A stretch of DNA of 64,000 nucleotides from Caulobacter rhizosphaerae (GTDB taxonomy: Bacteria > Pseudomonadota > Alphaproteobacteria > Caulobacterales > Caulobacteraceae). Shown piece by piece: positions 1-64,000 of this stretch. Where the stretch lies: NCBI RefSeq assembly GCF_010977555.1, contig NZ_CP048815.1, positions 4,270,501 through 4,334,500 on the forward strand, read 5' to 3'. A program made the position numbers and the translations under genes. The notes under the pieces were generated by a model. The model made no database searches. It worked only from the letters and a program-made list of their open reading frames with translations, and was not told where the DNA came from. How positions within the stretch are numbered: position 1 is the first letter of the stretch; the number at the start of each line of letters is the position of its first letter.

Positions 1-305
1 GCCGGGGTGGAGGCCCTGACGAAACGCGCCGCCCACGGGCCCCAGGCGGCGATGTCGGCCAGGCGAAAATCCAGGGGGCCGCCCAGCGGGAACAGCCGCC
101 CGAACGCCGAGGTCAGGGCGGCGGGCGACGCCAGGGGCTCGACCTGCTCCACCGCGATATGGCCGGCGTTGCCATAGGAGGCCGGGCGGGACGGGCCTTG
201 CGGATCGAGCGCCAGCACCGTCTCGCCGGCCCGGCGTAGGGCCAAGGCGCAGGCCTTGCCGACCACGCCGCCGCCAATCACCAATGTTCCGGCCGCCTGT
301 CCCAC
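1..305 (-). CDS. FAD-dependent D-amino-acid (cis-4-hydroxy-D-proline) dehydrogenase, N-terminal part
   Basis: The gene runs off the left edge; only about 101 N-terminal codons are visible. The start is a GTG at 305-303, preceded by an AGAGG ribosome site; no ATG is available in frame. The protein begins VGQAAGTLVIGGGVVGKA, so the GGGVVG dinucleotide-binding motif for FAD sits right at the N terminus, followed by a YGNAGHIAVEQVEP segment typical of DadA-like D-amino-acid dehydrogenases. Next to a hydroxyproline epimerase and the matching deaminase, the likely substrate is cis-4-hydroxy-D-proline, which it would oxidise to pyrroline-4-hydroxy-2-carboxylate. It is divergent from the deaminase gene and shares its promoter region. 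The family is clear; the substrate comes from context. Confidence 0.85.
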   Translation of the reverse strand, partial: MGQAAGTLVIGGGVVGKACALALRRAGETVLALDPQGPSRPASYGNAGHIAVEQVEPLASPAALTSAFGRLFPLGGPLDFRLADIAAWGPWAARFVRASTP

Positions 306-331
306 CTGGGCTTTACCTCTGCATCGCCATT

Positions 332-348
332 TCGTATACCGTAGACGA
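332..348. promoter_or_regulatory. Palindromic operator between the two divergent hydroxyproline genes
   Basis: A 17-bp near-perfect palindrome, TCGTATACCGTAGACGA, in which only the matched positions 5 and 13 and the centre break symmetry. It contains the TCGTATAC core that recurs upstream of the GntR gene, the GH127 operon and, as TCGTATAA or TTGTATAA, of three more genes here. It lies in the 65-bp gap between two divergent starts. A binding site for the nearby GntR/FCD regulator is inferred. Confidence 0.65.
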
Positions 349-370
349 AGCAGTTAGAGGTGCAAGCCGT

Positions 371-1285
371 ATGAGCTCCATGAATTGGTCGGGCGTGTTC
401 CCGGCCGCCACGACCCAGTTCAAGACCGACCTGTCGATCGACATCGACGCCAGCCAGCAGGTGCTCGACGCCCTGGTCCGCGACGGCGTGCACGGCCTGG
501 TGGTCCTGGGCACCTGCGGCGAGAACAATTCGCTCGAAGCCGACGAGAAGCGCCAGGTGCTGCAGGCCGCCGTCGAGGTGGTGGCCGGCCGGGTCCCGAT
601 CATCGTCGGCGTCTCGGAACTGACGACCGCGCGCGCCGCCGCCTTCGCCAAGGACGCCCAATCGCTGGGCGCCGATGCGCTGATGGTCCTGCCCGCCATG
701 GTCTATGTCCCCACCGAGGCCGAACTCGAGGCCCACTTCCGCACCGTCGCCCAGGCCTCCGCCCTGCCGATCATGCTCTACAACAATCCGCCCGCCTATC
801 GCGCCGCGATCACCCTGGACGTGCTGGCCGGCCTGGCCAGCGAGCCGACCATCGTGGCCGTCAAGGAAAGCGCGCCCGACACCCGCCGCTTCACCGACCT
901 GGCGCGCGCCTTCGGCGACCGCTTCATCTTGATGGCCGGCCTCGACGACGTCGCCCTGGAAGGCCTGCTGATGGGCGCCCGCGGCTGGGTCTCGGGCCTG
1001 ACCAGCGCCTTCCCGCAGGAATCGGTGGCCCTGGTCGCCGCCGTCGATCGCGGCGACCTGGAAGAAGCCCGTCGCATCTATCGCTGGTTCATGCCGCTGC
1101 TGCACCTGGACGCCGAACACGACCTGGTGCAGTCGATCAAGCTGGCCGAGCAGATCATGGGCCGTGGATCTGAGCGGGTCCGCATGCCTCGCCTGCCCCT
1201 GGCCGGCGCCCGTCGCGCCCAGGTGATCGCCATGGTCGAGGAGGCCGCCGCCAGCCGGCCGCTCCTGACCCAGGCGGCCGCCTAG
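371..1285 (+). CDS. lhpC: Dihydrodipicolinate synthase family; probable pyrroline-4-hydroxy-2-carboxylate deaminase
   Basis: A 304-residue class I aldolase-fold enzyme of the DapA/NAL family. Visible landmarks are GTCGEN near residue 47, MLYNNPPAYR with the catalytic Tyr region, and the Schiff-base lysine in IVAVKES (Lys165). In hydroxyproline degradation the member of this family deaminates 1-pyrroline-4-hydroxy-2-carboxylate to 2-oxoglutarate semialdehyde. Family alone does not separate this from other keto-acid lyases, but the epimerase 32 bp downstream and the divergent D-amino-acid dehydrogenase do. I chose ATG 371, with AGAGG 10 nt upstream, over the longer frame from 284, which would run through the operator. 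The next gene has its own AAGAGGAAG site, so the two probably form an operon. Confidence 0.88.
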   Translation: MSSMNWSGVFPAATTQFKTDLSIDIDASQQVLDALVRDGVHGLVVLGTCGENNSLEADEKRQVLQAAVEVVAGRVPIIVGVSELTTARAAAFAKDAQSLGADALMVLPAMVYVPTEAELEAHFRTVAQASALPIMLYNNPPAYRAAITLDVLAGLASEPTIVAVKESAPDTRRFTDLARAFGDRFILMAGLDDVALEGLLMGARGWVSGLTSAFPQESVALVAAVDRGDLEEARRIYRWFMPLLHLDAEHDLVQSIKLAEQIMGRGSERVRMPRLPLAGARRAQVIAMVEEAAASRPLLTQAAA

Positions 1286-1317
1286 GCCCTTCAAAGTCGA
1301 AGCGTAAGAGGAAGTCC

Positions 1318-2316
1318 ATGCGTCACACGTTCTTCTGCATCGACGGCCACACGGCGGGCAATCCGGTCCGCCTGGCGGCCGGCGGCGCCCCGCTGTTGCG
1401 GGGCGACACGATGAGCGCGCGGCGGCAGGACTTCCTCGCCCGCTTCGACTGGATCCGCACCGGCCTGATGTTCGAGCCGCGCGGCCACGACATGATGTCG
1501 GGCGGCTTCCTCTATCCGCCGACCCAGCCCGACTGCGACGCCGGCATCCTGTTCATCGAGACCAGCGGCTGCCTGCCGATGTGCGGCCACGGCACGATCG
1601 GCATCGTCACCTTCGCCCTCGAGAACGGCCTGATCACCCCGCGCGAGCCGGGTAAGCTGCGGCTGGAGGTGCCGGCCGGCGTCATCGACATCGCCTACGA
1701 GACGGCGGGCGACAGGGTCACGGCGGTGAAGATCCGCAACGTCCCGGCCTATCTGGCCGAGGAAGGGGTAGCGATCGACGTGCCGGGCTTCGGCCCGCTG
1801 ACCATAGACGTGGCCTATGGCGGCAACTTCTACGCCATCATCGAACCGCAGGGCGCCTATACGGGCATCGACGCCCTGGGCGCGGCCGAGATCCTGCGCC
1901 TCAGCCCGATCGTCCGGACCCTGGTCCGCGACAAGGTCGAGCCGGTCCATCCGCTGGACCCGACCATCCGCGGCGTCAGCCACGTGCTGTGGGCCGACGC
2001 GCCCCGGGCCCCGGACGCCGACGGCCGCAACGCGGTGTTCTACGGCGACCGGGCCATCGACCGCAGCCCCTGCGGCACCGGCACCTCGGCCCGACTGGCC
2101 CACCTGGCGGCCAAGGGGCGGCTGAAGGTCGGCGACGCCTTCGTGCACGAGAGCATCATCGGCAGCCGCTTCATCGGCCGGGTCGAGGAACGGGTGGAAC
2201 TGGGCGGGCGGGACGCGATCATTCCGTCGATCCAGGGATCAGCCATCGCCACCGGCCACAACATCCTCTGGATCGACCGCGCCGACCCGTTCTGGGCGGG
2301 CTTCCAGGTGATCTAG
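1318..2316 (+). CDS. lhpA: 4-hydroxyproline 2-epimerase (proline racemase family)
   Basis: 332 residues. Both catalytic cysteines of the two-base epimerases are present: Cys89 in MCGHGTIG and Cys252 in DRSPCGTGTSARLA. A Thr in place of the second Cys would mark trans-3-hydroxyproline dehydratase, so this copy should be a true epimerase, interconverting trans-4-hydroxy-L-proline and cis-4-hydroxy-D-proline. It is the first committed step feeding the dehydrogenase at the left edge and the deaminase just upstream. Proline racemase is a less likely alternative in this neighbourhood. The protein is cytoplasmic, with no signal peptide. Confidence 0.92.
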   Translation: MRHTFFCIDGHTAGNPVRLAAGGAPLLRGDTMSARRQDFLARFDWIRTGLMFEPRGHDMMSGGFLYPPTQPDCDAGILFIETSGCLPMCGHGTIGIVTFALENGLITPREPGKLRLEVPAGVIDIAYETAGDRVTAVKIRNVPAYLAEEGVAIDVPGFGPLTIDVAYGGNFYAIIEPQGAYTGIDALGAAEILRLSPIVRTLVRDKVEPVHPLDPTIRGVSHVLWADAPRAPDADGRNAVFYGDRAIDRSPCGTGTSARLAHLAAKGRLKVGDAFVHESIIGSRFIGRVEERVELGGRDAIIPSIQGSAIATGHNILWIDRADPFWAGFQVI

Positions 2317-2336
2317 ACTCCCGCCGACCCGCCGCG

Positions 2337-2352
2337 TCTAGTATACGATAGG
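2337..2352. promoter_or_regulatory. Operator-like site upstream of the GntR gene
   Basis: TCTAGTATACGATAG lies about 50 bp before the regulator start. Read on the minus strand it is CTATCGTATACTAGA, the same ATCGTATAC core found in front of the GH127 operon. This suggests autoregulation of the GntR gene and is inferred from motif recurrence only. Confidence 0.55.
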
Positions 2353-2398
2353 GCTCACACCGCACGGGGGCGGTCGCCAAGAGGTTCAGCCTGCGCCA

Positions 2399-3040
2399 AT
2401 GAACATCGTCGTCCGCACGCTGTCCGACCAGACCTATGAGATCGTCCGCCGCCGCATCCTGGTCGGGGCGATGCAGCCCGGAACCGCCGTACGCCAGGAC
2501 GTCATCGCCGCGGAGCTGGGCGTCAGCAAGATCCCGCTGCGCGAGGCCCTGGGCCGCCTGGAGCAGGACGGCCTGCTCAGCTCCTATCCCAATCGCGGCT
2601 ATGTCGTCCGCGACCTGTCGACCGACGAGGCCAGCGAGGTCTTCGCCCTGCGCCTGAAGCTCGAGCCCGGCGCGGTCGCCGAGGCTTGCCTGCGCGCCAC
2701 CCCGGCCGACCACGTCGCCGCCGAGAAGGCGCTCTCGGCGCTCGAAGCCGAGCTGGCCAAGCCCGACGGCGACCATGTCAGCTTCAACCGCGCCTTCCAC
2801 CTGGCGCTGGTGCGCCCCGGGGGCCACATCACCTTCCAGCTGATGGAGCGGCTGCAGATCCTGGCCGAGCGCTATGTGCGGGTGCACCTGGAGCCCCTGG
2901 GCCGCGACGAGCGGGCCAGCCAGGAGCATCGCGAGATCCTGGCCGCCTGGATCCAAGGCGACGCGGCGACCGTCGAATCCCTGACGGTCAACCACATCCT
3001 CGGCACGCTGTCGGACCTCAAGCAGCAACTGTCGGCCTGA
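2399..3040 (+). CDS. GntR-family transcriptional regulator, FCD subgroup
   Basis: 213 residues. An N-terminal winged helix (about residues 8-75) contains VRQDVIAAELGVSKIPLREALGRL and the wing YPNRGYVV. The C-terminal helical FCD ligand domain starts near ALRLKLEPGAVAEACL and has the usual Asp/His-rich metal-site region (SFNRAFHLALV). FCD regulators commonly sense small carboxylates or amino acids and are often repressors released by the pathway substrate. It lies 82 bp after the epimerase, with its own operator-like site. It is the best candidate to bind the TCGTATA motifs across the first 27 kb and so to tie hydroxyproline catabolism to the glycosidase and receptor genes. Confidence 0.9.
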   Translation: MNIVVRTLSDQTYEIVRRRILVGAMQPGTAVRQDVIAAELGVSKIPLREALGRLEQDGLLSSYPNRGYVVRDLSTDEASEVFALRLKLEPGAVAEACLRATPADHVAAEKALSALEAELAKPDGDHVSFNRAFHLALVRPGGHITFQLMERLQILAERYVRVHLEPLGRDERASQEHREILAAWIQGDAATVESLTVNHILGTLSDLKQQLSA

Positions 3041-3498
3041 CGACCCGCAAATCGCTGATTTCGGACGGTGACCCGATGATTTTCGGGGCGTCGACGCGGG
3101 CCGTCCTTCCGGTGCGGATCTCAAGGAGCGTCGCGCCGCGTAAATTGTCCGAGTTATCATGCAGATAACGTCGATCTCTTTTTGGGGGCGAGCGCAAGGA
3201 AAGGCATTTTTCTTCCGCCTCTGATCGGATTTAGTCGCGCTGAAACCTCCTCAGAAATGACACCTTCCAGCTGAGCCGGGGCGTTCGGTGCCCCTCGCGC
3301 GCGCTCCAGAATCCACGGAAAACTTTATAAAAACAATCTATTGACCGGACGCTGGTTGGCGGCCCGGATTTGCGGCAGGACCGGAACGCGATGCGGCATT
3401 TGTCAGATCGTCGAATGTATATTGTATAATTTTTTTGACGCGGCCTCGCGGATATGTCCAATTTGCGACCTGGTAATTGTCAGGGGAGAGGACAGTCC
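3041..3498. other. Intergenic region, 458 bp
   Basis: No convincing gene. The stretch after 3390 is unusually AT-rich for this genome and holds the operator and -35 region of the downstream receptor. Short ORFs here lack ribosome sites and recognisable sequence. Confidence 0.6.
3414..3440 (+). promoter_or_regulatory. Operator plus -35 box for the first TonB-dependent receptor
   Basis: ATGTATATTGTATAA (3415-3429) is followed after exactly 5 nt by TTGACG (3435-3440), the -35 hexamer of Caulobacter housekeeping promoters. The same block with the same 5-nt gap occurs at 14814-14840 and, on the minus strand, at 27277-27303. TATAAT inside the motif could alternatively be a -10 box, but no well-spaced -35 precedes it. 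Confidence 0.6.
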
Positions 3499-6204
3499 AT
3501 GAGCAGCAGGCACGCCATGATGGCGGCGACGGCCCTAATTGCGATCACTCTGTGTTCGCCGGCCGTCGCACAGGACATCAAGTCGACCGACGCGCAGGCC
3601 AACGCCACCGCCGCCGACGACGCCAAGACCGACGATGCGACCCTGGTCGACACCGTCATCGTCAAGGGCATCCGGGGCAGCCTGGACGCGGCGACCAAGC
3701 GAAAGAAGAACTCGGCCCAGATCGTCGAATCCATCGAGTCCGAGGACGTGGGCAAGCTGCCCGACAACAACGTTCCCGAAGCCCTGTCGCGTGTCACCGG
3801 CGTCCAGATCGAGCGCATCCACGGCGAAGGCACGAACATCACCATCCGCGGGATGCAGGGCGTCTCGACGACCATCAACGGCAACGACAACAGCGTCGGC
3901 GACAGCCGCTCCGCCAACCTGGCCGACATCCCCGCCGAACTGCTGAAGTCCGTCCAGGTCTACAAGACGCGCACGGCCGACCAGGTCGAAGGCGGCATCG
4001 CCGGCACGGTCAATGTCGAGCTGCGCCGCCCGCTGGACCTGAGGAACGGCCTGACGGTCGCCGGCAGCATCAAGAACGTCTACGGCAGCACCGGCGACAC
4101 CAAGAGCCCCTATGCCAGCCTGCTGGTCGGCGACCGGTTCGACACCGGGATCGGCGAGATGGGCTTCCTGATCAACGGCTCCTACACCAAGAACAACTAC
4201 GAGGAAGACTTCGTCGAGAGCGAGTCCCCCAATACGTTCTTCGACAACACCCCTTCGCAAGCCTCGCTGCCCGCCAACCAGAAGAACATCATCGCGCCCT
4301 ACGCGGTGAACTACGGCGTCGAGCAAGGCGCGATCACTCGGCCCTCCATCAACCTGGTGGGCCAATGGCGCGCCAACGAGCATCTCGATTTCGTGGTCGA
4401 AGGGTCCTATTTCGGCAGCAAGGAAAAGCGCGGGCGCGACCGCCTGCACGTCACCACCCGCGACCCCAACAGCGCGGTCTCGAACGTGGTCCTGGCCGAG
4501 GACGGCCGCACCGTGCGGTCCCTGACCCTCAGTCGTCCAGAGGGCGTCGACGCCAGCGCCCAGTCCTATTACGAGAAGGTCGACTCCGACAACTTCACGA
4601 CCAACGCCGAGGCGCACTGGCGCGGCGACCGCCTGCAGGTCGACGGCTCGGCCCAATATAACTGGAGCAAGACCAGCTATTACGGCGTCCTGAGCCTGGC
4701 GCACCTGCTGGACGCGAGCGGCAAGCCCGCCGCCACGGTCAATGTGGACTTCAACTCCAGCAACATCCCGGGGCGCGGCCCCTACATCACCTTCCCGACC
4801 AGCGACCTGGCGAAGGTCGAAAACTACCAGATCTTCCAGCTTCACGACGAACAGGCCATCGCCAAGAACCACGAATTCGTGCTCAAGGCCGACGCCACCT
4901 ACCGCCTCAGCGACGACAAGTTCTTCCGCAGCATCGGCTTCGGCGTTCGCTATTCCGACCGTCACCTGACCCGCGACTACGGCTATCGCGACGCCTTCCC
5001 GACGATCGCCCTGAACAGTTTCCCGGGCGGCGTCGGCGTGACGACCAGTCAGTTGGCCGTCACCGGCTTCTCCCCCACCTGGTACCATCTGTCGGGCCCC
5101 GACCTGATGGACAGGCACGACGCCCTGCTCACCGCCGCCGGCTGGACGACGGAACGGCCGCCCAACGATCTTGGTCAGACCTATGTCGAGGACGAACAGA
5201 GCCTGGCCGGCTACGGCAACCTGAACTACGCGATCAAGAGCCGCTTCCCGATCGACGGCGTGGCCGGCGTGCGCGTGGTCCGGACCAAGGGCCACAACGT
5301 CAGCACCCGGTTCGATCTGGACAAGGACTGGAACGCGGTCATCACCCCGACCGAAGGCGGCGGCGACTATGTCGACGTGTTGCCCAGCCTCAACGCCGTG
5401 GTCCACTTCTCGTCGAAGTTCCAGTTGCGCCTAGCCTACACCTACAACGTCCAGCGTCCCAACTTCCTGGACATGTCGTCCTGGCGGACGATCCAGGCCA
5501 ACAATCAGATCATCTATTCCGGCAACCCGGACCTGAAGCCCAATCGCTCCGAGAACTACGACGCGTCGCTGGAATACTACTTCGGGCGCGGCGGCATCGT
5601 CTCGCTGGGCGCGTTCCTTAAGAAGCCCGACGGCTATATCTACTACAGCGGCGGTGGCCAGGAGACGATCAATGGCGTCGTGTACCAGGTCTACACCAGC
5701 CGCAACGCCGGACCTGGCGAGTTCCAGGGCTACGAGTTCAACACCTCGGGCTTCTTCGACTTCCTGCCCGGCAAGCTGCACAACTTCGGCGCCAGCGCCA
5801 ACTTCACCTACATGGCGAAGTACAACATCAACTTCCCGTTCGAGGGCGACCAGCGCCTGATCCCGGGCGTGTTCGACGCCGACAGCACCTCGAAGTACAC
5901 CTACAATCTGGCGCTCTACTACGACACCCCGCAGTTCAGCGCGCGCGTCGCCTATAACTACCGCGCCCGCTACAAGGTGAATGTCTACCAGGATAACCCC
6001 GAATACTCGCCCTACAACGACGCCACCTCGCGGCTCGACGCGGCGGTGAACTGGACGCCGATCAAGCAGCTGACCCTCAGCGTCGAGGGCACCAACCTGA
6101 CCAAGGAAAACAACAACGTCTACTGGGGGCAGGACCGCATGCTGCCGCTGGGCGTTCGCGTCCAGGCCCGCACCCTGCAGGTCAGCGCCCGCTTCCGCTA
6201 CTGA
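3499..6204 (+). CDS. TonB-dependent receptor 1
   Basis: 901 residues. I chose ATG 3499, preceded by GGGGAGAGGAC, over the 15-codon longer frame because it gives a clean signal peptide (MAATALIAITLCSPAVAQ). The plug domain begins about residue 55 (VIVKGIRGSLDAATKRKKNS, then PEALSRVTGVQIER and ITIRGMQGVSTTING). The 22-strand barrel follows and ends in the C-terminal aromatic signature VSARFRY. It imports large ligands across the outer membrane, powered by TonB-ExbBD. The plug start resembles the carbohydrate receptors abundant in Caulobacter and Xanthomonas. Its promoter carries the motif shared with the peptidase/transporter operon, so the ligand is probably a glycopeptide or oligosaccharide from the same substrate. 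Confidence 0.93.
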   Translation: MSSRHAMMAATALIAITLCSPAVAQDIKSTDAQANATAADDAKTDDATLVDTVIVKGIRGSLDAATKRKKNSAQIVESIESEDVGKLPDNNVPEALSRVTGVQIERIHGEGTNITIRGMQGVSTTINGNDNSVGDSRSANLADIPAELLKSVQVYKTRTADQVEGGIAGTVNVELRRPLDLRNGLTVAGSIKNVYGSTGDTKSPYASLLVGDRFDTGIGEMGFLINGSYTKNNYEEDFVESESPNTFFDNTPSQASLPANQKNIIAPYAVNYGVEQGAITRPSINLVGQWRANEHLDFVVEGSYFGSKEKRGRDRLHVTTRDPNSAVSNVVLAEDGRTVRSLTLSRPEGVDASAQSYYEKVDSDNFTTNAEAHWRGDRLQVDGSAQYNWSKTSYYGVLSLAHLLDASGKPAATVNVDFNSSNIPGRGPYITFPTSDLAKVENYQIFQLHDEQAIAKNHEFVLKADATYRLSDDKFFRSIGFGVRYSDRHLTRDYGYRDAFPTIALNSFPGGVGVTTSQLAVTGFSPTWYHLSGPDLMDRHDALLTAAGWTTERPPNDLGQTYVEDEQSLAGYGNLNYAIKSRFPIDGVAGVRVVRTKGHNVSTRFDLDKDWNAVITPTEGGGDYVDVLPSLNAVVHFSSKFQLRLAYTYNVQRPNFLDMSSWRTIQANNQIIYSGNPDLKPNRSENYDASLEYYFGRGGIVSLGAFLKKPDGYIYYSGGGQETINGVVYQVYTSRNAGPGEFQGYEFNTSGFFDFLPGKLHNFGASANFTYMAKYNINFPFEGDQRLIPGVFDADSTSKYTYNLALYYDTPQFSARVAYNYRARYKVNVYQDNPEYSPYNDATSRLDAAVNWTPIKQLTLSVEGTNLTKENNNVYWGQDRMLPLGVRVQARTLQVSARFRY

Positions 6205-6251
6205 TCCCTTTCACCGCATCGCCGCCTCAGGGCGGCGCCCCTCCCCCCCTT

Positions 6252-6280
6252 GGGCTGGCTTGTCGCCAGCCCATTTTTTT
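6252..6280 (+). terminator. Rho-independent terminator after receptor 1
   Basis: GGGCTGGC, a five-base loop, GCCAGCCC, then A and seven T residues. It sits 48 bp after the receptor stop and before the convergent GH27 gene end. Confidence 0.9.
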
Positions 6281-6353
6281 GACCGGTCCACGGAGGCGGC
6301 GCGGCCGTCCTCGTCCTTCGACAAGCTCGGGAGGAGGAGGGGCTCAAGCGCCC

Positions 6354-7871
6354 TCAGCCCTGCCCGCCGGTCACCCGCAGCATGACGACCCCATGGGCGG
6401 GGACCTGGAAGTCCTGCGATCCAACCGGCAGGTCGGCGCCGCGCCAGAGGTCCCTCACGGCGGTCAGCCCGCTCTTCCCCGCGTCGCTGGGCAGCAGCGT
6501 CATCGTCGCCGCCGCCTCGCCCCGGTTGAACAGGGCCACCGCCACCGCGCCGTCGGCCAGCGGCTTGGTCCAGACCTCGGTCGTCCCGTCGCGCCGAACC
6601 GCCTTGCCCTGGACGCCCAGGGCGTCCTGGTCCACGGCGATCACCTCGCGGTTCTCGAGCATCTTCAGCACCTCGGGGCTGCTCTGGCGCAGGTCGTGCC
6701 CCATCATCAGCGGCGCGGCCGACATCGCCCACAGGGTCATGTGGGTGGCGTACTCGTCATGGCTCATGCCGCCGTTGCCGATCTCCAGCATGTCCGGATC
6801 GTTCCAGCCGCCGGGGCCGGCGTGCTCGGCGCGGCCGTTCTTGTCGAAGCCGATCCTGGCCATGGTCGCATAGTCGTCGGTGATGTCGCCGGTCGTGCGC
6901 CACAGGTGGCCGCCGACCTTGCGCCCCCACGCCCCGACCTCGAAGCGGCCGTACTCGCACAGCGAATAGACGATCGGCCGCCCGGTCGCCCGCAACGCCG
7001 CGCCCATCTCGTAATAGGTGCGCTGGACCTTGTCGGCGTCGTCATAGAACCATTCGCCCGAACACAGGTCGTACTTCAGATAGTCGACGCCCCAGTCGGC
7101 GAAGGTCTTGGCGTCCTGCTGGACGTGGCCGTAGCTGCCCTCATAGCCCGCACAGGTCCTGGGCCCCGGCGCGCTGTAGAGACCGAACTTCAGCCCGCGG
7201 GCGTGGACGTAGTCGGCCAGGCCCTTCATGTCCGGGAACTTCTCGTTCGGCCGGATCGCGCCGTCCGGCCCGCGGGTCCCCTGCCAGCCGTCGTCGATGT
7301 TGACATAGACGTAGCCGGCGTCGCGCAGGCCGGTGGCGACCAGGGCGTCGGCCATGGCGCGCACGGTCTTGTCGTCGATCTTCTCGGCGAACTTGTTCCA
7401 GCTGCTCCAGCCCATCGGCGGCGTCCGCGCCAGGCCGTCGGGCGCCAGGGTTCCCAGCGGCGGCAAGGCGGTGGTCCTGAAGGCGCGAGCGCGGGCGTCC
7501 TTGGCGGTCCCGTGGCGGCCGGACTGCTCGACATGGGCGTACCAGATGTCGCCCGACAGCTTCAGGGTCTGGCCGTTCAGCACCGCCGTCCATTGCCGGG
7601 TGGCGTGGTCCTTGTCGTTGAGATTGCGCAGCTCGAAGGTCGCCTTGCCGCCCTGGACCACGAGGTTGCGCATCTCCATCGGGCCGTACCAAGCCGTGGT
7701 GACGACGCCGCGGGGCTTGCCGCCCTCGCTGGACAGCTGGACCATGGTCACGCCCGGATAGGACGGCGCGTCGTCGAACAGCCAGACGCCGTCCAGCGGC
7801 GTCGCCGCCCGCGCCGTCCCGGCGGCCAGGATCGTGATCCCCAGTGAAAGCGTCATCAGGCCGCGAAGCAT
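6354..7871 (-). CDS. GH27 glycosidase: alpha-galactosidase or beta-L-arabinopyranosidase
   Basis: 505 residues with a signal peptide (MLRGLMTLSLGITILAAGTARA). Residues 25-140 form an extra N-terminal beta-rich domain I do not recognise. The GH27 barrel starts at ARTPPMGWSSWN. The nucleophile Asp is in DYLKYDLC and the acid/base Asp in GGWNDPDMLEIG; a C-terminal beta-sandwich follows. GH27 contains alpha-galactosidases and also beta-L-arabinopyranosidases acting on arabinogalactans; the sequence does not tell me which. In this operon it could remove alpha-galactose from extensin serines or terminal L-arabinopyranose from arabinogalactan proteins. It is last in the minus-strand operon, 54 bp after GH43, with a GGAGA ribosome site. 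Confidence 0.9.
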   Translation of the reverse strand: MLRGLMTLSLGITILAAGTARAATPLDGVWLFDDAPSYPGVTMVQLSSEGGKPRGVVTTAWYGPMEMRNLVVQGGKATFELRNLNDKDHATRQWTAVLNGQTLKLSGDIWYAHVEQSGRHGTAKDARARAFRTTALPPLGTLAPDGLARTPPMGWSSWNKFAEKIDDKTVRAMADALVATGLRDAGYVYVNIDDGWQGTRGPDGAIRPNEKFPDMKGLADYVHARGLKFGLYSAPGPRTCAGYEGSYGHVQQDAKTFADWGVDYLKYDLCSGEWFYDDADKVQRTYYEMGAALRATGRPIVYSLCEYGRFEVGAWGRKVGGHLWRTTGDITDDYATMARIGFDKNGRAEHAGPGGWNDPDMLEIGNGGMSHDEYATHMTLWAMSAAPLMMGHDLRQSSPEVLKMLENREVIAVDQDALGVQGKAVRRDGTTEVWTKPLADGAVAVALFNRGEAAATMTLLPSDAGKSGLTAVRDLWRGADLPVGSQDFQVPAHGVVMLRVTGGQG

Positions 7872-7925
7872 GGCGTTCTCCGTTCCATTTCAAGGCGCGC
7901 GCCCGAGCCGGGCGTTGGTCGAGGT

Positions 7926-9500
7926 CTAGGGCTGGGCGTCGCAGGCCGGGGCCGAGCCGCTGCCGGCGCGCGGCGCCTGGGCCGTCGGGGCCAGGACTTC
8001 CCACTCCTGCACGGCCAGGCCGGCATGGGTTCCCTGAGCGCCGGAAGCGTCGAACACCGCCCGGACGCACCGGGCGGTCACCGCCGCGAACGTGGCGGAC
8101 TGGAAACCATCGACGCCGGTCCCGAAGCCCTTGGGAGCGCGCACCGGCTTCCAGCCGCCGTCCCAATATTCCATCCGCCAAGCCTTCGGCGGGGCGACGC
8201 CCACGCCCGCCCCGGCCGGCTGGTCGGCCCAGAACCGGATGCGGGCGCCGTTCAGGGTCACCGGCCGGTCGAAACGGTACTCGATCCACTGGCTGGCGGG
8301 ATTGTGCGGCGTCCAGCTGCCCCACAGGTCCGGCGGCAGAGGCGCGTCGCGGACGAGGCCGTCGTTCAGCGCCTTGATCCAGTACTGCACCGGCACCGGC
8401 GCGTTGGACGCCGTGGGCGTGGCCATCGCCGCGATGTTGCGGGTCGGCGCCGGCGGCGGCCCTGGGCGCTTGGTCGGGGTGACCGGCAGGATGACCGGCG
8501 GGCTGACGCTGTCGTCCCAGTCCATCCTGTCGATCGCCACGCTGCGACGGAAGTGCCCGCCGCCGGCCGCGTCGGCCGTGTGGTAGGCCAGCCACCACTG
8601 ACCCTTGAATTCCACTGCGCCCGCATGGGAGGTGGTCGAGGACACCGGCCGCAGGATCACCCCGCGATAGGTCCAGGGCCCGAGCGGCGACGGCGCGGTC
8701 CCGTAGGCGATGCAGGCATGGTAGACGGCCGGCGTGCAATCCGACCGCGGCCCGGCCCGGTTGCCGGCATAGAGCATGTAGTAGACGCCCTTGCGCTTCA
8801 TCAGCCACGGGGCCTCGAAGAAGCCGTCCAGGCTGTCGACCTTCACCTCCGGCCCCTTGGGCGTGACCATGTCGGCCGCCAGCTCGATGCCGCGCAGCTG
8901 GCCGAACGTGCCCCAGTAGAGGTAGACCCGGCCGTCGTCGTCGACGATCGCCGTGGGATCGATGTTCTGGATGTCGTTGGCGACCGGCGTCGTCTGCGAG
9001 ACGATCGGTCCGGCCGGGTGGGCGTCGGTCCAGGGTCCGGCGGGGCTGTCGGCCACGGCGACACCGATGGCGAACCGGTCCTTGGCGTCGCTCTTGGCCT
9101 GCAGGACCGGGGCGTAGAGGTAGAACTTGCCGTCGCGCCCCGGGACGATCTGGCCGGCATAGGCCCGCCCGGGCTCGGCCCAATGGAATACCGCCTCCGG
9201 CCGCGCGATCGCCGGGTAGTGCAGCCAGTCGCCCGACGCCGGATCGCGGGTCGAAAGCGCCTGCCATTCGTCCATGATGAAGTCGTTGACGTCGGCCGGC
9301 GCCTCGTCGCGGCCGGCCAGGATCCACAGGGTGTCGCCGACCACCACGGGAGCGGGGTCGGTCGAATAGTACCGGCCGTCCGCGAGGATCGGGTTGCCGG
9401 CGGCGTGCACGGCCACCGGCTGGGCGGCGGCCGGCGTCAGCGTCGCCAGGGCGCAGGCCAGGCCGGCGCTCCAGGCGACCGGGGCCAGGTCATTCCTCAT
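7926..9500 (-). CDS. GH43-family glycosidase with C-terminal beta-sandwich module
   Basis: 524 residues, secreted (signal peptide through LTPAAAQP). The five-bladed propeller shows the three acidic residues: Asp in YYSTDPAPVV near residue 46 (base), Asp in NIDPTAIVDDDGRVYLYWG (pKa modulator) and Glu in GFFEAPWLMKRKGVYYMLYAG (acid). Residues from about 350 onward (QYWIKALNDG, SQWIEYRFDRPVTLNGARIRFWA) form a discoidin-like carbohydrate-binding module. GH43 covers alpha-L-arabinofuranosidases, beta-xylosidases and exo-beta-1,3-galactanases. With GH127 and hydroxyproline genes nearby, an arabinofuranosidase or galactanase is most likely. Its ATG lies inside the last codons of the upstream DUF885 gene (ATGAGGAATGA, 11-bp overlap), pointing to coupled translation. 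Confidence 0.9.
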   Translation of the reverse strand: MRNDLAPVAWSAGLACALATLTPAAAQPVAVHAAGNPILADGRYYSTDPAPVVVGDTLWILAGRDEAPADVNDFIMDEWQALSTRDPASGDWLHYPAIARPEAVFHWAEPGRAYAGQIVPGRDGKFYLYAPVLQAKSDAKDRFAIGVAVADSPAGPWTDAHPAGPIVSQTTPVANDIQNIDPTAIVDDDGRVYLYWGTFGQLRGIELAADMVTPKGPEVKVDSLDGFFEAPWLMKRKGVYYMLYAGNRAGPRSDCTPAVYHACIAYGTAPSPLGPWTYRGVILRPVSSTTSHAGAVEFKGQWWLAYHTADAAGGGHFRRSVAIDRMDWDDSVSPPVILPVTPTKRPGPPPAPTRNIAAMATPTASNAPVPVQYWIKALNDGLVRDAPLPPDLWGSWTPHNPASQWIEYRFDRPVTLNGARIRFWADQPAGAGVGVAPPKAWRMEYWDGGWKPVRAPKGFGTGVDGFQSATFAAVTARCVRAVFDASGAQGTHAGLAVQEWEVLAPTAQAPRAGSGSAPACDAQP

Positions 9501-11277
9501 CGGGATAGGGTCCCTTGCCGCCGTCGGCGATCAACTGGTCGACGCGGGCGTCGATCACCGGCAGCGGCACCGACCCCAGCTCCAGGACGGCGTCGTGGAA
9601 GGCGCGGATGTTGAACTTGGGACCCAGCGCCTGCTCGGCCCGCTTGCGCGCGTCGACGAAGGCCAGCATGCCCATGTAGTAGGACAGCGCCTGACCCGGC
9701 CAGGCGATGTAGCGGTCGACCTCGGTCTGGATCTCGTGGTCGGCCATGGCGGTGTTGTCGTGCAGGTACTGCTGGGCCCGCTCGCGGCTCCAGCCCTGGG
9801 TGTGGATGCCGGTGTCGACCACCAGCCGCGCCGCGCGCCACATCTGGTAGCTGAGCATGCCGAACCGGTCGTAGGGCGTCTCGTACAGGCCCATGTCCTC
9901 GCCCAGCGCCTCGGAATACAGCGCCCAGCCCTCGCCATAGGCCGACAGGTAAGTGTCGCGGCGATAGGCCGGCAAGTCCTTGTTCTCGGCCGCCAGCGGC
10001 ATCTGGAAGGCGTGGCCCGGCGCGCTCTCGTGCAGGGTCAGGGCCATCAGCGAGTACAGCGGCCGGGACGGCAGGTTGTAGGTGTTGACCAGATAGATGC
10101 CAGGGCCGCCGCGGCCGCCGGTGTAGAAGGGCGCGATCTCGTCGGGCACCGGGCGGATGGCGAAGCGGCTGCGCGGCAGGTGGCCGAACCATTGCGAGGC
10201 CTTGCCGTCGAAGCTCTTGGCGTCCCAGGCCGCGCGGTCCAGCAGGTCCTGGGGCGTCTTGGCGTAGAAGCGCGGGTCGGTCCGCAGATAGGTCAGGAAG
10301 GCCGGAAGGTCGCTGTCGAACTTCACCTCCTTCATCACGTCCAGCATCCGCGCGCGGATCTTGGCGACCTCGGCCAGGCCGATCTGGTGGATCTGGTCCG
10401 GCGTCAGGTCGGTGGTGGTGAACTCGCGCACCTTGGACTGGTAGTAGGCCTTGCCGTCGGGCAGGTCGTAGGCCGCGAGAGTCTTTCGCGCGCCGGGGAT
10501 GTAGTCGTCGCGCAGGAAGGCCCGCAGGCGGGCGTGGGCGGGAACCACGGCCTGGGTGATCGCCTCGGCCGCCTCGCGGCGCAGTGCGGCCTGGACGGCC
10601 GGCGGGATGTTGGCCGGCAGGGTCTTGAACGGCGCGTAGAAGGGCGAGGCCTCGGGCGTGGCGGCGTCGGCCACCAGGGCCACGCCGGCGTCGCGCCCCT
10701 GCAAGGTCACCTGGGCCGGGGTGAAGCCGCGCGCCAGCCCGGCGCGCATGTTGACGATCTGTTGGTCGTAATAGCGCGGGATGTCGCGCATCATCGCGAT
10801 GTAGCCGCGATAGTCCGCCTCGGTCCTGAAGCTGCCGCGCGCCGATTCCGCGACGTCGCCCCAGAAGCTGCTGTCGGCGTTCAGCGGTTTTTCGTATTCG
10901 CGGTACTGCTGCTCGGCCAGCAGGGCGTCGATCTGGCCCTTGTAGACGGCGTAGTTGGCCTGGTTCTTCTTCGACAGCTTGGCGACCGGCAGGTCGGCCA
11001 GCTGCCGGGCCGTCGTGGTCCAGCGGGCCAGCCGCGCGGCCTGGATCGCCGGACCGACATCGGGGAGCTTGAAGGCGTCGGTCTTGGGGCCGTCTTCGCT
11101 GGGTCCGGTCTGGGCCAGGCGCCAGGCGTATTCCTCGCTGGAGATCGCCTCGAAGCGCTTGTCCGCCGAACCGGCCTGCGCGGCCGGAGGACCGGCCAGG
11201 GCCGTGGAAGCGACCAGCATCGGCGCGGTCGCCGCCACGCACGCGACCGTCGTATCGAAAAGCCCGGTTCGCCGCAT
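9490..11277 (-). CDS. DUF885 family protein, putative zinc peptidase
   Basis: 595 residues with an N-terminal signal peptide (VACVAATAPMLVASTALAG). The DUF885 hallmark HESAPGHAFQ is present near residue 420, preceded by LYSLMALTL, as in M32-like metalloprotease folds; the downstream YLSAYGEGWALYSEALG supplies the second acidic element. Members are secreted or lipoprotein peptidase-like enzymes, mostly uncharacterised. Within an operon of glycosidases, opposite a prolyl-peptidase-like gene and a peptide transporter, trimming of deglycosylated Hyp/Pro-rich peptides is plausible. It starts 2 bp after the Ldh-family stop, with its ribosome site (AGAAGGGC) inside that gene's end. Confidence 0.88.
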   Translation of the reverse strand: MRRTGLFDTTVACVAATAPMLVASTALAGPPAAQAGSADKRFEAISSEEYAWRLAQTGPSEDGPKTDAFKLPDVGPAIQAARLARWTTTARQLADLPVAKLSKKNQANYAVYKGQIDALLAEQQYREYEKPLNADSSFWGDVAESARGSFRTEADYRGYIAMMRDIPRYYDQQIVNMRAGLARGFTPAQVTLQGRDAGVALVADAATPEASPFYAPFKTLPANIPPAVQAALRREAAEAITQAVVPAHARLRAFLRDDYIPGARKTLAAYDLPDGKAYYQSKVREFTTTDLTPDQIHQIGLAEVAKIRARMLDVMKEVKFDSDLPAFLTYLRTDPRFYAKTPQDLLDRAAWDAKSFDGKASQWFGHLPRSRFAIRPVPDEIAPFYTGGRGGPGIYLVNTYNLPSRPLYSLMALTLHESAPGHAFQMPLAAENKDLPAYRRDTYLSAYGEGWALYSEALGEDMGLYETPYDRFGMLSYQMWRAARLVVDTGIHTQGWSRERAQQYLHDNTAMADHEIQTEVDRYIAWPGQALSYYMGMLAFVDARKRAEQALGPKFNIRAFHDAVLELGSVPLPVIDARVDQLIADGGKGPYPDEE

Positions 11278-11279
11278 CT

Positions 11280-12317
11280 TCAGCCCTTCTGCTCAAGCAA
11301 CATCATGATGTCCCGGTGGAGCGCGCCGGGGATCACCACGCCCTCGCGCAGGCTGCGGGCCCGCGCGGCGTAGCGGCGCTGCGACGGCAGCCGCGCGCCC
11401 TGGGCCTCGATCGCCTCGAACATCGCCTCGGCCCGCGCCAAGTGGTCGGCCAGCGCCCCGCCCAGGAAGCCCGCCGGATCCAGGGCGATGATCAGCTCCC
11501 CGCCGATCGGCGAGCCGCCGCGTCCCGCGTCGGCGGCCAGGGATTGCTGGCTGGTCATGTCGCCGATCAGGGGTCCAGCCAGCAGTTCGACCATCGCGGC
11601 CAGGGCCGAGCCCTTGTGGCCGCCGAAGGTGCGCATCGCGCCGCCCAGCACCGCCTCGGCCACGGTCGTGGCGGCCCCGTCGGCGTCATAGCCCCAGTGG
11701 TCCGGCACGGGTCGGCCGGCGCGGCGATGCAGCTCGATCTCGCCCCGCGCCACCGCGCTGGTGGCGAAGTCGAAGACGAACGGGTCCCGGCCCGGCCGCG
11801 GCCAGCCGAAGGCGATCGGATTGGTGCCGAACACCGGGCGCGTCCCGCCCTCCGGCGCGACCCAGGCATGGCTCGGCGTGAAGGCCAGCGCGGCCAGGCC
11901 CTCACGGGCCAGCGCCTCGACCTCGGGCCAGAGGGCCGCGAAATGCACGACGTTGTTCAGGGCCAGGGCGGCGATCCCGAAGCGCCGGGCCTTGTCGACC
12001 AGCACGGGACGCCCGCGCTCGAAGGCCAGTTGCGCGAAGCCGCCGCCGCCATCGACCCTCGCCAGGGCCGGCGCCGGTTCGTCCAGGACAGGTTCGGCGT
12101 CGACCGAAACCACGCCCTTGGCGATGCTGTTGGCGGCCACCAGCAGGCGATAGACACCGTGCGAAGCGCAGCCGTCACGCTCGCCGGCCACCATGGTCTC
12201 GGCGACGGCGTCGACATGGGCCGCCGACAGGCCCGTGGCGCTCAGGACCTGACGCGCCAGCGCCCGGACGTCATCGAGCGAAAGCCTGACGCCCTCGAGT
12301 CCGCCGTCCAGGCTCAC
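11280..12317 (-). CDS. Ldh-family NAD(P)-dependent oxidoreductase (malate/L-lactate dehydrogenase type)
   Basis: 345 residues, cytoplasmic. The Ldh_2 fold is recognisable from HVDAVAETMVAGERDGCASHGVYRL (catalytic His region), NNVVHFAAL, the substrate/cofactor segment FTPSHAWVAPEGGTRPVFGTNP and FGGHKGSALAAMVELLAG. The family includes delta-1-pyrroline-2-carboxylate/piperideine-2-carboxylate reductases, diketogulonate reductases and malate/ureidoglycolate dehydrogenases. Because the operon seems to serve a hydroxyproline- and proline-rich substrate, reduction of a cyclic imino acid to proline is an attractive guess, but a sugar-acid reductase is equally possible. The GTG start overlaps the GH127 stop by 4 bp (GTGA). 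Confidence 0.85.
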   Translation of the reverse strand: MSLDGGLEGVRLSLDDVRALARQVLSATGLSAAHVDAVAETMVAGERDGCASHGVYRLLVAANSIAKGVVSVDAEPVLDEPAPALARVDGGGGFAQLAFERGRPVLVDKARRFGIAALALNNVVHFAALWPEVEALAREGLAALAFTPSHAWVAPEGGTRPVFGTNPIAFGWPRPGRDPFVFDFATSAVARGEIELHRRAGRPVPDHWGYDADGAATTVAEAVLGGAMRTFGGHKGSALAAMVELLAGPLIGDMTSQQSLAADAGRGGSPIGGELIIALDPAGFLGGALADHLARAEAMFEAIEAQGARLPSQRRYAARARSLREGVVIPGALHRDIMMLLEQKG

Positions 12318-14686
12318 GCCGTGGACGCGGGCTTGGCGGCGAACAGCTGCACGCCGAACACCGGTCCGGCCGTGCTGCGCTCACGCGGTACGAACCGCAC
12401 CCGGACCTTCGTCTTGCCCTTGGTCAGGGCCTCGGGCAGCGGATATTCGACGTCGAAGAACTTGCCGGGACGGTCGGCCTCCAGATGCTGCGAGGCGACC
12501 TTGACGTTGTCGACCAGGATGTCGAAGTCGCGCTTGCGCTCGTCGCCCCAGTAGGTCGCCTGCAGGATCAGCGGGCCGGGCCGCAGCTTCATGTCGAACT
12601 CGAAGAAGCCGCCCGAGCGGGCGTCGCGGCCGTTCCGGTTGCGATAGGCCACCGGATAGGACAGCTCGGAGGTCAGGCTGTGGTCGCGCTCGGGCTGCAT
12701 CTCGCCCAGGTGCATGATGTCGACCGACCGGGCGCTGATGTCCTTGGCCCGGGCCTGATCAGCCAGGAACGCGGCCTCCTCGGTCTTCCAGGCGTCCTCG
12801 GTGAAGCGCTTGAAATAGACCGCGCTGCGGCGCTCGTACTGGCTGTAGAACGGCACGAAGTTCAGGTCGCCGGGCCGGCCGACGCCCCGGGCGACATAGA
12901 GCGCCTTTTCCGGCGCCGTGGGCTGGAAGCCCGCCAGCACCGCCTCGCCGACCAGGGCCGGATCCACGCCCTTCCAGGGTTCGCTGTTGGGACCCAGGTC
13001 GGCCGCCAGCACCATCGGTCCGCGCACCACCGCCACCGTGGACTCGTCGCCCGGCGTCGCTTCCAGGCGCAGGTCGAGCGGCAGGGTGATGGCCACCACG
13101 TCGCCGGTCCGCCAGCGGCGGTCCACAAGGGCGTAGCCGCCGACCATCTCGGCCGTGACGGCCTGGCCATTGACGCTGACCTTGGCCTGGCCGTTCGCCC
13201 AACTCGGAACGCGCAGGGCGATCGTGAAGCGTCCGGGCTTGGCCAGCTTGGTCAAGGTCAGGCGCGATTCCGGTTCGTAGGGATAGCGGGTCTCGAGCTT
13301 CAGGCCCGCGCCGCGCGCCTTCCACTGGGCCTCGGCCGGGATGTAGAGGTTGACCAGCAAGGTCCCCTCGCCTTCCCAGAAGATCGACTCGCCGTGCTTG
13401 GCGTGGCTTTCCATGCCGGTGCCGACGCAGCACCAGAAGGCGTCGTCGTCATTGGTCGAATAGCCCCGGTCCGCGCCGGTCAGCAGCGGCGTCATGTAGG
13501 TGAAGCCGCCGGTCTTGGGGTTCTGCGCGGCCATCACGTGGTTGAGGTGGGCGCGCTCATAATAGTCGAACAGCCCGCCTTCCGGCCGCCAGCTGTAGAG
13601 CTGCCGGGTCAGCTTGAGCATGTTGTAGGTGTTGCAGTGCTCGCAGGTCTGTTCGCTGATGTGGGCGGCGATGGTGTCGGGCGCGGCGAAGTACTCGCGG
13701 TCGGCGTTGCCGCCGATCACGTAGCTGTGGTGTTGGGTGACCGTCGTCCAGAAGAACCGCGCGGCCGCCGCATCCTGCGGCTTGCCGGTCAGTTCGTACA
13801 GCCGTCCCAGCCCGATCAGCTTGGGCACCTGGGTGTTCGCGTGGAAATTGGCCAGTTGGTCCTGCTGGGCGACCAGCGGGTCCAGCACCTTGCGGTCGTA
13901 GATCCGTTCGGCGACGACCAGCCAGCGGCGATCGCCGGTGCGGGCGTAGAGCTCGGCATAGCTCTCGTTGAGGCCGCCATATTCGCAGCCCAGCAGGGTC
14001 TGCATCTGCTCGTCGTTCAGCGCGGCGAACACGCGCTCGAAATAGCCGCCCAGGCCCACCGCGACCTCCAGCGCCTGCGGGTTTCCCCAGGCGCGATGCA
14101 CGTCCAGCAGGCCGGCGAAGGTCTTGTGCACCGTATAGAGCGGCGACCAGGAGCCGTTCAGGTCGAAGCCGCCCGAGCGGATGTCGCCCTTCATCACCTC
14201 GCCGAAGATCTCCTCGCCGTCGACGACCGTACCGTCCTTGCGCTTGCGCTGCAGGGCGCCGACATAGCCCGTGCCGCGCTTGGCCTGGGCCCTGGCCAGC
14301 TCGCTGACGATATAGTCGGCGCGTCGGCGGCATTCGGCGTCGCCCGTCTGCTCGTACATGACGACCAGGGCCGACATGTAGTGGCCCAGCGTATGGCCCG
14401 CGATGGTGTCGGACTCCCATCCGCCATAGATTTCGCCCTTGGCCGGCAGGCCGGCGAAGGTCATGAAGTTGTGCAGGAAGCGGTCGGGGCTCAACCGCAG
14501 CAGATAGGCGCGATTGACCTCCACCGCGGTCGCGTAGTCCGACGGCAGCAGGCGGACCGACGACAGCGGCAGTGGCGCGGCCTTGGCGGGAAGGGACGCG
14601 CCACGGGCCTTGGCCAGGGCGCTGATCGGCTGGGCCATCCCGGCGAACGCCGCGGCCGTCAGCATCAGATCGCGGCGTGTCGCCAT
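12314..14686 (-). CDS. GH127 beta-L-arabinofuranosidase
   Basis: 790 residues. I chose ATG 14686, preceded by GGGGGAAGAG. It begins MATRRDLMLTAAAFAG, a twin-arginine-type export signal; a longer frame from 14776 would pass through the operator. GH127 signatures: TCEHCNTYNMLKL (Glu349, Cys351) and FWCCVGTGMESHAKHGESIFWE (Cys419, Cys420). In the founding enzyme HypBA1 of Bifidobacterium longum, the equivalent Glu and Cys residues bind zinc and one Cys is the nucleophile; that enzyme removes beta-L-arabinofuranose from hydroxyproline-linked oligosaccharides of extensins. The C terminus carries an extra beta-rich module (QATYWGDERKRDFDI). It leads the five-gene operon and is the strongest single clue to the substrate. 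Confidence 0.93.
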   Translation of the reverse strand: MATRRDLMLTAAAFAGMAQPISALAKARGASLPAKAAPLPLSSVRLLPSDYATAVEVNRAYLLRLSPDRFLHNFMTFAGLPAKGEIYGGWESDTIAGHTLGHYMSALVVMYEQTGDAECRRRADYIVSELARAQAKRGTGYVGALQRKRKDGTVVDGEEIFGEVMKGDIRSGGFDLNGSWSPLYTVHKTFAGLLDVHRAWGNPQALEVAVGLGGYFERVFAALNDEQMQTLLGCEYGGLNESYAELYARTGDRRWLVVAERIYDRKVLDPLVAQQDQLANFHANTQVPKLIGLGRLYELTGKPQDAAAARFFWTTVTQHHSYVIGGNADREYFAAPDTIAAHISEQTCEHCNTYNMLKLTRQLYSWRPEGGLFDYYERAHLNHVMAAQNPKTGGFTYMTPLLTGADRGYSTNDDDAFWCCVGTGMESHAKHGESIFWEGEGTLLVNLYIPAEAQWKARGAGLKLETRYPYEPESRLTLTKLAKPGRFTIALRVPSWANGQAKVSVNGQAVTAEMVGGYALVDRRWRTGDVVAITLPLDLRLEATPGDESTVAVVRGPMVLAADLGPNSEPWKGVDPALVGEAVLAGFQPTAPEKALYVARGVGRPGDLNFVPFYSQYERRSAVYFKRFTEDAWKTEEAAFLADQARAKDISARSVDIMHLGEMQPERDHSLTSELSYPVAYRNRNGRDARSGGFFEFDMKLRPGPLILQATYWGDERKRDFDILVDNVKVASQHLEADRPGKFFDVEYPLPEALTKGKTKVRVRFVPRERSTAGPVFGVQLFAAKPASTA

Positions 14687-14702
14687 TGCTCTTCCCCCAT
14701 AT

Positions 14703-14746
14703 TTGATACCGTATACGATCTTAGGGTCACGTCGCTCGCTCGTCAA
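14703..14746 (-). promoter_or_regulatory. Promoter and operator for the GH127 operon
   Basis: On the minus strand TTGACG (14746-14741) is followed by ATCGTATACGGTATCAA (14721-14705). Here the operator lies downstream of the -35, over the expected -10/start region and 19 nt before the start codon: the geometry of a repressor site. TCGTATAC is shared with sites 332-348 and 2337-2352. Confidence 0.6.
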
Positions 14747-14813
14747 TCTGGCGTATGGCGCCGCTGGCCGGGACACGTCTGGTCACGCTCTTGCCAGGGA
14801 GCATATTCGTCTG

Positions 14814-14840
14814 ACTATATATCGTATAATCTTCTTGACG
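14814..14840 (+). promoter_or_regulatory. Operator plus -35 box for the peptidase/transporter operon
   Basis: CTATATATCGTATAA (up to 14829), 5 nt, then TTGACG (14835-14840). Arrangement and spacing are identical to the site before receptor 1 and to the minus-strand site before receptor 2. It is divergent from the GH127 promoter, about 100 bp away. Confidence 0.6.
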
Positions 14841-14888
14841 CTGCGAGGGTGAACCGGTTTGTGCGAAGTCGGAATGGGGAGGCGCGGC

Positions 14889-17264
14889 ATGCCGGTGAAC
14901 GGAACATCCAGGACGAGGCCCGGCACGGTCCGCCTTGGCCTCACGGCCCTGGCCCTGGGTCTCGCAACCGCTTCGGCGGCTGGCGGTCAGCCCCTGGCGA
15001 CCGCCTCCACGACGTCCGCCAGCCACGCGCCCCTGCCGCCGATCGCCGAACGCTACCGGCGCGCCGACCTGTTCCTGCGCGGCGGGCTGGGCCGGTACGT
15101 CGTTGACGACAACCTGCAGCCTCGGTTCGTCGCCGACGGTCGGGGCGTCCTCTATCGCCACGGCAAGCCCGGCCAGCGGGTCATCACCTATCTCAACCTG
15201 GCCGACCGCAAGCAGAAGACGGTCGCTGTCGAGGCCGACCTGATCCGCCAGGTCTCGGCGGCCCTGCCGACCGCGCCCACCTCCGCGCCACGCATCGACC
15301 TCGTGGATTTCGACCCGCGCACCGACGCCCTGGTCTTCACCGCCGCCGAAAAGCAGTGGAAGTCGACCCGGGGCGTCCTCGCCGAGACTCCGATCCAGGC
15401 GTTCGATCCGGCCCTGTCGCCGGATGGACGGTTCAAGCTGGTCGCCCGCGACTTCAACCTGTTCGCGGTCGACACCAAGACCGGCCGGGAAGCCGCCCTG
15501 ACCACCGACGGCTCGCGCGAACAGCCCTACGGCCGCGACATTCCGCAGCTGTCGCAGATCCTCAAGGCGGGCGTCGAGGAGCCCGACATGCCGGTCTCGG
15601 CCCAATGGTCGCCCGACAGCCGGCGCATCCTGACCTGGCGGCTGGACACCCGAGGCGTCAAGCGGCTGTCGATCACCCAGCAGAACCCGGGCGGGCTCTA
15701 TCCGCGCAGCTTCTCCTACATCTACCCGTTGGCCGGCGCGGCGACGCTGCCCCAGGCCCAGCGGCTGGTCATCGACGTCGAGCAGGCCTTCCGCGACGGG
15801 GCCGGCAAGATCGTGCCGCTGGCCATCCCGTCCGAGTCCCTGCTCTACCCCGCCGCGCCGGAGATGAGCTGGGACGGCGACCATGTCCGGGCGCAATGGA
15901 CCCAGCGCGGCTATGGCCAGCTGGTCGTCTATTCGGCCGATCCCGTCAGCGGCGCGGCCAGGATCGTGGCCCGCGAGAAGGTCGCGCCGCTGGTCACCGT
16001 CACCTCGTCCAGCCTGCAGCCGGCCTCCGCCCTGGGCGGCGAGCTGGCGATCTCCGAGCGCAGCGGCTGGGCCCAGCTCTATCTGGTCAAGCCCGACGCC
16101 CCCGACGGCGGCAAGGCCCTGACCACCGGGGCCTGGGAGGTGCTGTCGGTCGACCATGTCGACCCGCGGGACGGGCTGCTGGTCACCGGCGTCGGCCGCG
16201 AGAAGGACCGCAACCCTTATTACAAGGCGCTCTATCGCGTTGGCCTGGACGGCGCGCCTCCCCAGTTGCTGACGCCCGAACCGCTCGACCACGAGACCAC
16301 GGTCTCGCCCGACGGCCGCTGGATCCTCGACGAGATGTCCAGCCCGACCGAACCGACCCGCACCGTGCTGCGGGACGCTCGCGACGGGCGCCTGGTGCTG
16401 GAACTGGGCCGGGCCGATCCCAGCGCCCTGTGGGCCACCGGCTTCCGGCCGCCCGAACCGTTCACCGGCGTGGCGGCCGACGGCGTCACCCCGCTGTACG
16501 GCATGATCTTCCGGCCGATCGGCTATGACCCGGCGCGGCGCTATCCGGTGATCGACAACGTCTATACCGGTCCAACCACCACCCAGACCCCGACCTCGTG
16601 GCGCGACTCCGTCTCGGCCGCGGGCAACAGCGTCGCCCAGATCGGCGCGGTGGTGGTGATGATCGACGGCCGGGGAACCTCACGGCGGGGCCAGGCCTTC
16701 CGCCTGCCGGCCTACCAGAACCTGGGCGAGGTGGGCCTGGACGACCACATCGCCATGATCCGGCAGATGGCCGCGAAGGATCCAGGGCCGGACCTGACCC
16801 GGGTGGGCGTGTTCGGCGGCTCGGCCGGCGGCTATGACGCCGCGCGGTTCGTGCTGCGCCGGCCGGAATTCTTCAAGGTCGCCGTCGCCTCTTCGGGCAA
16901 CCACGACCTGCGCCTGGACAAGGCCTGGTGGCCGGAAGTGTCGATGGGCCTGGCGGACGAAGCGACCTGGGAGCGCAACTCCAACATGTCGGTGGCGGGC
17001 AATCTGCAGGGCAAGCTGCTGCTGGTGCACGGCGACATCGACGACAACGTCCCGGTCACCGAAAGCGTCCGCCTGGCCAATGCGATCATCCAGGCGGGCA
17101 AGGACGTCGACCTGGTGATCCTGCCCAACACCACCCACGCGGTCTATCAGCCGTTCTTCTGGCGCAAGCTGCGCGACTACTTCACCCGCAACCTGCTCGA
17201 CGAAGCGCCGCCGGCGGGCCCGCCGCCGGTGCGCCTCGCCGCCGCCCCCACCACCGCGAAATGA
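14889..17264 (+). CDS. S9-family serine peptidase, dipeptidyl-peptidase IV type
   Basis: 791 residues, exported (signal segment RLGLTALALGLATASAAGG). I preferred ATG 14889 (GGGGAGGCGC upstream) to the frame start at 14859. An N-terminal eight-bladed propeller (about residues 60-520, e.g. FDPALSPDGRFKLV, SAQWSPDSRRILTW) precedes the alpha/beta-hydrolase domain. The catalytic triad is visible as Ser645 in VFGGSAGGYDA, Asp718 in HGDIDDNVPV and His750 in NTTHAVY. DPP IV-type enzymes release X-Pro dipeptides; in this setting X-Hyp is the inferred target. It heads an operon with the DUF5695-like gene (10-bp gap) and a POT peptide transporter, a natural cut-and-import set. Confidence 0.92.
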   Translation: MPVNGTSRTRPGTVRLGLTALALGLATASAAGGQPLATASTTSASHAPLPPIAERYRRADLFLRGGLGRYVVDDNLQPRFVADGRGVLYRHGKPGQRVITYLNLADRKQKTVAVEADLIRQVSAALPTAPTSAPRIDLVDFDPRTDALVFTAAEKQWKSTRGVLAETPIQAFDPALSPDGRFKLVARDFNLFAVDTKTGREAALTTDGSREQPYGRDIPQLSQILKAGVEEPDMPVSAQWSPDSRRILTWRLDTRGVKRLSITQQNPGGLYPRSFSYIYPLAGAATLPQAQRLVIDVEQAFRDGAGKIVPLAIPSESLLYPAAPEMSWDGDHVRAQWTQRGYGQLVVYSADPVSGAARIVAREKVAPLVTVTSSSLQPASALGGELAISERSGWAQLYLVKPDAPDGGKALTTGAWEVLSVDHVDPRDGLLVTGVGREKDRNPYYKALYRVGLDGAPPQLLTPEPLDHETTVSPDGRWILDEMSSPTEPTRTVLRDARDGRLVLELGRADPSALWATGFRPPEPFTGVAADGVTPLYGMIFRPIGYDPARRYPVIDNVYTGPTTTQTPTSWRDSVSAAGNSVAQIGAVVVMIDGRGTSRRGQAFRLPAYQNLGEVGLDDHIAMIRQMAAKDPGPDLTRVGVFGGSAGGYDAARFVLRRPEFFKVAVASSGNHDLRLDKAWWPEVSMGLADEATWERNSNMSVAGNLQGKLLLVHGDIDDNVPVTESVRLANAIIQAGKDVDLVILPNTTHAVYQPFFWRKLRDYFTRNLLDEAPPAGPPPVRLAAAPTTAK

Positions 17265-17274
17265 CGAGGCTCCG

Positions 17275-20043
17275 ATGACGAACCTTCGCCCGCTGGCCTT
17301 GACGGCCCTGCTGCTGGCCACCACGCCGCTGGGCCTGAGCGCGACCAGCCTGGCCCGCGCCGAGGAGTCCGCGCCCGCTCCGGCGCCGGCCAAGAAGGTC
17401 TTCGCGCCGATCGCCCGGACGACCTATCGCACCGCCCAGTTCCGGCTCGACCTGCGCACCGACACCCAAACCCTGGCGCGGCTGTCGCCGACCGCCGACG
17501 CCGGTTTCGACTTCGTCCCTGGCGCGCGGGAAGCCGAGCGCCAGGGCGACGGCTACGTGCATGTCGGCGACATCCACCTGCGCCTGCGCACCGAGGGCGG
17601 CGCCTGGCGCGACTTCAGCTCGGCCCATCAGCGCAAGCCCATCCGTCGCCTGCCGGCCGGCGGCGCGACCCTGGCGGCGGCCGACATCACCACGTCGCTG
17701 GGCGCGGACTCGCCCCTCCGCGTCGAGCGCCGCTGGGTCGCCGAAGGCGGAGCGCTGGCCCTGCGCTTCGTCCTGACCAACACGTCCAAGCAGGCCGTCG
17801 AGGTCGGCGGGCTGGGCCTGCCGATGGTGTTCGACAACATCATCACCGACCGCTCGCTGGAGGAGGCCCACGCCCAGGCCAGCTTCGTCGATCCCTATAT
17901 CGGCCGCGACGCCGGCTACCTGCAGGTGACCCGCCTGAACGGCAAGGGTCCCGCCCTGCTGGTCCTGCCGGAGAAGGCCACGCCGCTGGAAGCCTATCGA
18001 CCCATCCAGCAGGCCGGCCGCGGCGCCAAGCCCGGCGACATCTTCACCGACCGCAGCGAGCGGGGCCAGACCTCGGAGGGCTTCTACGACTGGACGGTCG
18101 CCAGCAAGGGCTTCGCCGAGCAGGACTGGAAGACCGCCGGCGAACAGTGGAACACGCCCACCAGCTTCTCCCTCGCCCCGGGGGCCAGCCGCACGATCGG
18201 CGTGCGCCTGGTCACCTCGCCGTCGATCCGCGCGATCGAGGACACCCTGGTCGCCAACGGCCGCCCGGTCGCCGTGGGCGTCCCCGGCTATGTCGTGCCC
18301 ACCGACCAGGACGCCACCCTGTTCCTGAAGTCGCCCAAGCCGGTGGCCAAGATCGAGAGCTATCCGGCCGGGGCGCTGACCGCCACGCCGGTCAAGTCCG
18401 GTTCGGGATGGTCGCGCTACGCCGTCCGCGCCTCGGGCTGGGGCCGCGCCACCCTGTCGATCACCTATGCCGACGACACGGTCCAGACCGTCTCCTACTT
18501 CATCACCAAGCCGCTCGACCAGACCATGGCGGACCTCGGCCGGTTCTCGACGACCAAGCAGTGGTTCGAGGATCCGTCGGACCCGTTCAAGCGCTCGCCG
18601 GGCATCCTCACCTACGACCGCCAGGCCGACCAGATCGTCACCCAGGATCCGCGGGTGTGGATCTCGGGCATGAGCGACGAAGGCGGCGCGGGCAGCTGGG
18701 TCGCGGCGATCATGAAGCAGCTGGACAACCCCGACGCCGGCGAGGTGGCCAAGCTGGAGCGCGTGGTCAACGAAACGATCGTCGGCGGGCTGCAGGTGGC
18801 CGAGGGCGAGCACGCCGGCGCGGTCAAGAAGAGCCTGTTCTACTACGCCCCCGACGAACTGCCGACCTATTACGACCCCAAGACCAACTGGAAGTCCTGG
18901 ACCTCGTGGTCGAAGAAGGACGCCGGCGACCTGGGCCGGTCGTACAACTATCCGCACGTCGCCATCGGCCACTGGGTGCTCTACCGCCTGGCCCGCAACC
19001 ACGACGGCCTGGTCAGGACCCACGACTGGCGCTGGTATCTCGACCACGCCCAGATCACCGCCGTGGCGATGATGCGCGACGCCCCCTACTACGCCCAGTT
19101 CGGCCAGATGGAGGGCGACGTCTTCGTCGACATCCTGAAGGATCTCCGCCGCGAGGGCATGACCGCCAAGGCCAATGAACTCGAGACCCTGATGAAGGGC
19201 CGCGCCGACCACTGGAAGACCCTGCCCTACCCGTTCGGCAGCGAAATGGCCTGGGATTCCACGGGCCAGGCCGAGGTCTATGCCTGGATGCGCTTCTTCG
19301 GCCACCAGAAGCAGGCCGACGAGACCCGCGAGGTGATCCTCGCCTACGACCCGACGATTCCCAGCTGGGGCTACAACGGCAACGCCCGGCGCTATTGGGA
19401 TTTCCTCTACGGCGGCAAGGTCCCGCGCATCGAGCGGCAGATCCACCACTACGGCTCGACCCTGAACGCCGTGCCGCTGTTCGACGCCTACCGCGCCGAT
19501 CCCGGCGACCTGCACCTGCTGCGGGTGGCCTATGGCGGCCTGATGGGCGGCGTCACCAATATCGACCGGGAAGGCTTCTCGTCGGCGGCCTTCCATTCGG
19601 CCCCGGACATGATGTCCTGGGACCCCTACAGCGGCGACTACGGCATGGGCTTCTTCGGCCATGCCTATGCGGCGGCGACCTACCTGGTCAATGATCCGAC
19701 GTTCGGCTGGCTGGGCTTTGGCGGCAATGTCAGCCACGCCGACGGCGTTGTGCGGATCGAGCCCAGGGACGGCGCGCGGACGCGGCTGTTCGTGGCCCCG
19801 ATCGGCGCCTGGCTGACCCTGGAGGCCGGCAAGATCGACGCCGCCGCCTATACGCCGGCCACGGGCAAGCTGACCCTGACCCTGGCGGCGCGGGACGCCG
19901 CCACGCCGGCCGCCCGGCTGCTGGTCGAGGCCACCACGAAGGGCGCCCGTCCCTATCGCCCGGCCGGGGCGGCCTTCGAGCGGGGGGCCTACACCCTGCC
20001 CCTGAAGGATGGGCCAAGCACGATCGAGCTGACCCCGAACTGA
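17275..20043 (+). CDS. DUF5695-like secreted protein, probable (alpha/alpha)6 glycoside hydrolase
   Basis: 922 residues with a signal peptide (LALTALLLATTPLGLSATSLARA) and start ATG 17275 behind GAGG. I recognise the overall sequence as DUF5695-like but no characterised enzyme. An N-terminal beta-sandwich part (about 40-400) is followed by a helix-rich half (about 420-830) with invariant-looking aromatic/acidic clusters: ISGMSDEGGAGSW, SYNYPHVAIGHWVLYRLA, FGSEMAWDSTGQAEVYAWM, SWGYNGNARRYWDFLYGG and MSWDPYSGDYGMGFFGHAYA. A C-terminal beta module ends the protein. That layout resembles alpha/alpha-toroid glycosidases or lyases. Its place between the peptidase and the peptide transporter argues for a role on the same glycoprotein. 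Confidence 0.8.
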   Translation: MTNLRPLALTALLLATTPLGLSATSLARAEESAPAPAPAKKVFAPIARTTYRTAQFRLDLRTDTQTLARLSPTADAGFDFVPGAREAERQGDGYVHVGDIHLRLRTEGGAWRDFSSAHQRKPIRRLPAGGATLAAADITTSLGADSPLRVERRWVAEGGALALRFVLTNTSKQAVEVGGLGLPMVFDNIITDRSLEEAHAQASFVDPYIGRDAGYLQVTRLNGKGPALLVLPEKATPLEAYRPIQQAGRGAKPGDIFTDRSERGQTSEGFYDWTVASKGFAEQDWKTAGEQWNTPTSFSLAPGASRTIGVRLVTSPSIRAIEDTLVANGRPVAVGVPGYVVPTDQDATLFLKSPKPVAKIESYPAGALTATPVKSGSGWSRYAVRASGWGRATLSITYADDTVQTVSYFITKPLDQTMADLGRFSTTKQWFEDPSDPFKRSPGILTYDRQADQIVTQDPRVWISGMSDEGGAGSWVAAIMKQLDNPDAGEVAKLERVVNETIVGGLQVAEGEHAGAVKKSLFYYAPDELPTYYDPKTNWKSWTSWSKKDAGDLGRSYNYPHVAIGHWVLYRLARNHDGLVRTHDWRWYLDHAQITAVAMMRDAPYYAQFGQMEGDVFVDILKDLRREGMTAKANELETLMKGRADHWKTLPYPFGSEMAWDSTGQAEVYAWMRFFGHQKQADETREVILAYDPTIPSWGYNGNARRYWDFLYGGKVPRIERQIHHYGSTLNAVPLFDAYRADPGDLHLLRVAYGGLMGGVTNIDREGFSSAAFHSAPDMMSWDPYSGDYGMGFFGHAYAAATYLVNDPTFGWLGFGGNVSHADGVVRIEPRDGARTRLFVAPIGAWLTLEAGKIDAAAYTPATGKLTLTLAARDAATPAARLLVEATTKGARPYRPAGAAFERGAYTLPLKDGPSTIELTPN

Positions 20044-20094
20044 TCGGCGAGGACCAGGCGACATGACCAGGATCGAACAGCGCAGGGCCCATCC

Positions 20095-21996
20095 ATGAAC
20101 ATCGTCATCGTCATGGGCGTCCTGGTCACGATCCTGACCGGCGTCCCGGTGCTGATCCAGCTGCTGCGGGATCACCCCCGGGGGCTGCTGGTGCTGTTCT
20201 TCGCCGAGATGTGGGAGCGCTTTTCCTATTACGGCATGCGCAGCATCCTGATCTTCTACCTGACCCAGCACTTCCTGTTCGACCCGAAGACGGCCAGCGC
20301 CCACTACGGATCCTATACCTCGTTGGTCTATCTGCTGCCGCTGATCGGCGGCTTCCTGGCCGACCGCTATCTGGGGGCCCGCAAGGCGGTGATCTTCGGC
20401 GCCGTCCTGCTGATCGCCGGCCACCTGACCATGGCCATCGAGGGCGCGCCGGCCACCCAGACCCTGACCTATGGCGGCCACACCTACGACTTCGTCTCCG
20501 AAGGCCGCGGCGAGGGCCGGGTTTCGAAGCTGATCGTCGAGGCCAAGCCCTACGCCGTCGCCGCCTCCAAGTCCGGCGACTTCGCCGTGCAGGGCCTGCC
20601 GGCCGGCGCTCCGATCCCGGCCGTCCTGGCCAAGGGCCAGTACCAGCTGGGCGTAACGGGCCGGGACCCGCTGTATCTGAACGTCTTCTGGTTCGCCCTG
20701 GCCCTGATCATCGTCGGCGTCGGGTTCCTGAAACCCAACATCTCGACCATCGTCGGCCAGCTCTATCCGGCGGGCGATCGCCGGCGCGATCCGGGCTTCA
20801 CGCTCTATTATTACGGCATCAATCTCGGCTCGTTCTGGGCCTCGATCCTCTGCGGTTTCCTGGGGGTGACAGTCGGCTGGTGGGCGGGCTTCGGCCTGGC
20901 GGGCCTGGGCATGGTCGCGGGCTTCGTGGTGTTCGTGCTGGGCAAGCCGCTGCTGCGGGGCAAGGGCGAGCCGCCGGTCCCCCGGCAGTTGGACAAGCCG
21001 CTGCTGGGCCCGCTGAACCGCGAGGGCCTGATCTACGGCCTGTCCCTGGTCGGCGTCGCGGCGGTGGGCCTGCTGGTGCGCTACACGGTGATGGTCAACT
21101 GGACCCTGATCGCCGGCATGCTGGCCTCTCTGGGCTACATCCTGTGGTTCATGATCGCCAAGTGCGACAAGGTCGAGCGCGAGCGCCTGGGCCTGGCGGT
21201 GTTCCTGATCTTCGGCGCGGTGGTGTTCTGGACCCTGTTCGACCAGGCCGGCTCGTCGCTGAACCTGTTCGCGGCGACCAATGTCGACCTGGACCTGGTC
21301 GCCCGGCCGGTGCGGTGGCTGAACGGCGCGATCACCCTGGCCGCCCCCGAACAGCTGGCGGCGGCGGGGATCGACAGGGCCTCGACCTTCTGGATCAACA
21401 CCAGCTTCAACGCCGCCCAGACCCAGGCCCTGGGCTCGGGCTGGCTGCTGATCTTCGCGCCGGTCTTCGCCTTCCTGTGGACCTGGCTGGGCCAGCGCGG
21501 CAAGGACCCCAACCCTGTCGTCAAGTTCGGCCTGGCTCTGCTGCAGGTCGGCGCCGGCTTCCTGCTGCTGCAGATGGGCGCGCACCTGGTCGACGGCGCC
21601 TTCCGCATGCCGCTGATCTTCCTGCTGCTGATGTACCTGCTGCACACCACCGGCGAGCTGTGCCTGTCGCCCGTCGGCCTGTCGCAGATGACCAAGCTGT
21701 CGCCGGCGGCGATGGTGTCGTTCGTCATGGCGGTCTGGTTCATGGCCGTGTCGATCGCCGGCAAGGTCGGCGGCTTCATCGCCGGCCTGACGGCCACCGA
21801 GACCGTGGGCGGCCAGGTGCTGGACCCGGCCGCGGCCCTGGCCCGCTCGCTGGTGGTGTTCAACTGGATCGGCGGCATCGCCATGGCCATCGGCTTGGCC
21901 TTCCTGGCCCTGGCTCCGGTCCTCAAGAGGTGGTCGCACGGCTCGGACGAGACGGACCATCATGCGCCGGTGGACACCGCGACGAACGTCGGCTGA
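20095..21996 (+). CDS. POT/PTR2-family proton-coupled oligopeptide transporter
   Basis: 633 residues, inner membrane, about 12-14 TM helices. The PTR2 signatures are clear: FFAEMWERFSYYGMRSILIFYL near residue 35 and FTLYYYGINLGSFWASILCG near residue 237. The insertion of about 90 residues between helices 3 and 4 (ATQTLTYGGHTYDFVSEGRGEG and on) is typical of the longer bacterial subgroup. These carriers import di- and tripeptides with protons. Third gene of the operon begun by the dipeptidyl-peptidase-like enzyme, it would bring X-Pro/X-Hyp dipeptides into the cytoplasm to feed the hydroxyproline pathway; that link is inferred. Confidence 0.93.
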   Translation: MNIVIVMGVLVTILTGVPVLIQLLRDHPRGLLVLFFAEMWERFSYYGMRSILIFYLTQHFLFDPKTASAHYGSYTSLVYLLPLIGGFLADRYLGARKAVIFGAVLLIAGHLTMAIEGAPATQTLTYGGHTYDFVSEGRGEGRVSKLIVEAKPYAVAASKSGDFAVQGLPAGAPIPAVLAKGQYQLGVTGRDPLYLNVFWFALALIIVGVGFLKPNISTIVGQLYPAGDRRRDPGFTLYYYGINLGSFWASILCGFLGVTVGWWAGFGLAGLGMVAGFVVFVLGKPLLRGKGEPPVPRQLDKPLLGPLNREGLIYGLSLVGVAAVGLLVRYTVMVNWTLIAGMLASLGYILWFMIAKCDKVERERLGLAVFLIFGAVVFWTLFDQAGSSLNLFAATNVDLDLVARPVRWLNGAITLAAPEQLAAAGIDRASTFWINTSFNAAQTQALGSGWLLIFAPVFAFLWTWLGQRGKDPNPVVKFGLALLQVGAGFLLLQMGAHLVDGAFRMPLIFLLLMYLLHTTGELCLSPVGLSQMTKLSPAAMVSFVMAVWFMAVSIAGKVGGFIAGLTATETVGGQVLDPAAALARSLVVFNWIGGIAMAIGLAFLALAPVLKRWSHGSDETDHHAPVDTATNVG

Positions 21997-22008
21997 GCGT
22001 GCGCCGAC

Positions 22009-22034
22009 GGGGACAGGCGCATGCGCCTGTCCCC
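22009..22034. repeat. 26-bp perfect palindrome after the transporter gene
   Basis: GGGGACAGGCGCA and its exact reverse complement abut without a loop, 12 bp past the transporter stop. There is no T tract on either side. It may act as an RNA hairpin that ends or stabilises the operon transcript, or be an intergenic repeat. Confidence 0.7.
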
Positions 22035-22116
22035 AGCCCTGGACGCGACGCCGTCTGAGCGGCCCATTCGTTAGCGACTTGCCGCTCAGGGAGATCAAGA
22101 CCCTCCCCCTGTGGGG

Positions 22117-23272
22117 CAGGGGAATCGCATATGGATTTTTGGTCCGAACGGGATTCTGAGGGTGTCTCCTTGTGAGAGGGAGACGGTCGGATGGATACGT
22201 TCGCGGCTTGTTTTTCGGCGATGGAGGATCCGCGGGCGAGGAACGCTCGGCATGATCTTCTGGAGTTGGTGTTCGTGGCCCTGGCGGCGGTGCTGTGCGG
22301 GGCGGAAGACTGCACTGACATGGCCGCCTTCGCGCGGGCCAAGCTGGATTTCCTGCGCCAGGTGGTGAAGCTGGAGCACGGTCCGCCCAGCCACGACACC
22401 TTCAGCCGCGTGTTTCGCCGATTGGCGCCCGAGCCGTTCGAAGCGGCCTTCGCCCAGTTCACCGCCGCCTTCGCCGGGGCCTTGAAGGGCGTGGTGGCGA
22501 TCGACGGCAAGGCTCTGCGCGGAGCCTATGAGCGCGGATGCCGGGCCTCGCCGCTGCATCTGGTCAATGTCTGGGCCGCCGAGGCCCGGCTGGTGATCGG
22601 CCAGCGCCTGGCGCCGGGCCGCAACGAAGTGCTGGGCGCCCAGCAGGCCCTGGCCCTGCTGGGCCTGGAAGGCTGCATCGTCACCGCCGACGCCCTGCAC
22701 TGCCGGGCCGACACCGCCCAGACCATCCTGGACACCGGAGCCGACTACGCCCTGGCCCTGAAGGCCAACCAACCGACCCTGCTGGCCAAGGCCCAGGCCC
22801 TGCTCGCCGCCGCCGATCCCACCAACGAGGCCCTCCAAGGCCCCGCCAAGGGCCACGACCGGATCGAGGGCCGCGCCGCCCTGGTCGTCCCCGCCAAGGA
22901 CATGGACTTTCCCGGCCTGGCCGCCGTCGCCCGCGTGGAGACCCACTGCAAGCGGGCCGGCGCCCCCGAGCCGGTCATCGTCCGCTTCTTCCTGCTGTCC
23001 ACGCTCCTGTCCCCCGAAAGGATGCTCCAGGTCGCCCAGACCCACTGGACCATCGAGAACCAGCTGCACTGGGTGCTCGACGTGGCCCTGCTGGAGGACG
23101 CCTCGCGCAGCCGCAAGGACAACGCACCGCAAAACCTCGCCCTGATCCGAAAGCTCGCCCTCAACACCCTGCGACAGCACCCCGACAAGGGCTCCATCAA
23201 GACCAAGATCAAGCGCGCCGGCTGGGATGAAACCTTCCTGCTCTCACTCCTGGGTCATATGCGATAGCCCTG
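22117..23272 (+). mobile_element. Complete ISAs1-family insertion sequence
   Basis: 1,156 bp. The left end CAGGGGAATCGCATATG and the right end, read inward on the other strand as CAGGGCTATCGCATATG, match at 15 of 17 positions. Both flanks carry the 10-bp duplication CCCTGTGGGG (22107-22116 and 23273-23282). The single transposase is intact, so the element looks recent and possibly active. It landed in the apex of a palindromic intergenic repeat. Confidence 0.92.
22191..23267 (+). CDS. ISAs1-family transposase
   Basis: 358 residues, full length and in one frame. The N-terminal DUF4372/DDE-associated region (FAACFSAMEDPRARNARHDLLELVFVALAAVLCGAEDC) is followed by the DDE domain: VVAIDGKALRGAY (first Asp), IVTADALHCRADTAQTI (second Asp) and THWTIENQLHWVLDVALLEDAS (catalytic Glu in the family motif). 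It fills the element between the two inverted repeats and ends 5 bp before the right end. No internal stop or frameshift is seen. Confidence 0.96.
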   Translation: MDTFAACFSAMEDPRARNARHDLLELVFVALAAVLCGAEDCTDMAAFARAKLDFLRQVVKLEHGPPSHDTFSRVFRRLAPEPFEAAFAQFTAAFAGALKGVVAIDGKALRGAYERGCRASPLHLVNVWAAEARLVIGQRLAPGRNEVLGAQQALALLGLEGCIVTADALHCRADTAQTILDTGADYALALKANQPTLLAKAQALLAAADPTNEALQGPAKGHDRIEGRAALVVPAKDMDFPGLAAVARVETHCKRAGAPEPVIVRFFLLSTLLSPERMLQVAQTHWTIENQLHWVLDVALLEDASRSRKDNAPQNLALIRKLALNTLRQHPDKGSIKTKIKRAGWDETFLLSLLGHMR

Positions 23273-23274
23273 CC

Positions 23275-23401
23275 CTGTGGGGGAGGTGATCGCGCAGCGA
23301 TCGGTGGGGGGAGGTTTAGGGGCGTCGATCCGAGCTGTGGTCATCTTCCGATCACTCCCCCCTCCGTCGGCTTCGCCGACACCTCCCCCACAGGGGGAGG
23401 A
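23275..23401. repeat. Palindromic intergenic repeat interrupted by the insertion sequence
   Basis: The left arm reads CCCTGTGGGGGAGGTG, then ATCGCGCAGCGAT and GGTGGGGGGAGG. The right arm (23356-23401), inverted, reads CCTGTGGGGGAGGTG, then GTCGGCGAAGCCGAC and GGAGGGGG. Each arm has its own inner hairpin. The missing outer part of the left arm (CCCTCCC) lies at 22101-22116, on the far side of the insertion sequence. Confidence 0.75.
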
Positions 23402-23930
23402 TCTGATGGGCGCGGCTTGGCCGCCTCACGCGGAAACCCGCTGAGCTTGATGGGAAGGGTGCGAAGCGCCCGGGCTCCGCCCGGATGATTTGCAGTTGTA
23501 AGTACCGTTTCGACGAAGACGAGCGCTTCGCGTGGACCGTTATCCGGAAGCCTTCGGGTCGCGGATTTTTAACCCGCTCCGATGGAGGCCCCCGACGGGC
23601 AGGACGTTGGCGCGTCCTGGACCGCCCGGGCGATTTCAGCCCGGGCCTGCCGCGCTCGCCGATCCCTCGCCGCCTGGGTTTCGTCCCGATGTTTCAGGGA
23701 ACCTGCCCAGGACCGTCGCGAAAGGTTGTCACCCAAGACCACCGACAAACGCTTCCCGCTCGACCACCCCCGAAGGCCGCATCGGTCGCCGTACGTGCGC
23801 CCTCCCCATGCCTTCAGGTGGGATCAGGATAAGGGCGGTCTGAAGGGATGGGGATCAAATTGGGTCGAGAAAGTTCAAGGCGTTGAAATCGCGGGGCTTT
23901 GCTCGCGATAGGCCGAGCATAAGTCCTTTC

Positions 23931-24076
23931 CCTCCCCCTCGTGGGGAGGGTGGCCCTGGCAGCGCCAGGGTCGGGTGGGGGGCTGCTGAGTCAGCCAGCA
24001 AGCCCACCAGACACCCTGCACCGATCCCCCACCCGACCCGCTACGCGGGCCACCCTCCCCACAAGGGGGAGGGAAG
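23931..24076. repeat. Inverted pair of an intergenic repeat
   Basis: Arm 1 (23931-23983) reads CCCTCCCCCTCGTGGGGAGG, GTGGCCC, a small hairpin, then GGGTCGGGTGGGG. Arm 2 (24027-24076) is the same unit inverted, with GCGGGTCGGGTGGGGGATCG. The same unit flanks the DUF559 gene at 61452-61881. Confidence 0.8.
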
Positions 24077-24149
24077 CGCCATTCTGGAAACGCATTGGCC
24101 CTGGATCTTCGCGCCTGAAGGAGTGCTGAACCTAGCGCACTGCCCCCCC

Positions 24150-24183
24150 AAAAAAACAGCCACCGCGCGGAACGCGGTGGCTG
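24150..24183 (-). terminator. Rho-independent terminator after receptor 2
   Basis: An 11-bp stem CAGCCACCGCG / CGCGGTGGCTG with a 5-nt loop, followed on the minus strand by seven T residues. It lies 75 bp past the receptor stop codon. Confidence 0.9.
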
Positions 24184-24257
24184 CTGAGTTCACCTAGGGG
24201 AGGATGGCCCGGGGACCCGCGACTACCGCCGCCGATCCCCGGGAGACGTTGAAGGCC

Positions 24258-27200
24258 TCAGAAGTCCATCGTCAGGCCGACGAACAGGGTCCGGCCCATC
24301 GGGTCGTAGACGCCCGGATAGGTGTTGCCGTTGCCGAACGAGCTGAGCAGGCCGGCGGCGATCACCGGCGGATCCTTGTCGAAGGCGTTGTTCATGCCGG
24401 CCCGCAGGGACAGCTGTTCGCGCACCTTCCAGTTGGCCGCCAGGTCGACGTAGCTGTAGGCCTTGATCTTGCGGTTGATCTCGACGTGGTCGCCCTGCAG
24501 GAACGGGTTGCTGTCGTTGCTGGACAGGTTGGTCCCGCCGAAATAGCGCCAGTTGACCGAGACCGTGGCCGGGATCCACGGCAGGCTCCAGGTCGTGCGC
24601 AGCTGGTGGCGCCAGGCCGGGTTGGGCTGGCCGCAGGTCGGACCGAACAGGCCCTTGCAGTTATAGGCGCCCAGGCCCGGCAGCTGCTCGATCTTGCGGC
24701 TGTTGAGGTAGGTGCCCACGAAGCTGAAGTCGAGCGAGCCCCAGTCGCCGCCCTTGGTCAGGGCCGACAGGTCGAAGCGATAGTTGCCGGTCACGTCCAG
24801 GCCCGAGGTCTGCAGGAAGCCGGTGTTCTGGTTGGTGGCGACGATGTAGCCACGATCGCCGAACAGCACGCCCGAGGCCGGGTCGCGGTGGAACAGGCTG
24901 CAGAAGTACGGATTGCTGGTCTGGATGCACTGGTTGATCACGGTCGGGGCGTCGACCGAGCCGATGTACTGGTCGACATAGATGTCGAAATAGTCGAGCG
25001 ACATCGAGAAGCCGGGCAGGAAGCGCGGGGTCAGGACGACGCCGGCGGTGCGGGTGTCGGCCACTTCCGGCTTCAGGTCGGGATTGCCGCCGCCCTGGGT
25101 GACGCAGGTCTCGGCCGGGCATTCCGGGATCTTGCCGTACTGGGCGGCGGTGACGCCGGTCAGGGCGCAGGCCGCGGCCGACGCCGTCGGCGTGGCCCCG
25201 GCGCAGGGGTCCACCGCCGCGACATTGCCCAGGCCCTGAGGCGCGAACAGCTCGCTGATATTGGCCGCCCGCACCGCGCGGTTGTAGCTGGCGCGGAACC
25301 GGATGTCGGCGCTCGGGGCGTACTGCAGCTCGACCTTGTAGGTCGAGACCCGCTTGTCGAGATAGTCGTACTTGGAGGTCCGATAGCCGGCGTTGACCGA
25401 CAGGCTCTTGATGAACGGCGCGTCCTGGACCAGCGGCAGGTCCATTTCGCCATAGGCTTCGGTGACGCTGAACGCCCCGTTGTTCTCCTTGGTCCCGCCC
25501 GCCTGGGCCAGGGCGTCGGCCTCGAACTTCAGCTCCTCGCGGCGATGCTCGACGCCCAGGGCCACGGCCGCGCCGTCGTCGGCCCACGGGCTCTTGAGCC
25601 CGTACTGGCCCAGGTCACCGTTCACGTTCGCGCTCAGCACCTTCTCGCGCTGGACGCCATGGGTGTAGGTCGGGGCGTAGAGGTACTTGTAGGCCGCCGC
25701 GCTGAGGCCCTGGTACTTGAAGACGTCGATCGGCACGCAGTTCGGATCGGTGCCGTCGACCACCGACTTGCAGGTCGGCGTCCCGTTGACGCTGACCACC
25801 TGCAGGGCCTTGGTGGCCTTGGCGTTGTCGACATTGTTCTTGTAGCTCTCGTCGAGCACGACCTGGGAGTAGAGGAAGCCGGCGTCGTAGCTCCAGCCCG
25901 GCGCGATCTCGCCGCGCGAGCCCAGGTTGATCCGATAGTCGGTGTGGCGCAGGTCGTCGCGCCGCGGCGAGCTGCCCGGCCCGGTCAGCCGGTAGCCGAT
26001 GAAGGTGTCCTGGCTGACGTCCGTGCCGGCGGCCGAACCGCAGAGCGTCGCGGCCTGGGAGGCCGACATCAGCGGATTGTTGCAGTTGATCTTGAACGTC
26101 GTCCCCTGGAACAGGGCGGACGGCGCCGCCTGCGAGAAGGTGTGGTCGTCCATGAACATGAAGCTGCCGTAGACGTCGGCGGCCTTGCTGATCTCGTAGT
26201 GCCCGAAGGCGCCGGCCGTGTAGCGGCTGTCCGAGCGCTGGATGTAGTTGGTGGGCGCGTAGTTGTAGAGGAATGAGCTGTTGTACGGGACCCAGGTCTT
26301 GTTGCCGTCCTTGGTGTTGTTCAGCGTCTGTCCGGCGTTGGGGCCGCTGAGCAGGGTGAACAGGCCGTACTCGTTGTTGCTGGAGCCGCCGCAGACCAGG
26401 GCGTTGTTGCGGTCCCCGGCCAGGTTCAGGCCGCAGGCCGAGTAGTCGCGGGTGTCCTGGGTGACCGGCTTGAGTTCGCGATAGCCGACATAGAAGCTGA
26501 CATTGCCCTTGCCGTCCGGCGTGTTCACGCCGAAGGCCAGGTTGATGTCGGTCCGCGCCCCGTCGGTGACCGACCGCTCCGGCAGCTTGTAGCCCGCCGC
26601 GGTGATCAGGGACCGGGGATAGTCGTTGTCGTTGCGGTGCTGGGCGATGCCGTACTGGGCGTCCAGCCGCAGACCGTTGAGGTCTTTCTTGAGGATGAAG
26701 TTGACGACGCCGGACACGGCGTCGGAGCCGTAGACCGCCGAGGCGCCGCCGGTCACCACGTCCACCCGCTCCACCAGGGCGCTGGGGATGAAGTTCACGT
26801 CGGCGGTCTCGGCCGGCAGCATCCGCTGACCGTCGACCAGCACCAGCACGCGGCTGGAGCCCATGTTGCGCAGGTTCACCCGGGCCGTGCCGTCCGAGCC
26901 GTTCGAGCCGTTCTCGTTGGAATCGGCGGTGAACTGGGGCAGGCGGTTCAGCACGCTCTCGATCGAGGTGGCGCCCTGGTACTTGATCTCGTCGTCGCCG
27001 ACGACGGTCATCGGGCTGGCCGAGACCAGGTTGGGCCGCTTGATCCGCGATCCCGTCACCACCACCGCGTCCAGCGTCGCCGGCTCTTCGGCCGTGGCGA
27101 CCTGCTGGGCGAAGGCGGCCGGAGCCCCTGCGACGACTGACAGGACCGCGACAGTCGCGGCGCCCGCCAGGAGGTCAAGGCGCGCCAATCTGCTGCGCAT
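24258..27200 (-). CDS. TonB-dependent receptor 2
   Basis: 980 residues. Start ATG 27200 is preceded by GGAGGGG. Signal peptide: LLAGAATVAVLSVVAGAPAAFAQQ. The plug shows VVVTGSRIKRPNLVSASPMTVV, VNLRNMGSSRVLVLVDGQRM and RVDVVTGGASAVYGSDAVSGVVNFIL. The barrel is long, ending in PMGRTLFVGLTMDF. This subtype (GSRIxR, VLVDG, GGASAVYGSDAxxGVVN) is common among Caulobacter and Sphingomonas receptors whose ligands are mostly unknown. The loops contain several Cys pairs. It is monocistronic with its own terminator. The promoter carries the operator block shared with receptor 1 and the peptidase operon, so it probably takes up another fragment of the same substrate. Confidence 0.94.
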   Translation of the reverse strand: MRSRLARLDLLAGAATVAVLSVVAGAPAAFAQQVATAEEPATLDAVVVTGSRIKRPNLVSASPMTVVGDDEIKYQGATSIESVLNRLPQFTADSNENGSNGSDGTARVNLRNMGSSRVLVLVDGQRMLPAETADVNFIPSALVERVDVVTGGASAVYGSDAVSGVVNFILKKDLNGLRLDAQYGIAQHRNDNDYPRSLITAAGYKLPERSVTDGARTDINLAFGVNTPDGKGNVSFYVGYRELKPVTQDTRDYSACGLNLAGDRNNALVCGGSSNNEYGLFTLLSGPNAGQTLNNTKDGNKTWVPYNSSFLYNYAPTNYIQRSDSRYTAGAFGHYEISKAADVYGSFMFMDDHTFSQAAPSALFQGTTFKINCNNPLMSASQAATLCGSAAGTDVSQDTFIGYRLTGPGSSPRRDDLRHTDYRINLGSRGEIAPGWSYDAGFLYSQVVLDESYKNNVDNAKATKALQVVSVNGTPTCKSVVDGTDPNCVPIDVFKYQGLSAAAYKYLYAPTYTHGVQREKVLSANVNGDLGQYGLKSPWADDGAAVALGVEHRREELKFEADALAQAGGTKENNGAFSVTEAYGEMDLPLVQDAPFIKSLSVNAGYRTSKYDYLDKRVSTYKVELQYAPSADIRFRASYNRAVRAANISELFAPQGLGNVAAVDPCAGATPTASAAACALTGVTAAQYGKIPECPAETCVTQGGGNPDLKPEVADTRTAGVVLTPRFLPGFSMSLDYFDIYVDQYIGSVDAPTVINQCIQTSNPYFCSLFHRDPASGVLFGDRGYIVATNQNTGFLQTSGLDVTGNYRFDLSALTKGGDWGSLDFSFVGTYLNSRKIEQLPGLGAYNCKGLFGPTCGQPNPAWRHQLRTTWSLPWIPATVSVNWRYFGGTNLSSNDSNPFLQGDHVEINRKIKAYSYVDLAANWKVREQLSLRAGMNNAFDKDPPVIAAGLLSSFGNGNTYPGVYDPMGRTLFVGLTMDF

Positions 27201-27276
27201 GGAAAATCCCCTCCAGAACGATCGCGCCTCCCACAGGCGCGCTTTCGGCAGCAGGAAGGCATGATAATATTATTTA

Positions 27277-27303
27277 TGTCAAATATCTTATACGATATAC
27301 ATA
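27277..27303 (-). promoter_or_regulatory. Operator plus -35 box for receptor 2
   Basis: On the minus strand ATGTATATCGTATAA is followed after 5 nt by TTGACA (27282-27277). The AT-rich stretch continues with TAATATTAT, a possible -10 region. Spacing and sequence match the sites before receptor 1 and the S9 peptidase. Confidence 0.62.
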
Positions 27304-27377
27304 TAACGAAGGGCGTTGGCGCACGTGGAGGGGGCGCTTCGGATTGACAATCCCCCGGCGCGGCGCGGTCATGCGTC

Positions 27378-28193
27378 ATGTTCGGATCACCGCGCGGCCA
27401 GCCGCTGAAGCTCGTCCCGTTCACCCAAGCCAAGCCCAGAACCTTCGGTCCGTTGCTGTGCGACGGCCTCTCGGCCCGGAACCTGGGATCGTTCGCCGAG
27501 CTGCTGGCCCTGCACGCCCGCCTGCAGGCCGAACATCCTGGCCAGCGCGTGCTCGCCTCGCTCGACGACCTGGGCCAGGCCTCTTACACGTCCGGCCACG
27601 CGACGGACCATCATGGGCTGGACGACATCGAGGGCCACGACCTGTCGGGGCTCAGGGCCGAGGCCTTCGAGAACGGCGAACACCGGGGCTATCTCAGCAC
27701 CCCGGCCGAGTTCCCCATTCGCCTGGCCAATCTTCTGGAGCGGGCGCGCGAGATCCGGCTCGAGCACGTGGCCGGCGTGCTGGACTGGGAAACCTCGGGC
27801 GACGGCAACGACCTGGTCACGATCAACCAGGCCCCCGAAGCGGCGCTGCGGATCGCGCAGGAAAAGGAGGTCCTGTTCCAGGTCGTGCCGGTGGGAACGG
27901 CCGCCCAGGCGATCGCCGCCTTTCCCAACGGCTATTTCAGCGCCGACCTCGATCCCATGCAGACCTACGTCCTGGCCCGCCGGCTGGAGGACGAATACGA
28001 CCTTTCGCTGTTCGGAATCGGCGCCCGAATGCTGGGGTTCCGGCGTCCGGCGGCCTTGCCTCAGGAGAGGGCGCGCGCGCTCGGCGAGGAGCTCGCGGCC
28101 CTCTATGCCGGCGCTCCGCCGAAAGCCGCTGAGGCGCTGGCGCGACTGCTGACCGGCCGCGACTGGCTGCTTCTGCGCTACACCGAAAGCTGA
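27378..28193 (+). CDS. Hypothetical protein
   Basis: 271 residues with good coding character; I do not recognise the family. There is no signal peptide or TM segment, so it is probably cytoplasmic. Acidic and leucine-rich, with RVLASLDDLGQA and SGHATDHHGLDDIEGHDLSG near residues 55-85, GVLDWETSGDGNDLVTIN near 125 and FPNGYFSADLDPMQTYVLARRL near 185. The SGD/DLD pattern hints at a small alpha/beta fold, no more. The start is uncertain: ATG 27378 lacks a clear ribosome site. It stands alone between a divergent receptor and a convergent beta-galactosidase, sharing a two-way terminator with the latter. Confidence 0.7.
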   Translation: MFGSPRGQPLKLVPFTQAKPRTFGPLLCDGLSARNLGSFAELLALHARLQAEHPGQRVLASLDDLGQASYTSGHATDHHGLDDIEGHDLSGLRAEAFENGEHRGYLSTPAEFPIRLANLLERAREIRLEHVAGVLDWETSGDGNDLVTINQAPEAALRIAQEKEVLFQVVPVGTAAQAIAAFPNGYFSADLDPMQTYVLARRLEDEYDLSLFGIGARMLGFRRPAALPQERARALGEELAALYAGAPPKAAEALARLLTGRDWLLLRYTES

Positions 28194-28225
28194 GCGGTCG
28201 GCGGCCGAGCCTGGCCGCCGACCGC
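28194..28225. terminator. Bidirectional stem-loop between convergent genes
   Basis: A 12-bp perfect stem GCGGTCGGCGGC / GCCGCCGACCGC with a loop of about 8 nt, located between the stop of the hypothetical gene and that of the GH2 gene. Without a strong T tract, its termination role is inferred from position. Confidence 0.65.
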
Positions 28226-28230
28226 CCCCG

Positions 28231-31455
<3,225 letters not shown>

Positions 31456-31519
31456 TCATGGGGCGCCCCGCCCCGGCTGTCAGTCAAAACTCAGGTGAAA
31501 CTTCAGGCGAAACTCTGGA

Positions 31520-33055
31520 TCAAACCGCCACCGGCGCGCCGGCCTGGCCATGGGCGCGGATGAAGTCGGCCTGGGCGGGCATCCGCCGGACGGCCTGGGC
31601 CGTCGCTTCGGCGATCCGCGCCAGCCGCGCTTCGACCTGGTCGAGCGGCAGGCCCTCGGCCAGCGGCTCGACGCCCTCGACCTCAGGCCCCTGTCCGTCC
31701 AGCACCGCCAGCCAGCTGGTCTTGGTGAAGAGCTCGTCGCTCTCGCGGAACACCCGGCCCGTCGCGCGATAGATGCGCAGCCGCTCGAGCAGGCTGTCGG
31801 GAACGGACATCCCGGCCAGCTGCTCCCAGTAGGGCGTGTCGCGTCGTTCGGTGGCGTGGAAGTGCAGGATCAGGAAGTCGCGCACGCTGTTAAACTCGGT
31901 CGCCATCAGCCGGTTGTAGCGGCGGGCGTCGGCGGGTTCGAAGGCGCGGGTCGGCAGCATTTCCAGCAGCCGGGCGATGCCGACCTGGATCAGGTGGATG
32001 CTGGTGGATTCCAGCGGCTCCAGAAAGCCGCTGGCCAGGCCCAGGGCCACGACGTTCTTGACCCAGCCGGCCGGACGGCGGCCGGCCTGGAAGCGCAGAA
32101 CCCGGGGCTCGGCCAGGGGCTCGCCGTCGAGATGGGCCAGCAGGGTGGCGGTCGCCTCGTCCTCGGAGACATGGCGGCTGGAAAAGACATAGCCGTTGCC
32201 GGTGCGGTGCTGCAGCGGAATGCGCCACTGCCAGCCGGCCTCGCGGGCGGTCGAGCGGGTGTAAGGGGCCGGGGGGCCAGCGTTGGCGGACGGAACGGCC
32301 ACGGCCCGGTCGTTGGGCAGCCAGCGCGCCCAGTCCTCGAACGGGCTCTCCAGCGCCTGGCCGATCAGCAGGGCGCGGAATCCCGTGCAATCCAGGAACA
32401 GGTCGGCGGCGATCCGCTCGCCGTCCTCCATCGTCACCGACTCGACGAAGCCGTCGCCGCTTCGCAGGTTGACGGCGGCCACCTTGCCTTCGCGGCGGAC
32501 GACCCCGGCCGCCTCGGCGTGGGCGCGCAGCAGCTTGGCGTAGAGGGCCGCGTCGAAATGGAAGGCGTAGGCCAGTTGCGACAGGGGGCCGGCGCCCGGC
32601 TGGGGACGAGCGAAGCGCCCGGCCGCTGCAGCCTGGGCGCAGATCGAATAGGTCTCCAGCGGCTGGCCCAGGCCAACCTGGCGCAGCCTTCGCCAGGCGC
32701 CTTCGAACGGCGTGGGACCGAAGTCGGGGCCATAGACTCCGAACGGGTGGAAATAGCGGTGGCCGCGCTGGCGCCAGTCGACGAACTCGATGCCCAGCTT
32801 GAACGTGCCCTTGGTCTCGCGGACGAAGACGTCCTCGTCCAGACCGATCATGGCGTTGAAGGCGCGGATGGGCGGGATGGTCGCCTCGCCGACCCCGACG
32901 ATGCCGATCTCCTCGGATTCGATCAGGATGATCGCCGGGCCTCGAGGGCCGAGCACGCGCGCCAAGGCCGCGGCGGCCATCCAGCCGGCGGCGCCGCCCC
33001 CGATGATGGCGATGCGGGTCAGTGGCCCGCCGTCCCGCGAAGTTTCGGTCAGCAT
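31520..33055 (-). CDS. Flavin-dependent tryptophan-halogenase-like protein
   Basis: 511 residues. The FAD motif IAIIGGGAAGWMAA lies near the N terminus, followed by IGIVGVGEATIPPIRAFN, TFKLGIEFVDW with the lysine conserved in halogenases, the cofactor-stabilising AGWQWRIPL, and GFLEPLESTSIHLIQVGIARLL. Those are the hallmarks of the family that makes hypohalous acid from reduced flavin and oxygen. ATG 33055 is chosen because the upstream frame passes through a terminator. The family often sits next to TonB receptors in Caulobacter, Xanthomonas and Sphingomonas without any halogenated product known, so the true reaction is uncertain. It is flanked by a receptor and a beta-galactosidase. Confidence 0.9.
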   Translation of the reverse strand: MLTETSRDGGPLTRIAIIGGGAAGWMAAAALARVLGPRGPAIILIESEEIGIVGVGEATIPPIRAFNAMIGLDEDVFVRETKGTFKLGIEFVDWRQRGHRYFHPFGVYGPDFGPTPFEGAWRRLRQVGLGQPLETYSICAQAAAAGRFARPQPGAGPLSQLAYAFHFDAALYAKLLRAHAEAAGVVRREGKVAAVNLRSGDGFVESVTMEDGERIAADLFLDCTGFRALLIGQALESPFEDWARWLPNDRAVAVPSANAGPPAPYTRSTAREAGWQWRIPLQHRTGNGYVFSSRHVSEDEATATLLAHLDGEPLAEPRVLRFQAGRRPAGWVKNVVALGLASGFLEPLESTSIHLIQVGIARLLEMLPTRAFEPADARRYNRLMATEFNSVRDFLILHFHATERRDTPYWEQLAGMSVPDSLLERLRIYRATGRVFRESDELFTKTSWLAVLDGQGPEVEGVEPLAEGLPLDQVEARLARIAEATAQAVRRMPAQADFIRAHGQAGAPVAV

Positions 33056-33102
33056 CGGATCGATCGAACCATGTCTTGCGTGCGGACCGAAGGTGTTTGT
33101 CG

Positions 33103-33142
33103 AAAAAAGCGCCGACGTGGCGCGCCGAGGCGCCACGTCGGC
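33103..33142 (-). terminator. Strong terminator between receptor 3 and the halogenase-like gene
   Basis: A 12-bp perfect stem GCCGACGTGGCG / CGCCACGTCGGC with an 8-nt loop, followed on the minus strand by six T residues. It begins 12 bp after the receptor stop. The next genes on the same strand continue 47 bp beyond. Confidence 0.92.
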
Positions 33143-33154
33143 TAGCTGGGGAGG

Positions 33155-35965
33155 TTAGTAGGTGATGCGCAGGGCGACGCCGAAGCGGCGGTCGTTGAGC
33201 TGGTACTGCAGCGGCGCGGCGGGCGTGCCGATGTAGAGCACGTTCATGCGGTTGTTCAGGTTCACCGCATCCACCGAGAACGCCACGTGGTCGTTGATGT
33301 CGACGCTGAGCGACGCATCCAGCGAGGCGTAGGGCTTGGCGTATTGCGGAATGCCGTTGGCCCCGCTGCCGGTGGTCTGGTCCAGATAGGCCGAACGCCA
33401 GTTGTAGGCGACCCGGGCGCTGACCGGCCCCTTCTCGTAGAGCCCGATCAGGTTGTAGCTGTTCTTGGACAGCTTCTCGAGCGGCAGCTGGGCCGGCGCC
33501 GCCGAACCCGCCGTGGCGAAGGGGTTGCTGACGCTGCTGTCGACATAGGTGTAGTTGGCCTGGACGCCCAGGCCGCTGAGCAGGCCCGGCAGGAAGTCGA
33601 AGAACTGCTGGTAGCCGAGCTCGACGCCCTTGACGGTGCCCTTGCCCGAATTGACCACCGTGCTGACGTCGTAGGTCACCCCGTTATAGGAGCCCAGCAC
33701 CGTGCCGCCAGCCAGGAAGCCGTCGACCTTCTTGTAGAAGACGCCGGCGGTCAGCGAGCCGGTGTCGTTGAAGTACCACTCCGCCGTCAGGTCATAGTTG
33801 TCGGACTCGATCGGACGCAGCATCGGGTTGCCCGAACTGGCGCTGGGGTGGCCGGTGACCGGATTGACCTGGTTGGGGTTGTTGAGCGTCAGGTTGGTCG
33901 ACAGCTGGTCGAAGTTGGGACGCGCCAGGCCCTTGGAATAGGCCAGGCGGGCCTGGAGCGTGTCGGTCAGCTTGGCGCGCAGGTTGAAGCTGGGCAGAAC
34001 GCGCGTGTAGCTGTTGTCGACATCGATCGCGGTGGTGGTGCCATCGTTGTTGAACTGGGTGCCCGTCGAGGTCGCCTCGGTCTTGATCACTCGCACGCCG
34101 AGACCGCCGTCGATCTGCACGCCGGCCACCTCGCCGGCGTAGTCGGCGATCGCCCAGCCGGTATAGGTCTTCTCGGTCTGGCTGTTGAGGTCGCCAGGCG
34201 TGAAGGCGTCCTTGGTCTGGGCGCCGAACAGGGCGTAGAGCGCCTTGGTCTGGGCCCAGACGCCGTCACCCTGCGGGAAGGCCGGATAGAGCAGGCCGCC
34301 CTTGACGGTGTTGCCGTCGAACCAGCGCATCGACGGACCCGGCATCGACAGTTGCGGGTGGGCCGAAAGCGGCACCAGCGGCGTGCCGGCCGGCGCCGAA
34401 CAGTTGGCGTCGGGGCCCAGGGCGGTGATGCAGACCCCGTGCCAGGTTCCCCGCAGGTCGATGCTGTTGTCGGAATAGCGGGCGCCGCCGCGCAGCTTGT
34501 CGAAGAAGCCGCCTTCCAGGTCGTACTCGACGTCGGTCGCGAACGACAGGGTGTCGGCGTCGTTGCGCTGCAGGGAGTCGGCCATGTACGGCGTGGTGTA
34601 GTTGGCCGGGTTGTTCAGGACCGAGGCGTCACGCACCTCCCACCGCGGATACTTGCCGGTCAGGTCGAAGTCGACGATCGACTTGTGGGGCGCGGTCAGC
34701 CCGGTCTGGCCCGACTGGGAGTACAGCGACAGCACGTGGCCGTTGCGGTCGGCGTTGTAGTAGGACTTCAGGTACTGGACGTCGAAATTGGCCTTCAGGC
34801 GGTCGGTCGGGGTCCAGGCCGCGTTCAGCGTGAAGTTCTGGCTCTGGCTCCACAGCTGCTGGTCGTAGCGCCCGGTCTCGAAGGTCTGGTTCTGCAGCGA
34901 GCCCTTGGTGGCGTAGCCTTCGTCATTGAACGTGAAGGCCGCGCCCGGCAGCGGATCGGTGCCGTAGCTGGTGACGTTCCCGTTCGCGTCCCGGACGTTG
35001 GAGCGGTTGTTGAAGTCGTAATAGTAGGCGCCGGTCCGGTTGAACCAGTACTTGGTCCGCTGGTACTGGGCGGTCAGCAGCAGGTCGTCGCTGGGCCGCC
35101 ACTGCACCGCCGCGGCGATGCCCAGGCGCTTGCGGTCGCCGGTGTCGTCATAGATCTCGAAGCCGTAGGGCACCTGGGCGTTCGCCGGGCCATTGGCGAT
35201 CGAACCGGGCGCCACCGTGTCGAAGGGCCCGGCCAGCAGGCCGTCCTGGCGATAGCGGCTCTTGCTCAGCACCGCGTTGAGCAGCACGCCGACCTCGCCG
35301 ATCGAGGTGTCGAAGCGGTCGCTGTAGAGGCCCGAGATCGAGCCGCCGTTCTTGCGCACCCGATCGTAGTAGTTGCCGCGGAACGTGGCGCTGAGGACGC
35401 GATCGGGCGAGTCGAACGGCTTGCGGGTGCGCAGGTTCACCGCGCCGCCGACGCCGCCTTCGATGATGTTGGCGGGGGCGTTCTTGTAGACGTCGGCGCC
35501 GGCCAGCAGTTCGGGCGGCACGCCTTCCAGATCGAAGGCCCGGCCGCCGGACGCCGAATAGACCGCGCGCCCGTCGAGGAAGTTCTGCACCTGGGTCAGG
35601 CCGCGGATGGCGATCGCCGGCTGGGTGCGGTGGTCGAAGTCGGTGGCGCCCTCGCCATAGCGGCGCTGGATCTGGACGCCGGTCACCCGTTGCAGGGCCT
35701 CGGTGGTGTTGGCGTCGGGCAGCTTGCCGATGTCCTGGGCCTGGATCGAATCGACGACCTGGTCGGCGTTGCGCTTGATCGCCTGGGCCGAACGCAGGCT
35801 CGCGCGGACCCCGGTGACGACGATTTCGGAAACGGCGGCCGTGTCGGACGGCGCCTGGGCCGTGGACCCGCCGGCCGCCTGGGCCGTGGCCGAGCCGGCG
35901 GCCGCGCACACCCCGAGGGCCGCCACGGACGCGCTCACCATCAACCGGAACTGAATACCCCTCAT
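33155..35965 (-). CDS. TonB-dependent receptor 3
   Basis: 936 residues; ATG 35965 with a strong AGGAGG site. The signal peptide is MVSASVAALGVCAAAGSATAQ. The plug has IVVTGVRASLRSAQAIKRNADQ, PDANTTEALQRVTGVQIQR and VYKNAPANIIEGGVGGAVNLRT, the IPR010104-type carbohydrate receptor pattern of Caulobacter and Xanthomonas. The barrel ends LNDRRFGVALRITY. It is the first gene of a unit with the halogenase-like and GH2 genes, although a terminator follows it, and is divergent from the GH30 gene. A galactose-containing oligosaccharide is the likely ligand, from context. Confidence 0.94.
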   Translation of the reverse strand: MRGIQFRLMVSASVAALGVCAAAGSATAQAAGGSTAQAPSDTAAVSEIVVTGVRASLRSAQAIKRNADQVVDSIQAQDIGKLPDANTTEALQRVTGVQIQRRYGEGATDFDHRTQPAIAIRGLTQVQNFLDGRAVYSASGGRAFDLEGVPPELLAGADVYKNAPANIIEGGVGGAVNLRTRKPFDSPDRVLSATFRGNYYDRVRKNGGSISGLYSDRFDTSIGEVGVLLNAVLSKSRYRQDGLLAGPFDTVAPGSIANGPANAQVPYGFEIYDDTGDRKRLGIAAAVQWRPSDDLLLTAQYQRTKYWFNRTGAYYYDFNNRSNVRDANGNVTSYGTDPLPGAAFTFNDEGYATKGSLQNQTFETGRYDQQLWSQSQNFTLNAAWTPTDRLKANFDVQYLKSYYNADRNGHVLSLYSQSGQTGLTAPHKSIVDFDLTGKYPRWEVRDASVLNNPANYTTPYMADSLQRNDADTLSFATDVEYDLEGGFFDKLRGGARYSDNSIDLRGTWHGVCITALGPDANCSAPAGTPLVPLSAHPQLSMPGPSMRWFDGNTVKGGLLYPAFPQGDGVWAQTKALYALFGAQTKDAFTPGDLNSQTEKTYTGWAIADYAGEVAGVQIDGGLGVRVIKTEATSTGTQFNNDGTTTAIDVDNSYTRVLPSFNLRAKLTDTLQARLAYSKGLARPNFDQLSTNLTLNNPNQVNPVTGHPSASSGNPMLRPIESDNYDLTAEWYFNDTGSLTAGVFYKKVDGFLAGGTVLGSYNGVTYDVSTVVNSGKGTVKGVELGYQQFFDFLPGLLSGLGVQANYTYVDSSVSNPFATAGSAAPAQLPLEKLSKNSYNLIGLYEKGPVSARVAYNWRSAYLDQTTGSGANGIPQYAKPYASLDASLSVDINDHVAFSVDAVNLNNRMNVLYIGTPAAPLQYQLNDRRFGVALRITY

Positions 35966-36518
35966 CTCGTTTTTCCTCCTGCTCTCACCTTGTCACGCTC
36001 TCGTACGGCGCGACTTCATGTCAGACATATGCTGCTACCATTTGTACTACAAGTACGATTTTAAGCGGTCAGGCCACTAAATGACGCCCGCCTCGGCGTG
36101 AGCGTCCGTGGGAGGCCCGTGAGAGAAATGAACCGCGCTCCGGACCGGGCTGGCGAACACGGGAGTCGAAGCTCAGCCGTGGCCGAACGGCCGATGCCTC
36201 GCCGCCGCATTCTCCGAGCGGGATGGATGGAGTTTGCGAAATACTCAAGCTTAACAATGAAAACCGGGGCCCTCGACGAAGGCCTCATCCCGGAAGTCGC
36301 GACGAAACCGCTCGTGAGGCGAAGCTCCGTTGACGCTCGCCGTCCCAGCCGCGCTGCGCTTGGGAACGCTCCTGGAGGTGTCCAGACCAGTTCCGGCTCA
36401 GCGGGCGGGAGAACCGCCTGATCTTCACGCCGCAGCCTCTCGACGCCGGTTTGCTTGATGGAATGTATCAATTATTCTACAAAACTAGACGTAGTATGGT
36501 CGGACTTTTGGGGGCCTC
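35966..36518. other. Divergent promoter region, 553 bp
   Basis: Separates receptor 3 from the GH30 gene. It holds a 13-bp palindrome near the receptor and AT-rich DNA just before GH30 (ATGTATCAATTATTCTAC at 36464-36481), a weak relative of the TCGTATA sites. The middle (36060-36430) has short open frames in several registers but nothing I recognise. Confidence 0.55.
36044..36056. promoter_or_regulatory. Palindromic operator candidate upstream of receptor 3
   Basis: GTACT-ACA-AGTAC is a perfect inverted repeat about 80 bp before the receptor start. It differs from the TCGTATA family, so a different regulator is likely. Confidence 0.5.
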
Positions 36519-37982
36519 ATGATGTTGTCGCGACGTGGAGCCCTGGGCCTGCTGGCGGGACTGGCGGCGGCCCCTCGAGCCCTCGCCGCGCCGCCGGCTC
36601 CGGCGGTGAGCGTCACCCTGCGTCCGGCTCTGGAGCGCGCCGGCCCGGCCTTCGAAGGCTGGGGCACGGCCCTGGCCTGGTTCGCCAATGTCACCGGAGG
36701 CTGGCCCGAGGCGGAACGCCGGCGGCTGGCCGACCTGTTCTATGGTCCGGGCGGCCTGGGCTGGACGATCGGGCGCTACAATATCGGCGGCGGCGCCAGG
36801 CCCGGCGATCCGCCCCACCTGCGGACCGGCGCGGCGGTTCCGGGCTTCTGGCGCCGGCCGGCCGGGACCGCCGGCCAGGACTGGTGGCGTCCCGAGGACG
36901 AGTCGATGTGGGACTGGTCGGCCGACGCCAACCAGCGCTGGTGGCTCGACGCGATCAAGGCCAGGGTCGACCAGCCGATCCTGGAGGCCTTCTCCAACTC
37001 GCCGCCCTGGTTCATGACCGTCAGCGGCAAGGTGTCGGGGGCCGTGAAAGGCACGGACGACAATCTGCGCCCCGGCCTGGAGCCGCTGTTCGCCGCCTAT
37101 CTGGCCCGCGTCGTCGACGAGCTGCAGCGGCGCCACGGGATCGCCTTCCGGACCCTGTCGCCGGTCAACGAGCCCAACACCGACTACTGGTTCGCCGCCA
37201 ACACCCAGGAGGGCGCCCACTGGTCCCCCGCTCGCCAGGCCGCCATGATCGTGGCGTCGGCCGATGCCCTCCGGGCCCGGGGGCTGAAGACGGTGATCAG
37301 CGCGCCCGACGAAACCAACTCGCACCTGTTCCTGGCCGACTGGGAGGCCTATCCGGACGCGGCGCGCGCGGCGATCGGCCAGCTGAACGTGCACAGCTAC
37401 GGCGTCGTCAACCAAACCGGCGTGCGCGACGTGGCCCGCGCCTCGGGGATTCGGCTGTGGATGTCGGAGAACGACACGCCGCTGGACAAGGACCCCGAGA
37501 GCCTGGACGGCATGAACTCGCCGCTGGCCTTCGCCGAACACGTGGTCATGGACCTCAAGCGGCTGGAGCCGGCGGCCTGGGTGTTCTGGCAGGCGGTCGA
37601 GGACCTGAGCACGCGCGAGGGCAAGCCCGGTTCGAACTGGGGCCTGGTCAAGGCCGACCTGCGCGGCCCTCCCGAGGGTCCGCACGCGATCCATGTCACG
37701 GCCAAGTACCACGCCATGGCGCACTTCAGCCGCTACATCCGGCCCGGCTATCGGCTGACGCCCGTCGACGACCTGGACACGGTCGGCGCCCTGTCTCCCG
37801 ACGGGGCCGAGCTGGTCCTGGTGCATGTCAACGGCGGGATCATGCCGCGCGACCTGGTCACGCCCCTGACGGGCTGGTCGAGCCGGATGGTGGTCACCGA
37901 CGCCACGCGCCGACTGGAGCCGATCGCCGGAACCGTCGCCCCGCCCCGCTCGATCGTCACCCTGGTCCTTCGACGCGGCTAG
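36519..37982 (+). CDS. GH30-family glycosidase, endo-beta-1,6-galactanase-like
   Basis: 487 residues. It starts MMLSRRGALGLLAGLAAAPRALA, a twin-arginine-type signal; ATG 36519 has GGGGG upstream and ATG 36522 is an equal option. The (beta/alpha)8 barrel shows FEGWGTALAWF, WTIGRYNIGGG, acid/base Glu218 in LSPVNEPNTDYW and nucleophile Glu317 in LWMSENDTP, with the short C-terminal beta domain typical of the family. The GWGTSLAWW-like opening and YNIGGG motif resemble the bacterial/fungal endo-beta-1,6-galactanase subfamily, whose substrate is the side chain of type II arabinogalactan on arabinogalactan proteins. Glucosylceramidase-type or xylanase-type GH30 are less likely. Confidence 0.88.
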   Translation: MMLSRRGALGLLAGLAAAPRALAAPPAPAVSVTLRPALERAGPAFEGWGTALAWFANVTGGWPEAERRRLADLFYGPGGLGWTIGRYNIGGGARPGDPPHLRTGAAVPGFWRRPAGTAGQDWWRPEDESMWDWSADANQRWWLDAIKARVDQPILEAFSNSPPWFMTVSGKVSGAVKGTDDNLRPGLEPLFAAYLARVVDELQRRHGIAFRTLSPVNEPNTDYWFAANTQEGAHWSPARQAAMIVASADALRARGLKTVISAPDETNSHLFLADWEAYPDAARAAIGQLNVHSYGVVNQTGVRDVARASGIRLWMSENDTPLDKDPESLDGMNSPLAFAEHVVMDLKRLEPAAWVFWQAVEDLSTREGKPGSNWGLVKADLRGPPEGPHAIHVTAKYHAMAHFSRYIRPGYRLTPVDDLDTVGALSPDGAELVLVHVNGGIMPRDLVTPLTGWSSRMVVTDATRRLEPIAGTVAPPRSIVTLVLRRG

Positions 37983-40429
37983 TCATGCCGTAGCGCCTTG
38001 CCGGGCTCGGCCGACGCGGCCGACCAGGCCAGGCCGCCCACCGCCGCCAGGCCGATGACGATGGCCGCCGCGGCGCCGGCGAGGAAGATCGACGGGCCGA
38101 CAGCGACCGGGTCGTCGAACTGGGAAAGCCAGCGCCGCAGCATCCGGTAGGCCAGCGGCCAGGCGATCAGGCAGGCGACGGCCACCGGACGCAGGAACTG
38201 GCCGACCAGCAATCGGGCCACCTGGGCGCGGGTCGCCCCCAGCACCTTGCGCACGCCGATCTCCCGCGTTCGACGCGAGGCGTTGAACGCCGCCAGGCCG
38301 TAGAGCCCGATGCAGCCGATCCCCGCCCCGACCATCGCGCCGAGGCTGAACAGGTTGGTGCGGTCGCGCTGGGGCTTGTAGTAGCGGTCCAGGTTGACCA
38401 GCGCGGTCTTGCCCTCGAACGGGACGTCCGGCGCCGCCTGGCGCCAGGCGGCTTCCAGGCGCGCGCGGACCTCGGCCTCGCTCAGGCCCGAATAGCGCAC
38501 CAGCGTGATGGGCCAGCCCGCCGGCCAATAGGCCGGGTAGCCGTTGAACGTATAGAGCTTGGCCGGCGTCTTTTCGGTGGGACTGTAGAAGCGCGTGTCC
38601 TCCACGACGCCGACGATGCGGGTTTTCCGCCCGTTGTAGTCAAGCAGCTTGTCCAGGGCGGCCTCGGGCGAGGCGTAGCCCAGCTGGCGCACCGCCCCGC
38701 GACTGATCACGGCGTTGGTCACCGTCTCGGGACCCGCATTGGCCACGTACTGCTCGTCGCCGCCATGGGCGAGGTCGAGCAGCCGCCCGGCGACCAGACG
38801 AATCCCCAGCGTCTGGAAATAGTCCGGACCGGTCGCGGACCAAAGGAGCGTCGGCGCGAGCGCGGGACCCACGGGCCGGTCCAGCCGTATGGCGCTCGTA
38901 TTGACGTTTATGGCCTCGTCGGCCGGGGCCGTCGTGCTGGCCGCTACGCCGCTCACGCCGGGAATCCGCTGGGCGGCGCTCCAGAAGGCCTGGCGCTGTT
39001 GCGGAGTCACCCCGACGCCGCGCGTAGCGGTGACGAGATAGAGCCCGTCGCGCCGGAACCCGAAATCCAGGCTCTGCATATGATGGACCTGGCCGAGAAA
39101 GCCGAGCATCAGCACGAACGCGGCGACCACCGCGGCGAACTGGACCATGATCAGCCCCTCCCTCAGCCGCGCCCCGAACCGGCCGCCCGACGGCGTGCGG
39201 CTCGACGCTAGGACCTGGGCCGGCTGGTAGGCCGAGAGCATGAAGGCCGGATAGATCGCGGCCGCCAAGCCGACCGCCAACACCAGGGCGAAGGCTCCGG
39301 CCACCCACGCGCCGTCCGCGCGATAGTCCAGACCCAGCGACAGCCCTCCGGCGGCGTTGACCAGCGGCAGGGCCAGCTCGACCATCGCCAGGCCGATCAG
39401 GAACGCCAGGGCGAGGGTCAGCGCTGCCTCGCCCAGGAACTGCAGCCGCAGGACGGCGGCTCCGGCGCCCAGGGCCTTGCGCACGGCCACCTCGCGGGCC
39501 CGCAGTCCCGCGCGAGCGGTCGCCAAGTTCACGTAGTTGATCAGGGCCAGGCCCAGGGCGACCCAGCCGACCAATCTCAAAGTCTCGATCGCGGCGCGCT
39601 GCTTGGGGTCGACCAGGTGAACATCGCCCAGCGGCACGAAGCTCAGCCTCAGCAGGTCGTGCGGCGTGACGGCGTCGCCGAACGACTTGCCCACCCGGCG
39701 ATCGACGAAGGCCGGCAGTTGCGCCTCCAGGGCGGAGACCGCTGCGGGATCGTCGAACTTGAAATAGGTTTGCAGAATAACCCCGCCCCAGCCGTGCCAG
39801 GGGACCTCCGGCGCGACGTCCCGCGGCGTCAGCAGACGAACGAAGTCCAGCTTCAGATTGCTGTTCTTGGGCAGGTCCTTGAGCACCGCGGTGACGGTGT
39901 AGGCGTTGCGCCCGACGAGATCGCTGATCTCAAGACGACGGCCGACCACGTCGACGGCGCCGAAATACTTGCGGGCCATGGTCTCCGACAGCACCAAGCT
40001 CGTCGGGTCGCGCAGGGCCGTCTCCCGGTCGCCGGCGACCAGCGGGACCTGGAAGAAGGCCAGGAAATCGGCGTCGACCAGCTCGATCTGTTCGCTTGAA
40101 ACCGTGGCGCCCCTGTGGATCACCGCCGCCTGGTTCCAATCCCGCACGCCGCGCACCTGCGGATAGTCGACCTTCATCTCCTCCAGCAATCCGCCCATCG
40201 ACCCGACCCGCGCGCCCGGTGCTATGCCCGGGACGTTGAAGGCGATGCCGGCGGCGTAGATCTTGTCTCGCTCCGGTGTCCAGCGGTCGTAACCGGTCTC
40301 GAAGCGGTGCAGCAGGCTGAGCGTGACGAAGGTCGCCACGCCCAGGCTCAGGCCCAGCAGGTTGAGGGCGGCATAGAGCGGACGCCGGGTGAAGGATCGC
40401 CAGAAGGCGGTCAGGATGGACTGCAGCAT
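37979..40429 (-). CDS. MacB/FtsX-type ABC transporter permease
   Basis: 816 residues with two FtsX modules and about eight TM helices. TM1 is at residues 20-42 (LYAALNLLGLSLGVATFVTLSLL), then a large MacB periplasmic domain (40-260) and three helices; a second TM1 near 430 precedes a second periplasmic domain and the final helices. The motif ARAGLRAREVAVRKALGAG in half one and SRRTREIGVRKVLGATRAQ in half two are the conserved coupling loops. ATG 40429 has GAGG upstream; longer frames read through the ATPase gene. The last coding bases overlap the convergent GH30 stop by 4 bp. It works with the ATPase and HlyD adaptor upstream. Confidence 0.92.
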   Translation of the reverse strand: MLQSILTAFWRSFTRRPLYAALNLLGLSLGVATFVTLSLLHRFETGYDRWTPERDKIYAAGIAFNVPGIAPGARVGSMGGLLEEMKVDYPQVRGVRDWNQAAVIHRGATVSSEQIELVDADFLAFFQVPLVAGDRETALRDPTSLVLSETMARKYFGAVDVVGRRLEISDLVGRNAYTVTAVLKDLPKNSNLKLDFVRLLTPRDVAPEVPWHGWGGVILQTYFKFDDPAAVSALEAQLPAFVDRRVGKSFGDAVTPHDLLRLSFVPLGDVHLVDPKQRAAIETLRLVGWVALGLALINYVNLATARAGLRAREVAVRKALGAGAAVLRLQFLGEAALTLALAFLIGLAMVELALPLVNAAGGLSLGLDYRADGAWVAGAFALVLAVGLAAAIYPAFMLSAYQPAQVLASSRTPSGGRFGARLREGLIMVQFAAVVAAFVLMLGFLGQVHHMQSLDFGFRRDGLYLVTATRGVGVTPQQRQAFWSAAQRIPGVSGVAASTTAPADEAINVNTSAIRLDRPVGPALAPTLLWSATGPDYFQTLGIRLVAGRLLDLAHGGDEQYVANAGPETVTNAVISRGAVRQLGYASPEAALDKLLDYNGRKTRIVGVVEDTRFYSPTEKTPAKLYTFNGYPAYWPAGWPITLVRYSGLSEAEVRARLEAAWRQAAPDVPFEGKTALVNLDRYYKPQRDRTNLFSLGAMVGAGIGCIGLYGLAAFNASRRTREIGVRKVLGATRAQVARLLVGQFLRPVAVACLIAWPLAYRMLRRWLSQFDDPVAVGPSIFLAGAAAAIVIGLAAVGGLAWSAASAEPGKALRHD

Positions 40430-40437
40430 GGTGCGCC

Positions 40438-41114
<677 letters not shown>

Positions 41115-41118
<4 letters not shown>

Positions 41119-42422
41119 GGTCGTCCCTTCGATCGGATCCGGAGAATTTTCGCCTTGGCGACGTCCTGCGCGCCGGCGGTGACGATGCGCTCGCCCGGCC
41201 TGAGGCCGCTCAGCACCTCGGCCTGCTCGGGATTGCGGCGCCCCACCACGATCGCCCGCCGCTCGGCCTGCTTGCCGTCGGCCGTCAGGACGAAGGCCCA
41301 CGCTCCGCCGGTGTCGTTCAGCCAGGCGCCCGACGGCGCGATCACCGCGGCCTGGGGCCGTCCCAGCGACAGGCGCAGGTCGATGGTCTCGCCGCGCCGC
41401 AGACCGCCGGGCGCGGCTCCGTCGAACGCCAGTTCCAGAGTCGCCCGTCCTTCGGCGATCTGCGGGAACACCTTCGTCACCCGCGCCGAGACCGCATGGT
41501 CGCGGACCGTCGCCTGGGCGCTTTGCCCAACCGACAGCCGGGGCAGGTAAAATTCGTCCAGCTTGGCGCGCAGCTTGTAGGCCCCCTCGGCGTCCACCTG
41601 GCCCAGCGGGTCGCCCATCCGCACGGCCTGGCCCGGCTTGAGATCGAACGCGGTGAGCCGGCCGGCCGTCGGCGCGCGAACCACCAGGGCCGAACGGCCG
41701 GCGCGGGTCTCTTCGAGGCTGCGGCGCAGGTCCTGGGCGCTGCGGGCCGCCTGGGCGCGCTGCTCGGCATAGAAGGCCGCGTCCGAACGCTGCGCCGCCC
41801 GCAGCGTGGCCAGCCGATCCTTCTGATAGTCGACCTCCTCGAGATAGGGCTGCACGGCCGAGGGGCTCAGCATCGCCTTGGCCAGCAGGATCTGCCGCCG
41901 GTCCAGGTCCTGCCGCGCCCGGCTCAGGGCGTGGGCGGTGTCGGCCAGGGCCTGCTCGCGGCTCTCCTCGGCGCCCTTGAGGCTCATCAGCCGGCCGGTG
42001 TTCTCGCTAAGCCGGGCGGCGATGTCGGCCTCGCGCGCCGTCACCTCCAGGCTCAGCTGCGGATTGGACAGGCGGGCCAGCTCCTGCCCGGCCGCGACCA
42101 GGTCGCCGTCGGCGGCCAGGACAGCCTCCACCCGACCGGAGGTTTCGGCGGCGATGAACGTGGTCTCCGCCGGCGCGACCTCGGCGCGCAGCGGCGCATA
42201 GTCCAGATAGGGCGCGCGGACCACCTGGCCGAACGACAGGGCCGCGGCGTCCACGTCCACCGTGCCCGCCTTGGGCGACAGGCCCCAGGCCAACAGACCG
42301 GCGCCGGCCAGGACCGCGAGGCCCGCCGCCCACAGCCGGGCGGGCGTGAGCCGCCAGCGCCGTTCGACGTGACGGTCCATGCCGCCGGGGGCAATCGAGG
42401 AAGTCGAGGCGAACCTGCTCAT
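41115..42422 (-). CDS. HlyD/MacA-type periplasmic adaptor
   Basis: 435 residues, anchored by one N-terminal TM helix (about 28-48, LWAAGLAVLAGAGLLAWGL). A barrel/lipoyl half motif (FIAAETSGRVEAVLAADGDLVAAGQELARL) is followed by a coiled-coil hairpin (residues about 125-235, rich in Arg/Glu/Ala heptads), the second lipoyl half (LVVRAPTAGRLTAFDLKPGQAV) and a C-terminal membrane-proximal domain. It bridges the FtsX permease to an outer-membrane channel, probably for export of an antimicrobial or signal. First gene of the three-gene operon, divergent from a response regulator, which likely controls it. Confidence 0.93.
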
Positions 42423-42452
42423 GCTCTCAGGCTAATACGAACCGCGCAATTT

Positions 42453-42483
42453 CAATAAGTTGCTGGTTTTATTTGACTTATTG
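42453..42483. promoter_or_regulatory. Inverted repeat in the divergent efflux/regulator promoter
   Basis: CAATAAGT and its exact reverse complement ACTTATTG are separated by 15 bp of AT-rich sequence. This is the only AT-rich segment between the divergent adaptor and response-regulator genes. It is a candidate dimer site for the Fis-type response regulator. Confidence 0.6.
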
Positions 42484-42539
42484 TCGGTTTGGCGTGAGTT
42501 TTGGCCTCAATGACATCGCCAATGTGTCCGATTCCGAAC

Positions 42540-43100
42540 ATGTCCGACGGCCGTCGCCCGTGCGCGCTATTCCTCGACGACGACCCGGACATCCTGGCGT
42601 CGGCCGAGCTGATCCTGGTGCGTGGCGGGTTCGATTTCGTGGGCGTCGAGGCCCCCGACGCGGCGCATGAGCGCCTCGACCGGGCGCCGGTCGACGTGCT
42701 GCTGCTGGACCTCAACTTCCGGCGGGGCGACACCTCCGGCGAAGCGGGGCTGGCGTTCCTGCAGAAGCGGCTTGCGGCGCGGCCGGACCTGCCCGTGGTG
42801 GTGGTCACCGGCCATTCGGGCATGGCCATCGCCGTTCAGGCCATGCGGCTGGGCGCCCAGGACTTCGTGGTCAAGCCCTGGAACAACGAGCGCCTGCTGG
42901 CCTCGGTGCGGGCGGCCATCGACACGCCCGCGCGCGTGCCGGCCAACCTGCCGCCCCAGGACCTGAACCTCGAACGCTCGGAGAAGGCGCTGATCCAGGC
43001 GGCGTTGACGCGGCGGCAGTTCAACGTCTCGCAGGCGGCCAAGGACCTGGGCCTGACCCGCGCGGCCCTCTATCGCAGGATGGAGAAGCATGGGCTCTAA
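42540..43100 (+). CDS. Response regulator, receiver plus Fis-type HTH (RegA/ActR-like layout)
   Basis: 186 residues from ATG 42540; upstream TTG/ATG codons at 42501, 42510 and 42522 are in frame and cannot be excluded, as none has a clear ribosome site. The receiver domain shows FLDDDPD, phospho-acceptor Asp57 in LLLDLNF, Thr in VVVTGHS and Lys in FVVKPW. A Fis-type helix-turn-helix closes the protein (ALTRRQFNVSQAAKDLGLTRAALYRRMEKHGL). No AAA+ domain is present, so it is not a sigma-54 activator. It overlaps its partner kinase gene by 11 bp and lies divergent to the efflux operon. Confidence 0.92.
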   Translation: MSDGRRPCALFLDDDPDILASAELILVRGGFDFVGVEAPDAAHERLDRAPVDVLLLDLNFRRGDTSGEAGLAFLQKRLAARPDLPVVVVTGHSGMAIAVQAMRLGAQDFVVKPWNNERLLASVRAAIDTPARVPANLPPQDLNLERSEKALIQAALTRRQFNVSQAAKDLGLTRAALYRRMEKHGL

Positions 43101-44307
43101 GGCCTTGGCCCTGCGCCTGCTCGCCCAGGCGTCGATCTTCGCGCTGGGCGTCCTGGCCTGGCTGTCGGTCACGCACGGACTGTACGCGACGGCGCTGCTC
43201 TGCGCGCTGGCCGGCGCGGCCCTGGCCGTGGACCTGGTCCAGAAGCTCGGCGTCTGGCGCGCCGCGCGGCTGGTCCCGGTTCAGGCCGCAAGCGGCTTCG
43301 CCGCCGAGCTGAACCGCCGGCGGCTGGAGCTGCTGCTGGACCAGACCCCCTCGCCGATCCTGCTGGGCGCGGGCGACGACCGGATCATCGCCGCCAATCG
43401 CGCCGCGCGCCGGGCGTTCGACACCCCGCACCTGCTGTCGGACGCCTCCCGCCTGGCCCTGACCGGCGGGCGATCGCTCTCCGACCTGGCCTCGCCCCTG
43501 CGCTGGCGCGACGCCAGCTATGCGGTCAGCCGCGCCGAAATCGTCGACGAGGCGGGCCAGGCCGACCTGGTCGTGCTGACCGACATGACGGCCGACGTCC
43601 GCGCCGCCGAAGCCGCCGCGCTGCGCGACCTGCTGCGGGTGCTGAACCACGAGCTGATGAACGCCCTGACGCCCGTGGCGTCCATGAGCCGCAGCGCCCT
43701 GGACCTCCTGCGCGACGGCGGTCCGGCCGCGACCGGCCAGGCCATTTCGGCGCTGGAACGGGCGGTGGCCCGGACCGAAGGCCTGCGTGACTTCATTGAC
43801 GCCTACCGCACGCTGACCCGCCTGCCGCCGCCCGCGCCCCGCCTCGTCGACCTCGCGGCCTGGCTGGACGTGGCGCGGGAGAGCTTTCTGGCGCAGTGGA
43901 CCGCCCGGGGCGTGGCGCTCGACTGTCCGCCGCCGCCGGCTATCGAGATCCCGATCGACGCCGACCAGATGTGGCTGGCGATCGGCAACCTGCTCAACAA
44001 CGCCGCCGAAGCCGCCTTGGAGCGCCCCGATCCCCGCGTCCGCCTGGGCGTCCGGCAGGTCGAGACCGAGATCCGGTTCGTGGTCGAGGATTCCGGGCCG
44101 GGCGTGCCGCCGGCCCACGCCGACCAGGTGCGCCTGCCGTTCTTCACCACCAAGGCGACCGGATCGGGCGTCGGGCTGAGCCTGGCGCGCCAGATCGCCC
44201 AGGGCCACGGCGGCGCGCTGACCCTGCTCGCCGCCGCCTCCGACGCCGACATCGGCGCCGACACTCCGCTGGCCGGCGCGCGGTTCTGCCTAGCCGTCCC
44301 GATCTGA
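43090..44307 (+). CDS. Sensor histidine kinase
   Basis: 405 residues. Two N-terminal hydrophobic segments (about 8-30 and 33-52) have almost no periplasmic loop, suggesting sensing within the membrane. A PAS-like region follows (RRRLELLLDQTPSPILLGAGDDRIIAAN). The HisKA phospho-acceptor is His187 in LNHELMNALTPVASMS. The HATPase has N box NLLNNAAEAAL, G1 VEDSGPGVPP and G2 GSGVGLSLARQIAQGHGG. It is translationally coupled to the response regulator. With the adjacent MacAB-like efflux operon, it resembles intramembrane-sensing systems for membrane-active compounds. Confidence 0.93.
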   Translation: MGSKALALRLLAQASIFALGVLAWLSVTHGLYATALLCALAGAALAVDLVQKLGVWRAARLVPVQAASGFAAELNRRRLELLLDQTPSPILLGAGDDRIIAANRAARRAFDTPHLLSDASRLALTGGRSLSDLASPLRWRDASYAVSRAEIVDEAGQADLVVLTDMTADVRAAEAAALRDLLRVLNHELMNALTPVASMSRSALDLLRDGGPAATGQAISALERAVARTEGLRDFIDAYRTLTRLPPPAPRLVDLAAWLDVARESFLAQWTARGVALDCPPPPAIEIPIDADQMWLAIGNLLNNAAEAALERPDPRVRLGVRQVETEIRFVVEDSGPGVPPAHADQVRLPFFTTKATGSGVGLSLARQIAQGHGGALTLLAAASDADIGADTPLAGARFCLAVPI

Positions 44308-45225
44308 AGCCGCCGCGCCATCCGCCGTGGCGATCTCGGTCAGGACGCCGGTGGCGGTCGACCTCACGGCGTGGGTCAATCGGTCGAGCAGCCGCGCCGT
44401 CAAACGCGTGCGCTGCCAGTAGAGCGTCACGCCGATGCGCAGGCGCGGCGGCAGTTCCACCAGGCGGCCGGCGGCGAGGTGCGGCGCGGCCAGCACCACG
44501 GGCGTCATGGCCCAGCCCAGTCCGGCCAAGGTCATGTCCAGCATGCCCGGCGTGGACGGCGTCCAGTGGGCGGGCGGGCGGATCCGAACGTTCCAGGCTT
44601 CCCAGGCCCATCGCGCCTGCAGCTGGTCGCGGCGGTCGAAGCGGAGGATCGGCGCGGCCGCCAGGCCGGCCGGATCGACCCCGTCCGGGAAGAAGCGCGC
44701 CAGGAAGGCCGGACTGGCGACGGCCGCGTAGTCGAGGGCGCCCAGCGGGTAGGTCTTGCAGCCCGGGACGGGCGCGGGATCGGCGGTGACCGCGGCGATG
44801 ACTTCGCCCGAACGCAGGCGGTCGGCCGTGTGGGCCTCGTCCTCGAGGACGAGATCGAGCATCGCCCCCGTGTCGGTCGCGAACAGCGCCGCGGCGGCCG
44901 GGAACCAGGTGCTGACGCTGTCGGCGTTGACCGCGACCCGGATCGTCGGCGGCCCGGGCGCCGGGCCGGCCAGCCCCGGAAGATCATTCACGACGTCGCT
45001 TTCGAGCAACCGGACCTGCTCGACGTGAGCGCAGAGCTTGGCGCCGATCTCGGTCGGCCGGCACGGAACGCCCCGCGTCAGCAGGATCGCGCCGACCCGC
45101 TCCTCCAGCCCCTTGACGCGCTGGGACACCGCCGACGGCGTCACGCCCAGCGCGGCGGCGGCCCTCTCGAAACTGCCTTCGCGCGCGACGGCGGCCAGGG
45201 CGGCGAGCGACGCATAGTCGAGCAT
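44290..45225 (-). CDS. argP: LysR-family regulator, ArgP type
   Basis: 311 residues. The N-terminal HTH is DYASLAALAAVAREGSFERAAAALGVTPSAVSQRVKGLEERVG, followed by LLTRGVPCRPTEIGAKLCAHVEQVRLLE, which closely follows the ArgP/IciA/LysG pattern. The effector-binding domain (residues 90-300) contains IRVAVNADSVSTWFPAA, an ArgP hallmark. ArgP activates a LysE-type exporter when lysine or arginine is high; here that exporter is the divergent next gene. Its 3' end overlaps the convergent kinase gene by 18 bp. Confidence 0.92.
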   Translation of the reverse strand: MLDYASLAALAAVAREGSFERAAAALGVTPSAVSQRVKGLEERVGAILLTRGVPCRPTEIGAKLCAHVEQVRLLESDVVNDLPGLAGPAPGPPTIRVAVNADSVSTWFPAAAALFATDTGAMLDLVLEDEAHTADRLRSGEVIAAVTADPAPVPGCKTYPLGALDYAAVASPAFLARFFPDGVDPAGLAAAPILRFDRRDQLQARWAWEAWNVRIRPPAHWTPSTPGMLDMTLAGLGWAMTPVVLAAPHLAAGRLVELPPRLRIGVTLYWQRTRLTARLLDRLTHAVRSTATGVLTEIATADGAAASDRDG

Positions 45226-45232
45226 TAGAACA

Positions 45233-45249
45233 CCTTAATCAGCATAAGG
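45233..45249. promoter_or_regulatory. LysR-type inverted repeat between argP and the exporter
   Basis: CCTTA-N7-TAAGG within the 69-bp divergent gap has the T-N11-A geometry of LysR recognition sites. It is a candidate ArgP site; inferred. Confidence 0.5.
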
Positions 45250-45294
45250 AATCTTAGCTGTACTACATCACGCGACGTCGCCATCAAAGGCGAC

Positions 45295-45921
45295 ATGACC
45301 GCCTCCCTGATCTCCGCCTTCCTCAAAGGCTTCGCCCTGTCCGCCGGCCTGATCATCGCCATCGGCGCGCAGAACATGTTCGTCCTCCGCCAGGGCCTGA
45401 AGCGCGAACACGTCGTGCCCATCGTGCTGTTCTGCGCAGCGGCCGACGCCACGCTGATCGTGGCCGGGGTCAACGGCCTGGGCGGGGTCCTGGCCTTGCT
45501 CCCGGGACTGTCGCTGGCCCTGAGCCTGGGCGGCGCGGCCTTCCTGGCCTGGTACGGAATCTCGGCGCTGCGCCGGGCCTCCAGGCCCTCGGTGCTGATC
45601 GTCGAACACCAGGCGTCGATGACCCTGGGCGCCGCCCTGGCCGGAACGGCCGCCTTCACCTTCCTCAACCCGCACGTCTATATCGACACCGTCATGCTGA
45701 TGGGCGCGGTGGGCGCGGCGCTTCCGCCGACGGAGCGGCCGCTGTTCATGGCCGGCGCCGCCCTGGCCAGCCTGGCCTGGTTCTCGTCCCTGGGCCTGGG
45801 CGCGCGGTTCCTCGCCCCGCTGTTTTCGCGCCCGGCGGCCTGGCGGATCCTCGACCTGGGCATCGGCGTCATGATGCTGGCGCTGGCCGCCAGCCTCGTC
45901 CACGGCGCCCTGTTCCCATAG
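45295..45921 (+). CDS. LysE/ArgO-family amino-acid exporter
   Basis: 208 residues with six predicted TM helices. The LysE signature is clear: FLKGFALSAGLIIAIGAQNMFVLRQGLKREHV at the N terminus, then AFLAWYGISALRRA and AFTFLNPHVYIDTVMLMGAVGA. It exports basic amino acids (arginine and/or lysine). It is divergent from the ArgP-type regulator, the usual arrangement for regulated export. Confidence 0.95.
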   Translation: MTASLISAFLKGFALSAGLIIAIGAQNMFVLRQGLKREHVVPIVLFCAAADATLIVAGVNGLGGVLALLPGLSLALSLGGAAFLAWYGISALRRASRPSVLIVEHQASMTLGAALAGTAAFTFLNPHVYIDTVMLMGAVGAALPPTERPLFMAGAALASLAWFSSLGLGARFLAPLFSRPAAWRILDLGIGVMMLALAASLVHGALFP

Positions 45922-45964
45922 CCCCGCCACAGGCCTTTCCACTCTTCAAGCCAGACGGATCGCC

Positions 45965-46711
45965 ATGTCCCTGATTCCCGCCATTTCGCCGACCGTCTTC
46001 GCTCTGCGTCCGGACTTCACGGCGCTGAGCATCGTTGCCGAGAACGTCCGCAACAGCCAGAGCGACGCCTACAGCGCCGGTTTGCTGGACGCGGCCTGCG
46101 CGGCGCTGGACGCCGCGCCGTGGGCGGAGGCGCATCTGGAGGCCTGGCGCGAAGCCTACCGCGCCTTCGGCGCCAAGCCCCAGCGCACGCCCTGTTCGGC
46201 CGAAGCCCTGCGACGGCGCGCCGCCCGCGATGGCGGCCTGCCGACGGTGAACGCGGTCGTCGACCTCTATAACGCCGTCAGCGTCCGCTACGCGGTCCCG
46301 GTCGGCGGCGAGGACGCGGGGGTCTATGCCGGCGCGCCGTCGCTGGTCCGCGCCGTCGGCGGCGAGCCGTTCGACACCGTCCAGGACGGCCAGCCGAAGG
46401 TCGAGCCGGTCGAAGCCGGCGAGGTCGTCTGGCGCGACGCCCTGGGCGTCACCTGCCGACGATGGAACTGGCGCCAGGGCGTCCGGACCCGCATCGGGCC
46501 CGAAACCACCGGCATGTGGTTCGTCCTGGAGCGCCTGGATCCGATGCCGATCGACGCCTTGCGCCGGGCCGGGGCCGAACTGATCGAAGGCTTAAAGCGG
46601 CTGAGTCCGGACGTCCGGACCTCGACTCTGCTTCTAGCGCGATCGAATGGGGGGATGGCGGAGACGGAGGGATTCGAACCCTCGATACCCTTTTGGGGTA
46701 TGCCGCTTTAG
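45965..46711 (+). CDS. B3/B4 tRNA-binding-domain protein
   Basis: 248 residues, cytoplasmic. It resembles stand-alone B3/B4 domains related to the editing domain of phenylalanyl-tRNA synthetase beta: EAWREAYRAFGAKPQRTPCSAEALRRR, LPTVNAVVDLYNAVSVRYAVPVGGED and VWRDALGVTCRRWNWRQGVRT. The role is unproven; trans-editing or RNA binding is guessed. The conserved part ends near residue 228. The last 19 residues (AETEGFEPSIPFWGMPL region) are the antisense of a tRNA-Ser gene: the frame enters it at 46656 and stops at 46711. Either the real C terminus includes this tail or the frame lost its original stop. Confidence 0.85.
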   Translation: MSLIPAISPTVFALRPDFTALSIVAENVRNSQSDAYSAGLLDAACAALDAAPWAEAHLEAWREAYRAFGAKPQRTPCSAEALRRRAARDGGLPTVNAVVDLYNAVSVRYAVPVGGEDAGVYAGAPSLVRAVGGEPFDTVQDGQPKVEPVEAGEVVWRDALGVTCRRWNWRQGVRTRIGPETTGMWFVLERLDPMPIDALRRAGAELIEGLKRLSPDVRTSTLLLARSNGGMAETEGFEPSIPFWGMPL

Positions 46712-46746
46712 CAAAGCGGTGCCTTCAGCCTCTCGGCCACGTCTCC
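46656..46746 (-). tRNA. tRNA-Ser (anticodon GCU)
   Basis: The minus strand begins GGAGACGTGGCCGAGAGG and ends CGTCTCCGCCA, with the CCA encoded. The 7-bp acceptor stem GGAGACG/CGTCTCC is perfect. Anticodon arm CCGCTTTGCTAAAGCGG gives anticodon GCU (AGC/AGU codons). A long variable arm (ATACCCCAAAAGGGTAT) and T-loop GGTTCGAATCC confirm the class II serine tRNA. Confidence 0.97.
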
Positions 46747-46877
46747 TCCTGAGAGGGAGCGGTTCGATAGCCTGTTCGCGGCGGCATGACAACGCGCTGT
46801 CTCGAAAAATCCGCGTTAACGCGAAGCTCAGACCGCGAGGCTAGGTTGAACCCTGTTCTACAAGGGGTCTGAGCTTC

Positions 46878-48392
46878 ATGTCGTCTGCTATCGCACATAC
46901 GGAACTCGAGGCGGCCATCGCGACGGACGGCTCGACGGCGTCCGGTGTCGTGATCGGCAACGACCTGGCCGAGGCCAAGGGCCGGCGCGGTCCGTTCCGG
47001 CCGGGACGCCTGGTTCCGGCCCGGGCCCGGATGCAGGTGCGCAGCCTGTCGCGGCTGTTCCGCGTGGTCGACGGCCTGGCCTTCGCCGCCGTCACCGCCG
47101 CCGCGATCGCCATCGCCCGCGCCGCGCCCGAGGACTATGCGCCGCTGGTCCTGGGCGCCCTGGCCCTGCTGCCCGCCCTCTACATGCTGGAGGCTTACAC
47201 CTTCCACCGCCGCGAGACCCTGGGCCGCCAGGCCCTGCGGGTGTCGGCCGCGTTCGGCGCCGCCGCGGTGGTCGTGGCGCTGGCGACCCTGGTCTTCGGA
47301 CGAGGCCAGGCGGACGTCGCCCTGGCGGCCGGCTGGGCCGTGGCGCTGGCCGTGACCACCGCCGGGCTGCATGTGGCCTGGTGGCGCGTCGTCGACCACG
47401 GCCGTCGCGAAGGCCGCCTGACGCCGAACGTCGTGGTGGTGGGCGCGACCGCCAACGCCGAACACTTCATCCGCGCCGCCCTGGCCACCGGCGACGTCAA
47501 CGTGCTGGGCGTGTTCGACGACCGCGCCGACCGCGCCCCGCCCCAGGTGCTGGGCGTGCCGGTCCTGGGCGACACCGGCGCCCTGATCGGCCACCGCATC
47601 ATGCCCTTCGTCGACCGGGTGATCATCGCGGTGAGCGCCACCGCCCAGGCCCGCGTCGACCAACTGGTCGAGCGCCTGGAAGTGCTGCCCAACCCGGTCA
47701 GCCTGTTCGTCGACCTGAACCGCGACGCCCAGCGCAACGCCTCCCTGGCCCACTTCGTGGACCTGTCGGGCGCGGCCACCGACGCCCGCCGGGCCTTCGT
47801 CAAGCGCGCCCAGGACCTGGTGATCGGCTCGCTGGGCCTGCTGGTCGCCGCGCCGGTGATGCTGCTGGTCGCCGTGGCCATCAAGCTGGACACCCCCGGC
47901 CCGGTGTTCTTCCGCCAGCGTCGCCACGGCTTCAACAACGAGGCGATCCTGGTCTGGAAGTTCCGCTCGATGCGCCACGAGGCCGCCGACGCCAAGGCGG
48001 CCCGCCAGGTCACCGCCGGGGACGACCGCGTCACCAAGGTCGGCCGGTTCATCCGCAAGACCAGCCTGGACGAGCTGCCCCAGCTGTTCAACGTGCTGCG
48101 CGGCGAGATGTCGATGGTCGGCCCCCGCCCCCACGCCATCGGCATGAAGAGCGGCGACGTGGAGTCCGAGACCCTGGTCGCCCGCTACGCCCACCGCCAT
48201 CGCATGAAGCCCGGCGTCACCGGTTGGGCGGCGATCAACGGCTCGCGCGGGCCGGTCGACACCGCCGAGCAGGTGCAGGAGCGCGTGGCCCTGGACATCG
48301 AATATATCGAGCGTCAGTCGTTCTGGCTTGATCTCTACATCATCGCCATGACTATCCCCTGCCTGCTTGGGGACCGGTCGGCTGTGCGCTGA
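46878..48392 (+). CDS. hfsE: Undecaprenyl-phosphate sugar phosphotransferase, holdfast synthesis
   Basis: 504 residues of the WbaP/WcaJ (PNPT) family. Four N-terminal TM helices (about residues 60-160), a cytoplasmic Rossmann-like part (PNVVVVGATANAEHFIRAAL) and a fifth membrane segment (DLVIGSLGLLVAAPVMLLVAVAIKLDTPGPVFF) lead into the catalytic domain: WKFRSMRH, TKVGRFIRKTSLDELPQLFNVLRGEMSMVGPRPHA and KPGVTGWAAINGSRG. It starts polysaccharide synthesis by loading the first sugar phosphate on undecaprenyl phosphate. In Caulobacter crescentus the hfsEFGH order is the same as here. Close paralogues (pssY/pssZ type) exist, so the symbol relies on position. Confidence 0.92.
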   Translation: MSSAIAHTELEAAIATDGSTASGVVIGNDLAEAKGRRGPFRPGRLVPARARMQVRSLSRLFRVVDGLAFAAVTAAAIAIARAAPEDYAPLVLGALALLPALYMLEAYTFHRRETLGRQALRVSAAFGAAAVVVALATLVFGRGQADVALAAGWAVALAVTTAGLHVAWWRVVDHGRREGRLTPNVVVVGATANAEHFIRAALATGDVNVLGVFDDRADRAPPQVLGVPVLGDTGALIGHRIMPFVDRVIIAVSATAQARVDQLVERLEVLPNPVSLFVDLNRDAQRNASLAHFVDLSGAATDARRAFVKRAQDLVIGSLGLLVAAPVMLLVAVAIKLDTPGPVFFRQRRHGFNNEAILVWKFRSMRHEAADAKAARQVTAGDDRVTKVGRFIRKTSLDELPQLFNVLRGEMSMVGPRPHAIGMKSGDVESETLVARYAHRHRMKPGVTGWAAINGSRGPVDTAEQVQERVALDIEYIERQSFWLDLYIIAMTIPCLLGDRSAVR

Positions 48393-48401
48393 GGACCAAA
48401 C

Positions 48402-49844
48402 ATGTTCTGGCGTGGCGTACTCGGATATCTGCCGGTCAATATCGCCCAGGGCGTGGTTGGCCTGCTCACCATCGTCCTGTTCACCCGTGTCCTGACGCCC
48501 GAGCAGTACGGGGTCTACGCCCTGGCCTTCTCGGTCCTGAGCCTGACCCAGACCATCCTGCTGACCTGGACGGAGGCGGCGATGGCCCGTTTCCACGCCC
48601 GCCAGGACGCCGACGGCCGCCTGCCTGATCACTTCGCCACCCTCTACCGCCTGTGGTTCGGCCTGGCGCTGGTCGCGCCGATCGTCGCCGCCGGCGTGCT
48701 GCGCTTCGCACCGCTGTCAGCCCCGATGAAGGTGGCCGTCGCCGCCGCCTTCGCCGGTGCGGTGGTCAAGAGCCTGGCCAAGCTGTCGCAGGAACGCCGC
48801 CGCGCGGCCGGCGAGGTGTCGGGCGCGGCCCTGCTGGACATCGTCCAGACCGTGGGCGGCTTCGTGCTGGGCCTGGTCCTGGCCCTGGTCGGGCTGGGGG
48901 GCGCGGCGCCGCTGCTGGGCATGGGGGCCATCTCGCTGCTGTGCCTGGTGTTCGTGCTGCCGGCCGAGCTGCGTCGCTCCACGGGCGGCCGCTATGATCC
49001 GGCCATGGCCAAGGCCTACGCCGCCTATGGCGTGCCGGTGGCGTTGTCGCTGGTCCTGGCCCTGGTGTTGTCGACCACCGACCGCTTCCTGCTGGCCGCC
49101 TTCCTGAACGAGCAGGCGGTGGGCGTCTATCACGCCGGCTATTCCCTGGGCTCGCGGACCCTGGACGTGGTGTTCATCTGGCTGGGCATGGCCGGCGGAC
49201 CGGCCCTGGTCGCGGCGCTGGAGCGCGGCGGCCACCCCGCCCTGAAGGACGCCGCCCACGAGCAGGCCGGCTTCATGGTGCTGCTGACCCTGCCCGCCGC
49301 CGTCGGCCTGGCCCTGGTCGGCCGGCCGCTGGCCCAGGTGATGGTCGGCCCCGATCTCAGCGCCGGCGCCGGCCACGTCGTGCCGTGGATCGCCGTCGCC
49401 GGCTGGCTGTCAGGCGTGACCACCTACTACCTGCTGCAGGCCTTCACCCTGGGCCGGAAGACCCTGATGCTGATCGGCTGCATGGCCATTCCGGCCGGGG
49501 CCAACGTGATCCTGAACCTGGCCCTTATTCCGCGCTTCGGCCTGGACGGCGCCCTGTGGTCGACCGCCGCCAGCTATGGCGTCGGCGCGGTCGGCGCGGC
49601 GCTCCTGGGCCGCCGGGCCTGCCCCCTGCCCGTGCCATGGGCGGCCCTGACCCGGTGCGGCCTGGCCTGCGCCCTGATGGCCGCCGCCGTGCTGGCCGTG
49701 CCGGCCTTCGGCGGCGTGGTCGAGTTGATCCTGAAGGCCTGCGCCGGCGCCGTGGTCTACGGCGTCGCGGCGCTGGCGCTCGACGCGGGCGGCGTGCGCG
49801 GCCGGGCCCTGGACATCCTGCAACGGCGATTGAAGCCCGCATGA
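48402..49844 (+). CDS. hfsF: Polysaccharide flippase (Wzx type), holdfast synthesis
   Basis: 480 residues, about 12-14 TM helices, MATE/polysaccharide-synthase superfamily. The N terminus GYLPVNIAQGVVGLLTIVLFTRVLTPEQYGVYALAFSVLSL is characteristic. A central half repeats the fold (AVGVYHAGYSLGSRTLDVVFIWLGMAGGPALVAAL). It moves lipid-linked repeat units across the inner membrane. It lies 9 bp after hfsE, and its TGA overlaps the hfsG ATG by 4 bp. Confidence 0.93.
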   Translation: MFWRGVLGYLPVNIAQGVVGLLTIVLFTRVLTPEQYGVYALAFSVLSLTQTILLTWTEAAMARFHARQDADGRLPDHFATLYRLWFGLALVAPIVAAGVLRFAPLSAPMKVAVAAAFAGAVVKSLAKLSQERRRAAGEVSGAALLDIVQTVGGFVLGLVLALVGLGGAAPLLGMGAISLLCLVFVLPAELRRSTGGRYDPAMAKAYAAYGVPVALSLVLALVLSTTDRFLLAAFLNEQAVGVYHAGYSLGSRTLDVVFIWLGMAGGPALVAALERGGHPALKDAAHEQAGFMVLLTLPAAVGLALVGRPLAQVMVGPDLSAGAGHVVPWIAVAGWLSGVTTYYLLQAFTLGRKTLMLIGCMAIPAGANVILNLALIPRFGLDGALWSTAASYGVGAVGAALLGRRACPLPVPWAALTRCGLACALMAAAVLAVPAFGGVVELILKACAGAVVYGVAALALDAGGVRGRALDILQRRLKPA

Positions 49845-50782
49845 CCGTCGTGACCGAAACCCTGACCGACAACGCCGCCTGGGCCGCCTTGGACCAAAAG
49901 GACGCCGCGCCACGCCTGTCGGTGTTGATCCCCACCTATCGCGACGACCCCAGCGCCCTGCTCAAGGCCTTGGACGAACCCGGCGCCGACGCCGAGATCG
50001 TGTTGCTGGACGACGGCGGCGGCGACGCGGCCCTGACCCGGCGCATGGCGGCGCGCATCGAGAAACTGAAGTTGCCGGCCCGGCTGATCGCCCTGTCGTC
50101 CAACGAGGGCCGCGCCAAGGGCCGCAACCGCCTGGCCCGCCACGCCCGGGGGCGCCACCTGCTGTTCCTCGACAGCGACATGCTGCCCGATCCGATCGGC
50201 TTCCTCGCCCGCTGGGCGGCCGTCGCCGCGGACGATACACCCGTCGCCTTCGGCGGCTTCACCCTGGACCAGACCCCGCGCCGCCCCGAGCACGAGCTGC
50301 ACCGGGCCATGGCGCTGAAGAGCGACTGCACCCCGGCCCCGGAGCGGGCCAAGGAACCGGAAAAGCACGTCTTCACCTCCAACCTGCTGGTCCGCCGCGA
50401 CGTCTTTGAAACCATCGGATTCGACGAAGGCTTCGCCGGCTGGGGTTGGGAGGACGTCGAGTGGGCCATGCGCGTGGCCCAGCGCCATCCGATCCTGCAC
50501 ATCGACAATTCGGCCACCCATCTGGGCCTCGACACCGCCGCGACCCTGGCCGCCAAGTACGAGCAGTCGGCCGGCAACTTCGCCCGGGTGGTGGCCGCGC
50601 ACCGCGACGTGGTCAGCGCCTATCCCAGCTACAAGGTCGCCACGAAACTGAAGGCCTTGCCGCTGCGCCACGCGTGGCGGCCAATGCTGAAGACCTTCGC
50701 CCTCAACGAGGCGGCCCCGACGCCGCTTCGCGCCCTCGCCCTGCGGCTCTACCGCGCCGCGCTCTATTCGGACGCCGTCTGA
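49841..50782 (+). CDS. hfsG: Family 2 glycosyltransferase, holdfast synthesis
   Basis: 313 residues. The start ATG 49841 overlaps the hfsF stop (ATGA); longer frames read back through hfsF. GT2 landmarks: PRLSVLIPTYRDDPSALLKAL, EIVLLDDGGGD, the DxD-like FLDSDMLPDP near residue 112, and GFAGWGWEDVEWAMRVA in the acceptor region (ED catalytic base). It adds a sugar, probably N-acetylglucosamine, to the lipid-linked holdfast unit. It sits between flippase and deacetylase genes and is translationally coupled to both. Confidence 0.93.
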   Translation: MTVVTETLTDNAAWAALDQKDAAPRLSVLIPTYRDDPSALLKALDEPGADAEIVLLDDGGGDAALTRRMAARIEKLKLPARLIALSSNEGRAKGRNRLARHARGRHLLFLDSDMLPDPIGFLARWAAVAADDTPVAFGGFTLDQTPRRPEHELHRAMALKSDCTPAPERAKEPEKHVFTSNLLVRRDVFETIGFDEGFAGWGWEDVEWAMRVAQRHPILHIDNSATHLGLDTAATLAAKYEQSAGNFARVVAAHRDVVSAYPSYKVATKLKALPLRHAWRPMLKTFALNEAAPTPLRALALRLYRAALYSDAV

Positions 50783-51555
50783 TGCAGATCTCTCACGAGA
50801 AAGTCGACGCCTACGAGCCCGACCGCAGCCTGAAGGGCAAGGTCCGCCGCCGGCTGATCCGCCTGGCTCACCGCCGTCCGGCCCGGGTGAAGCTGGAGCG
50901 GCCGATGGTGTCGTTCAGCTTCGACGACGCCCCGGCCACCGCCTGCGAGGCCGGGGCCCAGGTGCTGGAGGCCCGTGGCCTGCGCGGCACCTACTATTTC
51001 GCCGCCGGCCTGACCGGGCGCGACGGGCCGATGGGCCGCTTCGCCACCGGGGACGACGCCGCCCGCCTGCACGCCGCGGGCCACGAGATCGCCTGCCACA
51101 CCTTCTCGCACCTGGACTGCGGCCAGGCCTCGCAAGCCGAGACCCTGGCCGACATCGACCTCAACGCCCGGCATCTGGCCGCGTGGGGAACGGGCGCGCC
51201 CGTCAGCTTCGCCTATCCCTATGGCGATGTCGCCGCGCCGGCCAAGACGGCGTTGGCCGGGCGCTTCAAGACCCTGCGCGCCCTGCACCATGGCCTGGTC
51301 GCCAACGGCGCCGACCTCAATCAGGCGCCGGCCGTCGGCATTGAGGGCGCGGACGGCGAGCAGGTGGCGCTGGACTGGCTGGACAAGGCCCACCGGCGCA
51401 AGGCCTGGCTGATCCTCTACACCCACGACGTCTCGCCCCAGCCGTCGCAATGGGGCTGCACGACCGCGGCCCTGGAGCGGCTGGTCGACGGCGCGCTGAC
51501 GGCGGGCTTCGACGTGGTGACGGTGGCCGAAGGCGCGCGGCGGATCGGGCTGTAG
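50782..51555 (+). CDS. hfsH: Polysaccharide deacetylase, holdfast synthesis
   Basis: 257 residues of the NodB/CE4 family. Motif 1 is FSFDDAP with catalytic base Asp48 and metal-binding Asp49; motif 2 is H106-TFS-H110 in CHTFSHLDC; motif 3 is near FAYPYGDVAAPAKTAL. The C-terminal WLILYTHDVS gives the last catalytic His. In Caulobacter HfsH removes acetyl groups from holdfast N-acetylglucosamine, which is needed for adhesion and anchoring. There is no signal peptide, fitting action on cytoplasmic lipid-linked precursors. ATG overlaps the hfsG TGA by 1 bp; last gene of hfsEFGH. Confidence 0.94.
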   Translation: MQISHEKVDAYEPDRSLKGKVRRRLIRLAHRRPARVKLERPMVSFSFDDAPATACEAGAQVLEARGLRGTYYFAAGLTGRDGPMGRFATGDDAARLHAAGHEIACHTFSHLDCGQASQAETLADIDLNARHLAAWGTGAPVSFAYPYGDVAAPAKTALAGRFKTLRALHHGLVANGADLNQAPAVGIEGADGEQVALDWLDKAHRRKAWLILYTHDVSPQPSQWGCTTAALERLVDGALTAGFDVVTVAEGARRIGL

Positions 51556-51561
51556 CCCGTC

Positions 51562-52266
51562 TCAGTCCGACTCCTTCGCCGTACCGCCCATCGTCGCGAA
51601 GCCGTGCGCCTCGGCCAGGCTGGCCTGACCCGCCGCGATGCGCGCCGATGGATTGGGACGCGGCTCGGCGACCTTGGTCAGGGTGTTGCGGTCGACGTGG
51701 CGGAACGGCGCGGTGCGGCCGCGCACCTGGAGCATGGTGGTGGACACGTACGACCAGCCGCCGTCGGCGTCGAAGCGCACCTCCAGCTCATAGGAATCCG
51801 TCCGAAACGCCCATTCCAGGAAGTCGGCCGAACAGATCCCGTAGCCGGGACCGCCCCGCTCGGCCCGGACGACCAGGCCGGCGCCGTCCGGCGTGGCGCG
51901 GCCGCTGGCCAGGGCCACCTGTCCGCGCGGAATGGCCAGGGTCTGCATGATCAGGCCGGTGGCCGGTTCCCAGAGCCAGTAGCCGACCTGGTCGTGGAAC
52001 GTGGTGTCCTCGTCCGACGCGACGATATGGACGTGGTAGCGCAGGCCGTAGAGCAGTTGCGGTCCGTTCGCCTGGGGGTCGATCGGCTGGATCTCGATGC
52101 GTTCGAGATAGTCGCGCCGCTCGGGCCCGTCGGCCTTCGGGTTCAGGTCGACGCCCTTGCGCCCTTCCCAGACCCCGGCCAGCGGCCGCAGCGGGCCCAG
52201 ATTGGCCAGGGTGTCCGGATCCACGTCCTCGGGTTCGCTGAAGATGTCTTCGGGGAAATCGATCAT
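51562..52266 (-). CDS. Heme-binding beta-barrel (nitrobindin/FABP-like) protein
   Basis: 234 residues, cytoplasmic. It matches the DUF1794/THAP4 heme-binding-domain family: LGPLRPLAGVWEGRKGVDLNP near residue 25, VGYWLWEPATGLIMQTLAIPRGQVALASG in the middle, and FRHVDRNTLTKV with the C-terminal His region that can ligate heme. A 10-stranded barrel of this type can bind ferric heme and isomerise peroxynitrite; ligand use here is unknown. It is convergent with hfsH, 6 bp apart, and has no obvious link to holdfast. Confidence 0.85.
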   Translation of the reverse strand: MIDFPEDIFSEPEDVDPDTLANLGPLRPLAGVWEGRKGVDLNPKADGPERRDYLERIEIQPIDPQANGPQLLYGLRYHVHIVASDEDTTFHDQVGYWLWEPATGLIMQTLAIPRGQVALASGRATPDGAGLVVRAERGGPGYGICSADFLEWAFRTDSYELEVRFDADGGWSYVSTTMLQVRGRTAPFRHVDRNTLTKVAEPRPNPSARIAAGQASLAEAHGFATMGGTAKESD

Positions 52267-52345
52267 CGGGTCCTCGGGCCAAGCTCGGGCATTGCCTCTA
52301 GCGGCAAGGCCTTCGGCGTCAAGCCCAGGTCGGGGCGGAAAGCGC

Positions 52346-52705
52346 CTAGGCCATCCACCACAGCGCCAGCGCCACCATGGCCGGCAGGGTCTGGACCAGC
52401 AGGATCGAGCGCTTGACGGTCAGGCCGCCCCACACGCCGGCCACGGCCACGCAGGCCAGGCCGTAGAAGGCGAACGCCTTGGCCGTCACGTCGTCGGGCC
52501 AGAACAGGCCCAGCGCCAGGGCCGCGACCAGGAAGCCGTTGTAGCAGCCCTGGTTCGACAGCGCCGGCTTGACGATCGCCGCCGCCTGGTCGGTCAGGCC
52601 GAACACCCGCTTGCCCCGGGTGTCGAACAGCACCGTCTCCAGCAGGACGATATAGACATGGATCAGGGCGACGATCCCGGTGACGATCTGGGCGGCCAGC
52701 AGCAT
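52346..52705 (-). CDS. DUF1304 membrane protein
   Basis: 119 residues, four TM helices, DUF1304 family (MLLAAQIVTGIVALIHVYIVLLETVLFDTRGKRVFG, then KPALSNQGCYNGFLVAALALGLF). Start ATG 52705 is set by GGAGGGAC upstream; the longer frame from 52756 is rejected. Function unknown. It lies between the two arms of the holdfast cluster, 54 bp past hfsC, and may be cotranscribed with it. Confidence 0.88.
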   Translation of the reverse strand: MLLAAQIVTGIVALIHVYIVLLETVLFDTRGKRVFGLTDQAAAIVKPALSNQGCYNGFLVAALALGLFWPDDVTAKAFAFYGLACVAVAGVWGGLTVKRSILLVQTLPAMVALALWWMA

Positions 52706-52759
52706 GGGTTGTCCCTCCAAAGGTGGGAGTGAGACCCGGTTCGTCCCCCAAAGCAACGC

Positions 52760-54019
52760 TTAGGCCTGGATCTCGCGGTCCGGGAAGGCCAGCTTGGCGG
52801 CGAAGGCCACGAACAGCACCCAGCGGAAATCGTTGTAGACCACCGCGATGCTCTCGGTCAGCGACACCAGGCTGTAGACGACCAGGAACGGGAAGGCCAA
52901 CAGCGCGCCGCGGTCACGGAAGACGGCGATCACCGCCAGGGTCATGGTCTGCAGGTAGAACAGCCCCCAGGCGATCAGGCCCACCAGCCCCAGGCCCAGC
53001 CACTGCTCCAGCCAGCTGTTGTGGGCGTGCTGGGCCTGGAAGCCGGCGTTCTTGCTGATCCAGGCGAACGGCCCCCAGCCGCTCTTGTCGCCCCATACCG
53101 CGGAGTAGCCATAGCCCTGCCAGGGACGGTCCTCGATCTCGCGCATCACCGCGCTCCAGATCTTGGTGCGGCCGGTCAAGGTGGCGTCCTTGCCGAGGAT
53201 GGCGAAGAACACGTCGGCGGCGAACAGGGAAAAGGCGATCAGCAGGACGACGCCGGTCACCCCCGCCCAGGTGGCCGCCGTGCCGACGGCCGGGCCGCGG
53301 CGAGCCACCAGCACGAAGCCGACGGCCCCCGCGCCCAACACCAGCGAGACCAAGGAGGTCTTGGAGGTCGACATCAGCACCAGCACCACCGCCAGCCCCG
53401 CAAAGGTCCACCACAGCCGGGCGCGCCTGGGGTTGAGCAGGGCCGCCGCCGACAGGATGCAGAAGCCGAAGGCCATGAGGCCGCCCAGGCCGTTCTTCTC
53501 GCGCCACAGGCCGCGCCAGGCGCCGGGGAACAGCTCGGTCATCACCCCGATGCGCGGCACGGCCAGGCAGACGACGAAGCAGGCGACGATCAGCACCGCG
53601 AAGGCCGCGCCCACCACCTCGGCCAGCTGCGGCCAGCGGAACCGCGCCGCCAGGGCCACGCCGCCCAGGGTGGTGCAGACCAGGGCGAAGCAGCGCCGCA
53701 CCGTCTGGTCGGGATTCACCGACCAGAACATCGAGGCGACGGCCACCACCATCAGGGCCACCAGGAACGGCTGGCGGATCACCACTCGCAGGGTCGCGCC
53801 CGGCCGCAAGGCGATCAGGGCGAAACCGGCGGCGTAGGCGGGCAGATAGCCGACCCGCAGGATGGCCGAGCCCGCCTCGGTGGCGTTCTCGCCGACCGCC
53901 GGCAGTTCCCAGCCGCCGCTGAAGACCAGCAAGGCGAAGACGGCCAGGCCAAACAGCGCGATCTGCGAGAACATCAGCCGGGCGGGCGCGACGGGCGCCG
54001 CGCCGCGCACGACGCTCAC
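52760..54019 (-). CDS. hfsC: O-antigen-ligase/Wzy-type polymerase, holdfast synthesis
   Basis: 419 residues, about 11 TM helices. The Wzy_C region (SVNPDQTVRRCFALVCTTLGGVALAARF early; GRTKIWSAVMREIEDRPWQGYGYSAVWGD; HAHNSWLEQWLGLGLVGLIAWGLFYL) is typical of polymerases and ligases, with the conserved HNxxL motif. GTG 54019 has GAGG upstream. In C. crescentus hfsC lies next to hfsBA and has a partner polymerase elsewhere. It follows hfsB by 24 bp. Confidence 0.9.
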   Translation of the reverse strand: MSVVRGAAPVAPARLMFSQIALFGLAVFALLVFSGGWELPAVGENATEAGSAILRVGYLPAYAAGFALIALRPGATLRVVIRQPFLVALMVVAVASMFWSVNPDQTVRRCFALVCTTLGGVALAARFRWPQLAEVVGAAFAVLIVACFVVCLAVPRIGVMTELFPGAWRGLWREKNGLGGLMAFGFCILSAAALLNPRRARLWWTFAGLAVVLVLMSTSKTSLVSLVLGAGAVGFVLVARRGPAVGTAATWAGVTGVVLLIAFSLFAADVFFAILGKDATLTGRTKIWSAVMREIEDRPWQGYGYSAVWGDKSGWGPFAWISKNAGFQAQHAHNSWLEQWLGLGLVGLIAWGLFYLQTMTLAVIAVFRDRGALLAFPFLVVYSLVSLTESIAVVYNDFRWVLFVAFAAKLAFPDREIQA

Positions 54020-54043
54020 GGCCCAGTCCTCACGGTAGAGCCC

Positions 54044-54745
54044 TCACGGCAGGATGGCCTTCAGGAACTTCGGCGGCTGGACCGAGGCCTGGTTGAAGAA
54101 CACGCCGGCGGTGCGTCCGCCCGCCGAGGCCAGGGCGTCGCGCAGCAGGCCCGGCGGCCGCACGTCGGGCTGCTGGGCGCTGACCACCAGCACCGTCTGG
54201 TCCATGTGCTGGGCCAGGGTCAGGGCGGCCTGGGAGCGATCGGCCGACGGGCTGTCGACCACGATGATCTCGGCGTGACGGCGCAGGGCCGCCCAGTATT
54301 CGACGCCGGGCAGGATGTGCGCCTTCTGGCGGCCGCGCAGGGCCTCGCGGTTGAAGCGGGTCACCCAGAAGCGCGGTCCGCCCACGCTGTGGGCCGTCAG
54401 GTACTTGGCGTCGGGCCAGACGCCGCCGTCCGGCTTGGGGGCCGGCGGCTGGACGGTGAAGAAGGCCGAGCCGTCGGGCGAGGCCGGCGTCCCGCCGCCC
54501 AGCTGGCCATAGCGCTCGGGGTCGGCGGCGATGGCTTGGTATTGCGGCGAGGTGACTAGGTCCACGTCGATCAGCCAGGTCTTGCGGCCGGCCCGCTTGG
54601 CGGCGAAGCGGGCGAATTCGCGGGCGGCGGTCGAGGTCCCCTCCCCGCGTCGGGCGGCGACGAACTGGATGACGTGCGCGCGGCCGGGCGCAGGGGCGCC
54701 CAGGGACCCCCACAGCTCCGCCATCTCGACGTTCAAATCCACCAT
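54044..54745 (-). CDS. hfsB: Polysaccharide co-polymerase/kinase-like ATPase domain, holdfast synthesis
   Basis: 233 residues from ATG 54745; an upstream in-frame TTG at 54790 is possible, neither having a strong ribosome site. A CpsD/BY-kinase-like fold: QFVAARRGEGTSTAAREFARFAAKRAGRKTWLIDVDLVTSPQYQAIA corresponds to the Walker A region, but the usual GKS/T is replaced by GEGTST; EIIVVDSPSADRSQAALTLAQHMDQTVLVV is the switch region. Without a Tyr cluster at the C terminus it is probably not an autophosphorylating kinase. It partners with HfsA, encoded just upstream. Confidence 0.88.
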   Translation of the reverse strand: MVDLNVEMAELWGSLGAPAPGRAHVIQFVAARRGEGTSTAAREFARFAAKRAGRKTWLIDVDLVTSPQYQAIAADPERYGQLGGGTPASPDGSAFFTVQPPAPKPDGGVWPDAKYLTAHSVGGPRFWVTRFNREALRGRQKAHILPGVEYWAALRRHAEIIVVDSPSADRSQAALTLAQHMDQTVLVVSAQQPDVRPPGLLRDALASAGGRTAGVFFNQASVQPPKFLKAILP

Positions 54746-54835
54746 TCGCCGAATCGCCGCGCGTTGAAGTCCGTTTACCTTAAGGGCCAAACGCGCTCGC
54801 GCGAAAGGCGACGAAAGCGCTCAGGGTTGTAAGCC

Positions 54836-56335
54836 TCAGCGCTTGTAGTTGGCCGTGGCCAGCACGGGCAGGCCCAGGGTGCGCGAGGCGGACGCCGGGG
54901 TCTGCAGGCCGGGCCGCAGCAGCATGCGCACCAGGCCGGCGCAGGCGGCGGTGAAGGCCGCGAACAGGAAGGCCAGCACCATGACCGGCTTCTTCAGGCT
55001 CTTGCCGGTCGACGGGGCCACGGCGCGCTGGACGATGCGGATGTTGTCGCTGCCCTCGGCCGACATCTGCCGCTGGGCCTGGTCCTGCTGTTCCTTGACC
55101 GTGAAGTCCTTGACGTTCGACGACAGCACGTCGCGGTCGCGCGACAGCTGGTTGAAGGTGGGCTCCAGCTCGGAGAGCCGCAGCAGGCGCTGGTTCACGT
55201 CCTGGATCTGCTGGGTGTAGGCGTTCAGCGACTGCTGGAGCGCGGCGACCTCGGCGGTCAGGTCGTTCCGGGTGGACTGCAGGGTCTGCCAGATCGGGTT
55301 GGGGCCGCTGCGGCGCGCGCCCTCGCCGTTGGTGCGGCCCGACGACACGCCCTGCTGCAGCTGGGCGATCTGGGCGTCGATGTCGCGGACCGGCTGGGCG
55401 TCGGGACGATAGCGGGACAGCAGGCCCTCGCGGTCCAGCTTGAGCTGGGCCAGCTTGCTGGACGCCGACATGTCGCTGTCGCGGTACAGCACCATGTCAG
55501 TGGGGGTCCTGGCCAGCTCGGCCACGACCGCGGCCAGCCGGCCCTTGCGGTCCTGGAGCTGGGCCTCGGTGGCGTATTTCTGCGACTCGGCCTGGGCCTG
55601 CAGCTGGGTCAGGGCGGTCTTCTGGGCGGTGAAGTCGCCGATGTCGTTGCCCGACAGGAAGGCCTGGTAGGCCGCGTCGGTCTGGGCCAGCTTTTCGGTG
55701 AACAGCTCGCGCTGGCGCTCCAACCCGTTGTCGTCGCCGCCGATCAGCAGGTTGCGGCGATAGATCAGATATTCCTCGAGCAGGGTGTTGAGCACCTTCT
55801 CGGCGACTTCCGGATCCTCGTTGGAATAGGACAGCCGAATGATCGAGTTGTCGGGGGCGGTCTCGATCTTCAGGTTGCGGGCCAGGCCCTCGCGGCCCTC
55901 GGCCATCAGCTTGCGCTTCGCCTCGGGCGAGGCGACGGCGTATTTGGCGGCGCTGCCGGGAAAGACCCGGCCGAAGCCGACCTTGCGGATCACCCGCTCG
56001 CGCAGCTCGCCGCTGCCCAGGATTTCCGATTCCGACTGGATCACCTGATCGACGTCGGGCACCGCGCCGCGGGCGGCGTCACCGGCTCGTGGCTCGTAGA
56101 CATATTCCTGGCCCAGGCGGACGAACAGGCTGGCGCTGGCGCTGTAGGTCTTCTTCATCGTGGTGGCGAACGCCAGGCCCACCAGGAAGATGGCCAGGAA
56201 CACCCCCAGCATCAGCCAGCGCTCGCGCCACAGCAGGGTGACGAAGTCGGTCGGCGCATAGCGGGCGCGCGCCGACCAGTCGCTGCGCGACGGCGGGTCA
56301 TGCGGCACACTGCTCCAGGCGCTCGTCGTCGACAT
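54836..56335 (-). CDS. hfsA: Wzz/Wzc-type chain-length determinant, holdfast export
   Basis: 499 residues. The N-terminal TM (about 35-55, LMLGVFLAIFLVGLAFATTMKKTYSASASLFV) and C-terminal TM (near 450-475, KKPVMVLAFLFAAFTAACAGLV) enclose a periplasmic domain with long coiled coils (residues 200-410). A GNVR-like QLSRDRDVLSSNVKDFTVKEQQDQA precedes the second TM. It regulates chain length and links the polymerase to the outer-membrane exporter. Gene order hfsA-hfsB-hfsC on one strand with hfsD divergent is the Caulobacter holdfast arrangement. Confidence 0.93.
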   Translation of the reverse strand: MSTTSAWSSVPHDPPSRSDWSARARYAPTDFVTLLWRERWLMLGVFLAIFLVGLAFATTMKKTYSASASLFVRLGQEYVYEPRAGDAARGAVPDVDQVIQSESEILGSGELRERVIRKVGFGRVFPGSAAKYAVASPEAKRKLMAEGREGLARNLKIETAPDNSIIRLSYSNEDPEVAEKVLNTLLEEYLIYRRNLLIGGDDNGLERQRELFTEKLAQTDAAYQAFLSGNDIGDFTAQKTALTQLQAQAESQKYATEAQLQDRKGRLAAVVAELARTPTDMVLYRDSDMSASSKLAQLKLDREGLLSRYRPDAQPVRDIDAQIAQLQQGVSSGRTNGEGARRSGPNPIWQTLQSTRNDLTAEVAALQQSLNAYTQQIQDVNQRLLRLSELEPTFNQLSRDRDVLSSNVKDFTVKEQQDQAQRQMSAEGSDNIRIVQRAVAPSTGKSLKKPVMVLAFLFAAFTAACAGLVRMLLRPGLQTPASASRTLGLPVLATANYKR

Positions 56336-56382
56336 GCGAATCCGATGGGTTCAATCTCAGTCTCACCCTGGCCGGAGCGCGC

Positions 56383-56397
56383 TTAAGGAGTCGTTAC
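56383..56397. promoter_or_regulatory. CtrA-like half-site pair in the hfsA/hfsD promoter
   Basis: TTAA-N7-TTAC, one base off the CtrA consensus TTAA-N7-TTAA, lies in the 85-bp gap between divergent hfsA and hfsD, 24 bp before the hfsD start. Cell-cycle control is plausible but unproven here. Confidence 0.35.
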
Positions 56398-56420
56398 CCA
56401 TTCCTGTTAAGACTTGTCGC

Positions 56421-57173
56421 ATGCACAGGCGCACCATCCTTTCGGCGGCTTTCGCCCTGCCCTTCGCGGCCACCGGGCTCTCGCTCGGCCTGGCCGGCTG
56501 CGGCCACGTGGACCGCGAGCCGATCACCCCCACGGCCCGTCCGACGGCCACTTTTTCCGATATCGGCTATGCCGACTGGTCGGATCAGGAGCCCGACTAC
56601 CGGTTCTATCCGGGCGACGAGCTTGAGGTCACCGTGCCCTCGGCGGCCGAGCTGAACAAGTCCGTGGTGGTCCAGCCGGACGGCCGCGTCGCTTTGCCGC
56701 TGATCGCGCCGGTCATGGCGGCCGACCGGACGATCGGCGAACTGGAGGCGGCGATCACCCAGGCCTATTCCAGCCAGCTGCTGCGGCCGCAGGTGCAGGT
56801 GTCGATCAAGTCGACGGCGCCGCTGAAGGTGTTCGTCGGGGGCGAGGTCGGCAATCCGGGCGCCTTCGACATGGCCGGCGACAGCGACGCGCTGCGGGCC
56901 GTCATCCAGGCCGGCGGGTTCAAGACCTCGGCCAAGCGCACGTCGGTGGTGATCATTCGTCGCGGCCCCAACGGCCGGGCCATGCTGCGGACGGCGAACC
57001 TGCTGTCGGGGATGACCGGCGGCCGGGCGGACCTGGTGCCGCTGCGCCGGTTCGACGTGGTCTATGTGCCGCGCAGCGGGGTGTCCGAAGCGGGCCTGTT
57101 CATGCAGCAGTACTTCCGCGACCTGCTGCCGATCAGCTTCAGCTACGCGATCAACGGCTTCAGCGGAAACTGA
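56421..57173 (+). CDS. hfsD: Wza-type outer-membrane polysaccharide export lipoprotein, holdfast
   Basis: 250 residues from ATG 56421; the frame from 56334 lacks a signal peptide and overlaps hfsA. The lipobox is LAGCG near residue 29. The poly_export domain (YRFYPGDELEVTVPSAAELNKSVVVQPDGRVALPLIAPVMAADRTIGELEAAI) and a SLBB domain (LKVFVGGEVGNPGAFDMAGDSDALRAVIQAGGF) follow. The C terminus ends FSYAINGFSGN. It forms the pore through which the holdfast polymer leaves the cell. Confidence 0.94.
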   Translation: MHRRTILSAAFALPFAATGLSLGLAGCGHVDREPITPTARPTATFSDIGYADWSDQEPDYRFYPGDELEVTVPSAAELNKSVVVQPDGRVALPLIAPVMAADRTIGELEAAITQAYSSQLLRPQVQVSIKSTAPLKVFVGGEVGNPGAFDMAGDSDALRAVIQAGGFKTSAKRTSVVIIRRGPNGRAMLRTANLLSGMTGGRADLVPLRRFDVVYVPRSGVSEAGLFMQQYFRDLLPISFSYAINGFSGN

Positions 57174-57215
57174 AGCCGCCGCCCCGCGCTGGGGGTCGAC
57201 GGCTGAACCTCAGGT

Positions 57216-57494
57216 TCAGCCGTGGGCCAGCCATTCGCGCGCCTGGCGCTGGGCTTCGGCGACGTCCTCGCTGGCCATCTCCTGCGAGATTTCCTTGCGA
57301 TAGACCTTGGCTTCGACCGAACCGCGCATGGCGGCCAGGTTGAACAGCATGTGGGCCGACACGTAGTCCAGCGGCGCGCCGCCCTGGCCGGTCGAATAGA
57401 GCATGCCCATGCGGAACAGCTCGTCGCCCGAGGCGTCGGCGGTCGGCAGCGGAATCCCGTGGATCGCGGCCGGCGGTTCGATACTCATCATCAT
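57216..57494 (-). CDS. Small Sel1-repeat-like protein
   Basis: 92 residues. One Sel1-like unit is visible: DELFRMGMLYSTGQGGAPLDYVSAHMLFNLAAMRGSVEA, followed by a charged helix (KEISQEMASEDVAEAQRQAREWLA). Three consecutive ATG codons at the start; the first, at 57494, has GGGG 10 nt upstream. No signal peptide. Such small proteins usually mediate protein contacts; its role and any link to the convergent holdfast gene hfsD are unknown. Confidence 0.8.
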   Translation of the reverse strand: MMMSIEPPAAIHGIPLPTADASGDELFRMGMLYSTGQGGAPLDYVSAHMLFNLAAMRGSVEAKVYRKEISQEMASEDVAEAQRQAREWLAHG

Positions 57495-57688
57495 GGCTTC
57501 AATTCCCCTTCCCAGCCCGCCTCGCCCCTCCGGCTCCGCTTGGCTCGAGAACAGAAAAGTCCATCGCCACTGAACATATAGTTAAAGGCGGCGACATCAT
57601 GAATCTTAGCCGAGAATACATGAATCGTTTAGAGACATTACGTCGCATTCATGGGTGTTACTGAATGTAAACTGCCGTATACAGCACG

Positions 57689-58414
57689 TTAACGGGCGCG
57701 CTGGCCAAACAGCACCTTTCGGGCTTCTTCCTGAGCTTTTCCGGGCGCTTGCAGGCCCTGGCGGCGCAATTCGGCGCCCAGCTTGAAGCCCCGCTCGACG
57801 GCGTCGCGGGCGCCCATGCGCTCGAACCAGGCCTTCAGGTGCGGAAACTCGTCCAGAATGATGCCCTGGTTTTTCCACGGCACAACCCATCCCCAGCAGG
57901 CGAAATCGGCGATGGACAATTGGCCGCAGATGAAATCCCGCCCGTCCAGCCGCTTGTTCAGCACGCCGTACAGCCGGTGGGTCTCGTTGGTGTAGCGGAT
58001 GGCGCCATAGGCGATCTGGCGCTGGTCACTGACGATGGCGGCGGCGTACTGGCGGAAATGATGGGTCTGGCCGGCCATGGGGCCCAGGCCGCCCATCTGC
58101 CACATCAGCCACTGGTCGATCTCGACCCGCTCGCGCTCGCTGGTCCCATAGAACCGCCCCGTCTTGCGGCCCAGATACTGCAGGATGGCCCCGGACTCGA
58201 ACACCGAGATCGGCTGGCCGTCGGGACCGTCGGGATCGACGATGGCCGGCATCCGGTTGTTAGGGCTTATGGCCAGGAAGTCCGGCTTGAACTGCTCGCC
58301 CGCCCCGATGTTCACCAGGATCATCGTGTAGGGCAGGCCCATCTCCTCCAGGGCGATGGAGATCTTCCAGCCATTGGGCGTGGGCCAGTAGTACAGTTCG
58401 ATCGGACGGCTCAT
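57689..58414 (-). CDS. yfcG: YfcG-type glutathione transferase / disulfide-bond oxidoreductase
   Basis: 241 residues. The N-terminal thioredoxin-like domain contains IELYYWPTPNGWKISIALEE with the catalytic Thr-Pro-Asn(14)-Gly of the Nu-class YfcG group, ISPNNRMPAIVD and FESGAILQYLG (glutathione gamma-Glu site). The helical domain has WQMGGLGPMAGQTHHFRQYA and LSIADFACWGWVVPW. YfcG enzymes reduce small disulfides with glutathione. ATG 58414 (GGGAGCG upstream) was chosen; the longer frame to 58516 has no support. The AT-rich DNA downstream (57495-57688) holds no gene I can see. Confidence 0.92.
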   Translation of the reverse strand: MSRPIELYYWPTPNGWKISIALEEMGLPYTMILVNIGAGEQFKPDFLAISPNNRMPAIVDPDGPDGQPISVFESGAILQYLGRKTGRFYGTSERERVEIDQWLMWQMGGLGPMAGQTHHFRQYAAAIVSDQRQIAYGAIRYTNETHRLYGVLNKRLDGRDFICGQLSIADFACWGWVVPWKNQGIILDEFPHLKAWFERMGARDAVERGFKLGAELRRQGLQAPGKAQEEARKVLFGQRAR

Positions 58415-58637
58415 CCAGACGCTCCCTGACGCGCGACGACCTGAGGCAAGCCTTGCCAAAGGCAGGTTTTGTTTGACCACCAACATGGTCCCGTGGAGCG
58501 CCATCGCCAAGCCCACCCACGCTCCAGCCTGACGGCGCCGTTCAGATCAGGTTCAGCCGCCGAGGCGGAAGCTGTCTTCAAGGTCGAGGGATCAGGCGGT
58601 TTGAACAGCCGCCGACCGAAGTAAGGAGACGTCGGAT

Positions 58638-59183
58638 ATGAAGCGCCTGTTGCTCACCATCGCCGCCGTGGCCGCCGTCGCCGGGCCGATGGCCGCCGCC
58701 GCGAGCGACGCGTCCGCCCAGGATCACGGCCGCTGGGGCCATCGCGACGAGCGCGGAGACCGCGGCGATCGCGGCGGCCGCCATGATGGACGCCATGACG
58801 GCCGCTGGGACGATCGCGGCGGACGCTGGGACGGCCGCCACGACAACGGCCGTCACAACGGCTGGGACCGTGGCGATCGCTGGGATGGCCGGGACCGTTG
58901 GGACGGCCGCCGCTACAACGGCTACTATTACAACAACCGCTGGAGCTATGGCGCGCCGCCGGCCCATTACTATGGTCACCCCGGCTATCGCCCCGGCTAC
59001 AACGCCTGGCGCCGCGGCGGCTACCTGCCGCCCTATTATCGCGGCAACGGCTATGTCATCCACGACTACGGATACTATCGCCTGCGCCCGCCGCCCCGCG
59101 GTTACTACTGGTACCGCGCCGGTAACGACTATGTCCTGGCGGCGATCGCCACCGGACTGATCTTCGACATCATCAACAACTAG
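58638..59183 (+). CDS. RcnB-family secreted protein, Arg/Asp/Gly-rich
   Basis: 181 residues; ATG 58638 behind AAGGAG. Signal peptide through [10 protein letters not shown]. Residues 30-95 are low complexity (repeats of DRGDR, GRHDGR, RWDGR), followed by a Tyr-rich part and an RcnB domain ([21 protein letters not shown], then [31 protein letters not shown]). RcnB of E. coli is a periplasmic nickel/cobalt homeostasis protein; homologues in Caulobacter are usually of unknown role. It is monocistronic. Confidence 0.85.
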
Positions 59184-59362
59184 GCGATGTCGACCTGAAG
59201 CGTCTGGCGACGTTTTCCAAAACTCTTGGTAAGCGTCGCCATTCGCCACATCCTGGCCGCGTATGCGGCGAAATCGCCCGATTGGCGAGTTATTCCCACC
59301 GCATTCCCAGGTCAGCGTGGCGGCCGTGTCACTTTCCGACGCGACAGTAACGAGACGCTTCC

Positions 59363-59728
59363 ATGACCAAGCTCCGCCTCACGGCCGCCGTCGCTGCACT
59401 GACCCTCGCCGGCTATGCCGGGTCGGCCCTGGCTCAGCAAACCGCGCCCACCGACCCGACCGCGCAGACCACCCAAAGCGCGCCCTCCTCGTCCACGACC
59501 TCGCCGTCCTACGGCACGGACCCGGCGGCCACCCCGGCCCAGGATCCGGCGGCTGACGCCAGCGCCAGCGGCACGCCCAGCTCCGCCACGGCTTCGGACA
59601 CCTCGACCGACGCCTCGACCCCCGCCGCCGACGCCAAGTCCGAGAAGAAGGCCAAGAAGCACCACAAGCCGGCCGGCTCCGAAACCGACCCGTCCGCCAG
59701 CTCGACCACGGACACGCCCAAGCCGTAA
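59363..59728 (+). CDS. Small secreted Ser/Thr/Pro-rich protein
   Basis: 121 residues. Signal peptide MTKLRLTAAVAALTLAGYAGSALAQQ, then a disordered stretch rich in Thr, Ser, Pro, Asp and Ala, and a basic patch KSEKKAKKHHK near residue 95. No known domain. A terminator follows at 59748. Expression is plausible given the clean signal peptide and terminator. Confidence 0.72.
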   Translation: MTKLRLTAAVAALTLAGYAGSALAQQTAPTDPTAQTTQSAPSSSTTSPSYGTDPAATPAQDPAADASASGTPSSATASDTSTDASTPAADAKSEKKAKKHHKPAGSETDPSASSTTDTPKP

Positions 59729-59747
59729 GGCCGCCGCTCCGTTCGTG

Positions 59748-59781
59748 AAAAGGGCCCGTCGCGCGAGCGGCGGGCCCTTTT
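59748..59781 (+). terminator. Rho-independent terminator after the small secreted protein gene
   Basis: AAAAGGGCCCG / CGGGCCCTTTT stem with a 12-nt GC-rich loop, followed by TGTCTTTT. Confidence 0.85.
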
Positions 59782-59798
59782 GTCTTTTACAGCCTCAC

Positions 59799-59904
59799 TG
59801 CGTCCTTCGAGGCCCGCTGCGCGGGCGCCTCAGGATGAGGAGCTTTGTTGCTGCTGAATTCCTCATCCTGAGGCGCGAGGCGCAGCCGAGCCTCGAAGGA
59901 CGCA
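59799..59904. repeat. Inverted pair of the TCCTTCGAGG...CTCAGGATGAGGA intergenic repeat
   Basis: Arm 1 (59799-59841) reads TGCGTCCTTCGAGGC, an inner GC hairpin, then GCGCCTCAGGATGAGGA; arm 2 (59860-59904) is its inverted copy. The pair sits right after the gatB stop codon and may end that transcript. This repeat type is common between genes in Caulobacter. Confidence 0.8.
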
Positions 59905-59910
59905 CGGCGC

Positions 59911-61410
59911 CTAAAGCCCCAGCTTGCTCCGCAGCAGTTCGTTGACGGTGGCCGGGTTGGCCTTGCCCCCGGTCTCCTTCATCACCTGGCCGACGAACCA
60001 GCCGATGGCCTGGGGCTTTTCCTTCACGGCCGCCGCCTTGTCGGAATTGGCCGCGATCAGCTTGTCGATCGCCGCCTCGATGGCGCCGGTATCGTTGATC
60101 TGCACCAGGCCCCGCGCCTCGACGATCTGCGCCGGACGGCCCTCGCCGGCCCACATGTGCTCGAAGACCTCCTTGGCGATCTTGGAGCTGATGACGCCGG
60201 TCTCGATCAGCTCGACCAGTTGGGCGATGTCTTCCGGCGGCAAGGGCGAGCTGGCGATCTCGTGGCCGCCGGCCGACAGCTTCGACAGCAGTTCGTTGGT
60301 CACCCAGTTGGACACCAACTTGGCGTCGCGGCCTTTCGCGGCGGCCTCGAAATAGTCGGCGCGGTCGGCCTCGATGATCAGCACGCCGGCGTCGTAGGCC
60401 GACAGGCCGTACTGGCTCTGCAGGCGCTGCTTCTTGGCGTCGGGCAATTCCGGCAGGGTGTCCTCGATCGCCTTCACCCACGCAGGATCCAGCACCAGCG
60501 GCAGCAGGTCCGGATCGGGGAAGTAACGATAGTCGTGCGCCTCTTCCTTGCTCCGCATCGACCGGGTCTCCAGCTTGTTCGGGTCGAACAGCCGGGTCTC
60601 CTGGTCGATCTTGCCGCCGTCCTCCAGGATCTCGATCTGGCGACGGGCCTCGTACTCGATGGCCTGCTGGATGTAGCGGTAGCTGTTGACGTTCTTGATC
60701 TCGCAGCGCGTGCCCAGGTGGCTGAAGCTGCCGGTCTCGCGGAACTTCTCGTAGTCGCCGGGACGGCAGACCGAGACGTTGACGTCGGCGCGCAGGTTGC
60801 CCTTCTCCATGTCGCCGTCGCAGGTGCCCAGATAGACCAGGATCGTGCGCAGCTTCTTGACGTAGGCGGCGGCCTCTTCCGAGGTGCGCATGTCGGGCCG
60901 GGAGACGATCTCCATCAGCGCCGTGCCCGCGCGGTTCAGGTCCACATAGGTGGCGTTCGGATCCTGGTCGTGCAGCGACTTGCCGGCGTCCTGCTCCAGG
61001 TGCAGGCGCTCGATGCGCACGTCGAAGGTCGTGCCGTCGTCGCGCTCGACGGTCACCACGCCCTCGCCAACGATCGGCTGGTCGAACTGGCTGATCTGAT
61101 AGCCCTGCGGCAGGTCGGGATAGAAGTAGTTCTTGCGATCGAAGCGGCTCTTCAGATTGATCTGCGCCTTCAGCCCGAGGCCGGTCTTCACCGCCTGCTC
61201 GACGCAGAACCGGTTCAGGACGGGCAGCATGCCGGGCATGGCCGCGTCCACCAGGCTGACCTGCTGGTTCGGCCCCGCGCCGAAGCCGACGGCGGCGCCG
61301 GAGAACAGCTTGGACACGCTGGCGACCTGGGCGTGGACCTCAAGGCCGAGAACGATTTCCCAGGGGCCGGTGCGGCCTTGGATCACTTTGGAAGAGGCGG
61401 TTTCGGTCAT
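59911..61410 (-). CDS. gatB: Asp-tRNA(Asn)/Glu-tRNA(Gln) amidotransferase subunit B
   Basis: 499 residues, full length. The cradle domain opens [22 protein letters not shown] and has [64 protein letters not shown] and [17 protein letters not shown], all GatB signatures. The C-terminal helical/YqeY-like domain (from about 330) includes [29 protein letters not shown]. With GatA and GatC it converts mischarged Glu-tRNA(Gln) and Asp-tRNA(Asn). Its usual neighbour gatA lies 2.3 kb upstream on the same strand, with unrelated genes between. Confidence 0.98.
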
Positions 61411-61825
61411 GTCTCAATTCCTGGCCACATAAGGCGGCCATTAACTTAGATCCCTTCCCTCCCCCTTGTGGGGAGGGTGGCCCCGAAGGGCTCGCTGCGC
61501 TCAGGGCCTGACAAATCACGCCCACGACCGCGTCGATATCCTCATGCACCGCACGGGTCGGAAAGTGCAAGGTTTGGAAGCCCGAGCGACGGAAAACTTG
61601 GTCGCGATACGCGTCGTGAGCAGCCTGTTCCAGTTCCTCGTGATGCCCGTCCACTTCCACGACGAGGCGTCGGCCGAGGCAGATGAAGTCAGGATAATAC
61701 CCCAGCAGCGGCGCCTGCCGCCGGAAGTGAAAGCCGTCTGCTCGCAGCGACCGGAGCCGCACCCACAGGCGAACTTCCTGCACGCTCATCACCTTCCTTA
61801 GCGCTCTCGCGCGTTCGACGCTCAT
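61340..61825 (-). CDS. DUF559 (endonuclease-like) protein
   Basis: 161 residues from ATG 61825. The DUF559 core of the VSR/restriction-endonuclease-like fold covers about residues 5-110: [55 protein letters not shown], with the PD-(D/E)xK pattern visible as YYPDF and VEVDGHH. After VICQALSAA the frame runs through an intergenic repeat ([13 protein letters not shown]) and 71 bp into the gatB gene in another frame, so the tail is repeat-derived. Inverted copies of that repeat lie on both sides of the gene. Function unknown; family members are found in mobile and repeat-rich settings. Confidence 0.8.
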
Positions 61826-61881
61826 GGCTCGATCCCCCACCCGACCCGCTGCGCGGGCCACCCTCCCCGCAAGGGGGAGGG
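61452..61881. repeat. Inverted intergenic repeats flanking the DUF559 gene
   Basis: The left copy (61454-61481) reads CCTTCCCTCCCCCTTGTGGG then GAGGGTGG. The right copy (61831-61881), inverted, reads TCCCTCCCCCTTGCGGGG, AGGGTGGCCC, an inner hairpin, then GGGTCGGGTGGGGGATC. The same unit forms the empty inverted pair at 23931-24076. Confidence 0.8.
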
Positions 61882-62034
61882 ACGATCGAGGAAAGGCGAC
61901 GCTGAAATGGAACTTTCGGGCAATTGGAAAAATGACCACTTCTTGTCAAACTAGAGGTCATTCCTGGCCAACCGGAACCGCTAGGGTCACCTCTCGTTGA
62001 CTCCTCGAACGCGAATAACTCGCAGGAGGAAATC

Positions 62035-62637
62035 ATGGCTGTTCTGAACCTCGATGCTAGCGAACCTTATGTCGCCCCCGCGACCACGGCGGACTCTTCG
62101 GCTCTGTTTCCGAGCGCGCCCGTCTATGCTCGCACGCCGACCAGGAAGTCTTCGTCCAACCTGCCGCTGATGATCGGCCTGCCGGTGCTGGCCGTCGCCG
62201 CCGGCGGGCTGGCTTGGGGGCTGATGAGCCGTCCGGCCCAGACCCCGACGACGGGGGAGGCGCCGGTCGCCAAGGTGGCCGAGGCCCAGCCCCTGCCCAC
62301 CACCCAGCCGCCGGCCCCGATGCCGACCCCGGCGCCCGCCGCCGCCACGCCCGCCGCGACCCCGGCTCCGACCCAGGTGGCTCGCGCCGAGACGGCGCCG
62401 CCGCCGCGGGTGACCCAGCCCGCCCGTCGCAGCGCCCCGGCCCGCCGCGCGGCGCCGGAGACCGCGCCCGACGCCGGCTCGGCCTCGGAGAACGTCAGCG
62501 CCACGGTTCCGGCCCCGGTCGCCGCGCCCGCCCCGGCGCCGGTGATCGCCGCCCCGGCCGCGTCGACCCCCGCCCCCGCTCCGGCTCCAACGCCCGCTCC
62601 GGCGGCGGTCCCCGCCACGCCGGCCACGCCGATGTAA
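62035..62637 (+). CDS. Single-pass membrane protein with Pro/Ala-rich tail
   Basis: 200 residues; ATG 62035 behind a strong AGGAGG. A cytoplasmic head (residues 1-40), one TM helix (about 43-63, LPLMIGLPVLAVAAGGLAWGLM), then about 135 residues of Pro/Ala/Thr low complexity (PAPAPVIAAPAAS and similar) with a basic patch (RRSAPARRAA). No known domain; it may span the periplasm like a TonB-type linker but lacks a TonB C-terminal domain. A terminator follows at 62660. Confidence 0.8.
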   Translation: MAVLNLDASEPYVAPATTADSSALFPSAPVYARTPTRKSSSNLPLMIGLPVLAVAAGGLAWGLMSRPAQTPTTGEAPVAKVAEAQPLPTTQPPAPMPTPAPAAATPAATPAPTQVARAETAPPPRVTQPARRSAPARRAAPETAPDAGSASENVSATVPAPVAAPAPAPVIAAPAASTPAPAPAPTPAPAAVPATPATPM

Positions 62638-62659
62638 TCGTGGCGCAAGCCTAAAAGAG

Positions 62660-62690
62660 AAGGGCGGCTCCTCCCGGAACCGCCCTTTTT
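62660..62690 (+). terminator. Rho-independent terminator
   Basis: AAGGGCGG / CCGCCCTT stem with a loop of about 13 nt, ending in TTTTTCTT. It lies 23 bp after the Pro/Ala-rich gene. Confidence 0.88.
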
Positions 62691-62729
62691 CTTGATCGCT
62701 CGTTCCTAGCGCCGCGCCTTGCGACGAAA

Positions 62730-63581
62730 TCAGACCGCTGGCCTGCGAACCGTGAACAGGTCCTGCCCGCCGCCGTACCGGGTCGGCGGCAGCCAGCCTC
62801 CGAAGAGAACGTCGGCCGGCAGATCCAGGCCGCCTTGGCGGATCGCGGCGACCAGGCTGGCCAGCGGATGGGCTATGGCCCGCTCCGGGGACTTGGGGTC
62901 GATCACCATGGCGCCGTCCCGCCAGGGCTTGAAGTCCAGATGACCTTGCCCTTGCTGGATCGCGGCAATTCGCTCGGGCGTCAGCGCGTAGGCGGTAAAC
63001 ATGAAACGTCCGCCCGGCTTCAACACCCGTCGCGTCTCGGCCAGATAGTGGCTGATGGAGTCCAGCGTCATGTGGCTGAAGACGGAGGTTGCGAAGGCCA
63101 CGTCAACGGACGCGTCCTGGACCGGAAACTCGAAGGCCGTCTCGGCGATCGAGCCGCCAGACCGATATTCCCGATTTCTGACGTCGGCGTGAACGAAGCG
63201 AAAGTCGGGTCGCCGCGCGCCGAGGGTTCGCCTGCACGTGGAGATGGCTGACTTGGAGACATCGAAGCCGACGTAGCCGGCGCCGTCCCCCAGCCAGGCG
63301 GCCAGCGGCATGGCCATCCGACCCGTGCCGCAACCGATATCCAGAACGCGGCTGTCACGGTCGAGGCCGGCATGCTCGATCAACAGCGCCAGGGTCTCGC
63401 GGCCGGCACGGGCGAAATCGCCGCCGCCGACGTTGTGGACGCTCTGCCAGGGATCGCCGCGGCGTTCGGGATCCGCCAGCCGGACGGGCAGGCTCATGAG
63501 GTCGAGCATCGCGCCCGACGCGGCCCGGCGAAACGGCGGAGGCAGCAGGCCCGCGGCCTTCCGCAGAAAGAGCGGCGTCAT
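62730..63581 (-). CDS. Class I SAM-dependent methyltransferase
   Basis: 283 residues. Methyltransferase motif I is VLDIGCGTGRMAMPLAAWLG near residue 97; the acidic residue closing strand 2 is in YVGFDVSKSAI; motif II is FRFVHADVRN and post-motif VDVAFATSVFSHM. ETRRVLKPGGRFMFTAYAL is motif IV-like. The substrate is unknown; the layout resembles small-molecule or lipid/sugar O-methyltransferases. No clear ribosome site is seen at ATG 63581. It lies between gatA and the DUF559/gatB region and interrupts the usual gat gene order. Confidence 0.88.
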   Translation of the reverse strand: MTPLFLRKAAGLLPPPFRRAASGAMLDLMSLPVRLADPERRGDPWQSVHNVGGGDFARAGRETLALLIEHAGLDRDSRVLDIGCGTGRMAMPLAAWLGDGAGYVGFDVSKSAISTCRRTLGARRPDFRFVHADVRNREYRSGGSIAETAFEFPVQDASVDVAFATSVFSHMTLDSISHYLAETRRVLKPGGRFMFTAYALTPERIAAIQQGQGHLDFKPWRDGAMVIDPKSPERAIAHPLASLVAAIRQGGLDLPADVLFGGWLPPTRYGGGQDLFTVRRPAV

Positions 63582-63678
63582 CGCCTGCCCGACCGCCTGA
63601 GAGGCGACGAAGACGTCACGGACTTCAAGACGATTCCTCCTGGACGGAAGGAAGGAGGATGGCAGGCTCGAAACTAGC

Positions 63679-64000
63679 CTACCACCACTTCTTCGCCTTG
63701 ACGTTGAATCCCGCCGCCTTTTCCAGCGCCCCGGCCACCGAGAACACCGTCCCCTCGTCCAGCGGCTTGCCGATGATCTGCAGGCCCAGCGGCAGGCCGT
63801 TGGCGTCCAGGCCGGCCGGCAGGGACAGGCCCGGCAGGCCCGCCAGGTTGGTCGTCACCGTGAACACGTCGTTCAGGTACATGGCGATCGGGTCGTTGCT
63901 GTTCTCGCCCAGGCCGAACGCCGCCGACGGCGCCGTCGGGGTCAGGATGGCGTCGACCTTCTCCCAGGCGTTGTCGAAGTCCTCGGCGATGCGGCGGCGC
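63679..64000 (-). CDS. gatA: Asp-tRNA(Asn)/Glu-tRNA(Gln) amidotransferase subunit A, C-terminal part
   Basis: Runs off the right edge; about 106 C-terminal residues are visible, with the stop TAG at 63679. The sequence [44 protein letters not shown], then [46 protein letters not shown], is the standard GatA/amidase C terminus. The catalytic Ser-cisSer-Lys residues lie outside the window. It works with GatB, encoded 2.3 kb away on the same strand. Confidence 0.96.

Follow-up and report, generated by a model that had tools for sequence, protein, structure and literature searches.

A stretch of 64,000 nucleotides from Caulobacter rhizosphaerae (contig NZ_CP048815.1, positions 4,270,501 to 4,334,500), referred to below as the window, was analysed together with its left flank. 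The locus starts roughly 4 kb before the left window edge and ends near window position 27.3 kb. Its features, with the genes adjoining on the right, are as follows (window positions, except where prefixed L004):

L004:11304-12833, amino-acid permease, left of the window
L004:12823-14031, M24 prolidase, left of the window
L004:14028-15305, DAO gene
1..305, - strand, 5' part of the DAO-family (DadA-like) oxidoreductase, candidate cis-4-hydroxy-D-proline dehydrogenase; the rest lies beyond the left window edge
284..1285, + strand, DHDPS-family enzyme, candidate pyrroline-4-hydroxy-2-carboxylate deaminase; probable start near 371
335..345, palindrome (one mismatch), between the DAO and DHDPS operons
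1318..2316, + strand, 4-hydroxyproline 2-epimerase
2399..3040, + strand, GntR/FCD regulator, candidate owner of the palindrome
3418..3428, palindrome, 26 bp before TBDR1
3454..6204, + strand, TonB-dependent receptor TBDR1 (TonB-Xanth-Caul)
6354..7871, - strand, GH27, alpha-galactosidase-like; signal-peptide-like N-terminus
7926..9500, - strand, GH43 with a C-terminal discoidin-like domain (weak Pfam match); signal-peptide-like N-terminus
9490..11277, - strand, DUF885 putative zinc peptidase; HESAPGH motif, signal-peptide-like N-terminus
11280..12317, - strand, Ldh_2 (MLD2) oxidoreductase
12314..14776, - strand, GH146-type beta-L-arabinofuranosidase candidate (PF07944); probable start near 14686, twin-arginine-like signal
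14705..14715, palindrome, GH146 promoter
14818..14828, palindrome, S9/DUF5695/POT promoter
14859..17264, + strand, S9 peptidase of DPP-IV type, candidate X-Pro/X-Hyp dipeptidyl peptidase
17275..20043, + strand, DUF5695 protein; beta-sandwich and alpha/alpha toroid
20095..21996, + strand, POT-family di/tripeptide:H+ symporter
22191-23267, + strand, ISAs1 transposase
24258..27200, - strand, TonB-dependent receptor TBDR2; nearest BtuB models, below cut-off
27289..27299, palindrome, 89 bp before TBDR2
28231-31443, - strand, LacZ-type GH2
33155-35965, - strand, TonB receptor TBDR3 (TonB-Xanth-Caul)
36519-37982, + strand, GH30

All genes listed in a preliminary description of this DNA were present, including the GH43, GH27, dipeptidyl-peptidase-like S9, DUF885, POT and TonB receptor genes; Ldh_2, DUF5695, the GntR/FCD regulator and the ISAs1 transposase do not appear in that description. 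The epimerase matched NCBIfam PRK13971 with 553 bits (cut-off 376), carried both of the announced Cys motifs in its translation and was the sole Pro_racemase-family match in the genome. A pyrroline-4-hydroxy-2-carboxylate deaminase-type enzyme had likewise been proposed, and a DHDPS-family gene was found (PF00701, 187 bits; no equivalog above cut-off); its position beside the epimerase makes it a candidate for this activity, and its likely start lies downstream of the operator-like palindrome described below. The DadA-like dehydrogenase is represented by a DAO-family gene beside the operon, but only about its first 305 bases fall within the window, and D-amino acid dehydrogenase models scored below cut-off. 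No aldehyde dehydrogenase (alpha-ketoglutarate semialdehyde, or alpha-KGSA, dehydrogenase) was found among the 20 window and 8 left-flank proteins scanned; two candidates lie elsewhere in the genome, at 1.774 and 1.789 Mb. For Ldh_2, in whose sequence no signal peptide was seen, the solved protein nearest in sequence is a delta1-piperideine-2-carboxylate reductase; a simple hydroxyproline pathway has no need of such an enzyme.

The PF07944 catalytic domain scored 402 bits (cut-off 24.9) against a Pfam model that also spans GH146. In a comparison confined to solved relatives, 5opj/6yqh (presumably BT0349) reached 473 bits, 8k7x (a beta-L-arabinofuranosidase, taken here as Bll3HypBA1) 158, 4qjy 82 and 3wkw (which we take to be GH127 HypBA1) 52. 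Because 5opj scored 473 bits against 52 for 3wkw, the enzyme was grouped with GH146 and a HypBA1-type GH127 identity was dropped; of the original GH127 assignment, the PF07944 domain and the Cys/Glu pattern stood, but the family did not. Residues E379, C381, C449 and C450 (E-x-C and CC motifs), presumably equivalent to those of HypBA1, were invariant in a four-sequence alignment, and on this sequence evidence a Cys3-Glu zinc-site pattern with a Cys nucleophile is present in the candidate. The known HypBA system relies on the beta-L-arabinobiosidase GH121 for the removal of arabinobiose. A search of the C. rhizosphaerae genome gave no GH121: NF041578 matched the GH43 C-terminal domain alone, at 42 bits where 3200 is the cut-off, and the complete route down Ara3-4-Hyp is therefore putative. 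Activity on Hyp-linked beta-L-arabinofuranose is reported for XeHypBA1 and Bll4HypBA1, and action on arabinan fragments for 5opj (PMC10850190).

The closest solved relative of the GH43 protein was Gly43N, which we take to be a Cellvibrio arabinan-specific enzyme. For the S9 peptidase, a Stenotrophomonas DPP-IV accepting hydroxyproline is named in the title of a reference cited in PMC5807507. SusD gave zero Pfam matches among the 20 window proteins scanned, and no SusC/SusD pair of the Bacteroidota PUL type was thus recognised. The predicted fold of the DUF5695 protein resembles the PL27 L-rhamnose-alpha-1,4-D-glucuronate lyase BACCELL_00875 (5no8), a beta-sandwich with an alpha/alpha barrel, across about 620 residues, but no significant sequence match accompanied it: phmmer returned nothing at E<=1, and a profile search gave E 6.6 over residues 523-725. 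PL27 comprises lyases of arabinogalactan proteins. A RhaT symporter left of the hydroxyproline operon (L004:9948-11237) was considered as rhamnose-uptake partner of a PL27-like enzyme and dropped, as 95 other loci gave no match at E<=1e-20 that spanned half of the protein.

Conservation was assessed in 80 loci, the best 80 of 458 by GH146 similarity alone (all at least 66% identical). Within 10 kb of GH146, contig ends permitting, DUF885 was found in 69 loci, Ldh_2 in 64, DUF5695 in 62, DHDPS in 50, S9 in 40 (27 at >=60% identity), GH43 in 39 and the epimerase in 36, and GH146, Ldh_2 and DUF885 were consecutive in 60 of the 80. An epimerase relative was present in all 50 whole genomes with a GH146 orthologue drawn from these loci (75-98% identity in 46 genomes, 37-39% in four Acidobacteria). 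It lay within 30 kb of the GH146 orthologue in 41/50 genomes, and further off or on another contig in the other 9, compared with 0/27 for GH146 paralogues of the same genomes (38-52% identity, E<=1e-100; Fisher 2e-13, ignoring the relatedness of the genomes). The proposed synteny search for a GH127-type gene beside the epimerase thus returned a positive answer, and this linkage, together with the operator, rules out a chance neighbourhood. Among 61 relatives, the five with a GH146 orthologue (>=59%) all had the epimerase (one as a contig-end fragment), and of the 56 lacking the orthologue five had a full-length epimerase (>=72%) and a sixth a 39% match. The locus was kept in Caulobacter and sphingomonads, several strains being leaf- or root-derived by name.

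The palindrome TATACNGTATA occurred at nine sites in the 5.96 Mb genome with one mismatch allowed, five of them at locus promoters, namely those of the hydroxyproline genes, the GH146 operon, the S9 operon and two TonB receptors (binomial 2.5e-10, partly circular). The palindrome was originally derived from two of the promoter classes given below. The 80 GH146 loci contained 140 sites, six of them within mapped genes. With one mismatch allowed, it was present at the promoters of TBDR1 (21/21), TBDR2 (8/11), DAO (17/25), S9 (27/40), GH146 (44/80) and DHDPS (24/50), against a background of 3.75% of random 490-bp windows, and was missing at 36/80 GH146 and 26/50 DHDPS promoters. The promoters of GH146 and of the hydroxyproline genes were both in view in 52 loci; the palindrome stood at GH146 in 28 of these, at the hydroxyproline genes in 27 and at both in 17, a joint occurrence no higher than expected under independence (Fisher 0.27). 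The common palindrome before the operons suggests a joint switching-on of the locus, and the GntR/FCD protein, by its adjacency, probably binds it.

Further on, the GH30 and GH2 genes of the preliminary description were present, but their membership in the locus (28231-37982) was unsupported. The right boundary at 37982 was dropped, there being no palindrome before the GH2, Trp-halogenase, TBDR3 or GH30 genes, and no such block was found beside TBDR2 within about 12, 14 and 18 kb in genomes G026, G062 and G064, respectively. A few loci did have parts of the block close to GH146: L085 carried TBDR3, halogenase and GH2 relatives, and a GH2 relative occurred in 6/80 loci (one at >=60%).

A Granulicella locus (L080) held an epimerase relative (35%), DAO, DHDPS (43%), an aldehyde dehydrogenase, a permease and GntR/FCD together with GH146 (71%), GH43 (63%), DUF885 and S9; the aldehyde dehydrogenase in the arabinose locus of C. 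rhizosphaerae was 48% identical to the Granulicella enzyme. The same functions carried by only distantly related hydroxyproline genes suggest a parallel assembly in Acidobacteria.

Hydroxyproline-rich glycoproteins are major wall proteins of plants and green algae. We consider it likely that the locus serves their use, combining sugar removal, peptide cleavage and hydroxyproline catabolism in one regulon directed at plant or green-algal substrates, with extensin, arabinogalactan protein or an algal wall protein as candidates. The earlier claim of one system for glycan, peptide and hydroxyproline was strengthened by the conserved linkage, the co-occurrence, the operator-like palindrome and the acidobacterial parallel, but lost its GH127 label (the enzyme being nearer GH146) and the support for including the GH30/GH2 genes. 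Gene content, linkage, co-occurrence and the palindrome were computed for the locus; we infer all enzyme specificities, transport direction, localisation and regulator binding. In the proposed mechanism, the two TonB receptors would bring arabinosylated glycopeptides into the periplasm, where GH146 would strip beta-L-arabinofuranose, GH43 would strip alpha-L-arabinofuranose, GH27 would take alpha-galactose (or beta-L-arabinopyranose) and DUF5695 may work on a further glycan portion. DUF885 and the S9 peptidase would break down the bared Hyp/Pro-rich chain, yielding di- and tripeptides for import by POT and the amino-acid permease, and X-Hyp would then be split by the M24 prolidase. Conversion of trans-4-hydroxy-L-proline to alpha-ketoglutarate semialdehyde would proceed via the epimerase, the DAO dehydrogenase and the DHDPS-type deaminase, and the pathway would probably finish with an aldehyde dehydrogenase from the arabinose locus elsewhere, so that sugar and imino acid would join at one intermediate. 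The GntR/FCD protein probably leaves the palindrome once a hydroxyproline intermediate appears.

Within this explanation, a narrower reading takes arabinogalactan protein rather than extensin as the substrate; DUF5695 would then take a Rha-GlcA cap as PL27 does, GH146 beta-1,3-Araf and GH27 beta-L-arabinopyranose, while galactanase and beta-galactosidase would come from the GH30/GH2 block at 28-38 kb. This we regard as rather unlikely, given that the palindrome is absent before GH30, GH2 and TBDR3 within the window, that the block was not found beside TBDR2 in the three relatives examined, that a scan of 20 window proteins gave no glucuronidase model above its threshold, and that the PL27 profile match stops at E 6.6. 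A more far-reaching proposal, in which DUF5695 is a new CAZyme family and distant PL27 kin that stands in for the missing GH121 by removing a Hyp-linked glycan or one of AGP, within a widespread alphaproteobacterial glycoprotein-to-alpha-ketoglutarate regulon whose arabinose and hydroxyproline halves converge on alpha-ketoglutarate semialdehyde and which was separately assembled in Acidobacteria, is put forward tentatively, at somewhat less than an even chance.

The glycosidases could instead be optional additions to a general hydroxyproline-peptide locus, with collagen-type peptides included, as Caulobacter loci L120-L122, which lack a GH146 orthologue, retain DUF885, M24, permease, GntR, DAO, DHDPS and epimerase genes and bear the palindrome; however, Ldh_2, DUF5695 and GH146 are conserved neighbours in the GH146 loci, the palindrome precedes GH146 in 44/80 of them, and collagen is not known to carry arabinose, which together render this explanation improbable. 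A pectic arabinan locus that adjoins a hydroxyproline operon by accident would agree with the arabinan-fragment activity of the nearest solved GH146 (5opj) and with Gly43N, taken to be arabinan-specific, as nearest solved GH43. It is nevertheless hard to reconcile with the 41/50 versus 0/27 linkage, the common palindrome, the GH146-Ldh_2-DUF885 row in 60/80 loci, the peptidases within the same operons and the Granulicella parallel, and we consider it very improbable.

The preferred glycoprotein reading resembles the HypBA systems of Bifidobacterium longum and Xanthomonas euvesicatoria, described in PMC6085000, PMC7263609 and PMC10850190 as hypBA1 (GH127/GH146), hypBA2 (GH121) and hypAA (GH43), in directing a PF07944 beta-L-arabinofuranosidase and a GH43 at Hyp-linked arabinofuranosides. 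A gene for a putative prolyl-oligopeptidase adjoins the Xanthomonas system and is reported to have decayed to a pseudogene (PMC6085000). In the Caulobacter locus GH121 was not found, and the glycosidases are accompanied by peptidases of two types, TonB receptors, a peptide importer and a hydroxyproline pathway under a common palindrome. Known trans-4-hydroxyproline operons (4HypE-DAAO-DHDPS-ALDH neighbourhoods, PMC4113996; Streptomyces HypR, PMC6608401) share the epimerase, DAO, DHDPS and GntR/FCD, and MLD2 reductases occur there too, according to the sections consulted; the words glycosid, arabino and plant are absent from the main text of PMC4113996, and the HypR motif CTNTGC(A/C)ATGTCAC (PMC6608401) is dissimilar to the palindrome. 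For Latescibacteria, a beta-L-arabinofuranosidase, GH30 and peptidases were predicted in silico to act on hydroxyproline-rich glycoproteins, but that case, in the sections consulted, is a genome inventory with no hydroxyproline epimerase, single locus or regulon (PMC4454575). No description of a hydroxyproline epimerase combined with an arabinofuranosidase was found in the open-licence PMC literature. The bacterial systems described in the sources consulted focus on the sugars of hydroxyproline-rich glycoproteins; a locus that unites glycan removal, peptide breakdown and hydroxyproline catabolism under a single operator would make complete glycoprotein use directly testable. For DUF5695 and DUF885 it suggests a function to examine, and it may provide a sensor of hydroxyproline-glycoprotein turnover.

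Genes were called by codon-position GC and named with Pfam/NCBIfam over contig 1, positions 4270501-4334500, of the 5.96 Mb genome (other coordinates count from the window start unless a locus or genome is named). The left part carries, in order, a DHDPS-family enzyme (candidate pyrroline-4-hydroxy-2-carboxylate deaminase), a 4-hydroxyproline epimerase, a GntR/FCD regulator and TonB receptor 1 (TBDR1, 3454-6204, plus strand), while the remainder of the DadA-like dehydrogenase (DAO), an M24 prolidase and an amino-acid permease lie outside the window on the left. A minus-strand run extends leftward from an arabinofuranosidase (GH146, 12314-14776) through an MLD2 oxidoreductase (Ldh_2), DUF885 and GH43 to GH27, and a divergent run extends rightward through an S9 peptidase, DUF5695 and a di/tripeptide symporter (POT), followed by an ISAs1 element and TonB receptor 2 (TBDR2, 24258-27200, minus strand). 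Nearly every item in the inventory of the preliminary description was recovered, the exceptions being the arabinofuranosidase family and the right-hand limit; some genes were unmentioned there. The ISAs1 transposase (22191-23267, between POT and TBDR2) had no match in the stretch examined of another genome (G026). In the left flank, a 753-aa protein with a signal peptide (L004:6804-9065), without a Pfam match at E 0.001, adjoins a RhaT symporter; in a comparison with 95 further loci, neither was found as a neighbour.

Loci for comparison were chosen solely for their similarity to GH146 (the best 80 of 458), with titles including Caulobacter, Sphingomonas, Novosphingobium, Sphingobium, Sphingopyxis, Croceibacterium, Stakelama and Acidobacteria. 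Within 10 kb of GH146, ten of the 80 loci ending early at contig ends, were found DUF885 (69/80), Ldh_2 (64/80), DUF5695 (62/80), DHDPS (50/80), S9 (40/80), GH43 (39/80), epimerase (36/80), GntR (31/80), DAO (27/80), M24 (26/80), permease (24/80), TBDR1 (22/80), TBDR2 (21/80), and GH27 and POT (10/80 each). Some of these neighbours were distant relatives (S9 at least 60% identical in 27/40, POT at least 75% in 5/10, TBDR1 at least 70% in 5/22); GH146, Ldh_2 and DUF885 were consecutive in 60/80. A whole-genome search of 50 of these genomes gave an epimerase-family match in all 50 (75-98% identity in 46, 37-39% in four Acidobacteria; single copy in 49). In raw counts, shared ancestry included, the epimerase lay within 30 kb of a GH146 orthologue in 41/50 genomes (124 kb off in one, on other contigs in eight), as against 0/27 for the second-tier GH146 paralogues that 27 of those genomes offer as an internal control, and this synteny bears out the observation that hydroxyproline genes stand beside glycosidases, peptidases and TonB receptors, as do the gene calls. 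The hydroxyproline genes were mostly on one side of GH146, in either orientation, with the opposite side used in 5/51 loci (L094 having both sides occupied). A diverged locus (L034/L035, G032) held three DUF885 genes, GH146 and two amidohydrolases weakly similar to a Caulobacter Xaa-Pro dipeptidase model, with three overlapping palindromes upstream of a TonB receptor; the window's GH27 and GH43 had no match there.

Among 61 relatives (raw counts likewise), 5 had a GH146 orthologue, all with the epimerase (one a contig-end fragment); 5 of the other 56 had a full-length epimerase of at least 72% identity, and a sixth a 39% match. Beside the epimerase of these five GH146-less relatives, L120-L122 retained DUF885, GntR, permease, M24, DAO and DHDPS, and L119 and L123 retained DAO, M24, DHDPS and GntR; Ldh_2, DUF5695 and the window glycosidases were absent from all five loci (13-20 kb viewed). 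Since L120-L122 keep DUF885 without GH146, DUF885 travels with hydroxyproline use; GH146, DUF5695 and Ldh_2 look like a glycoprotein extension.

A palindrome, TATACNGTATA, was derived from a search of the DAO/DHDPS and GH146 promoters. The 64-kb window held five sites at one mismatch or fewer:

335, DAO/DHDPS promoter
3418, TBDR1 promoter
14705 and 14818, GH146 and S9 promoters
27289, TBDR2 promoter

With two mismatches allowed there were 6 sites versus 0.94 expected; 0/100 shuffles had as many as 6. Genome-wide (one mismatch) the palindrome occurred at 9 places, 5 in this locus, and the backwards-read pattern at 5; a binomial on these genome sites is partly circular. The best 80 of 458 loci held 140 sites (reversed sequence, 5), and eight other palindromes had 1 to 32 sites each there, one of them sharing the TATACNGTATA core. 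In these loci sites preceded TBDR1 in 21/21, TBDR2 in 8/11 and DUF5695 in 20/62, and, in partly circular counts, DAO in 17/25, S9 in 27/40, GH146 in 44/80 and DHDPS in 24/50 (background, 3.75% of random 490-bp windows). They also stood at GntR (3/29), epimerase (1/35) and permease (1/23), and none lay upstream of Ldh_2 (0/64), DUF885 (0/69), GH43 (0/39), M24 (0/26), GH27 (0/10) or POT (0/10). In the GH146-less loci the palindrome stood at DAO/DHDPS in L120-L123 and not in L119. None of the TBDR1, TBDR2 and L120-L123 sites served in finding the motif, and they are independent support. Across 52 loci with both promoter classes visible, sites occurred at GH146 in 28, at hydroxyproline genes in 27 and at both in 17, no more than under independence: from locus to locus, presence at one class does not follow presence at the other. 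The GntR protein, judging by adjacency, would bind the palindrome. At L127 (G000:4220941), another palindrome-like site and an open frame resembling a second GH27 (MGWNSWNKF) are some 270 bp apart.

In Granulicella paludicola (L080) the same functions are clustered with only distantly related catabolic genes: GH146 (71% identical), an epimerase-family gene (35%; best model PRK13970, another 4-hydroxyproline epimerase, 411 bits, cut-off 442), DAO, DHDPS (43%), an aldehyde dehydrogenase (best models including 2,5-dioxovalerate dehydrogenase, far under cut-off), a GH127-like protein, DUF885, permease, GntR/FCD regulator, GH43 (63%) and S9. Three further Acidobacteria had GH146 at 6, 18 and 21 kb from an epimerase-family gene. 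Four of five acidobacterial loci scanned had no palindrome and the fifth had one, within GH146; the acidobacterial locus therefore seems to be under another control signal.

PF07944 spans GH127 and GH146 alike. Among solved structures the arabinofuranosidase scored highest with 5opj/6yqh (473 bits; 8k7x 158, 4qjy (GH127) 82, 3wkw 52), which by sequence places it in GH146 rather than GH127 as initially labelled. The idea of a hydroxyproline-glycan enzyme is not weakened, because PMC10850190 reports Araf-beta-Hyp as a substrate of two GH146 members, XeHypBA1 and Bll4HypBA1. The same paper gives arabinan fragments for BT0349 and beta-1,3-Araf in AGP and arabinan for Bll3HypBA1, so specificity within GH146 cannot be read from sequence here.

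The nearest relatives of S9 were bacterial DPP-IV enzymes (5yp1 and 2ecf), whose assignment to Pseudoxanthomonas and Stenotrophomonas follows PMC5807507 in part. For Ldh_2 the nearest solved relative was delta1-piperideine-2-carboxylate reductase (238 bits; runner-up 124), and MLD2 proteins beside proline-racemase-family genes reduce proline ketimine (PMC4113996). Pyr2C salvage is the obvious guess, but because Ldh_2 goes with GH146 rather than with the hydroxyproline genes by themselves, it may have a part in sugar chemistry. The DUF5695 model (mean pLDDT 77.5, weak stretches within the helical domain) matched PL27 BACCELL_00875 well ahead of all others, with E 6.6 only by sequence; PL27 frees rhamnose from gum arabic (PMC8377490). 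The alpha-KGSA dehydrogenase is missing from the locus and has two candidates elsewhere in the genome, one of which has as neighbours an AraD1-family protein, an arabinonate dehydratase-like protein, a protein resembling the arabinofuranosidase ArfA and a GH43; going by known pathways, arabinose and hydroxyproline routes would there join at one intermediate.

The proposal that the locus dismantles plant hydroxyproline-rich glycoproteins and catabolises the hydroxyproline is retained in part: a hydroxyproline-glycoprotein utilisation regulon is partly supported and this substrate class is likely; the particular glycoprotein may be extensin, arabinogalactan protein or an algal wall protein. The parts are already known; in the papers searched, no case turned up of their being combined under a single operator.

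To the right, a LacZ-type GH2, a tryptophan-halogenase-family protein and a TonB receptor share one direction (28231-35965), and relatives of this trio lie near GH146 in L085. The GH30 at 36519-37982, with no palindrome upstream, is closest to a secreted endo-beta-1,6-galactanase (24td) and is a possible AGP enzyme. Further on, ARAGORN placed tRNA-Ser and tRNA-Arg at 46656-47078, the latter overlapping a coding-like frame (46878-48392).
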